From Pseudacidovorax sp. (GTDB lineage: Bacteria; Pseudomonadota; Gammaproteobacteria; Burkholderiales; Burkholderiaceae_C): a stretch of 64,000 nt of DNA. The notes beneath the pieces were generated by a model. The model worked only from the letters and a program-made list of their open reading frames with translations, did not search any database and was not told the DNA's origin. Below are positions 1 to 64,000 of the stretch, one piece after another. Position 1 is the first letter of the stretch. Each line of letters begins with the position of its first letter. The position numbers were made by a program, and so were the translations under genes. The stretch spans positions 186,001 to 250,000 of the forward strand of contig NZ_JAGOPN010000001.1 of the NCBI RefSeq assembly GCF_017991995.1. Reading direction: 5' to 3'.

Positions 1-2067
1 CCGGAGGAGAACCGCGCACGGGCGGCACATCTTCTCTATGAGAACCGGGCCGCGGACGGTGTGGACTGGCGTGAGCGCCTCACGACCTTCGTGGCGGAGT
101 CTGGCCGGCTGCTGGACCTGATCGAAGGCGTGATGCCCGAGGTCGGCTGGTTGGACGACGCGCAGACCCTGTCCTTCCTGCATGGCTGCATCTCAGAGCA
201 CCGGCACGCGGTCGCGGTGCCCGAGGTGCCCATGTATCTGGACGTGCTGCTTGCCGACCGACCCCTGGCCGGCGGTCTGGCGCCCATGTTGGGCAGTGAA
301 CACCTGCGGGTACTGACCGTCCGCGGTTTTCCTACATCCACCTGGCCCGGCATCCTGGATGACCTCAACCGACTGGGCTTCGCCTACCGCTGGTCGACCC
401 GCTTCCTCTGCATGGACAAGGCCGAAGCGGAGCAGGCGCTCGTGCGGCTGCGGCGGCAGTGGTTCGCCAAGCGCAAGAGCGTCATCGCCCTGCTGCGCGA
501 GAGCGTGTTCCAACAGGAGAGCCCACTGGTCGACAGCGATGCGAGCAACAAGGCGGCCGATGCCGACGCGGCACTGCAGTCCTTGGGCGGTGACCAGGTC
601 GCTTTCGGCTATGTCACCGCGACGGTGGTGGTCATGGATGCCAACGCGGACGCGGCTGAAGAAAAGCTGCGGCAGGTTGAGCGGGTGATCCAGGGGCACG
701 GCTTCGTCACGATGCCGGAGACGCTCAATGCGGTGGAAGCCTGGCTGTCGTCTCTGCCCGGGCATGTGTATGCCAACGTCCGACAGCCCATCGTGTCCAC
801 GCTGAACCTGGCTCACCTGATGCCCGTGTCGGCGGTCTGGGCCGGGCCGGAGCGCAGCGCCCATCTGGACGGGCCGCCGCTTGTGATCACACGCACAGAC
901 GGAGCGACGCCGTTCCGGCTGGTGACGCACGTGGGCGACGTGGGCCATACGCTGGTGGTGGGCCCGACCGGGATGGGCAAATCTGTGTTGCTGGCCACGC
1001 TGGCGCTGCAGTTCCGGCGCTATGCCGGCTCCTGCGTTCTGGCCTTTGACGTTGGGCGGTCCTTGCGCGCGACGATCCTGGGGCTCGGGGGCGAGCACTA
1101 CGACCTCGGCGCCGAGCACGGTATCGCTTTCCAGCCGCTGGCTCGCATCGATGAAGAAGGCCACCGGGCGTGGGCGGCCGAATGGATTGAGGGGCGGCTG
1201 CGGCAGGAGGGCGTCGACGTGGGCCCTGCCGAGCGCGAGGCGGTCTGGCTGGCCCTGGGCAGTCTGGCCAGCGCGCCGATCGAGCAGCGAACGCTGACGG
1301 GGCTCTCGGTTCTGCTGCAATCCAAGGCCTTGCGGCAAGCGCTGGCGCCCTACGTGCTCGGCGGCGCCCATGGGCGGCTGCTGGATGCGGAGGCGGACAG
1401 GCTGGGCGATGCCGCCGTGCAGTGCTTCGAGATGGAAGCCCTGATGCCCAGCAAGGCGGCGGTGCTGGCCGTGCTGGGTTATCTCTTCGCGCGCTTCGAG
1501 GCCCGCTTCGACGGGGCGCCCACGCTGCTCATCATGGACGAAGCCTGGCTATTCCTGGACGACCCGGTGTTCGCGGCACGGATTCGCCAATGGCTCAAGA
1601 CGCTGCGCAAGAAGAATGTGTCGGTGGTCTTCGCGACACAGAGCCTGGCCGACATCCAGAACTCCAGCATTGCCCCAGCCATCGTCGAGAGCTGCGCAAG
1701 CCGCATCTTCCTGCCCAATCCCCAGGCGACCGAGCCACAGATCCGGCAGATCTACGAGGGCTTCGGCCTGAATGCGCGGCAGATTGCCATCGTAGCGACT
1801 GCCATCCCCAAGCGCGAGTACTACTACCAGTCCCGTCTGGGCAGCCGCGTCTTCGACCTTGGGCTGGGTCCCGTGGCGCTGGCCTTCGCCGGTGCGTCGC
1901 GCCCCGAACAGCAGCGAGAAATCGATGAGCTGCTGCGCGAGCACGGCCGCGCTGCGTTCGCTCGGCAGTGGCTGCTGCATCAACGCCTGGGCTGGGCGGC
2001 TGAGCTTCTGGCGGCCTTCCCTGGTGCTGACTCTCAACCGTCCAACTTCGAGGAGAACTCTGCATGA
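1..2067 (+). CDS. trbE: Conjugal transfer ATPase TrbE (VirB4 family), 5' partial
   Basis: This is the VirB4-type ATPase that powers assembly of the conjugative type IV secretion channel at the inner membrane. The frame is open from base 1 with no stop, so the N-terminus lies outside the window; the GTG at 61 is probably internal. Walker A (GPTGMGKS) is encoded at 961-984 and Walker B (LLIMDEAW) at 1525-1548, followed by a RecA-like segment with FATQSLADI. The C-terminus is complete. The stop overlaps the trbJ start (ATGA), so the two genes are translationally coupled. Family membership is clear; the TrbE assignment rests on the downstream trbJ-L-F-G-I order. Confidence 0.93.
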   Translation, partial: PEENRARAAHLLYENRAADGVDWRERLTTFVAESGRLLDLIEGVMPEVGWLDDAQTLSFLHGCISEHRHAVAVPEVPMYLDVLLADRPLAGGLAPMLGSEHLRVLTVRGFPTSTWPGILDDLNRLGFAYRWSTRFLCMDKAEAEQALVRLRRQWFAKRKSVIALLRESVFQQESPLVDSDASNKAADADAALQSLGGDQVAFGYVTATVVVMDANADAAEEKLRQVERVIQGHGFVTMPETLNAVEAWLSSLPGHVYANVRQPIVSTLNLAHLMPVSAVWAGPERSAHLDGPPLVITRTDGATPFRLVTHVGDVGHTLVVGPTGMGKSVLLATLALQFRRYAGSCVLAFDVGRSLRATILGLGGEHYDLGAEHGIAFQPLARIDEEGHRAWAAEWIEGRLRQEGVDVGPAEREAVWLALGSLASAPIEQRTLTGLSVLLQSKALRQALAPYVLGGAHGRLLDAEADRLGDAAVQCFEMEALMPSKAAVLAVLGYLFARFEARFDGAPTLLIMDEAWLFLDDPVFAARIRQWLKTLRKKNVSVVFATQSLADIQNSSIAPAIVESCASRIFLPNPQATEPQIRQIYEGFGLNARQIAIVATAIPKREYYYQSRLGSRVFDLGLGPVALAFAGASRPEQQREIDELLREHGRAAFARQWLLHQRLGWAAELLAAFPGADSQPSNFEENSA

Positions 2068-2831
2068 AGCCATCTCGCATTGCCTCCCGTCCGCTGTGCC
2101 GTGTGGCGTTGACGGCAGCGCTGGTCTTCGGCGCCGCCGCACCGGCCCACGCCCTCTTCGGGATCGGTGACATCGTGCTCGATCCCTCGAACCTGGCCCA
2201 GAACATCCTCACGGCGGCCAACACGCTGGAGCAGATCAACAACCAGGTGAAGCAGCTTCAGAACGAAGCGCAGATGCTCTCCAACCAGGCCAAGAACCTG
2301 GCACGCCTCGACTTCAACGCACTGGCACAGCTGCGCAGCACGCTGGCCACGTCGAATCGGCTGATCCAGGAGGCCCAGAGCCTGGCCCAGGGCGTGCAGG
2401 CGATGGACGCACAGTTCCGGGCGCTTTATCCGGAGGCCGTGGGTGTTTCCGTGTCGCAGGGCCAGATGGTCGAGGACGCGCGTCAGCGCTGGTCTCTGTC
2501 GCTGGAGGCACTGCGCACCGCAGCGAAGATGCAAGCGCAGGCCGTGCAGACCTTCTCGGCAGACGAACAGGTCCTGTCCGATCTCGTTGAACGCAGCCAG
2601 TCGGCGAGTGGCGCGTTGCAGGCTGCGCAGGCGACCAATCAACTGCTGGCGCTCCAGGCCCGACAGGCGATCCAGGCGCAGCAGCTTCAGCTGACCCAGG
2701 ACCGCGCCGCTGCGCTGGAGCAGGCGCGGCAGGCTGCTGCGCATGAGCGCGCGCGAGAGACGCGCCGCCGCTTCCAGGGCAGTGGCACGGCCTACACCCC
2801 GTATCCGGTGGGCTTCCATGGCACTCCGTGA
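2064..2831 (+). CDS. trbJ: Conjugal transfer protein TrbJ (VirB5-like)
   Basis: A 255-residue secreted component of the mating-pair apparatus, thought to act like VirB5 as a minor pilus or adhesin subunit. Residues 1-30 form a signal peptide (hydrophobic stretch, then AAAPAHA). The mature part is a long Gln/Ala/Leu-rich helical chain, with INNQVKQLQNEAQMLSNQAKNL near residue 50 as the family's coiled-coil signature split over heptads, and a second Gln-rich helix near residues 190-235. The start is fixed by an AGGAG-type ribosome site at 2050-2054 and the ATGA overlap with trbE. Typical length for the family. Confidence 0.9.
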   Translation: MKPSRIASRPLCRVALTAALVFGAAAPAHALFGIGDIVLDPSNLAQNILTAANTLEQINNQVKQLQNEAQMLSNQAKNLARLDFNALAQLRSTLATSNRLIQEAQSLAQGVQAMDAQFRALYPEAVGVSVSQGQMVEDARQRWSLSLEALRTAAKMQAQAVQTFSADEQVLSDLVERSQSASGALQAAQATNQLLALQARQAIQAQQLQLTQDRAAALEQARQAAAHERARETRRRFQGSGTAYTPYPVGFHGTP

Positions 2832-3141
2832 AGCGGTGGGTGCCCCGGGTGCCATCTACTGGCTGACGATGGGCATGCTGGTGGGGGCGGTGCTGGGGCA
2901 GGGCGGATGCCGTGGGCAGGAGAACGCCGCAGGTCCCATGACAGCCGCGGCGCTTGCAGAGGATCCGCAGAGGTTGGCCGCCTTGCGCGCAGCATGTCGG
3001 CAACGCGACGCCTCCGTGTCGGAGGCGCAGTGTGCGGCCGTTTCGGAGGCAGCGCGCCTGCGCTTTCTTCGGGCAGAGCCTTCGCCTTATGCGACATCCG
3101 TCTCGCCGGCGGCGCAGCCGGGCCGGGTTGCAGCGCCATGA
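2818..3141 (+). CDS. trbK: Small lipoprotein, probable TrbK entry-exclusion protein
   Basis: A 107-residue protein between trbJ and trbL, the position of trbK in IncP-type trb operons. One hydrophobic segment (IYWLTMGMLVGAVLG) is followed by GQGGC, an acceptable lipobox, which suggests an inner-membrane lipoprotein. The mature part contains LRAACRQRD and SEAQCAAV, an LxxxC...QC pattern common in TrbK-like exclusion proteins. TrbK in IncP plasmids blocks entry of a related plasmid; that role here is inferred from position and shape, not from close sequence recognition. The ATG at 2818 overlaps the end of trbJ by 14 bases, and the stop overlaps the trbL start. Confidence 0.65.
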   Translation: MALREAVGAPGAIYWLTMGMLVGAVLGQGGCRGQENAAGPMTAAALAEDPQRLAALRAACRQRDASVSEAQCAAVSEAARLRFLRAEPSPYATSVSPAAQPGRVAAP

Positions 3142-4514
3142 CCGACGTCGGGACCATCGACCGCTTCCTGGACGTCTTCTCCCGCTACATCGATTCCGGC
3201 TTCGGGCTGCTCCAGGGCGAGGTGCGCTTCCTGACCGCCACGCTTGTAGCCATCGACATGACGCTCGCGGGACTGATGTGGGCGCTGGGCCATGCGAGCG
3301 GGCAGGGCGACGACGTGGTGGCGCGGCTCATCAAGAAGGTGCTTTACGTGGGTGCCTTCGCCTACATCCTCGGCAATTTCAATCGCCTGGCCGACATCGT
3401 GTTCGACTCTTTCGCGGGGCTGGGCCTCCATGCCTCAGGCTCCGGTCTTTCGAAGGGGCACCTATTGCAGCCGGGCCGTCTGGCGCAGGTCGGCATCGAG
3501 GCGGGGCGTCCGATCATGAAGCAGATCGGTGATCTGACGGGCTTTCCGGAGGTCTTCGCCAACCTGGACATGATCGCGGTCCTCTTCCTGGCCTGGCTGG
3601 TGTTGATCGTGGCGTTCTTCGTGCTCGCCGTTCAGCTCTTCGTCACGCTGATCGAGTTCAAGCTCACTACGCTGGCGGGCTTCGTGCTGGTGCCGTTCGC
3701 GCTGTGGAACAAGACGGCCTTCCTGGCCGAGAAGGTTCTCGGGAACGTGGTGGCTTCGGGCATCAAGGTGCTGGTGCTGGCCGTCATCGTGGGCATTGGC
3801 TCAGGCCTGTTCGGCGAGTTCACTGCGGCGCCTGGGGAGGACCCTAGCATCGACCATGCGCTGGTCACGATGCTCGCGGCACTGACCTTGCTGGGGCTCG
3901 GCATCTTTGGCCCGGGCATTGCGATCGGGTTGGTGTCCGGCGCGCCGCAGCTGGGTGCAGGTGCTGCAGCCGGTACTGCGTTGGGCGCGGCGGGTTTGGC
4001 CGTCGCCAGCGGTGCTGCCGCCGCGAGCATGAGGTCGGCTGCAGCAGCTGGAGCCCGGCTCGCGCCCGGCGCGGCAGGCGCTGTCATCCGAGGCGGCATC
4101 TCAGCCGGCCGAACTGCCACTTCACTGGCGCAAGAGGCCAGGACAGCCTATGCCTCCGGCGCAGCCGGCGGCGGTGGTGATCCAGCCCGGGCTGCCGCAG
4201 CGGGCATGGCCAACGTGGCGCGTGCCGGCGCGAGCGCACTGGGGGCACGCCTGTTGACTGGCTCCAAAGCGCTCGGTGAACGCGTGGCGGACTTCGTGGC
4301 TGAGGCGGCTGCACCCGCGGCGGCCGCATCGGGCGCCGCAGAGGCGGGAGACTCAAAAGCTCCCGCGGGCCAGGCGACGGAGCCGGCATGGGCGCGGCGC
4401 ATGCGGCGGCGCCAGCAGATGGGGCATGCGGCCACGACGGCCGCCCACACCTTGCGCAGCGGCGATGCAGGTGGCGCCGGCACCGGCCCGAGCCTGCGCG
4501 ATTCGGATTCCTGA
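3138..4514 (+). CDS. trbL: Conjugal transfer membrane protein TrbL (VirB6-like)
   Basis: A 458-residue polytopic inner-membrane protein of the type IV secretion channel. The N-terminal two thirds carry several hydrophobic segments, for example around ATLVAIDMTLAGLMWAL, DMIAVLFLAWLVLIVAFFV, and TTLAGFVLVPFALW (a conserved VirB6/TrbL stretch). The last third is Ala/Gly-rich, low in complexity and probably cytoplasmic or disordered, as is usual in TrbL. The ATG at 3138 overlaps the preceding stop. It is followed after 10 bases by trbF. Confidence 0.9.
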   Translation: MTDVGTIDRFLDVFSRYIDSGFGLLQGEVRFLTATLVAIDMTLAGLMWALGHASGQGDDVVARLIKKVLYVGAFAYILGNFNRLADIVFDSFAGLGLHASGSGLSKGHLLQPGRLAQVGIEAGRPIMKQIGDLTGFPEVFANLDMIAVLFLAWLVLIVAFFVLAVQLFVTLIEFKLTTLAGFVLVPFALWNKTAFLAEKVLGNVVASGIKVLVLAVIVGIGSGLFGEFTAAPGEDPSIDHALVTMLAALTLLGLGIFGPGIAIGLVSGAPQLGAGAAAGTALGAAGLAVASGAAAASMRSAAAAGARLAPGAAGAVIRGGISAGRTATSLAQEARTAYASGAAGGGGDPARAAAAGMANVARAGASALGARLLTGSKALGERVADFVAEAAAPAAAASGAAEAGDSKAPAGQATEPAWARRMRRRQQMGHAATTAAHTLRSGDAGGAGTGPSLRDSDS

Positions 4515-4524
4515 GGAGCACATC

Positions 4525-5229
4525 ATGCGTTTCAAGCGACCAGCCGTGCGCTATGCGCAATCGCCTCAACCCGTGACGCCGTACCAGGCGGCCGGCCAAG
4601 CCTGGGACGAGCGGATCGGGTCTGCGCGGGTGCAGGCCCGCAACTGGCGGTGGATGGCCTTTGGCTGCCTGGGACTGGCCCTGCTGCTGGGGGCAGGCTT
4701 GCTGTGGCGCGCGTCGCGCGCCACCGTGACGCCCTACGTCGTGGAAGTGGACGCAGCGGGCCAGATCCGCGCCGTCGGCGAAGCCGCGACGCCCTACCGG
4801 CCGACGGATGCCCAGATTGCGCACCACCTCGCACGCTTCATCACGCTGGTGCGTTCCCTGTCCATTGATCCGGTGGTCGTTCGGCAGAACTGGCTGGACG
4901 CCTATGACTACACCACGGACCGCGGCGCAGCCTCCCTGAACGGGTACGCGCGCGTGAATGATCCGTTCTCGCGGGTGGGCAAGGAGTCCGTCACGGTGCA
5001 GATCAACAGCGTCGTCCGTGCCACCGAGCAGTCCTTCAACGTGCGTTGGACGGAGCAGCGTTTCGTCAACGGCGCGCCGGCCGGCATGGAGCGCTGGACT
5101 GCCTCGATCACGGTCGTGCTGCAGACGCCGCGCACCGAGCAGCGCCTGCGCAAGAACCCCCTCGGCATCTACGTCAATGGCCTGTCGTGGAGCCGCGAAC
5201 TGGACGCCAATGAAGGAGTGAAGCCATGA
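4525..5229 (+). CDS. trbF: Conjugal transfer protein TrbF (VirB8-like)
   Basis: A 234-residue bitopic inner-membrane protein of the secretion core; VirB8-like proteins nucleate assembly. It has a short cytoplasmic N-terminus containing NPYQAAxxxWDERIG-like residues (here TPYQAAGQAWDERIG), one transmembrane helix near residues 45-63, and a periplasmic NTF2-like domain that ends in NPLGIYVNGLSWSREL. This ending is a strong TrbF signature. The start ATG at 4525 follows a GAGGAG ribosome site at 4513-4518. The stop overlaps trbG. Confidence 0.92.
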   Translation: MRFKRPAVRYAQSPQPVTPYQAAGQAWDERIGSARVQARNWRWMAFGCLGLALLLGAGLLWRASRATVTPYVVEVDAAGQIRAVGEAATPYRPTDAQIAHHLARFITLVRSLSIDPVVVRQNWLDAYDYTTDRGAASLNGYARVNDPFSRVGKESVTVQINSVVRATEQSFNVRWTEQRFVNGAPAGMERWTASITVVLQTPRTEQRLRKNPLGIYVNGLSWSRELDANEGVKP

Positions 5230-6224
5230 CTGTGATTTCGAGGTTGTGCGCCTGTGCGGCTGTCGCTGTTGGGGTCGCCGGTTGTGCAAGTCGCGCCGTG
5301 CCGCCGCGGGTGATTGACTTGGACGATCCGGTCGAGGCGACGCGGATTCAAGAGCCTGCCGGGCCTGCCATCGTGGTTGAGGTGCCGCAGGTGCTGCCCA
5401 TGCCTGGACAGTTGAAGCCGTTGGACGCTGTCTTGCCGGAGCCCGCGGCACCAGAGCCAGCAGACGAGACGCAACGTGTTTCCCGAGCGAACGAGGCGGC
5501 GCGCGTCGCCCCGACGCGCGAGGGGTACTTAAACGCCATCCAGGTCTGGCCTTACAGCGAGGGCGCGCTCTACCAGGTCTATGCGTCGCCCGGCCGCGTG
5601 ACGGCAATCCTGCTGCAGGCCGGGGAGGAACTCGTGACGGTCGCAGCGGGGGACACCGTCCGCTGGATCGTGGGCGACACGGTGAGCGGCGTTGACGAGG
5701 CGGCGCGGGTGAGCGTGCTGGTCAAGCCGACCCGCCCCGAACTGAAGACCAATCTGGTGATCACGACGAACCGGCGGACCTATCTGGTCGAACTGACCTC
5801 GACCGAGAAGGCATGGATGGCGTCGGTGTCTTGGGACTATCCGAAGGACCGCCTTATTGCGCTCAGGCGCGAAGCGGCAAAGGCGCGGGCTGCTGAAGCG
5901 ATTGACGCCGGGTTGGCGCTGGAGCGGCTGCGCTTTCGCTACCTGATCCGCGGGGACAACCCGCCCTGGAAGCCGCTGCGGGCCTTTGACGACGGGGCGA
6001 AGGTGTATATCCAGTTCCCCGCGGGCATCGCCCAGGGGGAGCTGCCGCCGCTCTTTGTTGTTGGTACTCAAGGGGATGCGCAGCTGGTGAACTATCGGTT
6101 CCGGCCGCCGTACTACATCGTGGATCGATTGTTCGGTGCGGCCGAACTGCGGCTCGGTGCCGACAAGGCCGACGTCGTGCGGATCGAGCGGTCCGATGGA
6201 CGCGCACCTGGAGCGGGGTCGTGA
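5226..6224 (+). CDS. trbG: Conjugal transfer lipoprotein TrbG (VirB9-like)
   Basis: A 332-residue outer-membrane-associated core component that forms the secretion ring together with TrbI. Residues 1-21 form a lipoprotein signal ending in the lipobox VAGC. A proline/alanine-rich linker follows. The VirB9 N-terminal domain starts near LNAIQVWPYSEGALYQVY and the C-terminal beta domain contains FRYLIRGDNPPWKPLRAFDDGAKVYI in the usual place (only the pattern is given; it lies near residues 238-262). The gene overlaps trbF (ATGA) upstream and trbI (GTGA) downstream. Confidence 0.93.
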   Translation: MTVISRLCACAAVAVGVAGCASRAVPPRVIDLDDPVEATRIQEPAGPAIVVEVPQVLPMPGQLKPLDAVLPEPAAPEPADETQRVSRANEAARVAPTREGYLNAIQVWPYSEGALYQVYASPGRVTAILLQAGEELVTVAAGDTVRWIVGDTVSGVDEAARVSVLVKPTRPELKTNLVITTNRRTYLVELTSTEKAWMASVSWDYPKDRLIALRREAAKARAAEAIDAGLALERLRFRYLIRGDNPPWKPLRAFDDGAKVYIQFPAGIAQGELPPLFVVGTQGDAQLVNYRFRPPYYIVDRLFGAAELRLGADKADVVRIERSDGRAPGAGS

Positions 6225-7540
6225 CGGCCGCGGTCGAGGAGGACGGGGCACCTCCGCCGAAGGCTCCGGTCGAGGCAATGGCGCTGCGCGCTCAGCCGCG
6301 GGCCGTGGTGCGCCTGGACCGGCGAATGATGATCCTGCTCGTTGGAAGCCTGTCGGCGGGTGTGCTGGGCGCCATGCTCTGGTCGTTGGAGCCTCTGCCG
6401 CGAAAGCCAGGAGGAGAGCCGACGGAGCTGTACAACGTAGATCGCGTGTCACGGTCTGAGGGACTGGGCAAATTGCCTTCGGACTATTCGCAGGTGCCAA
6501 CTGCGGTTCCAACTGGCCCTGCATTCCCGCAGCTTGGGCCGCCCCTTCCTGGAGATCTGGGGCCTGCCGTTCTCAAGGCACAACGGCCCACCGGCGTCCC
6601 GTACGCGCCGCCTGGTCAAGACCCGCATCAGGCCGAGCGGGAGGCGCTGCGCAAAGAGGAGGCACAGGCGCTGACTTCGGGGGTGTTCTTTCGGTCAGGC
6701 GGGCAACACGGTTCTTCGTTGCGTGGCAGGACAGCATCGGAGGAAGGCGAGGGGGGACCTGAAGCCTCGTTCGCTTTGGCGGGGCAGACACCCGTTCGTG
6801 ATGAAGGCTCGGCAATGGGTGGGGTTGCGCCTGTCCTCGATTCGCTGCAGGGTCGTCCCCAACAGAACGACCAGAAGGTGACCTTCCAGAGCACTTCGGG
6901 CGGACATGCACGCAATGCTGGGTCCCTAACGCCGCCAGCTTCGCCCTATCAAGTCATGGCTGGGACGGTGATTGCCGGTGCATTGGTCACTGGCATCCAG
7001 TCCGACCTGCCCGGCGATGTGATCGCGAGCGTGACCGAACCCGTCTACGACACAGCCACCGGCCGCCATCTGCTGATTCCGCAGGGCTCGCGCATTTTGG
7101 GGCGATACAACAGCCAGGTGAGCTTCGGACAGAGCAGAGTGCAGGTCGTCTGGCAGCGCATCATCCTGCCCGACGCCACATCGCTTGCGTTGGACAACCT
7201 CGTCGGCACAGACCCTTCAGGCAAAGCGGGGCTGGAGGATGGCGTGGACTGGCACTGGGACCGCGTCATGGCTGGCGCGGCGTTGACGACGTTGCTCGGC
7301 ATCGGTGCCGAACTGGCGGCGCCCGAGAACCGAAACGATGGCGACCGCGTAGTGATCGCGGGGCGTGAGAGCTTGCAGGATAGTGTCAGTCGGGCAGGCC
7401 AGGAACTCACGCGGCGCAACCTCGACATCCAGCCGACGCTGACGCTGAGACCTGGGCTGTCCGTGCGCGTCATCGTGAATCGGGATCTGGTGCTGCAGCC
7501 TTATCTGCCGCGTTCTGGTGAACGAAGGAGCCGTCCATGA
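6221..7540 (+). CDS. trbI: Conjugal transfer protein TrbI (VirB10-like)
   Basis: A 439-residue protein that spans both membranes and links the ATPases to the outer-membrane pore. It begins at a GTG that overlaps the trbG stop. A single transmembrane helix lies near residues 30-50 (MMILLVGSLSAGVLGAMLW). A Pro/Gly-rich periplasmic region follows, and then the conserved VirB10 domain from about residue 240 (YQVMAGTVIAGALVTGI, DVIASVTEPVYD, LLIPQGSRILGRY). The C-terminus ends with RPGLSVRVIVNRDLVLQPY, typical of TrbI. The stop overlaps the next gene by ATGA. Confidence 0.94.
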   Translation: MTAAVEEDGAPPPKAPVEAMALRAQPRAVVRLDRRMMILLVGSLSAGVLGAMLWSLEPLPRKPGGEPTELYNVDRVSRSEGLGKLPSDYSQVPTAVPTGPAFPQLGPPLPGDLGPAVLKAQRPTGVPYAPPGQDPHQAEREALRKEEAQALTSGVFFRSGGQHGSSLRGRTASEEGEGGPEASFALAGQTPVRDEGSAMGGVAPVLDSLQGRPQQNDQKVTFQSTSGGHARNAGSLTPPASPYQVMAGTVIAGALVTGIQSDLPGDVIASVTEPVYDTATGRHLLIPQGSRILGRYNSQVSFGQSRVQVVWQRIILPDATSLALDNLVGTDPSGKAGLEDGVDWHWDRVMAGAALTTLLGIGAELAAPENRNDGDRVVIAGRESLQDSVSRAGQELTRRNLDIQPTLTLRPGLSVRVIVNRDLVLQPYLPRSGERRSRP

Positions 7541-7887
7541 CATCTGCTCGCAAGCTGAGGCTTGGGCCTCTTCCCAAAGCCGATAGCGTAAAGGTGATGT
7601 TCCTGTGTCCAACCGAATTGAAGGATGACCTGGAGCGATACGCGGCGCTGCATTCGCAGACCTACGGTGAGAAGGTCGACGCCACGGCATTGATACCTCA
7701 CATGCTGCAGGCCTTCATCAACAGAGATCGCGTGTTCAAGCGGACACGTGGCCGTTGTGCAGCGCCGGCGTCGATAGATTCTGTTCGGGGCCACGGCGCG
7801 AAAGACGTCCAAGGCGCGGGCCTGGCTGGGGCAGCCGTTGCGGTCACCACCACTGAGGCGGTTCTTTCTGTTAGTTCAAAGTGCTAA
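7537..7887 (+). CDS. DUF2274 protein with an extended C-terminus
   Basis: DUF2274 proteins of about 75-80 residues regularly follow trbI in conjugative elements; their function is unknown. Residues 1-72 match the family: a KLRLGPLPK start, a LPxELKxDLERYA helix (here TELKDDLERYAALHSQ), and LIPHMLQAFINRDRVFKR. The remaining 44 residues have no recognisable family character, are low in complexity and end at a chance stop, so the original stop was probably lost. The ATG overlaps the trbI stop. This is the last transfer gene of the operon. Confidence 0.8.
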   Translation: MTSARKLRLGPLPKADSVKVMFLCPTELKDDLERYAALHSQTYGEKVDATALIPHMLQAFINRDRVFKRTRGRCAAPASIDSVRGHGAKDVQGAGLAGAAVAVTTTEAVLSVSSKC

Positions 7888-9107
7888 GGATGGTCCGCAG
7901 GACATGGGACACGCTTTTTCTGTCGGTGCTGTAAACAATCCTCTTGTACCGACTTGCGCTTTCGGGGCATACGTCCTCCGTGTTCCGTCGGCAAACTCTC
8001 TAAATTCATGGCTCTGCACACGCAGACTTCGCGGCAATTTCAAAACGTGCACGGCTAGCCGCTCGTAGTTGTTGAAGCCTAGGCCTGCGCGCCATTGCTT
8101 GGTAGGTCCCTTCTCCGCGAGCGCCCGGTGCCATCACGGTGTGAGCCAGCGAAGCCAGTTCGGCGAAGCTGATCTCGTCAGCCGTTCGCACTCTGACCTC
8201 GTGGACGGGCTCGCGGATGGGAGGCTTGTTGCAGGATCGAGACGCTCGGGCCAGTAGAACGTGCAGACCTCTTCATCGGTCGTCCGGTAGCGGGCGCTCG
8301 CAATTTGGAACACGCACTCCCCGATGCGTGCGCCGGCACGCAGTCAGCCGTGGGCACGGGCAGTGTGGCGGACCAGCTGGGCGTCGAGCACTGGGCCTTC
8401 AAAGTTGATGATATGGGCGATCATGGCGGACAGGATGTCGCCGTAGTCGCCGTCGAAAAGACAGCCGGGATTGGCAGCAGCGGGGTTGGTGACCCGATAT
8501 CGCGAGACCTCCGATGGCGGTGGTTCGCCAGTATCGGCATGGACTGGCGTTACGGAGATCTGGCGTGCAAAGACTTCTTCGACTTGATGGTATGGCGCTG
8601 TGGACGAGGCCTCTCGTGGGATAGGGTCTGTACCCTCGATTGGGTACGCTACTTCTTCGCTGGGCTTCGTCGTTGATGCCAGGGCTTGCGCGAAGGCTGC
8701 TTGCGCCAGGCGTTCGGCCTCGGCTTCGCGCTCAGCCTCTTCTGCACGCAGCTCTCGCTGAGCTTTGAGGGTGGCATGTAGCCGGACATCCAGCCTGTCG
8801 AGCGTGCCTGTGTGATCGATCCACCGATGAGTGGACCTGGCCCGCGCAATGTCCCATCCCAGGCCACGCAGGACCTGCTCACGCAGCTTGTCACGATCGC
8901 GTGCGGTGGCGCTGCGATGGTAGGTGACCTCGCACGGGCCATTGGGGCGCGGTTCATCGCACTAGGCGCAGGGGCTGAACACACGCCACCGGCATCATGC
9001 GTGACCACGACGTCCCCATCTCTGTGCAGCACGGCGCGAAGGTCGTGAGCGCCTGCGGCTTCGCTACCATCGTGTGCAGCAGTTGATGTTCAAGGAAAGT
9101 CGATTCG
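7888..9107. other. Stretch without an intact gene between the conjugative element and the catabolic island
   Basis: Apart from the minus-strand helicase remnant (8006-8990), no reading frame here looks genuine on either strand. A ribosome site (AAGGAAAG, 9092-9099) for the downstream IclR gene lies at the right edge. No tRNA, transposase or clear direct repeat was seen. Confidence 0.6.
8006..8990 (-). pseudogene. Remnant of a DUF4011/helicase/Vsr-like/DUF3320 protein (C-terminal part)
   Basis: Reading the minus strand, bases 8961 down to 8347 encode about 205 codons that include YHRSATARDRDKLREQVL and RGLGWDIAR, the end of a Vsr-like nuclease domain. A DUF3320-like segment (FEGPVLDAQLVRHTARAHG) follows. 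An in-frame TGA at 8344-8346 stands where Trp or Phe is expected after ARAHG. The same frame then continues (LRAGARIGECVFQ...EEVCTFYWPE). Near 8215 the homology moves to another frame (RTADEISFAELASLAHTV... RLQQLRAASRARFE) and ends at 8006. A TAG at 8962-8964 and absence of all upstream domains show a 5' deletion. Parent proteins exceed 1,500 residues. Recognition is from remembered family patterns. Confidence 0.72.
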
Positions 9108-10001
9108 ATGGCGCAGAAAGGCCGGCGCAAGGCGCTGCAGGAACAAGTCGAGCCGGCGGCGCGCCGGGTCCAGATGGGTGACGTTGACGGGCCTAAACGG
9201 CTCGTGCAGACCGATACTTTGGACGAGGCTGGGGCCGAACCCGCATCGCGCGCTTCCACCGCATCCAGCCTGTCCCGCCTGCTCGGCACCCTGGGCCTGT
9301 TCTCCACCGACACCCCCTCGCTCACCGTCGAGGAGATCGCCACCCGCCTGGGCGTGCCCAAGAGCACTGCCTACCGCTACATCCAGGAGCTGTCGAAGGT
9401 GGGGCTGCTGGTGCGGCTTGACCGCAGCATCACGCTGGGGCCGCGCATCATCGAGCTGGACCGCTGCATCCGCGAGTCCGATCCGGTGATCCGCGCCGCT
9501 GCGCCGCCCATGCGCGAGCTGGCCGAGCAGACGGGGCTGGACGTCTTCCTGTCCAAGCTCTACGGTCACTCCATCATCACGGTGCACACCGAATTCAACG
9601 ACCCGCTGCCGCATCTGCGCTACGGCCGTGGCCGGCCGGTGCCCGTGCCGCGCGGCGCCAGCGCCAAGGCGCTGGTGGCCTTCCTGCCCGCGGCGCGGCT
9701 GCGCCGGCTGCACCAGGAGCTGGCGAGCGAGTCGCCAGACACGCCGCCGTGGGAGGCCTTCTACGAAGAGGCGCAGCGCATCCGCCGTGAGGGCTACTGC
9801 CGCACCTCGGGCGAACTCAATGCGGGTAAGACCGGCGTGTCGGCGCCCATCTTCGGGCGCGGGCGGCTGGTGGTGGCCAGCGTCACGGCGCTGGGCAGCG
9901 ATGCGCGGCTGGCGCTCTTCGATTCCGAGGCCATCGCCGAACTCGTGCAGCGCACGGCCCACATGATCAGCGTGCGGTTGTCGGCGGACGGTCACTTGTA
10001 G
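9108..10001 (+). CDS. IclR-family transcriptional regulator
   Basis: A 297-residue regulator. After an unusual, basic and probably disordered N-terminus of about 50 residues comes the IclR winged helix: LFSTDTPSLTVEEIATRLG, then PKSTAYRYIQELSKVGLL as the recognition helix (given as its key run PKSTAYRYI). The ligand-binding domain follows with ETGLDVFLSKLYG-like residues and the closing motif TGVSAPIFG. It lies at the left edge of the catabolic island, convergent with the Bug/GST operon, and is paralogous to the regulator at 25260. The ATG at 9108 follows AAGGAAAG at good spacing. The effector is unknown. Confidence 0.88.
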   Translation: MAQKGRRKALQEQVEPAARRVQMGDVDGPKRLVQTDTLDEAGAEPASRASTASSLSRLLGTLGLFSTDTPSLTVEEIATRLGVPKSTAYRYIQELSKVGLLVRLDRSITLGPRIIELDRCIRESDPVIRAAAPPMRELAEQTGLDVFLSKLYGHSIITVHTEFNDPLPHLRYGRGRPVPVPRGASAKALVAFLPAARLRRLHQELASESPDTPPWEAFYEEAQRIRREGYCRTSGELNAGKTGVSAPIFGRGRLVVASVTALGSDARLALFDSEAIAELVQRTAHMISVRLSADGHL

Positions 10002-10068
10002 CCGACCGCTCGACATTGCGGTTCGTCTTGCCGGGAAGCGGGCGCAGTTCAGGACCGGCGGGCGACGC

Positions 10069-11067
10069 TTAGAAGACGATGTTCGCCTTCCTGACGATGG
10101 GCGCTGCAGCCGCCAGCGAGCGGCGCCAGGTTTCCAGCGCCTGAGCCGGTGTGCTCACCACCGGCTCCAGGCCCAGGGCCACCATGCGGGTCTGCACCTC
10201 GGTGTCGGCGGCGATGGCCTGCACCGCCGTCGCCAGCGTGTTCACCACCGGCGCTGGCGTGCCTGCAGGCGCGAAGACTGCGAACCAGCCGGCATTGCCC
10301 ATGTCGCGCACGCCCAGCTCCTCGAAGATCGGTACTGCGGGCAGCGAACGCACGCGCTGCAAACCGGTCACGGCCAGAGGCCGGACCGACCCGGCGGTCA
10401 CCATCGCCTCGACCGCCGCGACGGTCAGAAACACGGCGTCCACCTGGCCGCCCATCAGATCGGTGAGGGCAGGGGCCGAGCCCTTGTAGGGCACGTGCAG
10501 CAGCTCGATGCCGGCCGACTCGGCCAGCACCTCACCCATCACATGCGCGGAGGAACCCGCGCCGAAGCTGCCGTAGCTGAGCTTGTTGGCCTTGGCCCGC
10601 TGCAGGAAGGTGCGCAGGTCCTTGGCGGGACTGTCGGCTCGCACTGCGAGCACCAGCGGGGCGTTGGCCATCACGCTGACGATGGTGAAGGCCTCCTGCA
10701 TGGTCTTGCCGGGCACCACGGCCTGCTTGGACGCTAGGGCCGCGATCACGTGGGTGGAGTTGCTGCCGAACATCAGCGTGTGGCCATCCGCCGGTGCCTG
10801 GGCCACGGCGCGCGCCGCGATCAGGCCGTTGGCGCCCGGCCGGTTGTCGATGACGACCGTTCCGCCCAGTGCGGCCTGCAGCTTCTGGCCGATGAGCCGG
10901 GCCACGGTGTCGGTGCCGCCGCCCGCGGCGAAGGGCACCACCAGGTTGATCGGCCGATCGGCCAGGGTGGTGGCGTGTGCCAGGCCGGTGCACGTCGCGG
11001 CGAGCGTGGCAAGGAGCGCAAGGGCCTGGCGGCGCTGCGGGACGAAGGGCGTGGGAGATGAAGGCAT
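10069..11067 (-). CDS. Bug/TctC-family periplasmic substrate-binding protein
   Basis: A 332-residue binding protein of the tripartite tricarboxylate transporter type, which binds carboxylates in the periplasm. Residues 9-31 form a signal peptide that ends GLAHA. The mature start NLVVPFAAGGGTDTVARLI, the VIDNRPGANG loop and LLHVPYKGSAPALTDLMGGQVD are the family's ligand-contacting segments. No TctA or TctB membrane gene lies in the window, so it is an orphan receptor. It is the last gene of the minus operon GST-GST-Bug-Bug-Bug; gaps between these genes are 25-36 bases. The start was chosen at the Met before the signal peptide; an in-frame upstream extension lacks signal character. Confidence 0.9.
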   Translation of the reverse strand: MPSSPTPFVPQRRQALALLATLAATCTGLAHATTLADRPINLVVPFAAGGGTDTVARLIGQKLQAALGGTVVIDNRPGANGLIAARAVAQAPADGHTLMFGSNSTHVIAALASKQAVVPGKTMQEAFTIVSVMANAPLVLAVRADSPAKDLRTFLQRAKANKLSYGSFGAGSSAHVMGEVLAESAGIELLHVPYKGSAPALTDLMGGQVDAVFLTVAAVEAMVTAGSVRPLAVTGLQRVRSLPAVPIFEELGVRDMGNAGWFAVFAPAGTPAPVVNTLATAVQAIAADTEVQTRMVALGLEPVVSTPAQALETWRRSLAAAAPIVRKANIVF

Positions 11068-11092
11068 GGGAGGGGGCGGTAAGGGTTGGGCG

Positions 11093-12079
11093 TCAGTCGA
11101 CGCGGATTTGCCGCGCCTTGACGATGCGTGCATAGGTGGCGCGGCCGTCGGCGATGCGGGCTGCCATCTCCTCGGGCGTGCTGTAGACGGTGGTGAAGCC
11201 CAGGTTGCCGAAGGCCTTGGCCACGGGCTCCGAGGCCAGGGCGGTGCGCATGGCCTCGTTGAGGCGGGCCACGATCTCCGGCGGCGTGCCGGCGGGCGCC
11301 AGCAGGCCGAAGAAGCCCTGGATGGTCATCTCGGGCAGGCCGGCCTCGGCGGCGGTGGGAATGTCGGGGAAGGCCGGGTCGCGCCGTTCGCCGGTCATGA
11401 ACAGCGGAACCAGCTGGCCGGCGCGGAGCGCGCCGATCAGCGGTGAGGTCACTTCGTCCATCAACTGGGCCTCACCACGGATCACGGCATCCTTGGCCAT
11501 CACGGCGCCCTTGTAGGGCACGTGCACCACGGGCGCGCCCGTGGCGGCCAGGAAGATCTCGCCCAGCAGGTGGTTGCTGGAGCCCATGCCCGCGGACGCG
11601 AAGTTGAGCTGGCCCGGCTGGCGCTTGGCCAGCGCGACGAATTCCTGCACCGTGCGCACGCCCAGCGTGGGGCTGATGACGAAGACGAAGGACTGGGTCG
11701 CGCCCAGGCTCACGGGCACCAGCGTTGCCACATGGCCCTGGTCGGGATACAGCACGGGCGCGGCCGTCAGGCTGCTGCCGCTGCCCCACAGCAGGGTGTA
11801 GCCGTCGGGCCGCGCGAGCGCCGCGGCCTTGGTGCCGATGCGCCCGCCCGCACCCGTGCGGTTCTCGACCACGACCGGCTGCTTGAGCTCCCCCGCCAGT
11901 GCTTGCGCTACGGCGCGGGCCGAGATGTCGGTGGAGCCGCCCGGCTCGAAGGAGACGATGAGCGTGATGGGGCGCGAGGGCCAGGTATCGGCCCCTGCAG
12001 CCGTGCTCGCGAAGAGGCTGGCGGCTGCCAGTGCGAGGAGCAAGCCGGCGCGGCGGCGGGTGGCATCGAGAAGGGGCAT
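11093..12079 (-). CDS. Bug/TctC-family periplasmic substrate-binding protein, second of three in tandem
   Basis: A 328-residue orphan receptor with a signal peptide (residues 1-30, ending STAAGA). Family segments are VSFEPGGSTDISARAV, VVENRTGAGGRIGTKAAA, VHVPYKGAVMAKDAVIRG and the C-terminal GLLAPAGTPPEIVARLNEA. It differs from its neighbours in the ligand loops: EPGGSTDIS against AAGGGTDTV and PPGGGTDGA. The three tandem proteins are therefore diverged paralogs and probably bind different compounds. Twenty-five bases separate it from the next gene. Confidence 0.9.
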   Translation of the reverse strand: MPLLDATRRRAGLLLALAAASLFASTAAGADTWPSRPITLIVSFEPGGSTDISARAVAQALAGELKQPVVVENRTGAGGRIGTKAAALARPDGYTLLWGSGSSLTAAPVLYPDQGHVATLVPVSLGATQSFVFVISPTLGVRTVQEFVALAKRQPGQLNFASAGMGSSNHLLGEIFLAATGAPVVHVPYKGAVMAKDAVIRGEAQLMDEVTSPLIGALRAGQLVPLFMTGERRDPAFPDIPTAAEAGLPEMTIQGFFGLLAPAGTPPEIVARLNEAMRTALASEPVAKAFGNLGFTTVYSTPEEMAARIADGRATYARIVKARQIRVD

Positions 12080-12115
12080 GGCGGGTTCCGGTCGGCATCG
12101 CAATCGGTGCAGGTC

Positions 12116-13090
12116 TCAGTCCAGCGACACGTTGGCCTGGCGGGCCACGCGGCGCCATTTCTCCAGCTCCGCCTGCAGCTTGGTGCGGAATTGCGCGCCT
12201 TCGGCCGCCGTGACGACCACGCCACGGGCACCGAGCCTTGCCTCCATGTCGGGCGTGCGGATGACCTTGTCCAGCGCCGTGGCCAGCGTCTTGACGATGG
12301 CGGGCGGTGTGCCCGCGGGGGCGAACACGCCCATCCAGCCCTCGGCGACCAGGCCGTCATAGCCCAGCTCCTGCAGCGTGGGCACCTCGGGCAGGCTGGG
12401 CAGGCGCTTGGGCGAGGGCGTGGCCAGGGCACGCAGCTTGCCGGCCTTGATCTGCGGCAGCACGACAGCGGTGGTGTCGAAGGTGAAGTCCACGTCCCCG
12501 GCCAGCAGCGAGGACATTGCCTGCTGGCTGCCCTGGAAGGGCACATGCGTGGCGCGCGTGCCGGTGGCGTTCAGGAACAGCTCGCCGATGAGGTGGTTGG
12601 TCGAGCCCATGCCGAAGGACGAGTAATTGAGCTTGCCGGGCTGCGCCTTGGCCCTGGCAATCAATTCCTGCACGTTCTGCACCGGCGAGCCCGCGGGCAC
12701 GGCCAGCACGAAGGTCACGATGCCCACCTCGGTGACCGGCACGAAGTCCTTGAGCAGGTCGTAGGGCGCGGTCTTGCGCGTGACCGGGTTGATCAGCAGC
12801 TCGGCGCCGGTACCGAAGAACAGCGTCTGGCCATCGGGCTTGGCGCGGGCTACCGACTGCGCGCCGATGGTGCCGCCCGCGCCTGCGCGGTTGTCGATGA
12901 CGATGGACTGGCCCAGCTCGGGCGCCAGCTTCTCGGCAATGAGCCGGGCCGCGCCATCGGTGCCGCCGCCGGGCGGAAAGGCCACCACCAGGTGCACGGG
13001 TGCGGAAGGGTAGGCGGCCGGCTGGGCGCAGGCCATTGCCGGCGCCAGGGCTGCGAGGCCGGTGAGCAGAAGACGTCGCGACAACGGCAT
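12116..13090 (-). CDS. Bug/TctC-family periplasmic substrate-binding protein, first of three in tandem
   Basis: A 324-residue orphan receptor. It begins MPLSRRLLLTGLAALAP with a twin-arginine-like start but no strict SRRxFLK motif; cleavage is expected after AMACA. Family segments are VAFPPGGGTDGAARLI, IDNRAGAGGTIGAQSV and THVPFQGSQQAMSSLLAGD. The Met at 13090 was chosen because it directly precedes the signal peptide and follows AAGGAACG at normal distance. It lies 31 bases after the GST gene at 13122, in the same operon. Confidence 0.9.
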   Translation of the reverse strand: MPLSRRLLLTGLAALAPAMACAQPAAYPSAPVHLVVAFPPGGGTDGAARLIAEKLAPELGQSIVIDNRAGAGGTIGAQSVARAKPDGQTLFFGTGAELLINPVTRKTAPYDLLKDFVPVTEVGIVTFVLAVPAGSPVQNVQELIARAKAQPGKLNYSSFGMGSTNHLIGELFLNATGTRATHVPFQGSQQAMSSLLAGDVDFTFDTTAVVLPQIKAGKLRALATPSPKRLPSLPEVPTLQELGYDGLVAEGWMGVFAPAGTPPAIVKTLATALDKVIRTPDMEARLGARGVVVTAAEGAQFRTKLQAELEKWRRVARQANVSLD

Positions 13091-13121
13091 GGTCGTTCCT
13101 TGCGGGGAGTGGGAAAGGCGG

Positions 13122-13778
13122 TCAGTGCGCCGGCGCGGCGGCGGTTGCGGCGGCTCGTTCGCGCTCGCGCACGCCTTGCGCAGCGGCCGCCGCCTCGGCG
13201 GCGCGCACGCTGGGGCGGGCACCGCAACGCGCGAGGTAGGCCTCCAGGTGGGGCCACCCGCGCGTGTCGATGTCGTGGGCGCGGGTCCACATCGCGATCG
13301 TGTAGCAGTGGGCGTCGGCGATGGTGAAGTGCTCCCCGGTCAGGAAGGAGCGGCCGGCCAGTTGCTCGTCCACCCACTGCAGCTTGGCCTGCACGATGCG
13401 CCGTGCAATGGCCTTGTAGTCGGGCGGCGTGACGGCCTTGAACAGCGGCATGAAGCCGCCCTTGTGCAGGTCGGCCGCGATGAAGCTCATCCACTCCAGC
13501 ACGCGGTAGCGCGGCAGGCCCGAGGCGGGCAGCAGCGTGTTGCCCGGGCACTGGTCGGCCAGGTACTGCATCACGATGCAGCCCTCGCTCAGGTGTTGGC
13601 CGTCGGGCATCTCCAGCGTCGGCACGGTGCCCTTGGAGTTGACGCTGAAGTAGTCGCGGCCGTCCTCCAGCCGCTTGGTCTTCATGTCCACCCATTCGAG
13701 GGTGAGGGGCAGCTGCAGTTCGCGCGCGACGATGTCGACCGCGAGCGAGCAGCCGCGGACTTCGTGGTAAAGCTTCAT
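13122..13778 (-). CDS. Beta-class glutathione S-transferase
   Basis: A 218-residue cytosolic transferase with a thioredoxin-like N-terminal domain and a helical C-terminal domain. Beta-class features are the start MKLYHEVRGCSLAVDI, with Cys10 in the catalytic position, the cis-proline motif GTVPTLEM and the glutathione-binding acidic/Ser pair in LSEGCIVMQYLAD. The C-terminal domain contains ERFTIADAH-like residues (here EHFTIADAHCYTI). It is paralogous to the next gene. Position beside a ring-attacking operon suggests glutathione conjugation, dehalogenation or isomerisation of an intermediate; that is inference. An Ala-rich tail of about 20 residues is low in complexity. Confidence 0.88.
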   Translation of the reverse strand: MKLYHEVRGCSLAVDIVARELQLPLTLEWVDMKTKRLEDGRDYFSVNSKGTVPTLEMPDGQHLSEGCIVMQYLADQCPGNTLLPASGLPRYRVLEWMSFIAADLHKGGFMPLFKAVTPPDYKAIARRIVQAKLQWVDEQLAGRSFLTGEHFTIADAHCYTIAMWTRAHDIDTRGWPHLEAYLARCGARPSVRAAEAAAAAQGVRERERAAATAAAPAH

Positions 13779-13807
13779 GCGGGTTCTCCGGAAAGGGCGG
13801 ATGGGGT

Positions 13808-14434
13808 TCAGGCACCGGCGCGGCGGGCGATCTCGACGCGTTCGGCAGCGCGCGCCGCCTGCACGCTGGGCCGCGCATCGATGCGCTGGACATAGGCATG
13901 CAGGTGCGGCCAGGCCGACAGGGCAATGGCCTGCAGCTCGGCCCACGTGACGATGGCGTAGGCATGGGCGTCCGCGGCGGTGAAGCGGCCGCCGTGCAGG
14001 TACTCGCGCGTGGCGAGCACGTCGTTCAGCCAGGTCAGACGGCGCTGCACGTTCTCGGTGGCGATGCGTCGGTATTCGGGCGGCGTGTTCGCGCGGAACA
14101 GGGGCGTGAAGCTCTTGTGCAGCTCTGAGCCGAGGAAGTTCATCCACTCCAGCACCCGGTAGCGATCCATGTCGAGGGCGCGGGGCAGCAACGCGTCGGC
14201 GCCGTGCAGGTCGCACAGGTACTGCACGATAACCGCGGCCTCGGTCAGCACCTGGCCGTCGTCCGTCGCCAGGGCGGGCACCTGGCCCTTGGGGTTGACC
14301 CGGTGCAGGTCGCTGCCGTCGGCCAGCCGCTTGGCGCGCACGTCCACCCAGGCCAGATCGAGTTCGACGCCGATTTCGCGCGCCACCACGTCCACGGCCA
14401 GTGCGCAGGTGTGGGGGGTGAGATAGAGCCTCAT
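13808..14434 (-). CDS. Beta-class glutathione S-transferase, first gene of the minus operon
   Basis: A 208-residue paralog of the neighbouring GST: start MRLYLTPHTCALAVDV with Cys10, then GQVPALATDDGQVLTEAAVIVQYLCD and RFTAADAHAYAIVTW near residue 150. The shared features KRLxDGxDxxxVNxKG and LEWMNFLGSELHKSFTPLF indicate a local duplication. It begins the five-gene minus operon and is divergent from the Bug gene at 14939 across a 504-base control region. The Met at 14434 is at the family-typical start; an upstream in-frame Met would add residues without family character. Confidence 0.88.
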   Translation of the reverse strand: MRLYLTPHTCALAVDVVAREIGVELDLAWVDVRAKRLADGSDLHRVNPKGQVPALATDDGQVLTEAAVIVQYLCDLHGADALLPRALDMDRYRVLEWMNFLGSELHKSFTPLFRANTPPEYRRIATENVQRRLTWLNDVLATREYLHGGRFTAADAHAYAIVTWAELQAIALSAWPHLHAYVQRIDARPSVQAARAAERVEIARRAGA

Positions 14435-14938
14435 CGCGCCGCACTCCGGTCGCGGTCGCCGTGAGGCGGGGTGGTGCACGCATGCACCAGCTTGTTGCAT
14501 AGGGTCGAATGCATGGTCATTGGATTACTGCTATGCGATAAATGTGCCATCCGCGCCAGGCGCGTCGTGCTGGTGTAACTACTCAATGCCAACCATCCGG
14601 TGGATGCCGGCCGTGCACCTGCTTCGGGAGATCGACGTCTCGCTGGCCCAGGCTGCCCACCGTGGCTGTTATCGCATGGCGGGAATATCGAAAAGACAGG
14701 GCAGGCGCGCGCATGGAACATTAGTTGCTTGCTGGGATCGCGTATGGATGAAATGGTGCATTAGGTGAAAACACCAGCGTCAAATAATAGTGCTGTGTTT
14801 TGTCTAAACGAGAAAACAGCATACTATTTGGTTGCCGACGAGGTGTCCGATGCCGCCGCCGTCCATTGCCGCCCAGGCGCGTCTCCCCCGGCGCCTGGTG
14901 CCGGCCCCGTCTTCGCAGGGGTGCCAAGGAATCGTGCA
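14435..14938. other. Divergent control region of the catabolic island
   Basis: This 504-base region has no convincing gene. It separates the minus GST/Bug operon from the plus ThDP/SDR/hydroxylase operon and so must hold both promoters. It is clearly more AT-rich than the flanks between about 14760 and 14835, where an imperfect dyad lies (listed separately). A TTGCATAGG...GGATTACTG run near 14493-14528 could hold a promoter, but I see no consensus pair. Confidence 0.6.
14782..14829. promoter_or_regulatory. Imperfect AT-rich dyad, candidate IclR operator
   Basis: The left arm AAATAATAGTGCTGTGTTTT (14782-14801) and the right arm AAAACAGCATACTATTT (14813-14829) are imperfect inverted repeats around an 11-base centre. 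The matching cores are GCTGT...TTTT and AAAACAGC, with outer AAATA/TATTT. The site lies in the only AT-rich part of the divergent control region. Two IclR regulators flank the island, so an operator is plausible. Binding is not shown. Confidence 0.5.
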
Positions 14939-15925
14939 ATGAGAAGGAAATTCGTTCTTCAGGCCTGCGGTGCCATCGCACTGGCGGTCGCTTCGTGGTG
15001 GATGCCGCTGCAGGCTTCGGCCCAGGGCAACTGGCCTTCGCGGCCCATCCGCATCGTGGTGCCCTACCCACCAGGCACCGGGCCCGACGTCATGGCCCGG
15101 CTGGTGGCCGACGGCCTGGGCAAGGAGCTCAAGGCGTCCATCGTGGTGGAGAACAAGGCCGGGGCCAACGGCATCATCGGCACGTCGGAGGTGGTCAAGG
15201 CGCCGGCCGACGGCTACACCTACCTGCTGGTCGACCGGCTGACCCTCACGGTCAATCCGCTGCTCTATCAGCCGCCCTACGACCCGAAGAAGGACCTGGT
15301 CTCCGTCAGCAACATCGCCGACGTGAACCTCTACCTGGTCACCAGCGCGCAGCTGCCGGCCAACGACTTCAAGTCCTTCATCGCCTACGCCAAGGCAAAC
15401 CCGGGCAAGGTCAGCTTCGGGACCGGCGGCGTGGGCAGCGTCATGCACCTGAACATGGAGCTGCTGCAGTCCGGCACCGGCGTGCAGTTCCTGCATGTGC
15501 CCTACAAGGCGCTGGCCGAGGTCATCCCGGCCATGCTGGGCGGGCAGGTCGAGGCCACCTCCGGCGGCGTCGAGGCCATGCTGCCCTATGTGCAGAAGGG
15601 CAGCTTCAAGCTGCTGGCGGTGGGCGCGCCCACGCGCCAGACCATCGTGCCCAACGTGCCGACCATCATGGAGGCGGGGGGCTCGGACATGCTGCTGTCC
15701 ACCTCGTATTCCTTCCACGCGAAGAGCGGCGTGCCGCCCGAGATCCTGGCGCGCATGAACGAAGCGCTGACCAAGGTGCTGTCGCAGCCCGAGCTCAAGC
15801 GCTGGGCCGGTGAGCGCGGCCTGGGTGCGGGTGCGTCGACGCCCGCGGAGCTGGATGCGCGCATCGCCGTGGACAACGACCGCATCGGCCGCCTGGTGCG
15901 CGAGCGCGGCATCAAGGTGCAGTGA
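14939..15925 (+). CDS. Bug/TctC-family periplasmic substrate-binding protein heading the plus operon
   Basis: A 328-residue orphan receptor: MRRKFVLQACGAIALAV signal peptide, cleavage expected after LQASA. Family segments are RIVVPYPPGTGPDVMARLV, VVENKAGANGIIGTSEVVKA and FLHVPYKALAEVIPAMLGGQVEA. It lacks the usual GGxTD in the first ligand loop (PPGTGPDV), which suggests a ligand different from those of the three tandem proteins across the control region. The ATG at 14939 follows GTGCAATG; the ribosome site is weak (AAGGAATC). The ThDP enzyme gene follows after 41 bases. Confidence 0.9.
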   Translation: MRRKFVLQACGAIALAVASWWMPLQASAQGNWPSRPIRIVVPYPPGTGPDVMARLVADGLGKELKASIVVENKAGANGIIGTSEVVKAPADGYTYLLVDRLTLTVNPLLYQPPYDPKKDLVSVSNIADVNLYLVTSAQLPANDFKSFIAYAKANPGKVSFGTGGVGSVMHLNMELLQSGTGVQFLHVPYKALAEVIPAMLGGQVEATSGGVEAMLPYVQKGSFKLLAVGAPTRQTIVPNVPTIMEAGGSDMLLSTSYSFHAKSGVPPEILARMNEALTKVLSQPELKRWAGERGLGAGASTPAELDARIAVDNDRIGRLVRERGIKVQ

Positions 15926-15966
15926 CGCACCGCTTTTCCAGACACGAGCAAAAGAGGACATCGGCG

Positions 15967-17529
15967 ATGACTGAGCAGACTGGCGCCCAGGCCCTGTGGG
16001 CGGCGCTCTCCGGCGAAGGGGTGGACACCTGCTTCGCCAACCCCGGCACGACGGAGCTGGACCTGGTGCGCGCCCTGGAGGGCCAGGACGCGATCCGCTG
16101 CGTGATCGGTCTGCAGGAGAACGTCTGCACCGGCGCGGCCGACGGCTATGGGCGCATGACGGGGCGGCCGGCCGCCACGCTGCTGCACCTGGGGCCCGGC
16201 TTCGCCAACGGCATCGCCAATCTGCACAACGCGCGGCGCGCCCGCACGCCCATCGTCAACCTCATCGGCGACCACACCAGCTGGCACCTGCCCTTCGATG
16301 CGCCGCTCACCTCGGACATCGAATCGCTGGCGCGGCCGGTGTCGGGCTGGGTGCATCGCATTGGCAGCACGGCCGATGCGCCGCGGGCGGCGGCGCAGGC
16401 GGTGCACCAGTCGCTGGCCGGGGGCGGGCAGGGCGCCACGCTGATCTTTCCGGCGGACTACCAGGCCGAGGCGCTACCGGGTGCGCCTGTGGCGCCCGCG
16501 GCAGTCGCGCTGCCTGCCGCGGCCGACGCGCCTGCGCTCGATCTGGCGGCCTGCGCACAGCGCCTGCGTTCGGCGCGCCGCGTCGTCATCCTGCTGGGCG
16601 GTGGCGGCGAACGCGGCGGCCTGGGCGTGCGCGCCCAGCGGGCGGCCGCGCGCCTGTGTGCGGCGCTGGGCGCCACCGCGTATGCCGAGACCTTCCCGGC
16701 CCGTGCGGAGCGCGGCCAGGGCCTGCCGGCCTTCGACCGGCTGCCCTACTTTCCCGAGCCGGCGCGCGCGGTGCTCGATCCCGCCGACCTCGTGCTGCTG
16801 GCCGGCGCGCTGCCGCCGGTCACCTACTTCGGCTACACCGGCCATCCCAGCCTGATGGTGGAGGCCGAGCGGCTGCTCGCCCTGGGCGAGCCGGGGCATC
16901 CGGTGGCCGAGGCGCTGGAGCAGCTGGCCGACGCGCTCGATGCGCCGGCCTTCGAAGCGCCCGTGCATCCGCTGCCCGCCGCACCCGCCGGCCCGCTCAC
17001 GCCCGCCGCCATCGGTGCCGTGCTCACGCGCGCCCTGCCCGAGGGGGCCATCGTGTCGGTCGAAGGCGGCACCTGCGGCTATCCCTTCTATGCCGCCTCG
17101 GCCGCGGCGCCGCTGCACACGGCGCTGACCAACACCGGTGGCGCCATCGGCCAGGGCCTGCCCGTGGCCGTGGGCGCGGCCATCGCCTGTCCGGGCCGCC
17201 AGGTGGTGGGCCTGCTGTCGGACGGCAGCACGCAGTACACGATCCAGGCGCTGTGGACCATGGCGCACGAGCAGCTCGATGTGGTGGTGCTCATCGCCGC
17301 CAACCACCAGTACGCCATCCTGCGCAATGAACTGCGCCGCGGCGGCGCGGCCCTGGGCAAGCGGGCCGAGGCGCTGACGGCGCTCGACTCGCCGCGCATC
17401 GACTGGGTGGGGCTGGCCCAGTCCTACGGCGTGCCCGCCACACGCGCCGCCACCGCCGAAGAACTCGCGGCCCAGCTGCAGGACGCCTTCGGGCGCCGCG
17501 GCCCGGCGCTCATCGAAATGGCCCTCTGA
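15967..17529 (+). CDS. ThDP-dependent decarboxylase/acetolactate-synthase-like enzyme
   Basis: A 520-residue enzyme with the three-domain ThDP fold. The N-terminal PYR domain has CFANPGTTELDLV, the catalytic Glu in GLQENVCTGAADGYGR, and LLHLGPGFANGIANLHNA, whose His corresponds in position to His70 of benzoylformate decarboxylase. The C-terminal PP domain holds the Mg/ThDP motif near LLSDGSTQYTIQALW, with Asn in IAANHQYAIL. It resembles the unvalidated 'acetolactate synthase large subunit' group. With an aldehyde dehydrogenase in the same operon, decarboxylation of an aromatic 2-oxo acid to an aldehyde is a sensible guess. No regulatory subunit is nearby. Confidence 0.85.
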   Translation: MTEQTGAQALWAALSGEGVDTCFANPGTTELDLVRALEGQDAIRCVIGLQENVCTGAADGYGRMTGRPAATLLHLGPGFANGIANLHNARRARTPIVNLIGDHTSWHLPFDAPLTSDIESLARPVSGWVHRIGSTADAPRAAAQAVHQSLAGGGQGATLIFPADYQAEALPGAPVAPAAVALPAAADAPALDLAACAQRLRSARRVVILLGGGGERGGLGVRAQRAAARLCAALGATAYAETFPARAERGQGLPAFDRLPYFPEPARAVLDPADLVLLAGALPPVTYFGYTGHPSLMVEAERLLALGEPGHPVAEALEQLADALDAPAFEAPVHPLPAAPAGPLTPAAIGAVLTRALPEGAIVSVEGGTCGYPFYAASAAAPLHTALTNTGGAIGQGLPVAVGAAIACPGRQVVGLLSDGSTQYTIQALWTMAHEQLDVVVLIAANHQYAILRNELRRGGAALGKRAEALTALDSPRIDWVGLAQSYGVPATRAATAEELAAQLQDAFGRRGPALIEMAL

Positions 17530-17571
17530 CGTCCTGCGACGGGCCGCAACGCATCCAAGGAGCAATCGAAC

Positions 17572-18366
17572 ATGGACCTCAGACTCAAGGGCAAGGTGGC
17601 CGTCGTGACCGGCGGCAGCCTGGGCATCGGCCGCGCGGTGGCCGAGGCCTTCGCGGCCGAAGGCGTGCGCGTGGCCATCGTGGCCCGCAGCCAGGGCGCG
17701 CTGGAACAGGCCGCGCGCGAGATCACCGAAAAGACCGGCACCGAAGTGCTGGCCGCCCCCGCCGACGTGAGCGACACGGCGCAGGTGCAGGCGGCCGTCG
17801 ACAAGGTGGCGGCGCACTTCGGCCGCATCGACATCCTCGTCAACGGCGCGGCCCATCCGGGCGGCCTGGTGCGCAGCGAGATCGAGAACGCCGACCCCGA
17901 AGGCCTGCTGCAGGACATCGACATCAAGGTGGTGGGCTACATGCGCTTTGCCAAGGCCTGTGCGGCGCACATGCGCAAGGGCGGCTGGGGCCGCATCGTC
18001 AACATCGGCGGGCTCACCGGTCGCGGCAGCAAGCAGCTGTCGGGCATGCGCAATGTGGCCGTGGCGCACATGACCAAGACGCTGTCCGACCAGCTCGGCC
18101 CCTCGGGCATCACCGTCAACGTGATCCATCCCGGCGTGGTGGAGACGCCGCACATCCACGAGCTTTATGCCAAGGAGGCCAAGCTGCAAGGCCTGACGCC
18201 CGCGCAGGTGGAGGCCAACTACGCCAAGGCCACGCCGATCCGCCGCGTGCTTCAGGTGGACGAGATCGCCGACGTGGTGCTCTTCCTCTCGTCCGACCGG
18301 GCGGCGGCCATCACCGGCGAATCCATCGCGGTCGATGGCGGCATCACCCGCGGCATCTTCCTCTGA
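17572..18366 (+). CDS. SDR-family protein lacking the catalytic Ser-Tyr-Lys triad
   Basis: A 264-residue Rossmann protein. The coenzyme site looks intact: TGGSLGIGRAVAEAF near residue 13, PADVSD near residue 64, NGAAH near residue 90 (normally NNAG), and ITVNVIHPG near residue 182. In the active site, the normal S...YxxxK is absent: the segment reads NIGGLTGRGSKQLSGMRNVAVAHMTK (residues about 145-170). Aligned on the flanking GRIVNI and AVAHMTKTL, Ser is replaced by Gly, Tyr by Ser and Lys by Asn. It may therefore be a non-redox or altered enzyme. Start after an AAGGAGC ribosome site; 29 bases before the next gene. Confidence 0.85.
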   Translation: MDLRLKGKVAVVTGGSLGIGRAVAEAFAAEGVRVAIVARSQGALEQAAREITEKTGTEVLAAPADVSDTAQVQAAVDKVAAHFGRIDILVNGAAHPGGLVRSEIENADPEGLLQDIDIKVVGYMRFAKACAAHMRKGGWGRIVNIGGLTGRGSKQLSGMRNVAVAHMTKTLSDQLGPSGITVNVIHPGVVETPHIHELYAKEAKLQGLTPAQVEANYAKATPIRRVLQVDEIADVVLFLSSDRAAAITGESIAVDGGITRGIFL

Positions 18367-18395
18367 GACACGCAACCATCCAAGGAGCGAGCGAC

Positions 18396-19433
18396 ATGAA
18401 CGGAACCATTCTGGTGGGCACGGCGGGGCAGGGCATCCTGCGCAGTGTGGACGACGGCGCGACCTGGCACCGCCTGGGCCTGAAGGAGGCCATCGAGTTC
18501 GACGGCACGGTGCGGGCACTGGCGGTGGACCCCGCCGACCCCAGCCGGGTGCTGGCAGGTGCGGACGTGGGCATCTGCCTGTCCACGGACGGCGGCGCCC
18601 ACTTCCAGCGCATGACCTCGCCCGCGGACGGCCAGACGGTCTGGGCGCTGGCATTCAGCCCCACGGACCCCCGCTTGGTGCTGGCCGGCACCGGCGCGCC
18701 CTCGCGGGCCTGCATGTTCCGCTCGCGCGACGGCGGCCTGAGCTGGGAGCAGCTGAACGTGGAGCTGCCCGAGTTCTGCGCCGGCGTGCACCGCCCGCGC
18801 ATCCTGACCATCGCCTTCCATCCACAGAAGGCCGGCGAGGCCTGGTTCGGCGTGGAGGAGGGCGGAGCCTGGCGCACCCGCGACGCCGGCGACAGCTGGG
18901 AGCGCATCGACACGCCCGGCCGCGGCATCAACAACTCCGATATCCATGCCATCGCGGTGCTGCCGGCCACGGCCGACGCACCGGCCAAGCACATCGTCGT
19001 CACCGTCAATTCGGTGTGCGAGAGCACGGACGATGCCGAGAGCTTCCGCTGCCACCCGTCGAAGGACCGTTTCGACGGCCTCTACTACACGCGCACGGTA
19101 CAGCCGCTGGACGCCGAAGGCAGGCAACTGCTGCTGGCGATCGGAGACGGCACGCCGGGCTCGCGCACGCGCATCTACCGCTCGGAGGACCGCGGCCAGA
19201 CCTGGGCGCAGACCCTGCTGAACACGGCGCCCAACTCCACCGTCTGGGCCTTCGGCACGCATGCCAGCGACCGCGGCCTGCTCTTCGCCGGCACCAAGTA
19301 CGGTCATTTGCTGCGCTCCACCAACGGTGGGCGCACCTGGTTCAAGGAATGGCGCGACTTCAGCGAGATCACCTCGGTGGCCTGGACGCCCTTCGTGGCA
19401 CCCGTGCACGCCCATCCGCAGTCCATCAACTGA
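18396..19433 (+). CDS. Cytoplasmic Asp-box (BNR-like) beta-propeller protein
   Basis: A 345-residue protein with seven Asp-box-like turns: SVDDGATW, STDGGAHF, SRDGGLSW, TRDAGDSW, STDDAESF, SEDRGQTW and STNGGRTW. Their spacing implies a seven-bladed propeller of the sialidase/Ycf48/photosystem-assembly type. There is no signal peptide, so it should be cytoplasmic, unlike most sialidases. The Arg triad of true sialidases is not evident. Inside this operon it could be a lactonase, hydratase or scaffold; I cannot tell which. An AAGGAGC ribosome site precedes the ATG. Confidence 0.82.
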   Translation: MNGTILVGTAGQGILRSVDDGATWHRLGLKEAIEFDGTVRALAVDPADPSRVLAGADVGICLSTDGGAHFQRMTSPADGQTVWALAFSPTDPRLVLAGTGAPSRACMFRSRDGGLSWEQLNVELPEFCAGVHRPRILTIAFHPQKAGEAWFGVEEGGAWRTRDAGDSWERIDTPGRGINNSDIHAIAVLPATADAPAKHIVVTVNSVCESTDDAESFRCHPSKDRFDGLYYTRTVQPLDAEGRQLLLAIGDGTPGSRTRIYRSEDRGQTWAQTLLNTAPNSTVWAFGTHASDRGLLFAGTKYGHLLRSTNGGRTWFKEWRDFSEITSVAWTPFVAPVHAHPQSIN

Positions 19434-19449
19434 TCCGCAAAGGTTTGCC

Positions 19450-19941
19450 ATGAACACCCTCGCTCCCGCAGCTGCCGCCGAGCCCGTTCGCCCCCGCATC
19501 CGCCGCACCCATCTGGCGTTGTTCGTGAAGGACCCCTTCGCTTCGGCGCCCTGGTACGAGGAGGTGCTGGGCATGCAGGTCACGGCGCGCGGCGCGCGCT
19601 GGGTGTTCCTCTCCTTCGGCCAGAAGCACCACGACATCGCGCTGATCCAGGTCGACGAACCCGAGGCGGCCAGCCGGGGCAGCGTGAACATGCAGCACTA
19701 CGGCCTGGAGATCGAGGGCGGCCTGGACGACCTGCGCCGCCTCTACGGCATGCTGCTGCGCAAGAACGTGGAGGTGGTCAAGACCACCGACCACAAGGTG
19801 GGCTACGGCCTCTACTTCCACGACCCGGACGGCCATCGCTTCGAGTTCTTCCTGGAGACGGTCCACGACGACGAGGAAGGCCGCCGGCTGCTGGGCGAGT
19901 ACAACGCGCCCAGCGATTCCTTCGACCTGCAGCCGCTGTGA
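19450..19941 (+). CDS. VOC-family protein, possible extradiol-type dioxygenase or isomerase
   Basis: A 163-residue protein with the vicinal-oxygen-chelate fold of two beta-alpha-beta-beta-beta modules. Likely metal ligands are His in RRTHLALFV (near residue 22), His in QHYGLEI (near residue 84) and Glu in HRFEFFLE (near residue 138). That 2-His-1-carboxylate set is used by extradiol dioxygenases and some lyases. HDPDGHRFEFF is a classic VOC ending. The neighbouring flavin hydroxylase and alpha/beta hydrolase make ring cleavage plausible, but the chain is shorter than most two-domain ring-cleavage enzymes. Sixteen bases separate it from the propeller gene. Confidence 0.83.
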   Translation: MNTLAPAAAAEPVRPRIRRTHLALFVKDPFASAPWYEEVLGMQVTARGARWVFLSFGQKHHDIALIQVDEPEAASRGSVNMQHYGLEIEGGLDDLRRLYGMLLRKNVEVVKTTDHKVGYGLYFHDPDGHRFEFFLETVHDDEEGRRLLGEYNAPSDSFDLQPL

Positions 19942-19982
19942 GCCGCAGGCCGCGAACCTTCACTGATCCATCGACACGCACC

Positions 19983-20585
19983 ATGAGCAACCCCGACCTC
20001 AGCGCCTTCCACATTCGCAAGTGGTACCTCCAGATCGAGGACACCCTGGCCGGCGAGACCGGCGCCCCCGCCGACGGCGAGCCGCTGCGCAAGATCGTCA
20101 TCGCCGCCTGCCTGCGCAACCCCTTCGCGGGCCGCTATGTGCAGGACCTGTCCGAATGGATCGGCCCATCGCCCGAACTCGGCAAGGAGTTCGGGCGACG
20201 CATCCGCGAGGCCGCCGCCGGCCAGCGCATCGAGAGCTACGGCAAGGCCTGCCTCGTCGGCATCGATGGCGAGTACGAGCACGGCAATGCGCTGCTGACC
20301 AACCCCGCGGCCAACCCGGTGCGCGAAGGCGTGGGCGGCGGCAAGTCCTGGGTGCCGTCCACCGGCAAGCGCGGCGGTCCGGGGACGATCATCGACATCC
20401 CGCTCGCGCACAAGGACGCGCTGTACGTGCGCTCGCACTACGACACCGTCTCCACCATGTTCGGCGACGGCCCCAACCGCGACGAGGTGGTGCTGATCTG
20501 GGCCTTTGCCACCCGCGGCCGGCTCAATGCCCGCCTGGGCGGCCTGAAGGCCTCGGAGGTCAAGGGCGAGGACGGCCTGGTCTGA
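19983..20585 (+). CDS. DUF1185 / 'amino acid synthesis' family protein
   Basis: A 200-residue protein recognised by IRKWYLQIEDTLAGETG, AACLRNPFAGRYVQDLS, SYGKACLVGIDGEYEHG and the ending VWAFATRGRLNARLGGL-like (here IWAFATRGRLNARLG). The family (Pfam 'amino acid synthesis protein', formerly DUF1185) has structures but no established reaction. It is often next to Bug proteins and catabolic genes in Burkholderiales, as here. The Met at 19983 is preferred to an earlier in-frame Met because homologs begin close to it. It sits 20 bases before the hydrolase gene. Confidence 0.82.
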   Translation: MSNPDLSAFHIRKWYLQIEDTLAGETGAPADGEPLRKIVIAACLRNPFAGRYVQDLSEWIGPSPELGKEFGRRIREAAAGQRIESYGKACLVGIDGEYEHGNALLTNPAANPVREGVGGGKSWVPSTGKRGGPGTIIDIPLAHKDALYVRSHYDTVSTMFGDGPNRDEVVLIWAFATRGRLNARLGGLKASEVKGEDGLV

Positions 20586-20605
20586 GCGCGGCGGGAGAGC
20601 CATCG

Positions 20606-21478
20606 ATGCAACGCCGCGACCACCGCCTGAGCCTGAACGGCCTGGGCTTCCATGTCACCGAATGGGGCGAGCCCGATGCCTGGCCGGTGCTGATGCTGCA
20701 CGGCATCCGTGGCTATGCCGAGACCTTCGCCGGCGTGGCCGCCGCGCTGCAGCCGGGCGTTCGCGTCATCGCCTTCGACCAGCGCGGCCGCGGCGAGACC
20801 GACTGGGACCCGAAGCACGACTACTACACCGATGCCTACGTGGCCGATGTCGAGGCGCTGGTGGCGCAACTGGGCCTGCAGCGCTTCGACCTGCTGGGCC
20901 ATTCCATGGGCGGCATCAATGCGATCGTCTATGCAGCGCGGCACCCGCAGCGGCTGCGCCGCCTGGTCATCGAGGACGCCGGCCCCGGCGCCTTCGAGGC
21001 CAGCGATGGCGCCACCCGCATCCGCAAGGAACTGGCGACCACGCCCACCACCTTCGCAAACTGGGACGAGGCCGCGGGCTTCATGCGCGCACTGCGCCCC
21101 ACCGTGACCGAAGAGGCGCGCCAGCAGCGGCTGCGGAACATGCTCAAGCCGCTGGCGGGCGGCGGCTTCACCTGGCGCTACGACCACGCCGGCATCGTCG
21201 CCACGCGGCTGAACCCCGACCCGGCCCGCAAGGTGGATCTGGCCATGCATGTGGAGCAGCTGCGCTGCGAGACGCTGGTGGTGCGCGGCGGCCGATCCGA
21301 CTATCTGCAGCCGGCCATGGTCGCGCACATGCAGGCGCTCAATCCGCGCATCGCCGCCGTCGAGATTCCCGACGCCGGCCACTACATCCACGACGACCAG
21401 CCGGCGCTGTTCGCCGAGGCCGTCACTGCCTTCCTGAAGCGGCCCGACGGCGCCGCCAGCGATCCGATCCGACCATGA
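20606..21478 (+). CDS. Alpha/beta hydrolase
   Basis: A 290-residue cytoplasmic hydrolase. Oxyanion-hole motif LHGIRG lies near residue 32, the nucleophile elbow GHSMGG near residue 99, a candidate acid Asp in RGGRSDYLQP near residue 232, and the catalytic His in DAGHYIHDDQP near residue 259. The cap is short. The overall form suits a meta-cleavage-product hydrolase or an ester/lactone hydrolase. In this operon it may act after the VOC or hydroxylase step. The stop overlaps the next start (ATGA). Confidence 0.86.
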   Translation: MQRRDHRLSLNGLGFHVTEWGEPDAWPVLMLHGIRGYAETFAGVAAALQPGVRVIAFDQRGRGETDWDPKHDYYTDAYVADVEALVAQLGLQRFDLLGHSMGGINAIVYAARHPQRLRRLVIEDAGPGAFEASDGATRIRKELATTPTTFANWDEAAGFMRALRPTVTEEARQQRLRNMLKPLAGGGFTWRYDHAGIVATRLNPDPARKVDLAMHVEQLRCETLVVRGGRSDYLQPAMVAHMQALNPRIAAVEIPDAGHYIHDDQPALFAEAVTAFLKRPDGAASDPIRP

Positions 21479-21771
21479 TCCACGAACTGCGAACCTACAC
21501 CCTGGTGCCCGGCGGCGTGCGCGACTACCTGCGCATCTACAACGAGACCGGCCGCGAGCTGCAGACCCGCACCCTCGGCCGCCTGGTCGCACTGATGACG
21601 CCCGAGAGCGGCGATGTGAACCAGCTGGTCTTCCACTGGGCCTTCGACAGCCTGGACGAGCGCAGCCGCCGCCGTGCAACGCTGATGGCCGACCCGGCCT
21701 TTGCCGAATTCCGCAAGCAGGTGCGCCACCTGCTCGTGCGGCAGGAAAGCCGGCTGCTGTCTGCGGCCTGA
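21475..21771 (+). CDS. NIPSNAP-family small protein
   Basis: A 98-residue ferredoxin-like protein that starts MIHELRTYTLVPGGVRDYL, the hallmark of NIPSNAP proteins, and contains LVFHWAFDSLDERSRRRATL near residue 50. These proteins often dimerise and accompany catabolic enzymes; a catalytic role is not proven. The ATG overlaps the hydrolase stop, so the two are coupled. Confidence 0.85.
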   Translation: MIHELRTYTLVPGGVRDYLRIYNETGRELQTRTLGRLVALMTPESGDVNQLVFHWAFDSLDERSRRRATLMADPAFAEFRKQVRHLLVRQESRLLSAA

Positions 21772-21802
21772 GGCCAACCGTTCCCGATCCAGGAGTCCCC
21801 CC

Positions 21803-23512
21803 ATGAGCTCGCCCGTGGAAGAAGAAGTCCCCGTCCTCATCATCGGTGCCGGCCCGGTCGGCGTGACGCTGGCCAACCTGCTGGGTACCTACGGGGTGCG
21901 GACGCTGGTGGCCGAACGCAGCCCCGCGGTGCTGGACTTCCCGCGTGCCGTGGGCCTGGACGACGAAGCCCTGCGCACTTTCCAGGCCACCGGCCTGGCC
22001 GACGAGATGCTGCGGGACATGATCCAGAACGTGCCGATGCGCATGTACACGGCGCGCAAGCAGTGCTTCGCCGAGATCCTGCCCAGCACGCGCGAATTCG
22101 GCTGGTTCCGGCGCAACCTGTTCTCGCAGCCGCTGGGCGAGAAGACGCTGCGGCGCGGGCTGGCGCGCTTTGCCGACGTGCAGCTGCGGCTGGGCCTGGA
22201 GCTGGTCGCGCTGGCGCAGGACGAGGACGGCGTCACCGCCACCCTGCGCGACGAAGCCGGGGCCGAGCAGCAGGTGCGCGCCGCCTACGTGGTGGCCTGC
22301 GACGGCGGCCGCAGCACCGTGCGAGAGATGCTCAAACTGCCCTACGAGGGCCGCACCCATCCGGCCAAGTGGGTGGTGATCGAATGCGACCAGGACCCGC
22401 TGGACGCGCCCTACACCGCGCTGCACTGCGAGCCCGAACGTCCCTATGTCTGCCTGCGCCTGCCCTACGGCCTGCGCCGCTGGGAGTTCATGCTCTTCCC
22501 CGGCGAGGACGGCGAACAGATGCTCGCGCCAGACAAGGTGCGCGAACTGCTGGGCCGCCATGTGGCCGATCCGGCCGCGCTCAACGTGATCCGCGCCCGG
22601 GTCTACACCCACAACTCGCGCGTGGCGGCCCGTTTCGTGAGCGGGCGCATCTGCCTGGCCGGCGACGCTGCGCACATCACGCCGCCGTGGATCGGCCAGG
22701 GCCTCAACGCGGGCCTGCGCGATGCCTTCAACCTGGGCTGGAAGCTGGCCTGGATCCTCCAGGGCCGGCTGCGGCCCGAACTTCTGGCCAGCTACCACGA
22801 CGAGCGCCATGCCCATGCCAAGGCCATGATCGACCTGGCCGACACCTTCGGTGCCGTGCTCTCGCAGCGCAATGCCTTGCTGGCCTGGGTGCGCGACCGC
22901 TTCTTCATGGCCATCCGTGGCATTCCCGCGGTGCGCGACTACGTGCTGCAGATGAAGTTCAAGCCCATGCCGCGCTTCGTGCGCGGCGTGGTGCGCAACA
23001 GCGGCGTTGCGGCGCGCGATGCGCTGGTGGGGCGCATGTTCATCCAGCCCAACGTGGAGCGCCGCCGCGGTGGCGCCGAGAAGCTGGACGACGTGGTCGG
23101 CGCGCGCTTCGCGCTCATCAGCTGGCGCTGCGATGCGCTGGCCGATGCGCCGCCTTCGCTGCGTGAGCAGCTGGCGCGCCTGGGTTGCGACCACTACCTG
23201 GCGGTGCGCTCGCGCAGCGCCGGCAACGAAGCGGGCTCCCCCATGCCGCTGCAGCCCTCGGGCACCGTGATCGAGGACCTGGAGAACGGCCTGCACCTGT
23301 GGTTCCAGGGCAAGGACGTGGACTGGGTGCTGATCCGGCCCGACCGGTTCATCGCGGCCGTCGGTCGCCGCGACGACGCGGCGGCGGAACTGGGCGCCTT
23401 CTGCGACACGGTGCTTGCGCCGATCGACGCGGCGCGTGCCGCGCAGGTGATGGCGCCCGCAGGGAGGGCGGCCGAGCCTGCCCCTGCCCAGACCGACGCG
23501 ATCGCCGCCTGA
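21803..23512 (+). CDS. MhpA-like FAD-dependent aromatic hydroxylase
   Basis: A 569-residue single-component flavin monooxygenase. FAD-binding GxGxxG motif [15 protein letters not shown] is near residue 12, the DG motif [13 protein letters not shown] near residue 168, and the GD motif [19 protein letters not shown] near residue 285 (full signature given by key residues GD, P and G). The C-terminal thioredoxin-like domain is present. It most resembles 3-(3-hydroxyphenyl)propionate hydroxylase-type enzymes, which add a hydroxyl group to a phenolic ring using NAD(P)H and O2. The substrate here is unknown. The ATG follows AGGAG at 21791-21795. Confidence 0.9.
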
Positions 23513-23636
23513 CGACGTGCTCCCCTCTCCCGCGAGGGCAGAGGCCGTCATCCCCCGACCCCGCGCGGCCCCGCCGCCAGGCGTCGGCCTGCGCCGCGGA
23601 CCCTGCCGCCGCCTTCCGCCCGCTCGACCTAAGTCC

Positions 23637-25064
23637 ATGTACCCCGAACTCTCCCTCTACATCGCCGGCCGCTTCATCGGGGCCGAAGGCCGCCGCACGC
23701 AGGCCGTGCAGGACCCCGCCACGCTTCAGACGCTGGGGCAGCTGCCCTGGGCCGAGGCCGAAGATGTGGCGTCCGCGGTCGATGCCGCCCACGCCGCCTT
23801 CGGCCAGTGGCGCCGCGTGTCGCCCGTCGAGCGGTCGGACCTGCTGCGACGCGTCGCCGCGCTGGCGCGCGAGCGCGCCGCGGTCATCGGCCACGCCATG
23901 ACGCTGGACAACGGCAAGCCGCTGGCCGACGCGGTGGCCGAGGTGCTCAATGCCGCCGAGCATGTGGAGTGGCATGCGGAGGAGGGCCGGCGCATCTACG
24001 GCCGCGTGGTGCCGGCGCGCCAACCGGGCGTGCGCCAGCTGGTGGTGCGCGAGCCCGTCGGCGTGTGTGCCGCCTTCAGTCCCTGGAACTTCCCCTTCGG
24101 CCAGGCCATGAAGAAGGCCGCTGCCGCCATCGCCGCCGGCTGCCCCATCGTGCTCAAGGGGCCGGAGGAATCGCCCAGCGCCCTGGTGGCCATGGCGCAG
24201 CTCTTCCACGACGCAGGCCTGCCGGCAGGGGTCTTCAACCTGCTGTGGGGCGTGCCGGCGGACATCTCGCGCCAGCTGATCGAAGCGCCATCGGTGCGCG
24301 TCGTCTCCTTCACCGGCTCGGTGCCCGTGGGTCGGCAACTGGCGGCGCTGGCCGGGCAGCACATGAAGCGCATGACCATGGAGCTGGGCGGCCACGCGCC
24401 GGTGCTGGTCTTCGACGATGCCGACGTGGACGCCGCCGTCGCGCTGCTGGCGCGGCTGAAGACGCGCAATGCCGGCCAGGTCTGCGTCTCGCCGAGCCGC
24501 TTCTACGTGCAGTCGGGCATCCACGACCGCTTCGCCGCCGCCTTCGCCGAGGCGCTGGCTGCCGTGAAGGTGGGACATGGCCTGGAGTCCGGCGTGCAGA
24601 TGGGGCCGTTGATCCATGGACGGCGCTTCCAGGCGGTGCAGGCGCTGGTCGAAGACGCCCGCGCGGCCGGCGCCGAGCTGCTGACCGGCGGCGGCGGCCT
24701 GGGCGCGCAGGGCCACTTTCACGCGCCCACGCTGCTGGTGCAGGTGCCGCCCGGCGCGCGCGTGATGCACGAGGAGCCCTTCGGCCCCGTCGCCGCGATG
24801 GCGCGCTTCGACACCGTGGAAGAGGCCCTGCAGCAGGCCAATGCCTTGCCCTTTGGCCTGGCCAGCTATGTGTTCACCCGGTCGCTGCAGACCGCCACCT
24901 GCGTGGGCGACGGTCTGGAGGCCGGCATGGTCAACATCAACCATTCGGGCATGGCCCATCCCGAGCTGCCCTTCGGCGGCATCAAGGGCAGCGGCTTCGG
25001 CAGCGAAGGCGGCACCGAGTCCTTCGACCCCTTCCTGAGCACCAAGCTGATTACGCAGGCGTGA
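23637..25064 (+). CDS. NAD(P)-dependent aldehyde dehydrogenase
   Basis: A 475-residue ALDH. The catalytic Cys is in [14 protein letters not shown], the general-base Glu in [12 protein letters not shown], the coenzyme-binding Lys in [10 protein letters not shown], and the [11 protein letters not shown] turn precedes the Glu. The [12 protein letters not shown] motif is present. Length and motifs fit the succinate-semialdehyde/benzaldehyde-type group. It probably oxidises an aldehyde made by the ThDP enzyme or by hydrolytic cleavage, which is inference from the operon. A 124-base gap separates it from the hydroxylase, longer than other gaps in this operon. Confidence 0.9.
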
Positions 25065-25259
25065 AGCGACCCCAGGCCGCCCACAGCCGCCTGCGAGAGG
25101 CCCGGCACGCAGGCCGCATTCCTCGCGTCGGGGTGCGGGCCGTCCCGCCGCGCAGGGCCGGGTGCGGCCCGGAGCGGCGAGGTGCGTGGCGGAGAATGCG
25201 GGCCTGCCGCGCCCCCGCGGCTTCCTCCCGCTTTGCCACGCCGACCGCGCTTCCTGACG

Positions 25260-26000
25260 ATGAACAGCCTCCGACGCATGCTCGATGTCCTCGACCTCTT
25301 CCGGCCCGACCAGCCGGTCATCGACGTCGAGATCATCTGCCAGCAGCTCGGCTACACCCCGGCCAGCGCCTACCGCTACCTGCGCGAATTGGGCGATGCC
25401 GGCCTGCTGGTACGGCTGCCGCGCGGCTATGCGCTGGGGCCGCGCATCATCGCGCTGGAGCACCAGATGACCGACTACGACCCGGTGCTGGTGCGTAGCC
25501 GTGATCTGGTCGAGAAGCTGGTGGCCGAGACCGGCCTGGACGCCATGATCAGCGAGTGGTACGGCGATGCGGTGGTCAACGTGCTGATCCGGCGTGGCCC
25601 CGACCCGGGCCCGGCGGGCGGTGGCCGCGGACGGCCCATCGACCTGTTCCATAGTGCGACCTCGCGCGTGGTGCTGGCCTACCTGCTGCCGCGGCAGATC
25701 CGCCGCATCTTCGATGCCCATGCCAGCACGCCCGAGGCGCAGGCCCAGGGCCTGGAATGGAAGGCGTTCTCCAAGGGCCTGCTCGCCATCCGCAAGCAGG
25801 GCTACTGCATCAGCGAGAGCGAACTGCATGCGGGTCGCACCGGCGTGGCGGCGCCCATCTTCGATGAGAAGCAGCGCGTGCTGGGCAGCATGACGCTGGT
25901 GGGCCGCAACGAGCGCTTCCGGGCCTTCCAGGAAAGCTACCTCTGCAACCTGGTGACCACGGCCGCCGCCGAACTCACGGCGCGCATTGCGCAGCAGTAG
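25260..26000 (+). CDS. IclR-family transcriptional regulator at the right edge of the island
   Basis: A 246-residue regulator with the winged helix VIDVEIICQQLGYTPASAYRYLREL near residue 20 (recognition run TPASAYRYL), and an IclR ligand domain with ETGLDAMISEWYG and TGVAAPIFDE. It aligns along its length with the regulator at 9108, sharing PLG-type ALGPRIIALE and SELxAGxTGVxAPIF. The two regulators flank the island. The ATG at 25260 gives the standard short N-terminus. A 195-base GC-rich gap with no gene precedes it. Confidence 0.88.
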   Translation: MNSLRRMLDVLDLFRPDQPVIDVEIICQQLGYTPASAYRYLRELGDAGLLVRLPRGYALGPRIIALEHQMTDYDPVLVRSRDLVEKLVAETGLDAMISEWYGDAVVNVLIRRGPDPGPAGGGRGRPIDLFHSATSRVVLAYLLPRQIRRIFDAHASTPEAQAQGLEWKAFSKGLLAIRKQGYCISESELHAGRTGVAAPIFDEKQRVLGSMTLVGRNERFRAFQESYLCNLVTTAAAELTARIAQQ

Positions 26001-26194
26001 GGCGGGTGCCGGCCGGGGCATTGCAGTGCCCGGCGAGGACCACGAACGTCAGCCCACAGACTCGTCCGAGATCTGTTCGGATGGCTTGTTCGTGGCGTCG
26101 AAGGGGACTGCGCCAATCGGATGGCTGCCCGTCATACGCCGCGTGAATTCAACCGCAGCCTCCCGCGCGTCGCTGCCACGCGTGGCGAAGCCCG

Positions 26195-26431
26195 CTATGC
26201 CTCATCCTCGTCTGCCGGTGCCGCCGCGTCCCCGGTGTAGGTCAAGACGTCGCCGGGCTGGCATTGCAGGTAGGCACAGATCCGCTCCAGGGTGTCGAAG
26301 CGGATGCCTTTGACATGGCCGCGCCGCAGCAACGACAGGTTGGCCTCCGTGATGCCGACGAATGCGGCGAGGTCCTTGGCGCGCACGTTGCGCTGCGCCA
26401 GGATGACGCCCAGGGTCACATGGATCGGCAT
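26195..26431 (-). CDS. Small XRE-family helix-turn-helix regulator
   Basis: A 78-residue DNA-binding protein of the YozG/XRE type: MPIHVTLGVILAQRNVRAKDLA, then the helix-turn-helix ITEANLSLLRRGHVKGIRF and LERICAYLQCQPGDVLTY. An acidic tail follows. It lies 9 bases downstream of the DUF2975 gene, a pairing seen in many bacteria where the membrane protein and regulator work together. It probably controls its own operon and perhaps the divergent protease gene through the palindrome at 27056. Confidence 0.88.
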   Translation of the reverse strand: MPIHVTLGVILAQRNVRAKDLAAFVGITEANLSLLRRGHVKGIRFDTLERICAYLQCQPGDVLTYTGDAAAPADEDEA

Positions 26432-26440
26432 GGCGGTGGG

Positions 26441-27007
26441 TCAGATGATCTGGGCGTGGTCGTCGGCGATGCGTGTGGCCTCGTCGAGCAGTGCCGCGAG
26501 TTGCCAGGTCACGGCCGCGAAAAGCAGAAGGATGACCTCGCGCGAATCCAGCCCCAGGCCCAGCCGGAGCGGTCCGCCGAGCGCCCCCGACAACACCAGG
26601 CCGATCACTGTGGGGCAGAGCAGGCCCAACACCGCGGCGACCAGCGTGCATGCCGCAAAGCACCGCAGCCGGACCACGAGCGTCCGGGAAAGCGGCGGGT
26701 CGGCCGCCATGCGCAGCAGGCCGAGTCCGGCCCAGAGCAGGGCGGCCCCCATCATCAGCGCGGGCGCCATCGCCAGGAGGGCCACACCGGCCCAGACAGG
26801 CCAGGGCAGCGCGGGCACGGCCGATGCAAGGTCCGGCGCTGTGGGCACCGCGCGGGTGAGCCACTGCGCGGCTGGTAGTTGCCAAAGTGCACACGCGGTC
26901 AGCAGCGGCAGCAGCAGGCCCGCCAGCAACACGGCCCACCCTACCAGGGGGGCGTGGCGGGCCGCTCGCAGACTGGCAGCAACTGGAAAAGGCGGGGTGG
27001 CGGGCAT
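26441..27007 (-). CDS. DUF2975 membrane protein
   Basis: A 188-residue protein with four predicted transmembrane helices (near residues 22-42, 72-97, 113-137 and 155-175). The order matches DUF2975 proteins, which are paired with small XRE regulators, as here. The family function is not established; a membrane sensor or antagonist of the regulator is possible. The ATG at 27007 follows AAGGAGCAC. It is the first gene of the pair and is divergent from the protease gene. Confidence 0.8.
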   Translation of the reverse strand: MPATPPFPVAASLRAARHAPLVGWAVLLAGLLLPLLTACALWQLPAAQWLTRAVPTAPDLASAVPALPWPVWAGVALLAMAPALMMGAALLWAGLGLLRMAADPPLSRTLVVRLRCFAACTLVAAVLGLLCPTVIGLVLSGALGGPLRLGLGLDSREVILLLFAAVTWQLAALLDEATRIADDHAQII

Positions 27008-27028
27008 GCGTGCTCCTTGCCTTGGCGC

Positions 27029-27056
27029 TTGACACGCCGAAAGTGACTCGGATAAT
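27029..27056 (+). promoter_or_regulatory. Sigma-70-type promoter of the retropepsin gene
   Basis: TTGACA at 27029-27034 and GATAAT at 27051-27056 are separated by 16 bases. The -35 box is a perfect consensus match, and the -10 box matches five of six. It points to the gene at 27103, and the palindromic operator candidate starts at its -10 edge. Confidence 0.65.
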
Positions 27057-27072
27057 TTCTGTAAAACAGAAA
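27056..27072. promoter_or_regulatory. Perfect palindrome, candidate operator of the XRE regulator
   Basis: TTTCTGT (27056-27062) and ACAGAAA (27066-27072) are exact inverted repeats around AAA. The site lies directly downstream of the -10 box of the protease promoter and between the divergent DUF2975/XRE operon and that gene. A protein bound here would cover the transcription start. The small XRE regulator encoded at 26195 is the obvious candidate. Confidence 0.6.
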
Positions 27073-27102
27073 GTTATATCTGCTGTGCAGCAAGTATCAC
27101 CC

Positions 27103-28290
27103 ATGCGCCGAGCCTTTCTTGGCCGAGTATTCAGCCTGTCCGCCGTTTCGTGCCTTGGCGCCTGCGAAGCGAGCCGTGAACTCGGCCGTACGCCTGCACA
27201 GGCCATCCAGGAGATGCCGCTTGCGATCGAGGATCCCTATCCCATCGTCACCGCACGGCTGCAGGCGCGTGAGGCCTCGCTGGTGCTGGACACCGGGGCC
27301 GATGCCACCGTGCTGGACCTTCGGTTCGCGCGCGCGTTGGGACTGCCGTTGTCTCGGGAAGTGGTGTCAGGTTCGGGCGGTAGCGGCCCCTCCGGCGAGA
27401 TCCGCCGCACCGTGGTGCCGCGCTTTGCCGTCGGGGATGCACTGCGGCGCGACCAGCCGGTGTATGTCACGGCATTCCCGCGCGAGTTTCCTTGGGACGG
27501 CGTGCTGGGTGCCGACTTCCTGCGGACCTATGCCATTCGCGTCGACTACCCGCGCGGCCGCCTCGGTCTGGTCCCGGCGACATCGCGGGACGGCGTGCGG
27601 CAACTGCTCGGCCCTGAGCCCTGGTTGCCGCTGCGGCGCCATGCCTCGGGAAAGCTGCTGGTCGAGGCGGACTTGGACGGGGTCATCGGCTGGTTCTCGA
27701 TCGACACGGGAGCAGGCCAGGCGGTCACCCTGTTCGCGCCTGCCGTGGAGCGCCTCGGGCTGCGCACACGCTGGGGCCGTGGCGTGCGCCTCGCAACCGG
27801 CGTGACGACGGGCGGCGTCGACCATGCCGATTGCGTGCGCGCGCAAGCGCTGCACTTGGGCGCCTACCGGCTGCAGCGCCCCGTGGTCGAGCTGTCGCTG
27901 GCGCGCGGCGGCCTGTTTGGCAGCGACGCCTGGCTGGGCAACATCGGCGGCGAGTTGCTGCGCCGCTTCAACCTGGCGCTGGACGCCTCCGGTGGACATC
28001 TCGCGCTGCAGCCCAATGCGGCCTTGGACGAAGCCTTCCCGGGTCCGCGCGCCGGTTTCATCTGGCGCGACACGGATCGGGGTCTCGAGGTCGCCGAGGT
28101 GCTGGCCGACGGGCCAGCTGCGCTGGCGGGCCTGCAGGAGGGCGACCTCCTGCGCGCGGTGGACGGCCTGCCTCTGGGTCCAGGGCAAGGATGGACTCTG
28201 CGCAAGGCCCTGCGCGCGCGTCCTGGGACGGCCGTCCACCTGATGACCGCCGCGGGACCGCGGGCGCTCGTGCTCAGGGAACTGGTCTGA
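27103..28290 (+). CDS. Lipoprotein with two retropepsin-like domains and a PDZ domain
   Basis: A 395-residue protein. It starts with a lipoprotein signal (lipobox LGAC at residues 18-21). The first aspartic-protease motif VLDTGADATVLD is near residue 60 and the second FSIDTGAGQAVTLF near residue 205, each followed by the hydrophobic-Gly part of a retropepsin fold. A C-terminal PDZ-like domain (VAEVLADGPAALAGLQEGDLL) follows from about residue 325. Two DTGA half-sites in one chain could form a single active site, as in pepsins. Known relatives are labelled aspartyl protease family; function is unproven. It is probably attached to a membrane facing the periplasm. Confidence 0.85.
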   Translation: MRRAFLGRVFSLSAVSCLGACEASRELGRTPAQAIQEMPLAIEDPYPIVTARLQAREASLVLDTGADATVLDLRFARALGLPLSREVVSGSGGSGPSGEIRRTVVPRFAVGDALRRDQPVYVTAFPREFPWDGVLGADFLRTYAIRVDYPRGRLGLVPATSRDGVRQLLGPEPWLPLRRHASGKLLVEADLDGVIGWFSIDTGAGQAVTLFAPAVERLGLRTRWGRGVRLATGVTTGGVDHADCVRAQALHLGAYRLQRPVVELSLARGGLFGSDAWLGNIGGELLRRFNLALDASGGHLALQPNAALDEAFPGPRAGFIWRDTDRGLEVAEVLADGPAALAGLQEGDLLRAVDGLPLGPGQGWTLRKALRARPGTAVHLMTAAGPRALVLRELV

Positions 28291-28336
28291 GACGTCGGCT
28301 CGTGCTCCGGCCGGCCTGCTTCTCTCTCGACAGCGC

Positions 28337-29059
28337 TCAGAGCCTCGCCTGACCGACACGCTGGCTCAGGGCCTGCGCGCTCTCCTTGCGCTCGCTGTAG
28401 CGATCCACCAGGTAGGGCGCCACGTCGCGCGTGAGCAGCGTGAACTTCATCAGCTCTTCCATCACGTCGACGATGCGGTCGTGGTAGGCCGATGGCGTCA
28501 TGCGCCCGGCTTCGTCGAACTCCTGGTAGGCCTTGGCGACCGAGGACTGGTTGGGGATGGTCAGCATGCGCATCCACCGGCCCAGCACGCGCATCTGGTT
28601 CACCGCATTGAAGGACTGCGAGCCGCCCGAGATCTGCATCACGGCCAGCGTCTTGCCCTGCGTCGGGCGCACGGCGCCGACCGAGAGCGGGATCCAGTCG
28701 ATCTGTGTCTTCATCAGACCGGTCATGGCGCCGTGGCGCTCGGGCGAACACCACACCATGCCCTCGGCCCACTGGGTGAGCGCGTGCAGCTCCTGCACTT
28801 TCGGATGGTCCGCCGGCGCGTCGTCCACCAGCGGCAGGCCGGACGGATTGAACATCCGTGTCTCGCCGCCGAGCGCGCGCAGGATGCGGGCGGCCTCTTC
28901 GGCGGCCAAGCGGCTGTAGGAGCGCGCACGCAGCGAGCCATACAGCAGCAGGAAGCGTGGCGCATGGGTGCTGCGCTCGGTCGGCATGAGGCGCCGGATG
29001 TCGGGCAGTTCGAAAAGCGCGCCGTCGACCTGCGGCAGATCGTGGATGGCCTCAGACAC
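28337..29059 (-). CDS. arsH: Arsenical resistance protein ArsH
   Basis: A 240-residue NADPH-dependent FMN reductase; ArsH enzymes oxidise trivalent organoarsenicals. The flavin-binding [20 protein letters not shown] segment is near residue 40 (key GSLRxxSxSR), with [20 protein letters not shown] near residue 106 and [15 protein letters not shown] near 143, all strong ArsH signatures. It is the last gene of the arsR-acr3-arsC-arsH operon; its start overlaps the end of arsC by eight bases. Confidence 0.95.
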
Positions 29060-29474
29060 GGCGGCCCTCCGCGTCGACGACCGGCTGGCCGTCCTCCTTG
29101 TCGAAGGCGCCGCGCTGCGGCTGGGGCAGCAGGTCCAGCACCGTCTCCGACGGGCGGCAAAGGCGGGTGCCGAGCGGCGTGACCACGATGGGGCGGTTGA
29201 TGAGGATGGGGTACTGGCCCATGAAGTCGATCAGCTGCTCGTCGCTCCATGTCGGCGCGTCGAGGCCGAGCTCGACGTAGGGCGTGCCTTTCTCGCGCAG
29301 CAGCGCGCGCACCGGCATGCCCATGGCCGCGATCAGGCCGACCAGGGTCTGCCGGTCGGGTGGCGTCTTCAGGTACTCGATGACCAGCGGCTCCTCGCCG
29401 CTGTTGCGGATCAGGGCCAGCACGTTGCGCGAGGTGCCGCAGTCGGGGTTGTGATAAATCGTGATGTCGCTCAT
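29052..29474 (-). CDS. arsC: Glutaredoxin-type arsenate reductase ArsC
   Basis: A 140-residue cytoplasmic enzyme that reduces arsenate to arsenite with glutathione and glutaredoxin. The start [19 protein letters not shown] has the catalytic Cys12 and the CGTSR loop. The arginines of the substrate site are present in the REKGTPY, NRPIVV and LCRPSE segments. It lies 17 bases after acr3. Length is typical. Confidence 0.95.
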
Positions 29475-29491
29475 GGGGCAGGGGACAGGGG

Positions 29492-30571
29492 TCAGGAAGC
29501 GGACGCCGCGCCACGCTCGTACCAGCCGCGCGAGCGGTTGACCAGGCGCACGACCAGCAGCATCACGGGCACCTCGATCAGCACGCCGACCACGGTCGCC
29601 AGGGCCGCGCCGGAATGGAAGCCGAAGAGGCTGATGGCGGCCGCCACGGCCAGCTCGAAGAAGTTGCTCGCACCGATCAGCGCCGAGGGGCAGGCGATGG
29701 CGTGTTTCTCGCCCACTCGCCGGTTGAGCCAGTAGGCCAGTCCGGAATTGAAGAACACCTGGATCAGGATCGGCACCGCCAGCATGGCGATGACCAGCGG
29801 CTGCTGCAGGATGGCGCGACCCTGGAAGGCGAACAGCAGCACGAGCGTGAGCAGCAGCGCTGCGATGGAGAGCGGGCCGATGCGCGCCAAAGCGGCATCG
29901 AAGCGTGCCTGGCCTTTGCGCAGCAATGCGCGTCGCCAGAACTGCGCCACGACGACGGGGATGACGATGTACAGCACCACGGAGGTCAGCAGCGTGGCCC
30001 ACGGCACGGTGATCGCCGACAGGCCCAGCAGCAGTCCGACGATGGGCGCGAAGGCGAACACCATGATGGTGTCGTTCAAGGCCACCTGCGACAGCGTGAA
30101 CACTGGATCGCCTCCCGTGAGCCGGCTCCAGACGAAGACCATCGCCGTGCACGGCGCGGCCGCCAGAAGGATCAGGCCTGCCACGTAGCTGTCGAGCTGG
30201 TCGGCCGGCAGCCAGCCGGCAAAGACATGGCGGATGAAGAGCCAGGCCAACAAGGCCATCGAGAAGGGCTTGACCGCCCAGTTGATGAACAGCGTCACGC
30301 CGATGCCGCGCCAGTGCTGTCGCACCTGTCCGAGCGCACTGAAGTCCACCTTGAGCAGCATCGGGATCACCATGACCCAGATCAGCATGCCCACCGGCAG
30401 GTTGACCTGGGCGATTTCCATGCGGCCGATGGCTTCGAACACGCGCGGCGCGGACTGGCCCAAGGCAATGCCCGCAAGGATGCAAGCCAGGACCCAGAGG
30501 GTCAGGTAGCGCTCGAAGGCACTCATGTCCGCGTCTGGCTGGCGGTGGCTCGAAAGAGAGGGAGGGGTCAT
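29492..30571 (-). CDS. acr3: Arsenite efflux permease Acr3
   Basis: A 359-residue, ten-helix inner-membrane carrier that extrudes arsenite. The Acr3 hallmarks are LLAAAPCTAMVFVWSRLTGG with the essential Cys, ALNDTIMVFAFAPIV, and GASNFFELAVAAAISLFG with the functional Glu. It is therefore the ACR3 type and not the E. coli ArsB type. The ATG at 30571 is nine bases after arsR; a second in-frame ATG at 30526 (MSAFERY) is an alternative start. Confidence 0.95.
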   Translation of the reverse strand: MTPPSLSSHRQPDADMSAFERYLTLWVLACILAGIALGQSAPRVFEAIGRMEIAQVNLPVGMLIWVMVIPMLLKVDFSALGQVRQHWRGIGVTLFINWAVKPFSMALLAWLFIRHVFAGWLPADQLDSYVAGLILLAAAPCTAMVFVWSRLTGGDPVFTLSQVALNDTIMVFAFAPIVGLLLGLSAITVPWATLLTSVVLYIVIPVVVAQFWRRALLRKGQARFDAALARIGPLSIAALLLTLVLLFAFQGRAILQQPLVIAMLAVPILIQVFFNSGLAYWLNRRVGEKHAIACPSALIGASNFFELAVAAAISLFGFHSGAALATVVGVLIEVPVMLLVVRLVNRSRGWYERGAASAS

Positions 30572-30580
30572 CGTCGTTAC

Positions 30581-30910
30581 TCAGCAGGCGGTGCACCTGG
30601 GCGCTGCGGCGACGACGTCGCAGGCTTCGCCCTGACAGCAGTGCTCGGTCATGTAGCCCAGCAGATCGTTCATGCGGGCGAAATCGGCGCGATAGACCAG
30701 GTTGCGGCCCTGGGGCTCGATCGTCACCAGGGCGGCATGGGCCAGTTCCTTCAGATGGAAGGACAAGGTATTGCGTGCCACATCGAGCTGATCGGCCAGC
30801 GTGCTGGGCGTCGATCCCTGAGGCCCGGCCACGACCAGCGCGCGGAACGCCCGCAGCCTTTGCGGATGGGCCAGGGCGGCGAGGGCGGATACGGCTTCGC
30901 TTTCGGTCAT
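30581..30910 (-). CDS. arsR: Arsenic-responsive repressor ArsR
   Basis: A 109-residue winged-helix repressor of the ArsR/SmtB family. The helix-turn-helix is TPSTLADQLDVARNTLSFHLKEL, near residue 32 (key run ARNTLSFHL). The usual ELCVCDL sensor in helix 3 is absent. Instead a cluster CCQGEAC lies near residue 90 in the C-terminus, close to the Cys pair plus Cys used by Acidithiobacillus-type ArsR proteins. The ATG at 30910 is preferred to an in-frame TTG at 30925. First gene of the arsenic operon. Confidence 0.92.
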   Translation of the reverse strand: MTESEAVSALAALAHPQRLRAFRALVVAGPQGSTPSTLADQLDVARNTLSFHLKELAHAALVTIEPQGRNLVYRADFARMNDLLGYMTEHCCQGEACDVVAAAPRCTAC

Positions 30911-31220
30911 TGTTCGATGATACAAGAGTTATTGAATCAGTCGCGCGTGTTCGTGGGGCTTGCACTGGGCCTACGAAAGGCACCCGCGTGCGCAGCGGGC
31001 CGCGACCGGGCAGGGTTGCCTCGCGTCAGCGCGCGCCAGCGGCCCGCGGTAGACAGGGATTGTTTCTTGTGGCGGAACACCACGTTCGGCAATGCCTCGG
31101 GTTTTCCCTAGATCGGCGGTCCACAATTCATCCCACGGGCCAGCGATTGAACGCAGACCCGAAGCCGGTGAGGCAGGTGCCCCGCCCGCTCTGTTCAACG
31201 CTCTGCTTAGGAGAAAAATC
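30911..31220. other. Divergent intergenic region between the ars operon and the DUF4148 gene
   Basis: No gene is apparent in these 310 bases. The left end holds an AT-rich stretch (30915-30940, TTGAATCA-type sequence on the plus strand ATTGAATCAG) where the ArsR operator would be expected; I see no perfect dyad. The right end has an AGGAG ribosome site at 31209-31213 for the DUF4148 gene. Confidence 0.5.
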
Positions 31221-31574
31221 ATGACCAAGACCTCGAAGATCATCGCCCTCGCCGCCCTGTCGTTCGCCGCCGTTGCCGGCGCCAGCGCCGAGGAATACCA
31301 AGGCGTCGTCGCCCCCGTGTCGGCCTTCAGCCGCGCCGAAGTGAACGCCCAGGGCGTGCAAGCTGCTCGCGCCGAGCAGAACCTGGAATATGTCGGCCAG
31401 CAAGTCGCCGTGGCCCCCGCCGCTCCCCGCAGCCGCACCGCCGTCCAGACCGAAGCCGTGGCCGCTGCCCACAATCCCACGTCCAACCTGGACGCCAAGG
31501 CCTTCGTGAACAGCACGATCCCGACGCAATACACGCAAGGCAGCCTGTCGGTCTACCGCAAGGCGGCTCTGTAA
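31221..31574 (+). CDS. DUF4148 secreted protein
   Basis: A 117-residue protein with a signal peptide (residues 1-24, ending GASA) and a periplasmic mature part rich in Ala, Val and Gln. DUF4148 proteins are small exported proteins that are common in Burkholderiales and have no known function. The codon choice (many GCC, CTG and ACC) and the strong ribosome site and terminator suggest high expression. It stands alone as a one-gene unit. Confidence 0.82.
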   Translation: MTKTSKIIALAALSFAAVAGASAEEYQGVVAPVSAFSRAEVNAQGVQAARAEQNLEYVGQQVAVAPAAPRSRTAVQTEAVAAAHNPTSNLDAKAFVNSTIPTQYTQGSLSVYRKAAL

Positions 31575-31644
31575 TAGACGCCGCCCAGCACGACGCCCGT
31601 TGTCAGCGGGCGAGGGCGGGGCGGATGCCTTCGGGTAACCCGGA

Positions 31645-31680
31645 AGCCGGTATGCGAAAGCATGCCGGCTTTCTGTTTTT
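31645..31680 (+). terminator. Rho-independent terminator of the DUF4148 gene
   Basis: An 11-base stem (AGCCGGTATGC, 31645-31655; GCATGCCGGCT, 31660-31670) with one G-T pair encloses a GAAA loop and is followed by TTCTGTTTTT. It lies 70 bases after the stop codon. Confidence 0.9.
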
Positions 31681-31723
31681 AGGGCCGACGCCCGCGATTG
31701 CGCGGCTCCTGATCCAGGGCGCG

Positions 31724-32053
31724 TCAGTGCCAGTGGCCGAGCAGGATCGAAGCCAGGCCGGTCGCCGAGGCCAGCAGCGTGGCCGCCGTCACGGCTCGCA
31801 TGGCCAGCGGATCGGCCAGGGCTTCGGGCCCATGCTCCGACAATTGGCGCCGCCGCAGCCGGCCGAAGCTGAAGACGGCCGCGGCAGCCACGACCAGCGC
31901 GCCGGAGAGCACCAGCAGCGGCACCGAGTCGTGCACATAGCCGCTGCGCAGGTTGAGCACGGCATTCAGCAGCAAGCCAGCGGCGGTCCGCGTCCAGGAC
32001 AGCGTGGTGCGCTCGGGCTGCAGGCCCGGGTCGCGGCCGGCGGCGGTGGACAT
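31724..32053 (-). CDS. DUF202 membrane protein
   Basis: A 109-residue inner-membrane protein with three hydrophobic helices. The N-terminal LQPERTTLSWTRTAAGLLLNAVL is the DUF202 signature (key ERTxLSWxRT). Function unknown. Its ATG directly abuts the stop of the upstream DUF202 gene (TGAATG), so the two are coupled and may form a heteromer. Confidence 0.85.
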   Translation of the reverse strand: MSTAAGRDPGLQPERTTLSWTRTAAGLLLNAVLNLRSGYVHDSVPLLVLSGALVVAAAAVFSFGRLRRRQLSEHGPEALADPLAMRAVTAATLLASATGLASILLGHWH

Positions 32054-32473
32054 TCAGGCGCGATGGATGGCGATGGCCCAGGCCATCAGCACGGCGAGCA
32101 CCGCGCAGATGAGCACCACGGCCACTGTCAGGATGGCCAGCATGCGCGAATGGGGCAGCGCATGGCGGTGCCGCATCGAGACTTCGTTGTCACGCCAGCG
32201 CGTGTAGGCCAGCGAGGCCAGCGTGCCGGCCACCACGCACAGCAGGATGGCGGTGCCGACCACCAGCAGATGGGGCTGCAGCTTGGTGGAGAACTGGTCG
32301 AGCAACACGCCCGCCGCCAGCACCGCCAGCGCCGTGCGGACCCAGGCCAGGAAGGTGCGCTCGTTGGCGAGCGTGAACCGGTAGTCCGGCTCTTCGCCGC
32401 TGGAGCGCCATGCCGGCCGGGGCTGGGTGCGGGGGGCGGCGCCCGCCTTGTGTCTTGAGTCGTGTTCGGCCAT
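32054..32473 (-). CDS. YidH/DUF202 membrane protein
   Basis: A 139-residue protein with a polar N-terminus, the DUF202 motif FTLANERTFLAWVRTALAVLA near residue 33, and three transmembrane helices. It is the longer partner of the pair with the next gene, as in E. coli yidH-yidG. Function unknown. Thirty-four bases separate it from the Bug gene upstream, so it may be cotranscribed with the sulfatase operon. Confidence 0.85.
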   Translation of the reverse strand: MAEHDSRHKAGAAPRTQPRPAWRSSGEEPDYRFTLANERTFLAWVRTALAVLAAGVLLDQFSTKLQPHLLVVGTAILLCVVAGTLASLAYTRWRDNEVSMRHRHALPHSRMLAILTVAVVLICAVLAVLMAWAIAIHRA

Positions 32474-32507
32474 CGCCCGAGTATCCGTGTGCCGGCTGAC
32501 TGCCGCC

Positions 32508-33503
32508 TCAGTCGGCCACGAAGCCGGTGGCCTTGACGATGCGCGCCCATCGCGCGGACTCGTCGTTCATCTTCTTGAGGAAGGCGTCGCCGCAGATGTC
32601 GGGCGAGGGCGCAAGGCCCGAAAGCGCCATGCGGCTGCGGAACTCCGGCGAGGCCAGCACCTTGCGGTGCGCCTCGGTAAGCCGTTTGACAATGAACGCG
32701 GGCAGGCCGGGTGGGCCGTTCAGGCCGAACCACACGGTGGTCTCCAGCTGCGGCAGGCCGAGTTCGCGCACCGTGGGCACGTCGGGCAGCTCGGGGGCCC
32801 GCGTCGGCGCGGTGGTGGCGAAGGCGAGCAGCTTGCCTGCCTTGATCTGCGGCGTGGCGGTGGCGATCTGCACGAAACCCAGCGGCGCGATGCCGCCCAC
32901 CATGTCGGTGATCTGCTGCGGGCTGCTGCGGTAGGGCACATGCGTCATGGGCACGTTCAGCGCTTCGCTCAGTTGAAAGCCCAGGAAGTGCGCCGGCGAG
33001 CCCGGCGAATACGACGAATAGGTGGGCGGCGTCTTCTCGGCCTTGAGCCACTGCTGCAGGCTCTTGAAGTCCTTCGGCCCTAGCGACGGATGGCTGGCGA
33101 GCACGAGGCCGGCGTCCACGCCCTGGCAGATGGGCGTGAAGTCGGCAGGCGTGTACTTGGCCCTGGGGTTGGCGTTGGGCGTGATGGTCAGCATGCCGGC
33201 CGTGCTGACCATCAGCGTGTAGCCATCGGCGGGCGCGCGCAGCATCTGCTGTGCGGCCACCATGCCGCCCACGGCCGGCGAATTCTCGACCACGATGGGC
33301 TGGCCCAGGTCGCGCGACATGAGGTCGGCCAGTGCCCGGGCATAGACGTCGGGTGGGCCGCCTGGGGTGGAGGGCGCGATCATCTTGATCGTCTTGGTGG
33401 GCCAGGCCTGGGCATGGGCACCGACGCCGGCGAAGGCGCCGAATGCCAGGCAGGCGGCGATCGCCGTACGGCGGGCGACGGCCGAGCGGGTTGAAGGGGT
33501 CAT
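32508..33503 (-). CDS. Bug/TctC-family binding protein beside a sulfatase
   Basis: A 331-residue orphan receptor. Signal peptide residues 1-32 end GAHAQA. The first ligand loop reads IAPSTPGGPPDVYARAL, without the usual GGxTD; other segments are VVENSPAVGGMVAAQQM and THVPYRSSPQQITDMVGG. It lies 35 bases after the sulfatase gene and probably brings in a substrate or product of that enzyme. Seven Bug proteins in the window differ most at this loop. Confidence 0.9.
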   Translation of the reverse strand: MTPSTRSAVARRTAIAACLAFGAFAGVGAHAQAWPTKTIKMIAPSTPGGPPDVYARALADLMSRDLGQPIVVENSPAVGGMVAAQQMLRAPADGYTLMVSTAGMLTITPNANPRAKYTPADFTPICQGVDAGLVLASHPSLGPKDFKSLQQWLKAEKTPPTYSSYSPGSPAHFLGFQLSEALNVPMTHVPYRSSPQQITDMVGGIAPLGFVQIATATPQIKAGKLLAFATTAPTRAPELPDVPTVRELGLPQLETTVWFGLNGPPGLPAFIVKRLTEAHRKVLASPEFRSRMALSGLAPSPDICGDAFLKKMNDESARWARIVKATGFVAD

Positions 33504-33538
33504 GGTCTGTCTCCTTGGATGTCGAGGGGGCGCAACGC

Positions 33539-34867
33539 TCAGCGCTGCGGCATGTCGCGGTACGAATAGCCCAGGCTCACGGCCGCGTCGTCGGGGATGG
33601 CGGGCACGGATTCGTTCCAGGCGAGCCAGTCCTCGCGCAGCGCCTGGAAGCGTGCGGGTTCGCGCGTCGCCAGGTTGGCGCGCTCGCGCTCGTCGGCGCG
33701 CAGGTCGAAGAGGTACTCGTGCTCGTCGACCTTGAGGTACTTCCAGGGCCCACGGCGCAGGGCACGCTGGCCGCGGTGGTTCATGCGCCAGTACAGCGGG
33801 CGCTCGAAGCCCTGCGACGGATCGCGCAGCACGGCCGCCAGCGAGACGCCATCCAGCGTGTGGCCCTCAGGCGGCGCACCGCCGCCCAGCTCCAGCATCG
33901 TGGCCGACCAGTCCATGGTCATGCAGTGCTGGGCGCTGGTGGTGCCAGCGGGAATGGCGGCCGGCCAGTGTGCGATCCAGGGCACGCGGATGCCGCCCTC
34001 GGTCAGGTCCATCTTGCCGCCCACCAGCGGCCAGTTGTCCGAGAAGCGCTCGCCGCCGTTGTCGCTGGTGAAGACGATCAGCGTGTTCTCCAGCAGGCCT
34101 TCTGCGCGCAGGGCGGCGACCAGCTGGCCGATGCCTTCGTCCATGTGATGGATCATGCGGCGGTAGGTGTGGATGTTGCCGCCGTCCAGGTGGAACAGGT
34201 TGGCGGCGGTCTCGGCGGCCACATGCGCGTCGTCGCGGGTCTCCCACGGCCAGTGCGGCGCCGTGTAGTGAAGACTCAGAAAGAAGGGCCTGCCGGCGCG
34301 GGCCTCGGCCGCGCGGGCCTGCACATGGCCGACGGCGCGGGCGGAAAGCAGGTCGGTGAGGTAGCCCGTCTCATGGTGCTCGCTATCGCCGACGTAGAGG
34401 TCGTGGTCGCCGCGGCCCGAACAGTGGGTGAAGTAGTCCACACCGCCGGCCATGATTCCGTAGAACTCGTCGTAGCCCGAGCGCAGCGGACCGAAGCTGG
34501 GCGGATAGCCCAGGTGCCACTTGCCGATCAACGCCGTGGCGTAGCCGGCATCGCGCAGCAGCGAGGGCAGGGTGGGCATCTCGGGCGGCAGGCCCAGCGT
34601 GGTGCTGCCCTTGCTGCGGCTGTTGATCGGCTCTTCCATGCCGCCGCGCAGGCGGTACTGGTAGCGCATGGTCATCAGCGCGAAGCGCGTGGGCGAGCAG
34701 ACGGGCGAGTTGGCATAGCCCTCGGTGAAGCGCAGGCCGCCTTGGGCCAGGGCGTCGATGTTTGGGGACACGAGGCCGAAGTCGGCGCTGCGGCCACCGT
34801 AGCAGCCGAGGTCGGCATAGCCCAGGTCGTCGGCGACGATGTAGATGATGTTGGGTCTGGAGGTCAT
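33539..34867 (-). CDS. Type I sulfatase, apparently cytoplasmic
   Basis: A 442-residue sulfatase. The formylglycine motif CSPTR is in SPVCSPTRFALMT near residue 65; the Ca-binding Asp pair is in IVADDLGYADLGC near residue 10; GKWHLGY near 115 and TSDNGGERFSDNWPLVGGK near 265 complete the active site. No signal peptide is present: the catalytic domain begins at residue 4. Cytosolic sulfatases act on imported sulfate esters, so the neighbouring Bug protein may define the import. The Met at 34867 was chosen because it begins at the family core; an upstream Met adds eight residues. Confidence 0.92.
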   Translation of the reverse strand: MTSRPNIIYIVADDLGYADLGCYGGRSADFGLVSPNIDALAQGGLRFTEGYANSPVCSPTRFALMTMRYQYRLRGGMEEPINSRSKGSTTLGLPPEMPTLPSLLRDAGYATALIGKWHLGYPPSFGPLRSGYDEFYGIMAGGVDYFTHCSGRGDHDLYVGDSEHHETGYLTDLLSARAVGHVQARAAEARAGRPFFLSLHYTAPHWPWETRDDAHVAAETAANLFHLDGGNIHTYRRMIHHMDEGIGQLVAALRAEGLLENTLIVFTSDNGGERFSDNWPLVGGKMDLTEGGIRVPWIAHWPAAIPAGTTSAQHCMTMDWSATMLELGGGAPPEGHTLDGVSLAAVLRDPSQGFERPLYWRMNHRGQRALRRGPWKYLKVDEHEYLFDLRADERERANLATREPARFQALREDWLAWNESVPAIPDDAAVSLGYSYRDMPQR

Positions 34868-34959
34868 GACAGCGTGCACTGCGAGGAGCAACCACCGAGC
34901 TTAGGCAGGATGTACCCATCCGTAAAATTGAAAATCACGCGCCAACCATAAAAATTCCG

Positions 34960-35865
34960 ATGGATCCTCGGCACCTGGTCCAGCTCGCGACCATCCTGGA
35001 AAAAGGCTCGATCACCCAGGCGAGCCGGCATCTGCATCTCACGCAGCCTACGCTCACCCACAACATGCAGACGTTGGAGATGCAGGCCGGCGGCCAGCTC
35101 TTCGAGCGCAGCCGCTACGGCGTGCGCAGCACGCCGCTGGGCGAGATGCTGGCGCGCGAGGGGCGGGCCATTGCGCGCCGGCTCAAGGACGCCGCGGAGG
35201 TCAGCGCGCGGCACCGCGGCGGCATCCGGCGCCAGTTGCGCATCGGCTCGGGGCCCATGGTGGGCGCCGCGGTGCTCGACGAGGTGACGCGCGCCCTGCT
35301 GGCCCGTTTCGACGACCTGGCCCTGTCGGTGCGCAGCGACCGGCCCCATGTGCTCGTTGAGCAGTTGATCGACGGCCAGCACGACTTCGTCATCGGCCCC
35401 TCGTGGCTGGAGCGACCGCCGCAGGGCATCGAGCGGCGACTGCTGGTGGCCGACACCCTGGGCGTGTACTGCGGGACGGGCCATCCTTTCGCCGGGCGGA
35501 CATCGCTGGCGCACGGCGAGGCCGACGCCGCCGACTGGATCAGCCTGGGGACCGCATCGCCCTTCGACCAGGACGTGCAGAGCATGCTGGTGGGCGGCGG
35601 CGTGCAGCAGATGCGGGCACAGGTGACGGTGCTGGGCGAGGCCTTCGTGCTACTGGAGATGCTGGCGCGCGGGCGGCACTTGTCGGTGCTGCCCGACTTT
35701 CCCTTGCGGCGGCTGAGCCAGCGCTTCGGGCTGGTGTCGTTGCCGTGGCCGGGACCGCCCGCGGCGCGGCCCATCTACCTCTGGAACCGGACTACGACCA
35801 CCGAGAGCGGACTCATGGCGCAAGTGGGAGAACTGATCCTGTCGCAGGTGCGGGCGCTGGCCTGA
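34960..35865 (+). CDS. LysR-family regulator of the sulfatase/Bug operon
   Basis: A 301-residue regulator divergent from the sulfatase gene, so it is the likely activator of that operon. The winged helix is GSITQASRHLHLTQPTLTHNMQTLE near residue 16 (recognition run LTQPTLTHNM). The effector domain follows with no distinguishing motif. The 92-base space between the genes must hold both promoters. Sulfate-ester or carboxylate induction is inferred from the neighbours only. Confidence 0.88.
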   Translation: MDPRHLVQLATILEKGSITQASRHLHLTQPTLTHNMQTLEMQAGGQLFERSRYGVRSTPLGEMLAREGRAIARRLKDAAEVSARHRGGIRRQLRIGSGPMVGAAVLDEVTRALLARFDDLALSVRSDRPHVLVEQLIDGQHDFVIGPSWLERPPQGIERRLLVADTLGVYCGTGHPFAGRTSLAHGEADAADWISLGTASPFDQDVQSMLVGGGVQQMRAQVTVLGEAFVLLEMLARGRHLSVLPDFPLRRLSQRFGLVSLPWPGPPAARPIYLWNRTTTTESGLMAQVGELILSQVRALA

Positions 35866-35945
35866 GCGGCGCGGGCGAAGCGGACTTCAAGGTTCGGGCA
35901 GAGAGCGACTTGCGCCGGAGCTGCGCCAAAGACCGACGAGAAAAA

Positions 35946-35992
35946 CCGCCCGCGTCGGCCGGGTCTTCGACCCAGCCCGCGCGGGCGGCTTC
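35946..35992 (+). terminator. Terminator hairpin after the LysR gene
   Basis: CCGCCCGCG (35946-35954) pairs with CGCGGGCGG (35980-35988), and CGGGTC/GACCC inside it forms an inner stem-loop around TTC. It is preceded by AAAAA and followed by CTTCTT, so it may work in both directions, as suits convergent genes. Confidence 0.7.
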
Positions 35993-36012
35993 TTGGTGGT
36001 GCGCGCGGAGGG

Positions 36013-36171
36013 CTAGATTCGTCCCATGAGCAGCAGCACGATCACGATCACGAGCACCAGACCCAGGCCGCCGCTCGGGCCGTAGCCCCAGCTGCGGCTG
36101 TAACCCCAACTGGGCAGGGCGCCGATCAGCAGCAGGATCAGGACGATGAGCAGGATGAAGGAAAGGGACAT
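36013..36171 (-). CDS. DUF3309 small membrane protein
   Basis: A 52-residue protein with two transmembrane helices (residues 4-18 and 34-50) around a Ser/Trp/Gly/Tyr-rich turn with LPSWGYSRSWGYGPSGG. This is the DUF3309 pattern (LILLLIGALPxWxYSxxWGYxPSGGLGLxLxIxxxLLLxG). Such tiny proteins are common in proteobacteria and often missed; function unknown, possibly envelope stress. The Met at 36171 starts the family core. Confidence 0.85.
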   Translation of the reverse strand: MSLSFILLIVLILLLIGALPSWGYSRSWGYGPSGGLGLVLVIVIVLLLMGRI

Positions 36172-36285
36172 GGCGTAGCTCCGAGCTCTGTGAGTTGTTG
36201 ACAAAGCGGATGCTGCGCATGTCGAAGGAGCCGGGCGGACGGCGGCGGGCCCCTTGCGCTGTCAGGCCCTCGCCGCGGTCGGGTG

Positions 36286-37446
36286 TCAGAGTTTTGCCAG
36301 CCTCGTCAGCGCATCGCGCAGCGTCTCATCGCGCTTGGCATAGCAGAAGCGCACCACGCGCTGGTCGAAGCCATCGCCATAGAAGGCCGACAGCGGGATC
36401 GCCGCCACGCCGATCTCGCGCGTGAGCCACTGGCAGAAGTCGGACTCCGACAAGTCGCTGACCGCCGAGATGTCCACGCACTGGAAGTAGCTGCCCTCGC
36501 TGGGCAGCAGCCGCAGGCGGGTGCGTGCCAGGCCTTCGGCGAACAGATCGCGCTTGCGCTGGTAGAAGGCCGGCAGGTCCACATAGGGCGCCGCATCGGC
36601 CATGTAATGCGCCAGCGCATGCTGCATGGGCGTGTTGACCGTGAACACGTTGAACTGGTGCACCTTGCGGAACTCGGCCGTGAGCACGGCCGGCGCGGCC
36701 ACGTAGCCGACCTTCCAGCCGGTGACGTGGTAGGTCTTGCCGAAGCTGCTGACGATCAGGCTGCGCGCCGCCAGTGCCGGGAAGCGGGCCACGCTCTGGT
36801 GCAGGGCACCGTCGTAGACCATGTGTTCGTAGACCTCGTCGCTGATCACGAACACGTCGGTGGGCGCGAGCAGGGCTTCGAGCTGGCGCATCTCGTCGGC
36901 GGTCCACACGGTGCCGCTCGGGTTGTGCGGCGTGTTGATCAGGATCGCGCGCGTGCGCGGCGTCAGCGCGGCGGCGATGCGGTCGAAGTCGGGCCGGAAG
37001 CTGCCGGGCACCAGTGGCACGCGCACCACCGTGCCGCCGGCCAGTTCGATGTTGGGCACGTAGCTGTCGTAGCAGGGCTCCAGCACGATCACCTCGTCGC
37101 CCGGCCGCACCAGCGCCAGGATGGCGGTGATGATGGCCTGCGTAGCCCCGGCCGTGACGGTGATCTCGGTGCCGGCGTCGTAGCGCCGGCCGTAGAGCGC
37201 CTCGATCTTGGCGGCGATGCGCTCGCGCAGCAGCGGCACGCCGGTCATCGGCGGGTACTGGTTGTGGCCGGCGGCCATCGCGGCGGTCACGGCGTCCAGC
37301 AGCTTCGGGTCGCAGCCGAAGTCCGGAAAGCCCTGGCCCAGGTTGACGGCGCCGTGCTCGGTCGCCAGGGCGGACATCACGGTGAAGATGGTGGTGCCCA
37401 CGGCGGGCAGCTTGGTGCCCGGCTCGGGCGTTCGGGGAGCGGTCAT
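36286..37446 (-). CDS. PLP-dependent aminotransferase (methionine/aromatic type, YbdL-like)
   Basis: A 386-residue fold-type I class I aminotransferase. NLGQGFPDFGCDPKLLDAV near residue 35 and NQYPPMTGVPLLRERIA near residue 61 are typical of methionine:2-oxo-acid aminotransferases. The PLP Lys is in SSFGKTYHVTGWKVGY near residue 237, and NTPHNPSG near residue 175 carries the cofactor Asn. It precedes no obvious operon partner; cysB lies upstream in the same direction, so a link to sulfur amino acids is possible. Confidence 0.9.
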   Translation of the reverse strand: MTAPRTPEPGTKLPAVGTTIFTVMSALATEHGAVNLGQGFPDFGCDPKLLDAVTAAMAAGHNQYPPMTGVPLLRERIAAKIEALYGRRYDAGTEITVTAGATQAIITAILALVRPGDEVIVLEPCYDSYVPNIELAGGTVVRVPLVPGSFRPDFDRIAAALTPRTRAILINTPHNPSGTVWTADEMRQLEALLAPTDVFVISDEVYEHMVYDGALHQSVARFPALAARSLIVSSFGKTYHVTGWKVGYVAAPAVLTAEFRKVHQFNVFTVNTPMQHALAHYMADAAPYVDLPAFYQRKRDLFAEGLARTRLRLLPSEGSYFQCVDISAVSDLSESDFCQWLTREIGVAAIPLSAFYGDGFDQRVVRFCYAKRDETLRDALTRLAKL

Positions 37447-37472
37447 GGCAGTGAAGGCGCGATGCGGCGGAA

Positions 37473-38414
37473 TCAGAGTTCGTAGTCGTCGTAATGGCCG
37501 CTCAGGGCCTTGGCGATGAGGTTGCGGTCCAGCCGGTCCGACAGCAGCTCGGCGAACTTGAAGACGAAGTTGCGCAGGTAGGCGCCGCGCTTGAAGGCGA
37601 TGCGGGCGACGTTCTGGCCGATCACCTGGCCCATGGGCCGCACCACGAGGTCCTCGTTGTTGTCCTCGCGGACGGCCATCTCGGCCACGATGCCCACGCC
37701 CAGGCCCAGACGCACATAGGTCTTGATGACATCGGAGTCGATGGCCTCCAGCGCGATGCGCGGCGACAGCTTCTTCTGCGCGAAGGCATGGTCGATGCGC
37801 GTACGGCCCGTGAAGGAAGGGTGGTAGGTGATGATCGGCTCGGCCGCCAGGTCCTCCAGGTTCACGCGCTCCTTGGCGGCCAGGGGATGGTCCTTGGGCA
37901 GCACCAGCACGTGCTGCCATTCGTAGCAGGGCAGGGTGACGAGGCCGTCGTAATCGTCCAGCGATTCGGTGGCGACGCCGACCTCCGCCACTTCGTCGAG
38001 CACCATCTGGGCCACCTGTGCCGGCGAGCCCTGGTGCAGGCTGACGTTGACCTTGGGATAGGCCTCGCGCAGCTTGACCACGGGGACGGGCAGCACGTAG
38101 CGGGCCTGGGTGTGCGTGGTGGCGATGGACAACGTGCCGCTGTCCTGCGCGCTGAACTGCTCGCCGATGCGGCGCAGATTGCCCACCTCGCGCATGATCA
38201 GCTCGATGCTGGCGATCACGTGCTGCCCGGGCTCGGTGACGCGCTTCAGGCGCTTGCCATGGCGCGCGAAGATCTCCACGCCCAGCTCTTCTTCCAGTTC
38301 GATGATGGCCTTGGAGACGCCGGGCTGCGAGGTGTGCAGCGCCTTGGCGGCTTCGGTCAGGTTCAGGTTGCGGCGCACCGCCTCCTGAACGAACTTGAAC
38401 TGGTGAAGGTTCAT
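37473..38414 (-). CDS. cysB: CysB-type LysR regulator of sulfur assimilation
   Basis: A 313-residue LysR protein that starts MNLHQFKFVQEAVRRNLNLTEAAKALHTSQPGVSKAI, the standard CysB/Cbl opening (key run TSQPGVSKAI). The sulfate/thiosulfate-binding residues of the effector domain are present in TTHTQARYVLP, QGSPAQVAQMV and ESLDDYDGLV. It should activate sulfate and thiosulfate uptake and reduction when O-acetylserine/N-acetylserine accumulates. Two small dyads lie directly upstream. CysB and Cbl are hard to separate by eye. Confidence 0.92.
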   Translation of the reverse strand: MNLHQFKFVQEAVRRNLNLTEAAKALHTSQPGVSKAIIELEEELGVEIFARHGKRLKRVTEPGQHVIASIELIMREVGNLRRIGEQFSAQDSGTLSIATTHTQARYVLPVPVVKLREAYPKVNVSLHQGSPAQVAQMVLDEVAEVGVATESLDDYDGLVTLPCYEWQHVLVLPKDHPLAAKERVNLEDLAAEPIITYHPSFTGRTRIDHAFAQKKLSPRIALEAIDSDVIKTYVRLGLGVGIVAEMAVREDNNEDLVVRPMGQVIGQNVARIAFKRGAYLRNFVFKFAELLSDRLDRNLIAKALSGHYDDYEL

Positions 38415-38423
38415 AACAAATCC

Positions 38424-38456
38424 CGATGTTTATCGAGATTCATTATGCCTTATGAA
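38424..38456. promoter_or_regulatory. Two short dyads upstream of cysB
   Basis: CGAT-GTTT-ATCG (38424-38435) and TTCAT-N8-ATGAA (38439-38456) lie in the 43 bases between cysB and the chelatase gene end. LysR proteins usually bind such dyads near their own start and repress themselves, so these are candidate CysB sites. On the minus strand CATAAT within the second dyad could be a -10 box. Confidence 0.45.
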
Positions 38457-38457
38457 T

Positions 38458-38829
38458 CTATTGAAGTGGTTGGAGCGCCAGCCGGGCCAGCAGGTCGATG
38501 ACGGCCGGATCCTGGCCCACGGCTGGGGCCTGGGTGAACTGCACGGCGGGGTGCTTCTGGCGCAGTTCGGCCATGAGCAGCGGCAGGTCTTCCCGCGCAT
38601 GGCGGCCCATGCCCAGGAAGAGCGGCACGACGTGGATGCTGGCCACGCCCTCGGCCACGAGTTCCGCCACCGCCGCCGGCAGGTCGGGCGCGACCAGTTC
38701 CAGATAGGCGCAGCGCACGCGCGCGTCCGGCGCCTGCTCGGCGACGCGACGCGCCACGGCCTCCACCGGCTCGCGCCACTGCGCGTCGCGCGAGCCATGG
38801 GCGAAGAGGACGATGCCGTGCATCGTCAT
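38458..38829 (-). CDS. CbiX-like short sirohydrochlorin chelatase
   Basis: A 123-residue CbiX-S-type protein. The start contains GIVLFAHGSRDAQWREPVE with the metal-binding His, and a second His lies in IHVVPLFLGMGRHAREDLP near residue 68. Such enzymes insert cobalt or iron into sirohydrochlorin; siroheme serves sulfite reductase, which fits the adjacent cysB. The ATG at 38829 overlaps the lptG stop (ATGA), so it is coupled to lptG translation. Confidence 0.87.
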   Translation of the reverse strand: MTMHGIVLFAHGSRDAQWREPVEAVARRVAEQAPDARVRCAYLELVAPDLPAAVAELVAEGVASIHVVPLFLGMGRHAREDLPLLMAELRQKHPAVQFTQAPAVGQDPAVIDLLARLALQPLQ

Positions 38830-39935
38830 CGCCGCAGCACCAGCCAGCCGAAGGCGCCCAGCGACATCAGCGAATACAGAAGGCCCGGCGCCGCCGCCGT
38901 GGCCCACGGCCACCAGTCGCGCAGATTGCCGATGTAACCGAATACGTTGTTCAGCAGGAAGAAGCTGATGCCGATCATCACGCCGCCGAACACATAGCCG
39001 GCGATGCCGCTCTGGCGGAAGTGCAGGTAGGCGAAGGGCAGGGCCAGCACCACCATCACCAGGCAGGACAGCGGATAGAACACCTTGCGCCAGAACTCGA
39101 TCTTGTAGCGCTGGGTGGCCTGGCCGTTGGCATCCAGGTGGCGCGTGTACTCGAACAGGTCGACCGTGCGCATGCGCTCCGGCTTGAGCAGTGCGACCGC
39201 CACCATGTCCGTGGTCAGGCCGGTCTGCCAAGCCAGCAGCGGCTGGTGAACATTGATCACCTTGGGCGACGTCGTGCCGGGCGCGGTCTGGAACTCCTGG
39301 CGCTGGGCGTTCTGCAGCACCCAGCCGCCTGCGACGATGCGCGCCGTGTCGGCCGTGGTCAGCGAGCGCAGGAAGCCGCGGTCGTCGAACTCGAACACGC
39401 GCGGCAGCTTCAGCGTGCCGTCGCGGTCGATGGACACCACGTTGACCGCGAAGGAATGGTCGCCCTGCCGCTCCTTCAGCCAGCCGCCCGTGAGGCCGGC
39501 CGTCGCCAGGTAGCCCTGATAGCGGGACTTGAGCAACTGCGCCGCACGGTCGGACAGCGGCGCCACGTAGTCGCCCACCGCAAAGGTCAGCACCACGAAG
39601 CCGAGGCCCAGCGTCAGCAGCATGCGCAAGGCTCGCCATGGACCGAGGCCGCTGGTGCGCAGGATCGTGTATTCCGAACTGCGCGCCAGATTGGCCATCA
39701 CGAAGATGCTGCCGATCAGCACCGCGATCGGAAGCAGTTCGTAGAGGTGGCTGGGCACCAGCAGCGTGACGTAGAGCAGGGCCTGGGGCAGGCCGTAAGG
39801 TGCCACGGTGCCTTTGCCCACCGAGGACAGCTCGTCCACGAAGTCGAAGAAGAAGAACAGGCTCAGGAAGCCCAGCGTGACGAAGGCGATCGACTTGATC
39901 GCCTCGGCGTAGATCAGGCGGCGCAGCGTTCTCAT
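38826..39935 (-). CDS. lptG: Lipopolysaccharide export permease LptG
   Basis: A 369-residue inner-membrane subunit of the LptB2FG ABC transporter that extracts LPS and passes it to LptC. It has six transmembrane helices (three at each end) around a periplasmic beta-jellyroll domain. Typical signs are LRTSGLGPWRALRMLL and GGVMIGISFFLLNNVFGYIG near the C-terminus. It follows lptF with a four-base gap. LptB and LptC are not in the window, as usual. Confidence 0.94.
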   Translation of the reverse strand: MRTLRRLIYAEAIKSIAFVTLGFLSLFFFFDFVDELSSVGKGTVAPYGLPQALLYVTLLVPSHLYELLPIAVLIGSIFVMANLARSSEYTILRTSGLGPWRALRMLLTLGLGFVVLTFAVGDYVAPLSDRAAQLLKSRYQGYLATAGLTGGWLKERQGDHSFAVNVVSIDRDGTLKLPRVFEFDDRGFLRSLTTADTARIVAGGWVLQNAQRQEFQTAPGTTSPKVINVHQPLLAWQTGLTTDMVAVALLKPERMRTVDLFEYTRHLDANGQATQRYKIEFWRKVFYPLSCLVMVVLALPFAYLHFRQSGIAGYVFGGVMIGISFFLLNNVFGYIGNLRDWWPWATAAAPGLLYSLMSLGAFGWLVLRR

Positions 39936-39939
39936 GCGT

Positions 39940-41028
39940 TCAGGATGTGGCGGCGCGCGGGCGCGGACGCCGCCAGCTGTTGTGGCGAAGGGCGATCCAC
40001 AGCAGCATGCCCACGAGCATGCCGCCATGCAGCACCATCAGGAAGCCCGGCAGCGAGAAGCGGCCGTTGCCCACCCAGCTTTGGCCCAGGTTGAGCAGGT
40101 TGAAGTAGATGACGAAGCAGAACAGGGCGAACAGCAGGTTGCCGCTGCGCCCCACGCGCGGGTTGACGTTGGACACCACCAGCGCCAGCAGCACGAAGTT
40201 CACGGCGGCCAACACCATGCCCACGCGCCAGCCGAGCTCGCCCTGGTTGGGCAGCGAAGGCGATGCGAGCAGAGCAAGCGTGGACAGCGCCTTCGGCGCA
40301 ACGGTCTCGCCCGGCAGGGGGCTGTCGTTGCCCATGCGCGCGCCGTAGGTGCCGAATTCGCTGATCTTCAGGTCGCTGTTGTCGAAGGTCCGTTCCAGCC
40401 GCTGGCCGTTGGACAGCACCAGATAGCGGCCTCCCAGCAGGGTCTCCACCTTGCCGCTTTGCGCCGAGGTGATGATCTGCTGGTTGCGCTCCAGCGAGGA
40501 GATGAAGACGTTGGACGCCGAGGTGGCATCCGGCGAGTCCTTGTCGATGTAGAAGACGCGGTTGCGGGCCGCCGATTCCTGGAACTGTCCGGGCGCCACG
40601 CGGTCGAGATCGCCGCGGCGCTCGTACTGGTCACGCATGCCCTGCGTCTGCGAGTTGGCCCAGGGCCAGCCAACGAGCGACAGCACGGCGATCAGCAGCA
40701 GCACCGGCCAGGCGAAGCGCAGCAAGGGCGAGATGAAGTCCGCCAGGCCGCGACCCGCCGAGAACCAGATGACCATCTCGCTGTCGCGGTACATGCGCGA
40801 CAGCGTGCCGACGATCGAGATGAACAGGCTCAGGCTGAGGATGGTCGGCATGTAGCCGATCACCGTATAGGCCATCACCAGGAAGACCTCGGAGGGATTG
40901 ACGCTGCCACGCGAGGCCAGGCCCAGCGTGCGGATCAGGATGATCGTCATCACGATCGCGATCAGCACCACCAGCGTGGCCCCGAAGCTGCGCGACAGCT
41001 CCTTGCGCAAAGTGGAATGGAATAACAT
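39940..41028 (-). CDS. lptF: Lipopolysaccharide export permease LptF
   Basis: A 362-residue partner of LptG. The start MLFHSTLRKELSRSFGATLVVLIAI, the coupling-helix segment YRDSEMVIWFSAGRGL and the closing FYFNLLNLGQSWVGNG-like run (here IYFNLLNLGQSWVGNGRF) are family marks. It is divergent from pepA, and only 22 bases separate the two start codons. The Met at 41028 is at the normal family start; longer in-frame starts would run into pepA. Confidence 0.94.
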   Translation of the reverse strand: MLFHSTLRKELSRSFGATLVVLIAIVMTIILIRTLGLASRGSVNPSEVFLVMAYTVIGYMPTILSLSLFISIVGTLSRMYRDSEMVIWFSAGRGLADFISPLLRFAWPVLLLIAVLSLVGWPWANSQTQGMRDQYERRGDLDRVAPGQFQESAARNRVFYIDKDSPDATSASNVFISSLERNQQIITSAQSGKVETLLGGRYLVLSNGQRLERTFDNSDLKISEFGTYGARMGNDSPLPGETVAPKALSTLALLASPSLPNQGELGWRVGMVLAAVNFVLLALVVSNVNPRVGRSGNLLFALFCFVIYFNLLNLGQSWVGNGRFSLPGFLMVLHGGMLVGMLLWIALRHNSWRRPRPRAATS

Positions 41029-41050
41029 CGTCCGAGCGAAAAGACGGATT

Positions 41051-42550
41051 ATGGACTTCCAACTCAAGACCCTCGGCCTCGCGCAGGCTGCCTCGGAAAA
41101 GGGCGACGCACTCGTCGTCCTCGTGCATGACGACTTCAAGGGCGAGGGCAGCGACGGCGTGTCGCGGCTGCTGGCCCAGGCCCGCAAGGCCGGCGACCTG
41201 AAGGGCAAGCCGGGCAAGCTGGTCGAGGCCTATGGGGCGGCCGACGTCTCGGCGATGCGGCTCGTGCTGTGCTCTGCCGGTGATCTTTCGTCCACGGCTG
41301 TTCGCAGTGCCGTCGGTGCGGCCCTGCAGGCGGTCAAGTCCGCCGCGCCCAAGAAGCTGGCGATGGTCTTCGCGGGCGCCGTCGATGCCCGGGCCCTGCA
41401 TGCGGCGATGCTCGCCGCCGCCGACGCGAGCTACGTCTACACCACCACAAAGTCCAAGCCCGAGCCGCGCACCATCCGCCAGCTCGTGCTGGGCGTGGCC
41501 GATGCCTCCGGCCTTCAGGCCGGCTTCGACGTCGCTCGCGCCACGGTGCGAGGCATCGAGTTCGCCAAGGAATGGGCCAACCGTCCGGGCAACCACTCCA
41601 CGCCCACGATGCTGGCCGAGGCCGCGCAGTCGCTGGCCCGCGGCCCCAAGCTCAAGGTCGAGGTGCTCGGTCCGCGCGAGGTGGCCAAGCTCGGCATGGG
41701 CGCCTTCATGGCCGTGGCCCAGGGTTCCGAGCAGCCGCTGCGCTTCATCGTGCTGCGCTACCAGGGCGCGGCCAAGGACGTGGCGCCGCAGGTGCTGGTT
41801 GGCAAGGGCATCACCTTCGACACGGGCGGCGTGTCGCTCAAGCCCGCGGCCGAGATGGACGAGATGAAGTTCGACATGGGCGGCGCGGCCAGCGTGCTCG
41901 GCGTCTTCCGTGCGCTGGGCGAGATCCAGCCTGCCATCAACGTGGTCGGCCTCATTCCCAGCTGCGAGAACATGAACGACGGCCGAGCCGTGAAGCCCGG
42001 TGACGTGGTCACCAGCATGGACGGCCAGACCATCGAGATCCTCAACACCGACGCTGAAGGCCGGCTCATCCTGTGCGATGCGCTGACCTACGCCAAGCGC
42101 TTTTCGCCCAAGGCGGTCATCGACATCGCGACCCTGACGGGCGCCTGCGTGGTGGCCTTGGGCGGCGTGCGCAGCGGCCTGTTCTCCAGCGACGATGCCC
42201 TGGCCGAAGCCCTGCAGCGTGCGGGCGAGAACGCGCAGGACCGTTGCTGGCGCATGCCGCTGGATGACGAGTACGCCGAAGGGCTGAAGACGCGCTTTGC
42301 CGACGTCGCCAACGTGGCCGGCCGCGCGGGCGGCGCCATCACGGCCGCCAAGTTCCTGCAGCGCTTCACCGCCGACTTCGCCTGGGCGCACCTGGACATC
42401 GCCGGCACCGCCTGGAAAAGCGGTGCGGCCAAGGGCGCCACGGGCCGTCCCGTGGGCCTGCTGCTGGACTACCTGCTGTCGCAGGCTGCCGCAGGCGCCG
42501 TGCCGACGGCGCCGCGCAAGCGCGCCCGCAAGACGCCAGCCTCGGCCTGA
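41051..42550 (+). CDS. pepA: Leucyl aminopeptidase PepA
   Basis: A 499-residue M17 metallo-aminopeptidase, a hexamer with two metal ions. The NTDAEGRL signature lies near residue 335; other metal ligands are in GKGITFDTGGVSLKP and KFDMGGAAS. In E. coli PepA also binds DNA for recombination and regulation; that is not evident here. A Lys/Arg-rich C-terminal tail (APRKRARKTPASA) is longer than usual. It heads the plus unit pepA-holC-hypothetical. Confidence 0.95.
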   Translation: MDFQLKTLGLAQAASEKGDALVVLVHDDFKGEGSDGVSRLLAQARKAGDLKGKPGKLVEAYGAADVSAMRLVLCSAGDLSSTAVRSAVGAALQAVKSAAPKKLAMVFAGAVDARALHAAMLAAADASYVYTTTKSKPEPRTIRQLVLGVADASGLQAGFDVARATVRGIEFAKEWANRPGNHSTPTMLAEAAQSLARGPKLKVEVLGPREVAKLGMGAFMAVAQGSEQPLRFIVLRYQGAAKDVAPQVLVGKGITFDTGGVSLKPAAEMDEMKFDMGGAASVLGVFRALGEIQPAINVVGLIPSCENMNDGRAVKPGDVVTSMDGQTIEILNTDAEGRLILCDALTYAKRFSPKAVIDIATLTGACVVALGGVRSGLFSSDDALAEALQRAGENAQDRCWRMPLDDEYAEGLKTRFADVANVAGRAGGAITAAKFLQRFTADFAWAHLDIAGTAWKSGAAKGATGRPVGLLLDYLLSQAAAGAVPTAPRKRARKTPASA

Positions 42551-42568
42551 GGCCGAGCGCAACGCCCC

Positions 42569-43006
42569 GTGACCGAGATCGACGTCCACTACAACACGGC
42601 CGACAAGCTGCAGCATGCCTGCCGGCTCCTGCGCAAGGCCGTGCTCGGCGCCGATGCGCAGGTCGTGGTGCAAGGGCCCGGAGAACTGCTCGACGCGCTG
42701 GACGAAGCCCTGTGGCGCTTCGCGCCGGCGGACTTCATCCCGCACTGCAAGGCCGATGCGCCAGTGCATGTGCGCGGGCGCTCCGCCGTGCTGCTGGGCC
42801 TGGCCGAAGGCGAACCACCGTCCCACCGCCAGGTGATGCTCAACCTGGGTCGGCCCCTGCCGCAGGGCTTCGAGCGCTTCGATCGCCTGATCGACGTGGT
42901 GGGCCTCGATGACGACGAGCGGCTGGCCGGCCGCACGCGCTGGCGCCACTATTCGGATCGCGGCTACGCCATCACGCGACACGACGTGGGATCGCGCAGC
43001 GCATGA
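42569..43006 (+). CDS. holC: DNA polymerase III chi subunit HolC
   Basis: A 145-residue clamp-loader accessory protein that links the replicase to SSB. HolC features are HYNTADKLQHACRLLRKA, the WRFAPADFIPHC segment near residue 50 and HYSDRGYAITRHD at the end. It begins at GTG (42569), 18 bases after pepA, a usual gene order in proteobacteria. The stop overlaps the next ATG. Confidence 0.92.
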   Translation: MTEIDVHYNTADKLQHACRLLRKAVLGADAQVVVQGPGELLDALDEALWRFAPADFIPHCKADAPVHVRGRSAVLLGLAEGEPPSHRQVMLNLGRPLPQGFERFDRLIDVVGLDDDERLAGRTRWRHYSDRGYAITRHDVGSRSA

Positions 43007-43482
43007 GCGTGCCGCCCCGCACCCCGCCGCGCTTCGTGCCGACCCTCACCGCGGTGGTCGACCTCGACGCGCCGTCGGTGGTGGGCCCCGAGCTGGTCTG
43101 GCCCGAGACGCCCGCTCCGGTGCTCCAGGCCGATGCACCCGCCGCCACGGTCCCGCCGGCCGCCGAAGCCATGTCCGTGGCGCAGGCCTCTGCCGAGCCG
43201 GCGCCCACCGCCTCCATGGTGGCCATCCGCCCGGAGGACGTCTTCGAGATCGAGGAAGAACTGCTGCACCGTGTGCTCCAGCGCGTCGACCTGCGGCTGG
43301 AGGAGGCGCTGACCGATGTCGTCTCGCAGGCCGTCCAGCAGCAGCTCGATGCCATGATCCCGGTGCTTCGGAACCGTCTCGAAGACCAGCTGCGGCAGCT
43401 CATTTCGAACGCCCTGGCCGAGGAGCTTTCGGCCGCCCAACCCCGTGTTTCCGCCGGGGTTCGTGCACCATCGTTGGGCTAA
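43003..43482 (+). CDS. Hypothetical protein coupled to holC
   Basis: A 159-residue protein. Residues 1-75 are Pro/Ala-rich and probably disordered. Residues 76-150 form a predicted helical coiled region (EDVFEIEEELLHRVLQ, RLEEALTDVVSQAVQQQLD, LEDQLRQLISNALAEEL). I do not recognise a characterised family; similar genes follow holC in Burkholderiales. There is no signal peptide or membrane segment. Overlap with holC (ATGA) implies coupled translation. Confidence 0.7.
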   Translation: MSVPPRTPPRFVPTLTAVVDLDAPSVVGPELVWPETPAPVLQADAPAATVPPAAEAMSVAQASAEPAPTASMVAIRPEDVFEIEEELLHRVLQRVDLRLEEALTDVVSQAVQQQLDAMIPVLRNRLEDQLRQLISNALAEELSAAQPRVSAGVRAPSLG

Positions 43483-43618
43483 ACTGACTCGCAGGTCGGA
43501 GGGCGCGCGGGTGCCGCCAGCCGGTGCGTCGGCTTGGAACTTGCTCCAGCATGGCGCGCCGGTTGCATCGACCGGTAGACCAACATCAATCCTGTCTTCA
43601 TCGTTCTGGAGGTTTCTC

Positions 43619-44830
43619 ATGCAATTGAAATGGACCGCGGTCGCCCTGGCTGCACTCTCGGTGGTGGCCTGTGGCAAGAAGGAAGAAGCCGCAGCACCCG
43701 CAGCGAGCCCGGCAGCCACGGCGGCGGCGCCCGCACCTGCTGCGCCTCCGGCGGGTGAAACCCTCACGGTCAAGATCGGCCACGTGGCGCCCACCAGCGG
43801 TGCCATCGCCCACCTGGGCAAGGACAACGAACTGGGCGCCAAGATGGCCATCGAGGACCTGAATGCCCAGGGCATGAAGATCGGCGACAAGACGGCCAAG
43901 TTCGAGCTGATCGCCGAGGACGATGCCGGCGATCCGAAGCAGGGCACGGCCGTGGCCCAGAAGCTGGTGGACAGCCAGGTCAACGGCGTGGTCGGCCACC
44001 TGAACTCGGGCACCACCATCCCCGCCTCCAAGATCTACAGCGACGCCGGCATCCCGCAGATCTCCCCCTCCGCGACCAACCCCAAGTACACCCGTCAGGG
44101 CTTCAAGACCACCTTCCGCGTGGTGGCTGACGACACCCAGCTGGGTGGCACCCTGGGCAAGTACGCCGTCGAAACCCTCAAGGGCAAGAACATCGCCGTG
44201 ATCGACGACCGCACGGCCTACGGCCAGGGCGTCGCCGACGAGTTCGAGAAGGCCGCCAAGGCCGCCGGCGGCACGATCGTGGGCCGCGAGTTCACCACCG
44301 ACAAGTCCACCGACTTCAACGCCATCCTGACCAAGCTCAAGGGCGCCAAGCCCGACATCCTGTTCTTTGGCGGCATGGACGCCGTCGGCGGCCCGATGCT
44401 CAAGCAGGTCAAGCAGCTGGGCCTGAACGTCAAGTTCATGGGCGGCGACGGCCTGTGCACGGGCGAGCTGGCCAAGCTGGCCGGCGATGCCATCGGCGAA
44501 GAGATGGTCTACTGCGCCGAAGCCGGCGGCGTGGACGGCGACTTCAAGGCGCCGCTGGACGCCTGGAAGGCCAAGTTCAAGGAAAAGAACGGCGTGGACG
44601 TGCAGATCTACGCGCCGTACGTCTACGACGCCGTGCAGGTGCTGGTTGCCGCCATGGCCAAGGCCGGCTCGGCCGACCCCGCCAAGTACCTGCCTGAAGT
44701 CGGCAAGATCGAATACAAGGGCCTGACCGGCCCCATCGCCTTCGACGAGAAGGGCGACATCAAGAACGGCGCGCTGACGCTCTACACCTACAAGGGTGGC
44801 GCGCGCACGCAGATCGCCGTGGTGCGCTGA
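43619..44830 (+). CDS. LivK-type branched-chain amino acid ABC substrate-binding protein
   Basis: A 403-residue periplasmic lipoprotein. The signal ends at lipobox VVAC (residues 15-18), followed by a Lys/Glu and Ala/Pro-rich linker of about 30 residues. The type I periplasmic-binding domain starts at VKIGHVAPTSGAIAHLGKD, with GVVGHLNSGTTIPASKIY and DDRTAYGQGVADEFEKAAKA as ligand-region marks. It is an orphan here without LivHMGF. A GGAGG ribosome site lies six bases before the ATG and a terminator follows, so it is probably well expressed and monocistronic. Confidence 0.92.
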   Translation: MQLKWTAVALAALSVVACGKKEEAAAPAASPAATAAAPAPAAPPAGETLTVKIGHVAPTSGAIAHLGKDNELGAKMAIEDLNAQGMKIGDKTAKFELIAEDDAGDPKQGTAVAQKLVDSQVNGVVGHLNSGTTIPASKIYSDAGIPQISPSATNPKYTRQGFKTTFRVVADDTQLGGTLGKYAVETLKGKNIAVIDDRTAYGQGVADEFEKAAKAAGGTIVGREFTTDKSTDFNAILTKLKGAKPDILFFGGMDAVGGPMLKQVKQLGLNVKFMGGDGLCTGELAKLAGDAIGEEMVYCAEAGGVDGDFKAPLDAWKAKFKEKNGVDVQIYAPYVYDAVQVLVAAMAKAGSADPAKYLPEVGKIEYKGLTGPIAFDEKGDIKNGALTLYTYKGGARTQIAVVR

Positions 44831-44854
44831 GCACCTCCGGCGCATCGCCAGACC

Positions 44855-44880
44855 AAGGGGCCTTCGGGCCCCTTTTCTTT
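44855..44880 (+). terminator. Rho-independent terminator after the LivK-type gene
   Basis: AAGGGGCC (44855-44862), a TTCG tetraloop and GGCCCCTT (44867-44874) form an eight-base stem followed by TTCTTT. It lies 24 bases after the stop and separates convergent genes. Confidence 0.92.
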
Positions 44881-44894
44881 GGGCGCGGCGGCTT

Positions 44895-45863
44895 TCAATC
44901 CAGGCTGAGGTTGATCGAGCGGATGAGCCCGCGCCAGTCCTGGAGATCCTGGCGGATCACCGCGCCGAACTGCGCAGGCGTGGTCTGCGGAAGATCGTCG
45001 AAGTTGAGTTCCCGCATGCGCCGCACCACCTCGGGGTCGACCAGGGCCTTCTGCACGGCCGCATTGAGGCGTCCGATGATGTCCGGCGGCGTGTGCGCGG
45101 GTGCCAGCAGGCCGTACCAGCTGTAGGTGGTGAAGGGATAGCCGGCTTCCGTCATCGTGGGCACGTCGGGCAGCATCGGCAGCCGCTTGGGGCCGCTGTT
45201 GGCCAGGGCGCGCACGCGCCCCGCCTTGACCAGTTCGATGGTCGACGAGGTGTCGCCGAAGGCGGCGTCCACCTGCCGGCCCGCCAGGTCCTGCACGCAG
45301 GGGCTGGTGCCCTTGTAGGGCACATGCAGCATGTCGATGCCGGCCTGCTTCTTCAGGCTTTCCATGGCCAGGTGTCCGCCTGAGCCGGCGCCCCAGGAGC
45401 AGTAGCTGTACTTGCCGGGATGCGCCTTCACCTCGCGCACGAACTCGTCGAGCGTGCGGGCTGGAAAGTCCGGACGCACCAGCAGCAGGTTGCCGCCGCG
45501 GCCGATCTGGGCGATGGGTGCCAGGTCCTTGACCGGGTCGTAGGGCAGCTTCCGGTAGAGGCCGGGATTGACCACCACCGACGCCGCATAGGTGAACAGC
45601 AGCCGGTAGCCATCCGGTGCCGCCCGGGCGCCGGCCTCCACGCCCAGCACGCCGTTGGCACCCGGCTTGTTCTCGACCACGAAGGGCTGGCCGAGTTGCT
45701 TTCCGAGGAATTCGGCCATGATGCGCGCGATGGTGTCCGTGCCACCGGCCGGTGCAGTGGGCACGATCAGCGTCACCGGACGTTGTGGGTACGGTTCGGC
45801 GGCGTGACTGGACGCGCAGATGGCGGCAAGGAAAAGTGCGCCGTGGCGCAGGATGGTGGGCAT
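44895..45863 (-). CDS. Bug/TctC-family binding protein, last gene of the DUF1254 operon
   Basis: A 322-residue orphan receptor with a signal peptide ending SSHAA near residue 22. Family segments are LIVPTAPAGGTDTIARIM, VVENKPGANGVLGVEAGA and LHVPYKGTSPCVQDLAGRQVDA. An added Cys in the PYKGTSPC loop is uncommon in the family. It lies 65 bases after the metallo-beta-lactamase gene in a run of seven minus-strand genes. Confidence 0.9.
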   Translation of the reverse strand: MPTILRHGALFLAAICASSHAAEPYPQRPVTLIVPTAPAGGTDTIARIMAEFLGKQLGQPFVVENKPGANGVLGVEAGARAAPDGYRLLFTYAASVVVNPGLYRKLPYDPVKDLAPIAQIGRGGNLLLVRPDFPARTLDEFVREVKAHPGKYSYCSWGAGSGGHLAMESLKKQAGIDMLHVPYKGTSPCVQDLAGRQVDAAFGDTSSTIELVKAGRVRALANSGPKRLPMLPDVPTMTEAGYPFTTYSWYGLLAPAHTPPDIIGRLNAAVQKALVDPEVVRRMRELNFDDLPQTTPAQFGAVIRQDLQDWRGLIRSINLSLD

Positions 45864-45928
45864 GGGTGTCTCCGTGATCGGGATGTTGCAGGGCCGGCAG
45901 GTGGGCAAGGGCGCGGGAGGGGGCGCCG

Positions 45929-47203
45929 TCAGCCAGCGCCCGGCCGCGGGGGCAGGGTGGCGTCCAGGCGCTCGGCACTGCTGAGAAAGAGATTGCGCGA
46001 CACATAGCTGCGCACCTGGCCGGCGCGCTCGCGCAGCCACGCAGCCTTGAGCCGGCGGGCCTCGGCGAATTCGGCCGCCTCGCCCTCGGCGGTGGCCAGC
46101 AGGTCTACCACGTGCAGGGCCAGTTGCCATTCGCCACGCGACGCAAGTGCGGCGGCGCGGGCCAGCACGCCGGCCTTGTCCGTGATGGCGGCGCCGACCT
46201 CCCGCGCGACCCGGTCGGGCGGGGCGGGATGCAGGCTGGTCGGGTTGCGGTCCCACCAGCCGTTCTCGGCGCGGTAGACGTCCCGCACCACATAGCTCGG
46301 CTCGCCATAGGTGGGCTTGAGCCAGTCGACGCCGAAGATCTCCTTGGGATAGTCCAGCCGCGCGAGGATCTGGCGCTCGTCCAGTCCCTCATTCATCAGC
46401 GCGACGGTCCGCTCCCGCAACCAGCGCAGGGCGCGCGCCGTGTGCAGCAGCACGTCCTGCACGCGCTGGGCGCCACGCAGCGTCGGGCCGAACTCGCGGA
46501 CGGCGACCTCCGGGCGCAGCGCGGCGAGTTGCTCCAGCGTGCGCGCCCAGCGGACCGGGTCGCGCAGCGTGCGCAGCGGCGTGCCGACATTGGGCATGGA
46601 GTCGATCAGGGCCGCGCCACCATAGAGCACCCGCTGGGCAGGCGACCACAGCACGATGGCATCGTCCGTCTCCGATGGGGCCCACCTCAGCTCGACGCGC
46701 CGCTCGTCGTGCCCGATCGTCAGCCGGTCCTCGAAGGTCTCGTCGGGGTCGTGCAGCGCCAGGTGGCGTTCGAAGAAGGCGGCGGGCCGGCGGAACTGCA
46801 TCTCCGCCAGCCGGTGCTGCAGGCCGGCTGTCTCGCGGTAGCGCGCGTGACGGCGCAGCACGCCTGCATGGGCGATCACCCGGGGCCGCGGATCGCCGCG
46901 CTGCGCGGCATGGGCCAGCCACTGGTCCACGCCGGCGTTGTAGCCCAGGTGCCCATGGCTGAAGCACAGGGCGTGCAGCGGGGCATCGCTCAGCGCGCGC
47001 AGCGCATCGATCATGCCCGCGGTGACCCGGCCGCCGGGCCCGGCGTCCATCACCACCAGGCCCACATCGGTTTCGGCCGCGAAGGAATGGCCCTGGCCGC
47101 GCAGCAGATGCAGCCCGGGTCCGACGGTTTCGCTGCCTTCGCCGACGATGAGGAAGGGCTTTTCGGCGCTGGCGCCGCCCGGCGTGGGTTGCGGCAGGGT
47201 CAT
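45929..47203 (-). CDS. SdsA-like metallo-beta-lactamase-fold protein with altered metal motif
   Basis: A 424-residue protein. It has an N-terminal MBL domain and then an alkylsulfatase-type dimerisation region (GWWDRNPTSLHPAPPDRVAREV near residue 310). Alkylsulfatases such as SdsA1 carry HxHxDH; here the segment is SHGHLGYN near residue 83, so the Asp and third His are replaced by Gly and Tyr. HAGV near residue 111 and APSETDDAIVLW near residue 175 remain. It may be a one-metal or non-hydrolytic variant. No signal peptide. It overlaps the DUF1254 gene (ATGA). Confidence 0.82.
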   Translation of the reverse strand: MTLPQPTPGGASAEKPFLIVGEGSETVGPGLHLLRGQGHSFAAETDVGLVVMDAGPGGRVTAGMIDALRALSDAPLHALCFSHGHLGYNAGVDQWLAHAAQRGDPRPRVIAHAGVLRRHARYRETAGLQHRLAEMQFRRPAAFFERHLALHDPDETFEDRLTIGHDERRVELRWAPSETDDAIVLWSPAQRVLYGGAALIDSMPNVGTPLRTLRDPVRWARTLEQLAALRPEVAVREFGPTLRGAQRVQDVLLHTARALRWLRERTVALMNEGLDERQILARLDYPKEIFGVDWLKPTYGEPSYVVRDVYRAENGWWDRNPTSLHPAPPDRVAREVGAAITDKAGVLARAAALASRGEWQLALHVVDLLATAEGEAAEFAEARRLKAAWLRERAGQVRSYVSRNLFLSSAERLDATLPPRPGAG

Positions 47204-48561
47204 GCGCGTGACTCCGGACCCGGGGCGTCCGCCGTTCCCGCGGGCCGGCCGGTCACGCGCAGCGCGGGCGGACGCCAGCGGTCCTCCAGCAGGGCCGGCC
47301 GCGGGATGTAGGCCCGCAGGCAGAGGTAGAACTCGCCGGCTGGCGCGGGCAGCCAGTTGGCGCGCACGTCCGGCTCTTGCGGTGCCTCGTGCGCGATGTG
47401 GATCGTGAGGCTGCCGTCGGCTGCCCAGGCCAGCCCGGCGCTGCGGTCGCCGATGGCGTAGCGGTCGATGGGGTTGGCGACCAGCATGTAGTCGCGGGCG
47501 TCGTAGAGCGTGATCGACCAGAAGGCGTCGACGGGCGGGGTGGCACCGGGCGCGAAGTGCAGGGCGTACACGCGGCGGCCGGTGAGCGGCTCGCCGTCCT
47601 CATCCTTCCAGGCCAGGGGGTAGTAGGCCTCGGCGCTTTCGAGCATGCCGATGTACTTGAGCGCCACAAGGGCCCGCGCCCGGTGGTCGTCGCCGAAGCT
47701 GCCTTCCACGAGGGGCGGCAGCGTCCAGCCTTCGGCCGTCTGTCGTCCCGTCTCGGTGTTGCGCAACAGGGCCAGCGCCTCGTCCAGGGCCTGGCCCAGG
47801 CGGCGCAAGGCCTCGTCCGCCGGCGGTGGCCCGGCGGGATCGAGCCCCAGCGCCGCGAGCGCGGCGATCTGCGGCAGGTCGGAGGCGGGCGGCGGGTTTT
47901 CGCCGAGTGCCGCCCGCACCTGGTGGGCAAAGTGCGCCGGCCCGGCGGGCGCCGACGGATCGCAGTCGGGGTCGAAGGCCCGCGGCCTGGGCGGGCGGCC
48001 GGCGACCCAGTCGCCAAGGCGGTGCAGCCGCAGTCCGTCCTGCACGGCATGGGCGCCCGGCAGGTCGTGCTCGCCATCCACCAGGATGCGGCCGATGACC
48101 CAGACCCAGGGCGTGGGGCAGGGCACGCGGGTGCCGGCCGACTGCAGTGCCTCCGGTAGCTCGCCCTGCCAGCCCGGCGGCGTGAGCACGAAGCGCCGCG
48201 CCGCATTGCCGGTCAGTCGCGTGCCCAGATGTGCGAAGGGATTGGTGAAGAAGTCGAGCAGGCCCAGCACGTAGTAGCGGCCCTGTGTGTCGGGCACTTC
48301 GACGACCAGCGGCTCGTCGTCGACATGGAGCCAGGCCGTCGAGTAGAGCGTGTCGTTGTTGGGCGTGACCACGCGGCTGCGCCCGGGCGCGAGCAGGCTG
48401 CGGCTGTGGGTGAAGACGTTGCACCATCGTTGGCCTTCGGGCGCCTCGCCGTGGGCCGCCACCCGCCTGGGGGAGGTCGCGGCCCGCATGCGGCGCATTT
48501 CGTAGAGCGGATAGGCATAGACGATGGCCTCGCGGTCGGCGGTGCTGGTCGCGGGGCTCAT
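47200..48561 (-). CDS. DUF1254/DUF1214 protein, second copy
   Basis: A 453-residue protein. The DUF1254 part contains YAYPLYEMRRMR, VVTPNNDTLYSTAWLHV and GRYYVLGLLDFFTNPFAHLG. The DUF1214 part at the C-terminus contains FWSITLYDARDYMLVANPIDRYAIGDR and ANWLPAPAGEFYLCLRAY (both split here by key residues, near 365 and 425). The family reaction is unknown. Unlike many relatives it has no signal peptide. Overlaps with both neighbours indicate translational coupling. It is a diverged paralog of the next gene upstream. Confidence 0.85.
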   Translation of the reverse strand: MSPATSTADREAIVYAYPLYEMRRMRAATSPRRVAAHGEAPEGQRWCNVFTHSRSLLAPGRSRVVTPNNDTLYSTAWLHVDDEPLVVEVPDTQGRYYVLGLLDFFTNPFAHLGTRLTGNAARRFVLTPPGWQGELPEALQSAGTRVPCPTPWVWVIGRILVDGEHDLPGAHAVQDGLRLHRLGDWVAGRPPRPRAFDPDCDPSAPAGPAHFAHQVRAALGENPPPASDLPQIAALAALGLDPAGPPPADEALRRLGQALDEALALLRNTETGRQTAEGWTLPPLVEGSFGDDHRARALVALKYIGMLESAEAYYPLAWKDEDGEPLTGRRVYALHFAPGATPPVDAFWSITLYDARDYMLVANPIDRYAIGDRSAGLAWAADGSLTIHIAHEAPQEPDVRANWLPAPAGEFYLCLRAYIPRPALLEDRWRPPALRVTGRPAGTADAPGPESRA

Positions 48562-49928
48562 GCCGTTGCTCCCCAGGCCTGCAGGGCGGGTATGCGCCAG
48601 GTGCGGGCCTCTTCGCGCGGATGGTAGAGGCGCAGGATCAGGTAGAAGCGGCCCGCCGGCGTCGGCAGCCAGTTGGCGTCGTCGGCCGGGCGGTCGTGGC
48701 TGAAGACCAGCCGCAGGCCGCCGTCCGCATCGCGCCGCAGGCCGGGCGTGCGGTCGCCGATGGCATGGCGGCCGAGCGCATTGGCATGGAGGAAGCGGTC
48801 CGCGTCGTACAGCGTGACCGACCAGAAGGCGTCGGCCGGCGGCAGTGCATCGGCCTCGAAGCGCATCGTGTAGCGGCGGCTGCCGTCCAGGGCGTCGCCG
48901 GCGGCATCGAAATGGCCCGCCGCGTAGAGCGCTTCGGTGGTGGCCAGCGCACCCAGGCCGATGTAGGCCGTCAGCGCACGGGTCAGGTGGTCGTTGCCAT
49001 AGCGCCCGGCCCGGCCGGCCAGCACCCAGGGCTTGCGGCGTCGGCTGCGTGCCGCTTCGCCGACCAGCCGGGTCGCCTCGGCCAGCCCTTGCTGCAGACC
49101 CTCGCGCGTGGGCGCGTCCAGGGCCGCCCAGTCGAAGCCGGAGCCCGGCCGCAACCCGGCCTGGCCCAGCCATGCGACCAGCCCCACGTCCTCGGGCCGG
49201 CCGGGGGCATCGGCCAGCGCGCGGCAGAGGTTGCCGAAGAAGCGCCTGGCCACGTCGTGCGTGGGCACGCCGGCCTGCATGTCGGCCATGGCGTCCACGG
49301 GCTCGCCCTCCCAGGCCGCCACGCAGGCCGGCACACGACTCGGGCCGGTGCCCTCGGCCGGCGCGAGCCGGATGCCGGCCTGCAGGGCACGGGCCGCGGG
49401 CCAGTCGGCCTCGTCGCCGACCAGGATGCGGCCGATCAGCCACACCAGCGTGGTGGGGCAGGGCACGTGCCGCAGGTGCGCAAGCGCCGCCGGGGCGCGC
49501 TGGCCGGGTCCGAGCAGCAGCACCTGCTCGCCCTGGGCGCTGCAGTTGCGCGGGCCGAGGTTCTCGAAGTTCTCGGTGTAGGCGTCGTAGAGCGCCAGCA
49601 CGAAGTAGCGGCCGGGATGCTCGGCCGCCGCCGGAACCGTCAGCACGCAGGGGCCGTCGCCCAGGTGGATCCATGCCGTGGTGTAGAGCAGGTCGTTGGC
49701 CGGCGTGACGATGTCGCGGTCCTGGTCGGTGGAAGGTCGGGTGATGGCATGGAGCGCGTTGATGGGGGCCCGCGGCGCCAGGCCCGGATGGCCGGTCTGC
49801 AGGCGGCAGGTGCGCACCGATTCGACCAGGGGATAGCCGTGCACGAAGGCGGTCAGGCCCACGGCGCGGGCCAGGTCGCGGCGGCCGGCGTCCAGGCCGG
49901 TGAGGGTGTCAGGGGAGGTCATGATCAT
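48558..49928 (-). CDS. DUF1254/DUF1214 protein, first copy
   Basis: A 456-residue paralog of the following gene, with VHGYPLVESVRTCRLQTG, VTPANDLLYTTAWIHLGDGP, GRYFVLALYDAYTENFENLG and a C-terminal FWSVTLYDADRFLHANALGRHAIGDRT region (near residue 365, key WSVTLYD and HAIGDR). The start is either the ATG at 49928 or the ATG two codons later at 49922; no clear ribosome site separates them. No signal peptide. It lies 29 bases after the Bug gene and overlaps the second copy by ATGA. Confidence 0.85.
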   Translation of the reverse strand: MIMTSPDTLTGLDAGRRDLARAVGLTAFVHGYPLVESVRTCRLQTGHPGLAPRAPINALHAITRPSTDQDRDIVTPANDLLYTTAWIHLGDGPCVLTVPAAAEHPGRYFVLALYDAYTENFENLGPRNCSAQGEQVLLLGPGQRAPAALAHLRHVPCPTTLVWLIGRILVGDEADWPAARALQAGIRLAPAEGTGPSRVPACVAAWEGEPVDAMADMQAGVPTHDVARRFFGNLCRALADAPGRPEDVGLVAWLGQAGLRPGSGFDWAALDAPTREGLQQGLAEATRLVGEAARSRRRKPWVLAGRAGRYGNDHLTRALTAYIGLGALATTEALYAAGHFDAAGDALDGSRRYTMRFEADALPPADAFWSVTLYDADRFLHANALGRHAIGDRTPGLRRDADGGLRLVFSHDRPADDANWLPTPAGRFYLILRLYHPREEARTWRIPALQAWGATA

Positions 49929-49957
49929 GGGCGGATGCAAAGGGGTTGATGGGTGGC

Positions 49958-51040
49958 TCAGTCCAGCCGCGCGCCGGTGGCTTCGACCAGGCGCATCGAC
50001 ACGGGCAGGAAGCGGCGGTAGCTGTCGGCCGCCTGCGCCGGCAGGTTGCCGATGGGCTCGGCGCCGAGGGCGGCGATGCGGGCGCGCAGTGCGGGGTTCT
50101 GGAGCGCGGCCTGGACCTCCCGGCCCAGCCGCTCGACCACCGCGTCGGGCACCCGGGCGGGCGCCATCAGCGAGATGGGGCCGGTCAGCGCATAGACCTC
50201 GTCCGTGAAGCCCTGCTCGGCGAAGGTGGGCACCTCGGGCAGCACCTGCGCGCGCGTGGTGCCGGCGGTGGCAACCGCACGCAGCCGGCCCGCCTGGATG
50301 TAGGGCGCCAGCGTGGTGGTCGAGCCCACGGTCATCTGGACCGTGCCGGCCACGAGGTCCATGGCCATCGGCGCCTCGCCCTTGTAGGCCACGTGCAGCG
50401 TGTGCAGGCCGTAGTGCCGGTCCATGAAGACCTGGATCTGGTGCGGCTGCGTGCCGGCGCCCCAGGAGCCCATGGCGAAGCGTCCCGGCTGGGCACGGAT
50501 GCGCTCGATCAGCCCGGCGAAGTCGCGCGCCTGCACCGACGGATGCACCGCCAGCACCGTGCGGGGCGTCGCCACGTCCGAGACCATGCGCAGATCCGTG
50601 CGCGGGTCGTAGGGCAGACGCTTGTAGAGCACCAGGTTGGCGGCGATCGGTCCTGGCACGGTCAGCAGCAGCGTGAGGCCGTCGGGCGCACTCTTGGCTA
50701 CCGCATCGGTGCCGATGATGCCGCCCGCGCCGGCGCGGTTCTCCACGATCACGGGCTGGCCCAGGCGGGGCGACAGTGCCTCGGCCAGGAGCCGGGCCAA
50801 CGTGTCCGTGGAGCCGCCGGGCGCGTACTGCACCACGATGCGCAGCGCACGGCTGGGCCAGCCGTCGGTGGCCGGGGTGGAGGCCTGCGTCGTGCGCAGC
50901 GGCAGTGCGCCCGCGGCCAGGGCGGACAGGCCCGCCAGAAGGCGTCGCCGTCCGGCATCGGCGGTCTGCGCGCCATCCGCCGACCGGTTGCGCATGCCTG
51001 CGGCGCCAGCAGATGGCGAAGGGCGCGTCGGGCCGTTCAT
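49958..51040 (-). CDS. Bug/TctC-family binding protein in the DUF1254 operon
   Basis: A 360-residue orphan receptor with an unusually long N-terminus: about 30 polar residues precede a twin-Arg-like AGRRRLLAGLSALAAGALP signal. The Met at 51040 is chosen from the ATGA overlap with the upstream gene; a later Met (MRNRSADG) would shorten the tail. Family segments are IVVQYAPGGSTDTLARLL, VIVENRAGAGGIIGTDAVA and LHVAYKGEAPMAMDLVAGTVQ. It sits between the acyl-CoA synthetase and DUF1254 genes. Confidence 0.9.
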   Translation of the reverse strand: MNGPTRPSPSAGAAGMRNRSADGAQTADAGRRRLLAGLSALAAGALPLRTTQASTPATDGWPSRALRIVVQYAPGGSTDTLARLLAEALSPRLGQPVIVENRAGAGGIIGTDAVAKSAPDGLTLLLTVPGPIAANLVLYKRLPYDPRTDLRMVSDVATPRTVLAVHPSVQARDFAGLIERIRAQPGRFAMGSWGAGTQPHQIQVFMDRHYGLHTLHVAYKGEAPMAMDLVAGTVQMTVGSTTTLAPYIQAGRLRAVATAGTTRAQVLPEVPTFAEQGFTDEVYALTGPISLMAPARVPDAVVERLGREVQAALQNPALRARIAALGAEPIGNLPAQAADSYRRFLPVSMRLVEATGARLD

Positions 51041-53202
51041 GCCTGGCCTTTCGTGCCGATGGCATGCGCGGCGCCGGCCGCGGGCGGTGACGGCGACCGG
51101 CCGACCACGAGGGCATCCACCGCCACGCAGCCGCCTTCGCTTCTCGGGCGGACGATCAGCGGATTGATCTCGGCGCTCTCCAGCGTGTCGCCGGCCCGGC
51201 GGGCCAGATCGGCCAGGGCGCACAGGGTGTCGGCCAGGCCGTCCAGGTCGGCCGGCGGCCGGCCGCGCGCGCCGTCGAGCACGGCGAAGGCGCGCAGCTC
51301 GCGCACCATCGCCAGTGCCTCCTCACGGTCCACCGGCAGCACCCGAACGGCCACGTCGCGCAGCAGCTCGGCATGGATGCCGCCCAGGCCGACGAGCAGC
51401 ACCGGCCCGAAGACCGGATCCTGTCGCACGCCGGCGATGCATTCGGTGCCGCCTTGCACCATGCGCGCCACCAGGGCGCCGTCCCGCGTCGCATCGGGGC
51501 GGCGCTGCGCCACGCGGGCCTGCAGTTCGCGGTAGGCGGCCTGGACGGCGGCGGCGCCCTCCAGCCCCAGCATCACGCCGCCGGCCTCGGTCTTGTGCGG
51601 CAGGTCGGCGCTGACCACCTTCAGGGCCACGGTGCCGCCCACCGACTGCGCGGCATCGGCCGCCTCCGCCGCGCCGTGCACCCAGCGGTGCGCGACCACC
51701 GGCACGCCGCATTCGGCCAGCAGCCCCAGGGCGGCCGGCTCGCTCAGGGCGCCCGGCGCCAGGCGGATCGGCGCCCCGCGCGAGGCGGGCTCGGTCACCA
51801 CACGCGGTGCCTGCCCGGCGAGGCGGGCGATGGTGCGGATGCCGTCGGACGGATCGGCGAAGACCAGGCAGCGCATGGCCTCGAGCTCGGCCCGGCGCGC
51901 AGCCGGCATCAGCGTGCTGATGGCCAGCAGGGTGTCGGGGAAGGCCTCGCGCAGCGAGGCGACCAACGAGCGCAGCACCGGCCAGAACGCCTCGGACGCG
52001 CCGGCCGCTGCGAGGAAGCCCATCCACGACGCGAAGCCCTGGTCCTCCAGCATGAGGCGCGCGCTGCGCTCCATCAGGGTGAAGTCGTTGGTCACCTGGC
52101 CCGTGATGTCCACGGGATTGCGCGGTGCCGCGAAGGGCACCCATTCGCGCAGCGTGGCCTGGGCCTGGGGGCTGAGGGGGCGTACGTCCAGGCCCTGGGC
52201 GTGCGCGGCGTCGGCCATCAGCGCGCCCACGCCGCCCGACAGGGTGAACAGGCCCAGGCTGCGGTTGCGCGGCCGGCCGGCCACGGCCGCGCTGTGGGCC
52301 AGGTCGAAGAACTCGGTGAGCGTGTGGGCGCGCATCACGCCATGGCGGCGCATCACGGCCTCGTACACCGCGTCGTCGCCGGCCAGCGCGGCGGTGTGCG
52401 AGACCGCGGCCTCGGCGCCCAGCGCGGTCTGGCCGACCTTGACCATGACCACCGGCTTGCCCGCCGCCTGCGCCAGGGCCAGGGCCTCGCGCAGCCGCTC
52501 GCCGTCGCGGCAGCCTTCCATGTAGCCCATGATCACGTCGGTGCCGGGGTCGCGGGCCAGCCAGGCCAGGCAGTCGGCGAACTGCACGTCGGCCTCGTTG
52601 CCGGTGGTGGCCCACAGCGACAGGCCCACGCCCCGCTCACGCGCCATGGCATAGGCATAGGCACCGAAGGCGCCGGACTGGCTCACCAGCCCGATGCGGC
52701 CCGGCGCGACCCGTCCCACGCCGGGCGCGGGCGAGAAGGTGGCGTAGACCTGGTTTCGCAGGTTCATGAAGCCCAGGCAGTTGGGGCCCACGAGCCGGAT
52801 GCCGGCCTCGCGCACGCGCCGGCCGAGCCGCGCCTGCGCGGCAACGCCGTCGCCGCCGATCTCGGCATAGCCCGACGAGAACAGCACCAGCCCGCGCACG
52901 CCGGCCGCGATGGCGTCTTCCACCGCGTCCTCGACGCGGGCGGCGGGCACCGACAGGATGGCCAGGTCCACCGGCGCGCCGATGGACTGCAGGCTGGCAT
53001 GGGCGTGCAGGCCCTGGACCTGGTCGGTGGTCGGATTGACCGCATAGAGGCGGCCTTCGTAGCCGAAGCGCCGCAGGTAGTCCACCGGGATGCCGCCGAT
53101 CTTCTGCGGGTTGGCCGAGGCGCCGACCACGGCGATCGCGCGCGGGTTGAAGAGGGCGGAGAGGCTGTCGAGCCGGCTCTGGAGGGAGTGCAGGGTGTCC
53201 AT
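51037..53202 (-). CDS. ADP-forming acyl-CoA synthetase (acetate-CoA ligase family)
   Basis: A 721-residue single-chain enzyme of the ADP-forming acetyl-CoA synthetase/protein acetyltransferase superfamily. It has an N-terminal CoA-binding domain (AIAVVGASANPQKIGGIPV near residue 22), two flavodoxin-like CoA-ligase domains with LVSQSGAFGAYAYAMARE near residue 172 and the phospho-His region AVSHTAALAGDDAVYEAV near residue 265, and a C-terminal ATP-grasp domain (VALKVVSADLPHKTEAGGV near residue 540). It would activate a carboxylic acid with CoA. There is no GNAT domain. It is coupled to the Bug gene by ATGA, 13 bases after the porin. Confidence 0.9.
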   Translation of the reverse strand: MDTLHSLQSRLDSLSALFNPRAIAVVGASANPQKIGGIPVDYLRRFGYEGRLYAVNPTTDQVQGLHAHASLQSIGAPVDLAILSVPAARVEDAVEDAIAAGVRGLVLFSSGYAEIGGDGVAAQARLGRRVREAGIRLVGPNCLGFMNLRNQVYATFSPAPGVGRVAPGRIGLVSQSGAFGAYAYAMARERGVGLSLWATTGNEADVQFADCLAWLARDPGTDVIMGYMEGCRDGERLREALALAQAAGKPVVMVKVGQTALGAEAAVSHTAALAGDDAVYEAVMRRHGVMRAHTLTEFFDLAHSAAVAGRPRNRSLGLFTLSGGVGALMADAAHAQGLDVRPLSPQAQATLREWVPFAAPRNPVDITGQVTNDFTLMERSARLMLEDQGFASWMGFLAAAGASEAFWPVLRSLVASLREAFPDTLLAISTLMPAARRAELEAMRCLVFADPSDGIRTIARLAGQAPRVVTEPASRGAPIRLAPGALSEPAALGLLAECGVPVVAHRWVHGAAEAADAAQSVGGTVALKVVSADLPHKTEAGGVMLGLEGAAAVQAAYRELQARVAQRRPDATRDGALVARMVQGGTECIAGVRQDPVFGPVLLVGLGGIHAELLRDVAVRVLPVDREEALAMVRELRAFAVLDGARGRPPADLDGLADTLCALADLARRAGDTLESAEINPLIVRPRSEGGCVAVDALVVGRSPSPPAAGAAHAIGTKGQA

Positions 53203-53215
53203 GGGGAAAGCAGGC

Positions 53216-54268
53216 TCAGAAGTTGTGCCGGATGCCGGCGGCCAGCACGCGCACTGCGTCGCCGCTGTTGGCGGCCACCGTGACACCGGCCAGCGTGGCC
53301 GAGGCGTCGGCATGGTTGCCCAGGCCCAGCCAGCGGGCGTAGAGCGTGGTCCGCCGGCTGAGGTGGTGGTCGTAGCCCAGCGTCCAGCCCAGCTGGCGGC
53401 GCGCGCTGTCGTCCACCCGGCGGTCCACCGCCTCGACCATCAGCTGCGACATCGCGGTGAAGCTGTAGCGCGCGCCCAGGCTGGTCAACCGGGCCTGCGG
53501 CACGCCCGCCAGGCTGGAGCGCACACGCACGTGGTTGGCGTACAGGTCGAGGTCGCCGAGCTTGTAGGTGGCGCTCAGCGCCTGGTAGGTGGTGCGGGGC
53601 GGATCGGCCAGGGGCGCGGTGGCGCTGCCTCCATGCGCGCGCTGGAAGGCATAGGCCAGCGTCAGCCGCTCGCCCGTCCAGCCCGCCGCGGCGCCCTCGA
53701 ACTGGCCGCTGCGCCGGCTGGCCTGCGCGGCTTCGCCGAAGCCGAAGGCCGCATCGAGCCAGAAGCCGTCGCCCTGCGGCGTCCGGTAGCGCACCATGTT
53801 GCTGGCCCGCCCGGCGAAGGCCTGCGCGCCCGGCTGCGCGTCGGTCGCCGCCACCAGGTTGAGCGGGGAGAACACGGCGTTGAGGCCGTAGGGATCGGCC
53901 CGGAACAGCGTGTAGAACATCGGCGTGTACATGCGCCCCAGGTCCACCTGGCCCCAGGCGCCGGCCAGGCTCACGAAGGACTGGCGCGTGAAGCTCAGCT
54001 CCGGGCCGGGCAGGTTGCCCAGGCCGGTGTCGGGCGAGATGCCGCTTTCGAGCACGAAGCCGGCGCGCAGCCCGCCGCCCAGGTCCTCGGTGCCGCGAAA
54101 ACCCAGGCGCGAGGCGGTGTGGCCGCCGTCCTGCATCCGCGTCCACGAGCTGCTGCCGCTGCGGGCGTGGGCCACGTACAGGTCCACCGTGCCGTACATC
54201 GTGACGCCTTGCGCCCACGCGCCGGCGCCCGCCGCCAGCCCGAGGCCGGCTGCCAGGAAAGTCTTCAT
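53216..54268 (-). CDS. General porin of beta-proteobacterial type
   Basis: A 350-residue outer-membrane trimeric porin with 16 expected strands. The signal peptide ends AGAWAQ at residue 20; mature GVTMYGTVDLYVAHA, the SRLGFRGTEDLGGGLRAGFVLESG segment near residue 55, and the terminal Phe in RHNF are typical. It is shorter than most in the loop regions. It heads the DUF1254 operon and probably admits the operon's substrate. Divergent from the Crp/Fnr regulator. Confidence 0.93.
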   Translation of the reverse strand: MKTFLAAGLGLAAGAGAWAQGVTMYGTVDLYVAHARSGSSSWTRMQDGGHTASRLGFRGTEDLGGGLRAGFVLESGISPDTGLGNLPGPELSFTRQSFVSLAGAWGQVDLGRMYTPMFYTLFRADPYGLNAVFSPLNLVAATDAQPGAQAFAGRASNMVRYRTPQGDGFWLDAAFGFGEAAQASRRSGQFEGAAAGWTGERLTLAYAFQRAHGGSATAPLADPPRTTYQALSATYKLGDLDLYANHVRVRSSLAGVPQARLTSLGARYSFTAMSQLMVEAVDRRVDDSARRQLGWTLGYDHHLSRRTTLYARWLGLGNHADASATLAGVTVAANSGDAVRVLAAGIRHNF

Positions 54269-54349
54269 GCTTGCTTGTCTCCGTGGGGCCGTCCGGCCCT
54301 TGTCGTGGTTTGAACGGGTTCCACGATAGGCAGGCGAAAGCCCAAAATC

Positions 54350-54365
54350 TGTCAATCCACCGACA
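54350..54365. promoter_or_regulatory. TGTC-N8-GACA dyad between the porin and Crp/Fnr genes
   Basis: TGTC at 54350-54353 and GACA at 54362-54365 form an exact inverted repeat with an eight-base spacer in the 116-base divergent region. The spacing is like sites bound by Crp/Fnr dimers, although the half-site differs from TGTGA and TTGAT. It is a candidate operator for the regulator encoded next to it. Confidence 0.4.
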
Positions 54366-54384
54366 CAAATACGGAGAGCACCCC

Positions 54385-55119
54385 CTGGCGAACCCGAAGA
54401 CGGGCTCCATCCGGCCGGCCTCGCAGGCGGCGCTCATCGAGCGCGGTCTGCGCTGGTGCGAGCTGTTTTCCACCTGGCCGGCGCACTGCCTCCAGCGGCT
54501 GATCCCGGCCGTGCGGCTGCGGCGCTACCGTCGTGGTGCGCAGGTGCTGGGGCATGACAGCGCGCGGCGCGAACTGCTGGTCGTGGTGTCGGGCAGCCTG
54601 GAGGTGGCCGCGGTCAACGAGTCCGGCCGGCGCTATGTCAACTCACTGCTGGGACCGCGCCATGTGGTCCCGCTGGTGCGCTTGCTCGACGACGTGCCGC
54701 TGAGCTATGGCTACGACGCGCACGAGGATTCGGTGGTGCTGCACATCCCGGCCGACGCCGTGATCGAGGTGCTGGACGCCGACCCGGGCCTGTGGCGCGA
54801 GGTGGCGCGGCTGGCGCTGTACCGGCAGCGGCTGAGCGTGGGCTCGCTGCGCGCGCAGATGGTGGGCTCGATCCAGCGACGGCTGGCGGCCACCCTGCTG
54901 AACATGGAGATGGGCTACCACCTGTCGGGGCAACCCGCCCGCGAGGGCCTCCTGCAGGTGTCGCAGGCCGACCTGGCCGCGATGCTCGGCCTGTCGCGCC
55001 AGACGATCAACAAGGAACTCGCCCACCTGCGCGGCCTGGGCCTGGTCGACTACGGGGGAGGCTACAAGCGCCTGCGCATCGTCGATCTGGCGGCCCTGCA
55101 GCGGCTTGTCGAGACCTGA
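54385..55119 (+). CDS. Crp/Fnr-family regulator, probable CTG start
   Basis: A protein of about 244 residues. It has an N-terminal cyclic-nucleotide-type beta-roll (LLVVVSGSLEVAAVNESGRRY near residue 62) and a C-terminal winged helix (VSQADLAAMLGLSRQTINKELAHL, recognition run LSRQTINKEL, near residue 197). There is no ATG or GTG upstream of the conserved core; CTG at 54385, eight bases after ACGGAGAG, gives the best start (LANPKTG). The FNR cysteine set is absent. It is divergent from the porin operon, which it probably controls; the effector is unknown. Confidence 0.85.
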   Translation: MANPKTGSIRPASQAALIERGLRWCELFSTWPAHCLQRLIPAVRLRRYRRGAQVLGHDSARRELLVVVSGSLEVAAVNESGRRYVNSLLGPRHVVPLVRLLDDVPLSYGYDAHEDSVVLHIPADAVIEVLDADPGLWREVARLALYRQRLSVGSLRAQMVGSIQRRLAATLLNMEMGYHLSGQPAREGLLQVSQADLAAMLGLSRQTINKELAHLRGLGLVDYGGGYKRLRIVDLAALQRLVET

Positions 55120-55219
55120 GAAGGTCTGACCGAAGCCGCCATGGCCGCTCGGCCGCGCCGGTTTCATTCACACCCTCCGAGGGCGCAGCCTGGCGCGGCG
55201 CATGCCCCCGCGCCGCTGC

Positions 55220-56464
55220 TCAGCGGCCGTGCTCGAAGACGTACAGCCCGACGTCGATCCGTCCCTCGCGGAAGCCCGCCTCGCAATAGGCCAGGTAGTA
55301 CTCCCACAGGCGGTGGAAGCGTTCGTCGAAGCCCAGCGGCTGGATCGATGCCCATTGCGCCATGAAGCGGCGGCGCCACTCGGCCAGGGTCAGCGCATAG
55401 CTGTGGCCGAAGCGCTGCACCTCGGCCAGCTTCAGACCCACCCGCTCACCCTGCTCGCGCATGAGGGTGGGCGTGGGCAGCATGCCGCCCGGGAAAATGA
55501 AGCGCTGGATGAAGTCGGCACCGGCGCGGTAGCGCGCGAAGGCCGATTCGTCGATGGTGATCGCCTGGACGACGACGCGGCCGCCGGCCGCCAGCCGGTC
55601 CTTCAGCACCTGGAAGTAGGTCGGCCACCAGGCCTCGCCCACGGCCTCGATCATCTCGATGGAGACGATGCGGTCGAACTGGCCCTGCACGTCCCGGTAG
55701 TCCTGCAGCCGAAGGTCGACGCGCTCGTGCAGGCCGGCCTGCGCCGCGCGGTCCTGGGCGCAGCGCAGCTGCTCGGTGGACAGCGTGAGGCCGGTGACGC
55801 GGGCACCGGCCTGGGCGATCTGGCGCGCCAGGCCGCCCCAGCCGCAGCCGATCTCCAGCACCGACTGCTCGGGCGCCACGTCGAGCAGCTCGACGATCCG
55901 GCTGAGCTTGCGGGCCTGCGCGGCTTCGAGCGTCTCGTGGTCGTCGGCGTAGATGGCGCTGGAGTACTGCAGGCCCGGGTCGAGCCAGCGTTCGTAGAAG
56001 GCGTTGCCCAGGTCGTAGTGGAAAGCGATGTTGTCGCGGCTGCCCGCGCGACTGTTGTCGCGGCGCAGATGGGCCAGCCGGGCCAGCCACCGGGCCGGCC
56101 GCATGCCGTCGATGGCGCCTTGCCATGCGGCCTCGTTGGCGGCGCCGAGTTCCAGCACGGCCAGCAGGTCGGGCGTGGACCATTCGCCTTCACGATAGGC
56201 AATGGCCAGCCCCAGGTCGCCCTGCGCCAGCAGCCGCAGCAGCGGACGCCAGCGGTGCAGCCGGATCAGCGCCTGCGGACCGGGCAGCGTGCCCCGCGCC
56301 TCAAGACGCTCGCCGTGCGGCAGTTGCACGATCAGGTGCCCGGCCTTCAGCTGTCGCAGCAGGGGCCGGATGCAGCGCCGTGCCAGCAGCGCCGCCAGCA
56401 GGCCGGGCCGTCGCGAGTCGGGCGGCGGTGTCAGGTCGCAGGAGGGGTCGAGGGGAGCGGTCAT
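55220..56464 (-). CDS. cfa: Cyclopropane-fatty-acid-phospholipid synthase family protein
   Basis: A 414-residue SAM-dependent methyltransferase that adds a methylene bridge to membrane lipid double bonds. The SAM motif VLEIGCGWGGLARQIA is near residue 195, IAFHYDLGNAFYERWLD near 140, YSSAIYADDHETLEAAQ near 160, and SIEMIEAVGE near 262, all strong Cfa marks. It is the last gene of an operon with DUF1365 and FAD-oxidoreductase genes and overlaps DUF1365 by ATGA. The divergent sigma/ChrR pair suggests control by singlet oxygen stress. Confidence 0.93.
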   Translation of the reverse strand: MTAPLDPSCDLTPPPDSRRPGLLAALLARRCIRPLLRQLKAGHLIVQLPHGERLEARGTLPGPQALIRLHRWRPLLRLLAQGDLGLAIAYREGEWSTPDLLAVLELGAANEAAWQGAIDGMRPARWLARLAHLRRDNSRAGSRDNIAFHYDLGNAFYERWLDPGLQYSSAIYADDHETLEAAQARKLSRIVELLDVAPEQSVLEIGCGWGGLARQIAQAGARVTGLTLSTEQLRCAQDRAAQAGLHERVDLRLQDYRDVQGQFDRIVSIEMIEAVGEAWWPTYFQVLKDRLAAGGRVVVQAITIDESAFARYRAGADFIQRFIFPGGMLPTPTLMREQGERVGLKLAEVQRFGHSYALTLAEWRRRFMAQWASIQPLGFDERFHRLWEYYLAYCEAGFREGRIDVGLYVFEHGR

Positions 56465-57342
56465 GGCGTGGGACGCAAGGTGGCGGACGGGCCGGAGGGC
56501 AGGGCCGGGGACTCTGCCGGCGACACGGTAACCGGATTCTGGGGAGGCGCCGGCCTGGCCACCAGGCCGACGCCCTTGAGCCACAGCCGCAGCGCCTCCC
56601 AGTGGATGGCGCCGATCACCTTGAGCGTGAGCAGCGGATGGCTGAAGAAGGCCCGCAGCAGCGCCGCATCGCCCAGCGGACGGGCCCGCGCGTCCAGCCG
56701 CGCCACCAGCAGCGGGCCCTGGGCGTCGACCGCGTCCACGCCCACCGCCAGCCGGCTGTCGGCGCCGGCAGCGGTCTCGGGCGGACGGATGCGGAAGCGG
56801 TAGTGCATGTCCAGCCCCAGGAAGGGCGAGACGTACAGCTGCTTGTCGCAGCGCTGCTCGATGACACCGGCGTGGTCCGCCGCGACGGGCAGCAGGTAGC
56901 TGTGGCGCTGGCCGAAGGTGTTGTTGACCTCGTAGAGGATGGCCTGCAGGCCGCCCGTCGGCGCATCGCAGAAGTACACGCTCAGCGGATTGAAGGCATA
57001 GCCGAGGATGCGCGGCATGGTCAGCAGGCGGATGCGCCCGCCCGTCGGCAGGCCGGCGGCCTGCAACTGCTGCTCCACGTGCGCGCGAGGCCCCTGCGCA
57101 TCGCCGGCGCCGTAGTCCCGCCAGTGCAGGCTGAACAGGTTGAAGCGCCCGAGCGAAAAGAGCCGGCTGCGCGCCGCAAGGGCCGGCACGCGGTCGATGT
57201 CCAGCAGCAGCGAATACACGCGATAGCCCAGCCGATGCCGCCGGGGCCGCAGGCGCTGGTGCATCACGCGGCCGAGGTACAGCGCCTGCCCGTCGCCCTG
57301 TGCGGCGTCGTGCGCGCCAGCAGCCACCGGACGCCCGCTCAC
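56461..57342 (-). CDS. DUF1365 protein
   Basis: A 293-residue protein. The DUF1365 opening LYLGRVMHQRLRPRRHRLGYRVY is near residue 21, and RILGYAFNPLSVYFC near residue 94 is the family's most conserved piece. It starts at a GTG that overlaps the stop of the FAD gene (GTGA). A C-terminal tail after the family domain is Pro-rich. In Rhodobacter such a gene lies with cfa and an amine oxidase in the RpoE/ChrR regulon; the reaction is unknown, perhaps lipid modification. Confidence 0.87.
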   Translation of the reverse strand: MSGRPVAAGAHDAAQGDGQALYLGRVMHQRLRPRRHRLGYRVYSLLLDIDRVPALAARSRLFSLGRFNLFSLHWRDYGAGDAQGPRAHVEQQLQAAGLPTGGRIRLLTMPRILGYAFNPLSVYFCDAPTGGLQAILYEVNNTFGQRHSYLLPVAADHAGVIEQRCDKQLYVSPFLGLDMHYRFRIRPPETAAGADSRLAVGVDAVDAQGPLLVARLDARARPLGDAALLRAFFSHPLLTLKVIGAIHWEALRLWLKGVGLVARPAPPQNPVTVSPAESPALPSGPSATLRPTP

Positions 57343-58724
57343 GCGGCCACCTCGGCCGGCTGGGAGCCGATGTGGATGCGGCCCGATTCGTTCGCGACCT
57401 GCCACGGCCGGCGTACGCCGCCCAGGGCCTCGGCCACGGCCAGTCCCGACTGCAGGCCGTCCTCGTGGAAGCCCGAGCCGAAGTAGGCGCCGCAGTACCA
57501 CACGCGCCGCTGACCCTGGATCGACCAGAGTGCCCGTTGCGCCTCGATGGCCCGCGCGTCGAACAGCGGATGCTCGTAGACCTGCGTGCGGATCAGGTGA
57601 TCGCCATGCGGTTCGACGATGGGATTGAGCGTGACGAACAGCGGCGTCTTCTCGTCGATGCCCTGCAGCCGGTTCATCCAGTAGGTGACACAGGGCGCGC
57701 CGTCGGGCTGGCGGCGGTCGGACAGGTAGTTCCAGCTCGACCAGACGGCGCGGCGCCGCGGCATCAGCGCCGGATCGCTGTGCAGCACGGTGTGATTGCG
57801 CGAATAGCGGAAGGCGCCCAGCAGGCGGCTCTCTTCTTCGCTCGGATCCTGCAGCATGCCCAGCGCCTGGTCCGCATGCGCACCGACGACCACGGCATCG
57901 AAGCGCTCGGGCCACCAGCCGGCCGCCGTGCGCACCCAGGCGCCTTCGTCATCGCGGCGCAGTGCCACGACCGGCTGGTCGAGGTGCATGCGTTCGCGAA
58001 AGCCGGCCGTCAGCCGCTGCACATAGGCCCGGCTGCCGCCCTTCACGGTACGCCAGACGGGACGGCCGTTGACCTGCAGCAGATGATGGTTCTCGCAGAA
58101 GCGGATGAAGGCTTCGGTCGGGTAGCGGCCCACCTGGCCGGCGGGCGTGGACCAGATCGCCGCCGCCATCGGATAGAGGTGGTCCTCCCGGAAGGCGCGG
58201 CCGTAACCATGGGCGTCCAGGAATTCTTCCAGCGGCTGCAGGCCGGCCTGGGCCGCGAGCGGCGGTGCCTCGCGGTAGAAGCGCATCAGGTCGCGCAGCA
58301 TGGCCCAGAAGCGCGGGCGCAGCAGGTTGCGCGGCTGCGCGAACAGGCCCTGCAAGTCGGTGCCGGCGTATTCGAGCGCGCCGCCGTCCTGGCTGACGGC
58401 GAAGGACATGTCCGAGGCCACCGTCGGCACCTCGAGGTGCGCGAACAGGGCGGTGAGATTGGGGTACGACGGCTCGTTGTAGACGATGAAGCCCGTGTCG
58501 ACGGGCACATGGCCGCCGCCGGTGGCCGGCGCATCGACCGTGTGGCTGTGGCCGCCCGGGCGAGGCTCGCTTTCGAAGACCGTCACGCGGTGGCGCTGGT
58601 TGAGCAGCCAGGCGGCCGACAGGCCGGCGATGCCGCCGCCGACCACCGCGATGTTCAGCGGCGCATCCACGGAGGCGACGGGCGCGGGCGGCAGGCCGGG
58701 GGCGACAGGGGTGGTCAGACTCAT
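57339..58724 (-). CDS. FAD-dependent amine-oxidase-like protein
   Basis: A 461-residue flavoprotein. The dinucleotide motif IAVVGGGIAGLSAAWLLNQ is near residue 31, and ESEPRPGGHSHTVD follows near residue 56. GFIVYNEPSYPNLTALF near residue 82 is typical of the group found with DUF1365 and Cfa. WSSWNYLSDRR and HPLFDARAIEAQ lie in the substrate half. It heads the three-gene operon that is divergent from the ECF sigma factor. The substrate may be a membrane lipid precursor; that is inference from gene company. Confidence 0.9.
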   Translation of the reverse strand: MSLTTPVAPGLPPAPVASVDAPLNIAVVGGGIAGLSAAWLLNQRHRVTVFESEPRPGGHSHTVDAPATGGGHVPVDTGFIVYNEPSYPNLTALFAHLEVPTVASDMSFAVSQDGGALEYAGTDLQGLFAQPRNLLRPRFWAMLRDLMRFYREAPPLAAQAGLQPLEEFLDAHGYGRAFREDHLYPMAAAIWSTPAGQVGRYPTEAFIRFCENHHLLQVNGRPVWRTVKGGSRAYVQRLTAGFRERMHLDQPVVALRRDDEGAWVRTAAGWWPERFDAVVVGAHADQALGMLQDPSEEESRLLGAFRYSRNHTVLHSDPALMPRRRAVWSSWNYLSDRRQPDGAPCVTYWMNRLQGIDEKTPLFVTLNPIVEPHGDHLIRTQVYEHPLFDARAIEAQRALWSIQGQRRVWYCGAYFGSGFHEDGLQSGLAVAEALGGVRRPWQVANESGRIHIGSQPAEVAA

Positions 58725-58808
58725 CGGAACTCCAGGGTGCATGCCGCCTATACGGCCGGCCGTGGATTTTGGATTCGTCCTGTCCTACAGGCGATGCAGC
58801 GGATGCCG

Positions 58809-58837
58809 TGATCCAATCCGCCGGCGGCAACGTAAAG
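58809..58837 (+). promoter_or_regulatory. Candidate RpoE/ChrR-type ECF promoter
   Basis: TGATCC (58809-58814) and TAAAG (58833-58837) are 18 bases apart and resemble the TGATCC/TAAG pair known for Rhodobacter RpoE promoters. It would give self-activation of the sigma gene. The start of transcription would fall at or just before the ATG at 58847, so either a leaderless mRNA or a downstream start is implied. TAAAGG also looks like the ribosome site, so the match could be chance. Confidence 0.4.
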
Positions 58838-58846
58838 GCCTTCATC

Positions 58847-59503
58847 ATGGAAGCCCGGTACCAGCCGTCGAACGTCCCCCCGCCACGGAAGCGTCCGCTG
58901 CCCGTGTCCATCGTGAACCTCGCCGACGCCCAAGCCGTACTCCCCACCTCTGCCGAACTGTGCGACCTGGTTCGCGCCGTGGCCGAGCGTCAGGACCGTA
59001 CGGCCTTCGCGGTGCTGTTCAAGCACTTCGCGCCACGCGTCAAGACCTACCTCATGCGCGCCGGGGCCGACCCGGATGCCGCGGAGGACCTGGCGCAGGA
59101 AACCATGGTGGCGCTCTGGCGCAAGGCCGCGCTCTTCGATGCGCGGCAGGCCGGCGTGTCGACCTGGGTCTTCACCATCGCGCGCAATCTGCGCGTGGAC
59201 CGCTACCGCCGGCAGGGTGGGGCGGTGGAGGTGCTTTCGGCCGAGCAGGCCGACCTGGATTCCATGCCCGAGGATGCCCCCGCACCGGACGAGCGCCTGC
59301 ACGCCCGCCGCTGCGAGCACCGGTTGCGCGAGGCGCTGCGGCGCCTGCCGCCCGACCAGGTGCGGGTGCTCCACCTGTCTTATTTCGAGGACCAGCCGCA
59401 TGCGCGGATCGCCGACGAACTCGGCATCCCCCTGGGCACGGTCAAGTCGCGCGTGCGGCTGGCCGTGGCGCATCTGCGCAAGCTGCTGGACGGCCTGGCA
59501 TGA
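58847..59503 (+). CDS. ECF sigma factor, RpoE type paired with ChrR
   Basis: A 218-residue sigma factor. Region 2 has DPDAAEDLAQETMVALWRKA near residue 75 and VFTIARNLRVDRYRR near residue 110; region 4 has LPPDQVRVLHLSYFED and HARIADELGIPLGTVKSRVRLA near residue 185. The group pairs with ChrR anti-sigma factors, encoded next with ATGA overlap. It probably directs the divergent FAD-DUF1365-cfa operon in response to singlet oxygen. The ATG at 58847 follows AAAGG; a GTG at 58904 is an alternative. Confidence 0.9.
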   Translation: MEARYQPSNVPPPRKRPLPVSIVNLADAQAVLPTSAELCDLVRAVAERQDRTAFAVLFKHFAPRVKTYLMRAGADPDAAEDLAQETMVALWRKAALFDARQAGVSTWVFTIARNLRVDRYRRQGGAVEVLSAEQADLDSMPEDAPAPDERLHARRCEHRLREALRRLPPDQVRVLHLSYFEDQPHARIADELGIPLGTVKSRVRLAVAHLRKLLDGLA

Positions 59504-60180
59504 CGACGATCCGACATCACCCGACCGACGACATGTTGGTCGCACTTGCCGCGGGCACGCTGCCCGCCGGCCCGGCGGCCGTGCTGGCCTGCCATGTGGA
59601 AACCTGCCCGGCCTGTGCCGGGCGCCTGATGGACCTCGAAGCCCTGGGCGGCGCCCTGCTGGAGGAACTGCCGGATGCCGGCCTGGCGCCTGAGGCGCTG
59701 GCCCTCACGCTGGCCGCCATCGACGCGCCGGCGGCGACGCGTGTCACGCCGTCCCCTGCGCGGCGGGCGCGCGGTCACCGGCTCTCCCGTCCTGAGCTTC
59801 CGGCCGGCGCGCACTGGCCGCGTGCCCTGGACGGCTGCAGCGCCACGCCCTGGCGCTGGATCGGCCCTGGCATGCGGTGGAGCCGCCTGCACCTGCCGCA
59901 GGATCCGGCGGCCAACGTCTTCCTGCTGCGCATCGGCGCCGGCAAGTTCCTGCCGCCGCACACGCACAGCGAACTGGAACTGACCCAGGTGCTGTGGGGC
60001 AGCTTCCATGACGGCCGGGCCCTCTTCGGTCCGGGCGATTTCGATGCGGCGGATGGCGACATCCACCACCAGCCGGTGGTGCAGGCGGGCAGCGAATGCA
60101 TCTGCCTCGCCTCGGTAGACGGCCGCGTGGTGTTCGACAGCTTCCTCGCGCGCACGCTGGGATCGCTCGTCGGCATGTGA
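59500..60180 (+). CDS. chrR: ChrR-type zinc anti-sigma factor with cupin domain
   Basis: A 226-residue cytoplasmic anti-sigma factor. The N-terminal zinc domain holds His near residue 7 and the HVETCPAC motif near residue 32. The C-terminal cupin has PPHTHSELELTQVLWG near residue 150 and DIHHQP near residue 188, which keep the His/His/Glu/His metal set of ChrR. In Rhodobacter the first domain binds RpoE and the cupin is needed to release it under singlet oxygen. Coupled to the sigma gene. Confidence 0.9.
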   Translation: MTTIRHHPTDDMLVALAAGTLPAGPAAVLACHVETCPACAGRLMDLEALGGALLEELPDAGLAPEALALTLAAIDAPAATRVTPSPARRARGHRLSRPELPAGAHWPRALDGCSATPWRWIGPGMRWSRLHLPQDPAANVFLLRIGAGKFLPPHTHSELELTQVLWGSFHDGRALFGPGDFDAADGDIHHQPVVQAGSECICLASVDGRVVFDSFLARTLGSLVGM

Positions 60181-60273
60181 CCGGGCGGCACCGGCCGTCC
60201 GTTGGGGACGTGCCGGTCGCCGGGGCTCGGCGCTTTCGGCAGGTTCGCCACATCCAGCGGTCAGCTGGATGAA

Positions 60274-60292
60274 GATGAGAACCACTATCGTT
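60274..60292 (+). promoter_or_regulatory. Fur-box-like site upstream of the FecI-type sigma gene
   Basis: GATGAGAACCACTATCGTT resembles the 19-base Fur consensus GATAATGATAATCATTATC (matches at the GAT...GA.AA.CA.TATC positions). It is 113 bases before the sigma gene at 60405 and suits iron repression of that gene. Mismatches in the centre make this tentative. Confidence 0.55.
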
Positions 60293-60404
60293 TAAGATGG
60301 CGACTCTCCGACACTGCGTGGCAGGGCGGGGCGCGGTGGCCGTCGTGCCATGGCGTCCGTGGCCGGCCGCGCCATGCCCGCCGACCGTTCTCGCCTCGTT
60401 CCTC

Positions 60405-60911
60405 ATGCCTGCCGTCTCCGACTCCGTGCAGCGCCACCTCGTGGGCGCGATGTATGTCGAACACCAGGGCTGGCTCCAGGGCTGGCTGCGCCGCAAGCTG
60501 GGCAATGCCTTCGACGCCGCCGACCTGACGCACGACACCTTCGTGCGGGTGCTCAGCCGCGACGACGCCCCCCACATCCGCGAGCCCCGCGCCTTCCTGG
60601 GCACCATCGCCCATGGCCTGATGGTCAACCTGCTGCGCCGGCGCAGCCTCGAAGCCGCCTATTTGGAGGCGCTGGCCTGCCATGGCGAGGCAGCCTCGCC
60701 GTCGCCGGAGGAGCGCGCGCTGGTCGTCGACGCCCTGGTCCAGATCGATGCGCTGCTCGACGGGCTGCCGGCCAAGGTGCGCCGCGCCTTTCTGCTGCTG
60801 CAGCTCGAAGGCCTGACGCATGCCGAGATCGCCGCGCAACTCGGCGTCTCGGTCAGCTCGGTGCGGCAGTACATCGCGCGGGCCATGCAGAACTGCCTGC
60901 TGCTGCGATGA
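60405..60911 (+). CDS. FecI-type ECF sigma factor
   Basis: A 168-residue sigma factor of the iron-starvation group. Region 2 has FDAADLTHDTFVRVL and EPRAFLGTIAHGLMVNLLRR; region 4 has LPAKVRRAFLLLQLEGLTHAEIAAQLGVSVSSVRQYIARAM (key run GVSVSSVRQYIA, near residue 148). It is followed with overlap by a FecR-type regulator and then a TonB receptor with an STN domain, the usual cell-surface signalling set. The Met at 60405 starts the family core. Confidence 0.92.
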   Translation: MPAVSDSVQRHLVGAMYVEHQGWLQGWLRRKLGNAFDAADLTHDTFVRVLSRDDAPHIREPRAFLGTIAHGLMVNLLRRRSLEAAYLEALACHGEAASPSPEERALVVDALVQIDALLDGLPAKVRRAFLLLQLEGLTHAEIAAQLGVSVSSVRQYIARAMQNCLLLR

Positions 60912-61861
60912 CGCCCTCGCTCGACCCCGAGGTCGCGCGTGCGGCGGCGCTGTGGTTCTCCCGGGCCACCTCGGGCGAGTTCGCGGAATCCGACCGCGCG
61001 GCCTGGCTGGCCTGGCGGCGCAGCGATCCGGCCCATGAACAGGCCTGGGCGCAGGTGGAGGCGATCAGCCAGCGCTTCGGCCTGCTGCTGCCGGCAGCCG
61101 GCATGGCGGCGCTCGCACGCCCGCGCCCCGAGGCGCGCCGCCGGGCCCTGCGTGCCATCGCCGCATTGGGCGTGACGGGCGGTGCCGGCTGGCTCGCCTG
61201 GGAGCAGACGCCCTGGCGCGGCGAGCCCGGCCGCTACCAGACGGCCACCGGCGAGCGGCGCTCGCTCACGCTCGACGACGGCACCGCGCTGATGCTGAAC
61301 ACCGCCACGGAGGTAGCCGTCCACATCGACGGGCAACTGCGCCGCGTGACGCTGCGCCGGGGCGAAATCCAGGTCCGCACCGCGCACGACCCGCAGCAGC
61401 GGCCCTTCGTGGTGGCGACGCGCTTCGGCGAGCTGCGCCCCATCGGCACGCGCTTCGTTGTGCGGCAGGAGGACGAGGTCGTGCAACTGACCGTGCTGGA
61501 AGGCGCGGTTCAGGCGCAGCACACCACGGCCGCAGCCACGCCGCCGGTAAGGGTGGACGCCAGCCGCAGCGTCCGGCTGGACCGCCACGGCGTCGGCCCC
61601 GTGCAGCCCGCGCCGGAGAGCGCCGATGCCTGGACCCAGGGCCTGCTGATGGCCGATGGCATGCGGCTGGCGGACTTCACCGCCGAACTCTCGCGTTACC
61701 GCCCCGGGGTGCTGTCCTGTGACCCGGCCGTCGGCGCGCTGCGGTTGTCGGGCGCCTTTCCGCTGGACGACACCGACCGCGCCCTGGCGGCTGCCACGCG
61801 CGCGCTGCCGGTGCGGGTCCATCGCCTGACGCGCTGGTGGGTGCGCATCGGTCCCGCCTGA
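60908..61861 (+). CDS. FecR-type anti-sigma regulator
   Basis: A 317-residue inner-membrane signal transducer. The N-terminal DUF4880 domain has ALWFSRATSGEFAESDRAAWLAWRRSDP near residue 14 (key FxxSDRAAWxxWRxxDP). A transmembrane helix lies near residues 78-98. The periplasmic FecR domain starts at GERRSLTLDDGTALMLNTAT, and a C-terminal STN-like part (LADFTAELSRYRPGVLSCDP) near residue 260 contacts the receptor. It overlaps the sigma gene (ATGA). Confidence 0.93.
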   Translation: MTPSLDPEVARAAALWFSRATSGEFAESDRAAWLAWRRSDPAHEQAWAQVEAISQRFGLLLPAAGMAALARPRPEARRRALRAIAALGVTGGAGWLAWEQTPWRGEPGRYQTATGERRSLTLDDGTALMLNTATEVAVHIDGQLRRVTLRRGEIQVRTAHDPQQRPFVVATRFGELRPIGTRFVVRQEDEVVQLTVLEGAVQAQHTTAAATPPVRVDASRSVRLDRHGVGPVQPAPESADAWTQGLLMADGMRLADFTAELSRYRPGVLSCDPAVGALRLSGAFPLDDTDRALAAATRALPVRVHRLTRWWVRIGPA

Positions 61862-61867
61862 TCGGGC

Positions 61868-61925
61868 CTGTGAAAGATTTTTTCGAGCGGGGCCTGTCAC
61901 TTTCGGCGTTTCGATTGGCAAGGAG
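61868..61925 (+). promoter_or_regulatory. Likely FecI-dependent promoter of the receptor gene
   Basis: The gap between the FecR gene and the receptor holds GTGAAAGATTTTTTCGAG followed by CTGTCACTTTCGGCG. Sequences of the form TGTCACTTTT(C) are common ahead of FecIR-controlled receptors in Burkholderiales. The exact -35 and -10 boxes cannot be fixed by eye. Confidence 0.4.
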
Positions 61926-61954
61926 ATGAACGACATCATCTCCAGGAGAAGCCC

Positions 61955-64000
61955 ATGGCCCAGCGCCACCGCCGACCGCGCTCTTGCGCGCCCTCTCGAT
62001 CCCTGCTTCGTCCGACGGCCCAGGCCGTCATGGCCGCCCTGGCCCTGCAGCTGGCGGGCACCGCCGTCGCCTGGGCGCAGGCGAGCCCCGCCGGCGCGTC
62101 GGTGGTCATGCAGCGGGACATTCCCGCCGGCCCGCTGGGCCGTGCGCTGTCGCTCCATGCAGCGCAGGCTGGCGTCGTGCTGTCCTTCGACGCCGCGCTC
62201 ACCGACGGGCTGAGCACCCGTGGCCTCTCCGGTCGCTACACCGTGCAGCAGGGCTTCGATGCGCTGTTGGCCGGTACCGGGCTGGAAGCGCTGCGCGCCG
62301 CCGACGGCAGCTACGCGCTGCGCAGGGCGCCCGCGGCCGTGCGCGCCGGCACCTTTCAGCCTGCGGCTTCTGCCTCGCTGCCTGCGCTGACCGTCAGCGC
62401 GCAGGCGCAGAGCGGCAGCTCGACCTTCGGTCCTCAGGCCCGGCGCAACGCGACCGCCACCAAGACCGACACCCCCAACATCGAGGTCGCCCAGGCCATC
62501 AGCGTGGTCACGCGCGACCAGATGGACGAGCAGGGCGCTGCGCCCGCGCTGCAGGACGCCCTGCGCTACACGCCCGGCCTGATCGGCACGCGCGGCGTCA
62601 ACCTCACCGACGACTCGTTCAACGTGCGCGGCTTCGCGGCGGGGCTGGCCACGTCGTCCAACACGCCGGTGTTCCGCGACGGGTTGCGCCAGGCGCCGGC
62701 CATGTATGCCTCGACCGTCGAGCCCTATGGCCTGGAGCGCATCGACGTGCTGCGCGGGCCGGGCTCGGTGCTCTTCGGGCAGGTCACGCCTGGCGGCTTG
62801 GTCAACGTGGTCTCCAAGCGACCGACCGCCGACACGCTGCGCGAGGTCGACCTGCAGGCCGGCAGCCACAACCACCGCCAGCTTGGCCTGGACCTGGGCG
62901 GCAAGCTCGACGACGCGGGCGAATGGACCTACCGCCTGACGGCCATGGCGCGCGACGCCGACACGCAGACCCGCTACATCCCCAACGACCGGCAATACGT
63001 CGCGCCGGCCATCACCTGGCGTCCGTCGGCCCGCACCTCGCTCACGCTGCTGGCCAGCTACCAGAACACCGACACGGCCTACAACTGGGGCCTGCCGGTC
63101 GCCGGCACGTTGCTGCCCAACCGCAACGGCCAGTTGTCGCGCAGCACCTTCACGGGCGAGCCCGGCTTCGACCGCTACAACACCCGCACCTGGACGCTGG
63201 GCTACCTGTTCGAGCACCAGTTCGACGACACCTGGACGCTGCGGCAGAACGCCCGCTGGTACCAGTCGGACATGACCTGGGACTCGGCCTATGGCTCGGG
63301 CCTGCAGGCGGCCAACCAGCGCCGCCTCAACCGCTTCGCCTTCATCCGCGCCGACGACTACAAGTCCTTCAACATCGACACGCAGGTGGAGGCCAAATGG
63401 CGCCATGGCGTGTTCGAGCACACCACGCTGGCGGGCATCGACTATGCCGACGTGCCCTGGGTGCGCAACGAGCGCCGCGGCACGGTCGGGGCGCTCGACC
63501 TCTATGCGCCGGTGTACGGCTCGGCCATCGTCCCGAACTTCCAGCCGAGCCGTGTGCTCAAGACCGATTCGAGCCAACTCGGCGTCTACCTGCAGGAGCA
63601 GGTCAAGATCGACCGCCAGTGGGTGCTGATGGCCGGCGTGCGGCACGACAGCGCGCGCAGCGACATCACCGGCCGGGTGACCAACGGCTCGGCCACCAGC
63701 CCGATCACGCCGGTCAACCTCCGCGACAACGTATCGGCCACCACGGGCCGTCTCGGCGCGGTCTACCTCATGGACAGTGGCTGGGCGCCGTACCTGAGCG
63801 CCGCCACCTCCTTCGAGCCAGAGTCCGGTGCGCTCGACTACAACAACAACACCTTCAAGCCCACCCGCGGCCGACAGTACGAGGCGGGCATCAAGTACGA
63901 GTCGCCGGACAGCCCGGTGTCGATGACAGCGGCGGTCTTCGACCTGCGCCGCACCAACGTGCTCACCACCGACCCAGACCATCCCGGCTATTCGGTGCAG
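61955..64000 (+). CDS. TonB-dependent siderophore receptor with STN signalling domain, 3' partial
   Basis: At least 682 residues, open at the window end. A signal peptide (to AWAQA near residue 46) precedes an STN domain (VMQRDIPAGPLGRALSLHAAQ near residue 55), which contacts the FecR protein. A TonB-box-like LPALTVSAQ is near residue 143. The plug contains ISVVTRDQMDEQ, YTPGLIGTRG, NVRGF and ERIDVLRGPGSVLFGQ. Beta strands of the barrel follow and are cut off at base 64000. It is of the FpvA/FoxA siderophore type; the ligand is unknown. The ATG follows CCAGGAGAAG; the upstream ATG at 61926 is in another frame. Confidence 0.93.
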   Translation, partial: MAQRHRRPRSCAPSRSLLRPTAQAVMAALALQLAGTAVAWAQASPAGASVVMQRDIPAGPLGRALSLHAAQAGVVLSFDAALTDGLSTRGLSGRYTVQQGFDALLAGTGLEALRAADGSYALRRAPAAVRAGTFQPAASASLPALTVSAQAQSGSSTFGPQARRNATATKTDTPNIEVAQAISVVTRDQMDEQGAAPALQDALRYTPGLIGTRGVNLTDDSFNVRGFAAGLATSSNTPVFRDGLRQAPAMYASTVEPYGLERIDVLRGPGSVLFGQVTPGGLVNVVSKRPTADTLREVDLQAGSHNHRQLGLDLGGKLDDAGEWTYRLTAMARDADTQTRYIPNDRQYVAPAITWRPSARTSLTLLASYQNTDTAYNWGLPVAGTLLPNRNGQLSRSTFTGEPGFDRYNTRTWTLGYLFEHQFDDTWTLRQNARWYQSDMTWDSAYGSGLQAANQRRLNRFAFIRADDYKSFNIDTQVEAKWRHGVFEHTTLAGIDYADVPWVRNERRGTVGALDLYAPVYGSAIVPNFQPSRVLKTDSSQLGVYLQEQVKIDRQWVLMAGVRHDSARSDITGRVTNGSATSPITPVNLRDNVSATTGRLGAVYLMDSGWAPYLSAATSFEPESGALDYNNNTFKPTRGRQYEAGIKYESPDSPVSMTAAVFDLRRTNVLTTDPDHPGYSVQ

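Follow-up and report, generated by a model that had tools for sequence, protein, structure and literature searches.

A conserved seven-gene core in a Pseudacidovorax locus predicted to open a phenolic ring by meta-cleavage

A stretch of the Pseudacidovorax sp. genome brings together genes for four Bug substrate-binding proteins, two glutathione transferases (GSTs), a ThDP-dependent enzyme (TPP), an SDR dehydrogenase, a beta-propeller (PROP), a VOC protein, a DUF1185 protein, an alpha/beta hydrolase (HYD), a NIPSNAP-family protein, an MhpA-type flavin hydroxylase (HYDROX) and an aldehyde dehydrogenase (ALDH), with an IclR regulator gene at either end. Do these genes form a pathway and, if so, what does it degrade? 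We addressed this question in a 64-kb window, i.e. the whole stretch of DNA that was analysed.

Layout of the locus

Every gene that the initial annotation had named was recovered by gene calling, translation and Pfam/NCBIfam searches (Table 1). Frames were established by GC3-guided calling together with Pfam/NCBIfam matches; those of the hydrolase and NIPSNAP were overlooked by the GC3-guided calling and recovered by translation, and the starts of VOC, NIPSNAP, HYDROX and ALDH in the table are assigned ones. The genes lie in two divergent operons: a left-hand one (GST2-GST1-Bug3-Bug2-Bug1) on the minus strand, and a right-hand one, from Bug4 to ALDH, on the plus strand. Seven genes of the latter (TPP, SDR, PROP, VOC, DUF1185, HYD and HYDROX) make up the core, at 15967-23512. 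Automatic annotation names this core in pieces, e.g. acetolactate synthase, sialidase family protein and amino acid synthesis family protein. Neither Rfam families nor tRNA genes turned up when the window was scanned, and an inverted-repeat scan for regulator sites returned weak signals only.

Table 1. Genes of the locus, with positions in the window.
Feature	Position	Strand	Evidence and remarks
IclR1 regulator	9108..10001	+	Pfam IclR_C/HTH_IclR; just within the sharp left edge at 9056
Bug1, TctC-type substrate-binding protein	10069..11133	-	PF03401
Bug2, TctC-type substrate-binding protein	11093..12103	-	PF03401
Bug3, TctC-type substrate-binding protein	12116..13222	-	PF03401; frame overlaps GST1, true start may be downstream
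GST1, beta-class glutathione transferase	13122..13778	-	NCBIfam GstA equivalog 211.6 bits, cut-off 198
GST2, beta-class glutathione transferase	13808..14500	-	NCBIfam GstA equivalog 213.9 bits, cut-off 198; PDB GSTs
Bug4, right-hand operon gene 1	14939..15925	+	PF03401; start picked from sequence
TPP, ThDP-dependent enzyme, core gene 1, benzoylformate decarboxylase relative	15967..17529	+	NF005760; PDB BFD
SDR dehydrogenase, core gene 2	17572..18366	+	PF13561; conserved in relatives
PROP, BNR/Vps10-type beta-propeller, core gene 3	18396..19433	+	PF15902/PF02012; AlphaFold; PDB 3b7f
VOC, single-domain dioxygenase-like protein, core gene 4	19450..19941	+	PF00903
DUF1185 / AA_synth protein, core gene 5	19986..20585	+	PF06684; PDB 2qtp, 3byq
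HYD, MhpC-like alpha/beta hydrolase, core gene 6	20606..21478	+	S100, D232, H259 invariant
NIPSNAP-family protein	21475..21771	+	PF07978; frequent, not universal
HYDROX, MhpA-type FAD hydroxylase (FAD_binding_3), core gene 7	21803..23512	+	PF01494; NF004831
ALDH, aldehyde dehydrogenase	23637..25064	+	TIGR01780 (SSADH) 472 bits, below cut-off 646
IclR2 regulator	25182..26000	+	Pfam

A seven-gene core with variable surroundings

Eighty loci were gathered through the hydroxylase, and all counts given here cover hydroxylase-bearing loci only. The seven core genes were complete, in the same order and on the same strand, in 67 of them, spanning 6.5-9.8 kb; the hosts of core loci are beta- and gammaproteobacteria and Actinomycetota, i.e. 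two phyla. Among the 13 incomplete loci, four end at contig ends (L105, L117, L119 and L121), L104 is without DUF1185 and the hydrolase, three mycobacterial ones (L128, L135 and L138) are rearranged and extend past the retrieved stretch, and L142 and L144-L147 have distant hydroxylases (38-40%) without the core. Pairwise distances among the seven genes, in which species history is included, correlate with r of 0.72-0.97, fitting a co-inherited unit. The locus is more than a chance assembly, because the core genes share order and strand in so many loci. For a run of unrelated metabolic genes brought together by chance there is nothing to say beyond the varied annotation, and the conserved order across two phyla already refutes this reading, which we regard as virtually excluded. 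The refutation that the initial annotation had set for itself, a gene order conserved nowhere, thereby fails.

The conserved unit is smaller than the island that had been proposed. Near the 67 complete loci, we found a GST1 relative (at least 55% identity) in eight cases, NIPSNAP (at least 40%) in 40 and an IclR2 relative (at least 55%) in 22: the GSTs, the Bugs, NIPSNAP and both IclR genes vary from locus to locus, and the core consists of the seven genes only. The GSTs, 51% identical to each other, were considered as core chemistry (lignin-ether opening or maleylpyruvate isomerisation) and set aside, both being GstA-type and GST1 relatives being so rare.

The proposed flanking by paralogous IclR regulators held as far as their presence goes. 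They are only 36% identical, both are on the plus strand, and the pair as a conserved boundary is ruled out by the count of 22 and by the congener G550, where IclR2 (99.6% identical) lies 16 kb beyond ALDH. There, another ALDH gene comes next, with a nitroreductase and DUF1302/DUF1329 genes; a further ALDH and a nitroreductase also lie downstream in comamonad loci (L070-L079), and in G410 (locus L057) an IclR2 relative (55%) adjoins TPP divergently. DUF1302 and DUF1329 genes, known from clusters for hydrophobic substrates, occur close to 12 and 10 of the 80 loci, respectively. Recurrent extra genes were annotated in part, and some clusters were left out as presumed antisense shadows of real genes. 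On the left the island ends abruptly: homology starts at 9056 in three of four congeners and at 9062 in the fourth. We rejected the reading of the island as cargo of the neighbouring trb conjugation region because in G542, G543, G549 and G550 the sequence left of 9056/9062 does not match the window.

Predicted ring-opening enzymes

HYDROX passes the NCBIfam MhpA-type model NF004831 (764 bits, cut-off 546) and is 43% identical to Escherichia coli MhpA over 517 aa, above its 26-35% identity to five other FAD hydroxylases compared, all of them neighbours of VOC genes. Judging from its sequence, it would add a hydroxyl group beside the phenolic OH, and VOC, a single-domain protein with a putative His-His-Glu site, would cleave the resulting catechol. 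In an alignment of 19 sequences, VOC residues H21, H61, H83, D114, H115, Y122 and E132 are invariant, and H21, H83 and E132 are candidate metal ligands. H199, H246, Y255 and E265 of XylE align with H61, H115, Y122 and E132, XylE H214 falls two residues away from H83, and XylE H153 was paired with H21 by eye only. Most active-site positions of catechol 2,3-dioxygenase have an aligned counterpart in VOC, for which ring cleavage is the predicted activity. Once three RecA chains are set aside as artefacts, the credible PDB entry that the VOC profile matches best is 9u42, which bears the title homogentisate 1,2-dioxygenase from Acinetobacter; a Foldseek search with the VOC model ranks FosA/FosB thiol transferases closest, and with 29 bits on the HpaD model (cut-off 321) VOC is not HpaD at equivalog level. 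HYD, 27% identical to E. coli MhpC, probably splits the ring-fission product. The phenol hydroxylation, VOC cleavage and hydrolysis that the initial annotation had suggested for a catabolic locus find support in these comparisons.

At E 1e-3, E. coli MhpB and MhpD find no match among the island proteins, and neither a hydratase nor a succinate-semialdehyde dehydrogenase (SSADH) gene was seen in the island. An MhpD/HpaH-type hydratase is present in eight gammaproteobacterial loci, with scores below curated cut-offs; this count excludes the hydratase rows of L142 and L144 (31-32%). In two gammaproteobacterial relatives compared, the hydratase is 27-30% identical to MhpD.

Putative side-chain enzymes, propeller and DUF1185

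TPP scores 661 bits on NF005760 (cut-off 363) and fails the benzoylformate decarboxylase equivalog (212 bits, cut-off 493). Its closest solved relatives are benzoylformate decarboxylases, and it is without the histidine numbered H281 in benzoylformate decarboxylase. The island ALDH is not HpaE at equivalog level (366 bits, cut-off 638). In actino- and gammaproteobacterial loci, TPP, SDR and at least one ALDH are grouped, with a StyD-like ALDH next to TPP: in the two scanned, the top model for the ALDH directly after TPP was StyD phenylacetaldehyde dehydrogenase, at 590 and 649 bits (cut-off 850). One comamonad locus, L077, has an SSADH (745 bits, cut-off 646), with relatives of 58-81% identity in five other loci compared. 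Some relatives' loci also carry a sulfatase scoring under curated cut-offs (the L106 row, at 30%, is excluded from the count).

A copper amine oxidase was found in 15 of the 80 loci, every one actinobacterial. Among 17 actinobacterial genomes searched, 15 have the enzyme, beside the operon in all 15 (10 inside the locus, five at 2.6-5.8 kb from TPP), and the other two have none; in proteobacteria it occurs in 3/14 operon-bearing genomes, never at the locus. Its place beside the actinobacterial operon suggests that an aryl-alkylamine or aryl-2-oxoacid side chain enters via the ThDP enzyme, SDR and ALDH. This link and the StyD-like ALDH would favour the ThDP enzyme and ALDH acting first, on the side chain, rather than last, on a side product, as the initial annotation proposed.

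The AlphaFold model of PROP has a pLDDT of 91.5 and 3b7f as its nearest PDB structure; propellers of at most 38% identity occur without other core genes in seven loci examined. The DUF1185 protein exceeds the gathering score of PF06684 (222.6 bits, cut-off 27), a family with solved structures (2qtp and 3byq) that also includes TgnF and BB2672. In the available part of PMC7913881, TgnF is described as a stimulator of TgnE in the oxidation of succinate semialdehyde; in the literature covered, itself available in part, a catalytic role is not established for any DUF1185 member.

A proposed pathway and its alternatives

We think it probable, if far from certain, that the locus is a catabolic one built around the seven-gene core, in which the ring of a phenolic aryl-alkyl compound would be opened by meta-cleavage. 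We infer the roles of the propeller and DUF1185, the substrate and the order of steps. Bug proteins would import the acid and IclR proteins regulate, with GST and NIPSNAP as putative accessories. Before hydroxylation, SDR, the ThDP enzyme and aldehyde dehydrogenase may convert an aryl 2-hydroxy/2-oxo acid to aryl-acetaldehyde and then to the aryl acid, and in actinobacteria aryl-alkylamines may enter through the copper amine oxidase. More speculatively, the substrates of DUF1185 and the propeller might be ring-fission products in cyclised (lactone or pyranone) or isomeric form, and succinate semialdehyde might be among the end products. Tentatively, and with less than even confidence, we propose that phenolic aryl-alkylamines and the corresponding aryl-2-oxo acids are degraded here by a meta-cleavage pathway that crosses phyla and has not been described, in which the Vps10/BNR-type propeller and DUF1185 would be indispensable enzymes catalysing new reactions on the ring-fission product. 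The order kept in beta- and gammaproteobacteria and actinobacteria makes it probable that the substrate is common in soil, in plants or in the sea. Solving the pathway would give a reaction to two families for which none was found (DUF1185 and this propeller), put single-domain VOC proteins to the test as ring-cleavage enzymes and allow the genes to be named correctly in many genomes.

Other substrates have to be weighed. One candidate is a bulky or bicyclic phenol of the coumarin, flavonoid or lignin-unit type: HYDROX, VOC and HYD would open its phenolic ring in the manner of the hcd, ifc/fde and asd clusters, DUF1185 and the propeller the lactone or pyranone that results, and TPP, SDR and ALDH would process the freed fragment. 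In published clusters, as far as available, an FAD monooxygenase does occur together with alpha/beta hydrolases and a VOC/glyoxalase-type protein (PMC11069340, PMC12911418), or a DUF1185 protein, HcdD, is included (PMC7913881), and the DUF1302/DUF1329 neighbours agree with such a substrate. However, HYDROX is nearer to MhpA than to the VOC-adjacent hydroxylases, we saw no cupin gene in the core or in those recurring extra genes that were annotated, and the amine oxidase link would require another explanation, leaving this reading rather doubtful.

A mandelate-type route, in which amine oxidase and ALDH yield aryl-glycolate from octopamine-like amines, SDR forms aryl-glyoxylate, the ThDP enzyme decarboxylates it and ALDH delivers hydroxybenzoate to HYDROX and VOC, seems to us unlikely: the solved relatives of TPP and its grouping with SDR and ALDH speak for it, yet TPP falls far below the benzoylformate decarboxylase cut-off and ordinary hydroxybenzoate routes would presumably leave the ring-opening genes needless. 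The hydroxylase's automatic annotation would suggest the ordinary route for 3-(3-hydroxyphenyl)propionate (mhp), its dioxygenase swapped, in keeping with the MhpA-type score of HYDROX and the MhpC-like HYD; but MhpB and MhpD relatives are absent among island proteins at the threshold used, and this reading, which we consider very improbable, has no place for the propeller, DUF1185, ThDP enzyme and SDR, although all seven genes travel together.

Comparison with known systems

Searches of an open-access library turned up no paper on this gene set, and simpler relatives (mhp, hcd, ifc/fde and asd) are already published. With mhp of E. coli K-12 (mhpABCDFE) the island shares the MhpA-family hydroxylase and the MhpC-type hydrolase; it differs in having VOC instead of MhpB, no MhpD relative and, in addition, the ThDP enzyme, SDR, propeller and DUF1185. 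The other likenesses are of gene content, as far as the available parts of the papers go. For Variovorax isoflavones (ifc) and Herbaspirillum naringenin (fde), an FAD monooxygenase and then a putative-glyoxalase dioxygenase act on the A-ring and an alpha/beta hydrolase is encoded close by, but cupins are described rather than DUF1185 or a propeller (PMC11069340, PMC11303751, PMC8552027). We dropped the equation of the Herbaspirillum and Variovorax VOC/FAD pairs in our set (L186 and L188) with fde and ifc: their VOCs are 28% identical to each other, against the 65.8% reported between ifc and fde proteins in the available part of PMC11069340, so at most one equation could hold. The asd cluster of Pseudomonas rhizophila AS1, for acetosyringone, has an FAD monooxygenase, a VOC protein and two alpha/beta hydrolases; its five named genes, in the available part of PMC12911418, include no ThDP enzyme, SDR, propeller or DUF1185. 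In the hcd locus of Pseudomonas mandelii 7HK4, for 7-hydroxycoumarin, the available part of PMC7913881 adds a reductase (HcdE) and a cupin (HcdF) and does not name a ThDP enzyme, SDR or propeller, but a hydroxylase (HcdA), a dioxygenase (HcdB), a hydrolase (HcdC) and the DUF1185 protein HcdD stand together in one locus, as their counterparts do in the island.

Conservation of the seven-gene core

The initial annotation had described an uncharacterised catabolic island flanked by IclR regulators and called for a check of whether its gene set is conserved. GTDB species genomes were scanned with aligned hydroxylases, and the best 80 of 99 relatives were retained as loci anchored on HYDROX, the MhpA-type FAD hydroxylase. 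The complete core (the ThDP enzyme TPP, SDR, the propeller PROP, VOC, DUF1185, the alpha/beta hydrolase HYD and HYDROX) lay in one order and on one strand, spanning 6.5-9.8 kb, in 67 of these 80 loci, a fraction that describes core genes accompanied by HYDROX. Among the 13 exceptions, four were cut by contig ends, three were rearranged mycobacterial loci extending past the fetched stretch, one (L104) had neither DUF1185 nor HYD, and five held distant hydroxylases (38-40% identity) without the core. Hosts include Pseudacidovorax, Variovorax, Hydrogenophaga, Herbaspirillum, Achromobacter, Pigmentiphaga, Marinomonas, Vibrio, Acinetobacter, Streptomyces, Nonomuraea and one binned genome titled Methylocystaceae. 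Correlations between the pairwise distances of individual core genes range from r 0.72 to 0.97 (raw distances, species signal included). For a copy on a Burkholderia pyrrocinia plasmid, public annotation gives piecemeal gene names.

Within the order, 399 genomes were sampled, the window's own included; beside the latter, a HYDROX relative of at least 60% identity occurred only in G410, a Burkholderiales genome, which was again alone in holding a PROP relative at that threshold (64%). Its locus reads IclR2 relative (55%), TPP, SDR, PROP, VOC, DUF1185, HYD, HYDROX, sulfatase, Bug, ALDH. The gene order is identical to that of the window, with common enzymes at 59-78% identity and Bug at 42%; NIPSNAP was not found in the G410 locus.

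Gene content and genomic setting

GC3-guided calling, translation of missed frames and family searches recovered every gene the initial annotation had named: GST2, GST1, Bug3, Bug2 and Bug1 on the minus strand, and Bug4, TPP, SDR, PROP, VOC, DUF1185, HYD, NIPSNAP, HYDROX and ALDH on the plus strand. Each island end carries one plus-strand IclR gene, the two being 36% identical. Scans of the window returned neither a tRNA nor any RNA family at gathering score.

Coordinates of features in the window and in loci of relatives
Feature	Location	Strand	Remark
Left homology edge	9056 or 9062		sharp; four congeners
Right homology edge	~26006		sharp; two congeners
Seven-gene core	15967-23512	+	TPP to HYDROX
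Gene run	61-7540		somewhat lower GC3
TrbI	6221-7540		last gene of the run
Interval left of island	~7900-9056		no convincing gene seen
Open frame	26887-28290		aspartyl-protease-like domain, then PDZ domain
FAD hydroxylase + single-domain VOC	L186:9515-11762
FAD hydroxylase + single-domain VOC	L188:9429-11729
FAD hydroxylase + single-domain VOC	L191:7806-9867
FAD hydroxylase + single-domain VOC	L190:8270-10569		further pair
FAD hydroxylase + single-domain VOC	L190:12606-14604		further pair
Methyl-accepting chemotaxis receptor	L086:13156-14763		Herbaspirillum huttiense, immediately 3' of ALDH

When three of the four congeners were compared, G542 and G549 had the same flanks, and both differed from G550 and from the window. 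The surroundings of the island vary among Pseudacidovorax genomes, which suggests movement of the whole island as a block. In the window, the gene run to its left that ends in TrbI is probably part of a trb-type conjugation region abutting the left edge. IclR2, the right-hand regulator, adjoins ALDH in the window, lies 3' of a nitroreductase in L068 and L069, and in G550 stands 16 kb from ALDH, past a second ALDH, a nitroreductase and DUF1302/DUF1329 genes; from these positions, the window probably holds a shortened form of the island.

Probable ring-opening enzymes and proposed pathway

The initial annotation had proposed hydroxylation of a phenolic acid followed by VOC-assisted cleavage. HYDROX, which would form a catechol, shares 43% identity with E. 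coli MhpA across 517 aligned residues. VOC would then open the ring. Its invariant residues across 19 sequences are H21, H60, H61, D62, H83, D114, H115, Y122 and E132. Alignment to the pWW0 catechol 2,3-dioxygenase XylE matches H199, H246, Y255 and E265 to H61, H115, Y122 and E132; XylE H214 falls two residues off H83, and H153 pairs with H21 by eye only. In XylE these six residues have roles in the active site. By profile, the best credible solved relative is 9u42, titled homogentisate 1,2-dioxygenase from Acinetobacter. By fold, FosA/FosB enzymes rank first, and we therefore grade the predicted dioxygenase activity as likely, no firmer. HYD, which would split the ring-opened product, is 27% identical to MhpC, and its S100, D232 and H259 do not vary across 18 sequences.

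The pairing of a hydroxylase with a VOC gene recurs outside this operon (Table); the five hydroxylases concerned are 26-35% identical to HYDROX.

The nearest PDB relatives of TPP are benzoylformate decarboxylases, with the glutamate and first histidine common to both in the alignment; TPP scores below the curated cut-off of that family. In the two loci scanned (L110, L136), the ALDH adjoining TPP scores best, below cut-off, on the phenylacetaldehyde dehydrogenase StyD. An aldehyde of this kind is also what the amine oxidase would supply. On both grounds we would place SDR, TPP and ALDH upstream, working on the side chain.

DUF1185 and PROP may act on the ring-fission product, a placement by analogy with the pathways for trigonelline and for 7-hydroxycoumarin, both of which include a DUF1185 member and the second of which has a dioxygenase step (PMC7913881). 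The authors of that study tried and were unable to demonstrate an effect of the DUF1185 protein HcdD. The predicted PROP model, a confident one (pLDDT 91.5), has its nearest structural match in 3b7f, a putative BNR-repeat glycosyl hydrolase. Numerous Arg, Asp, Glu and Tyr positions are invariant across 23 PROP sequences, as a binding or active site would be expected to show. Distant propellers (31-38%) also occur near TctC/Bug genes, apart from other operon genes, in L058 and L063-L066.

Copper amine oxidase and other companions

Of the 80 loci, 15 contained a copper amine oxidase gene, and every one of these was actinobacterial. When the whole genomes of 17 actinobacterial hosts were searched, 15 proved to have between one and six such genes; those of L106 and L123 had none. 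A copy lay within the locus in 10 of the 15 oxidase-bearing genomes, and in each of L110, L111, L126, L141 and L143 one lay past the locus edge, at 2.6-5.8 kb from TPP. Such adjacency would not be expected by chance in genomes of 6-14 Mb that hold so few copies. Among 14 proteobacterial hosts, three had the oxidase, none at the locus, which counts against the link as a general rule. The oxidases beside the operon form two subtypes, and three Streptomyces genomes (those of L115, L118 and L120, with the adjoining contig included) have two genes ~15-18 kb apart, around the operon.

Other companions vary. Among the 67 complete loci, NIPSNAP (at least 40% identity) was nearby in 40 and, at 55% or above, ALDH in 32, an IclR2 relative in 22 and a GST1 relative in eight. 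Across all 80, an amino-acid-permease-type transporter occurred in 24, nitroreductase in 15, DUF1302 in 12 and DUF1329 in 10. A sulfatase-family gene (at least 65%) was found in 14, directly 3' of HYDROX in 12, ~3 kb downstream in L087 and elsewhere in L101; its best model is PehA (325 bits, below the cut-off of 900). An MhpD/HpaH-type hydratase (HpaH score 108 bits, below the cut-off of 351) occurred in eight, all gammaproteobacterial. A second ALDH occurs in Burkholderiales and gammaproteobacterial loci; that of L077, the sole one scanned, is a succinate-semialdehyde dehydrogenase by TIGR01780 (745 bits, cut-off 646), scoring 814 bits on a narrower model, under its cut-off of 828. Its relatives (58-81% identity) were in all five other loci compared, and no such dehydrogenase was seen in the window's island. 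The receptor cluster represented by L086 (Table), in five loci in total, hints at chemotaxis towards the substrate.

Comparison with known systems

Among the publications listed by searches of an open-access library, we recognised none as describing this gene set. The nearest published systems, hcd, ifc/fde and asd, which in the accessible parts of their descriptions have no ThDP enzyme, SDR or propeller, have in common with it the idea of a hydroxylase, a dioxygenase and a hydrolase.
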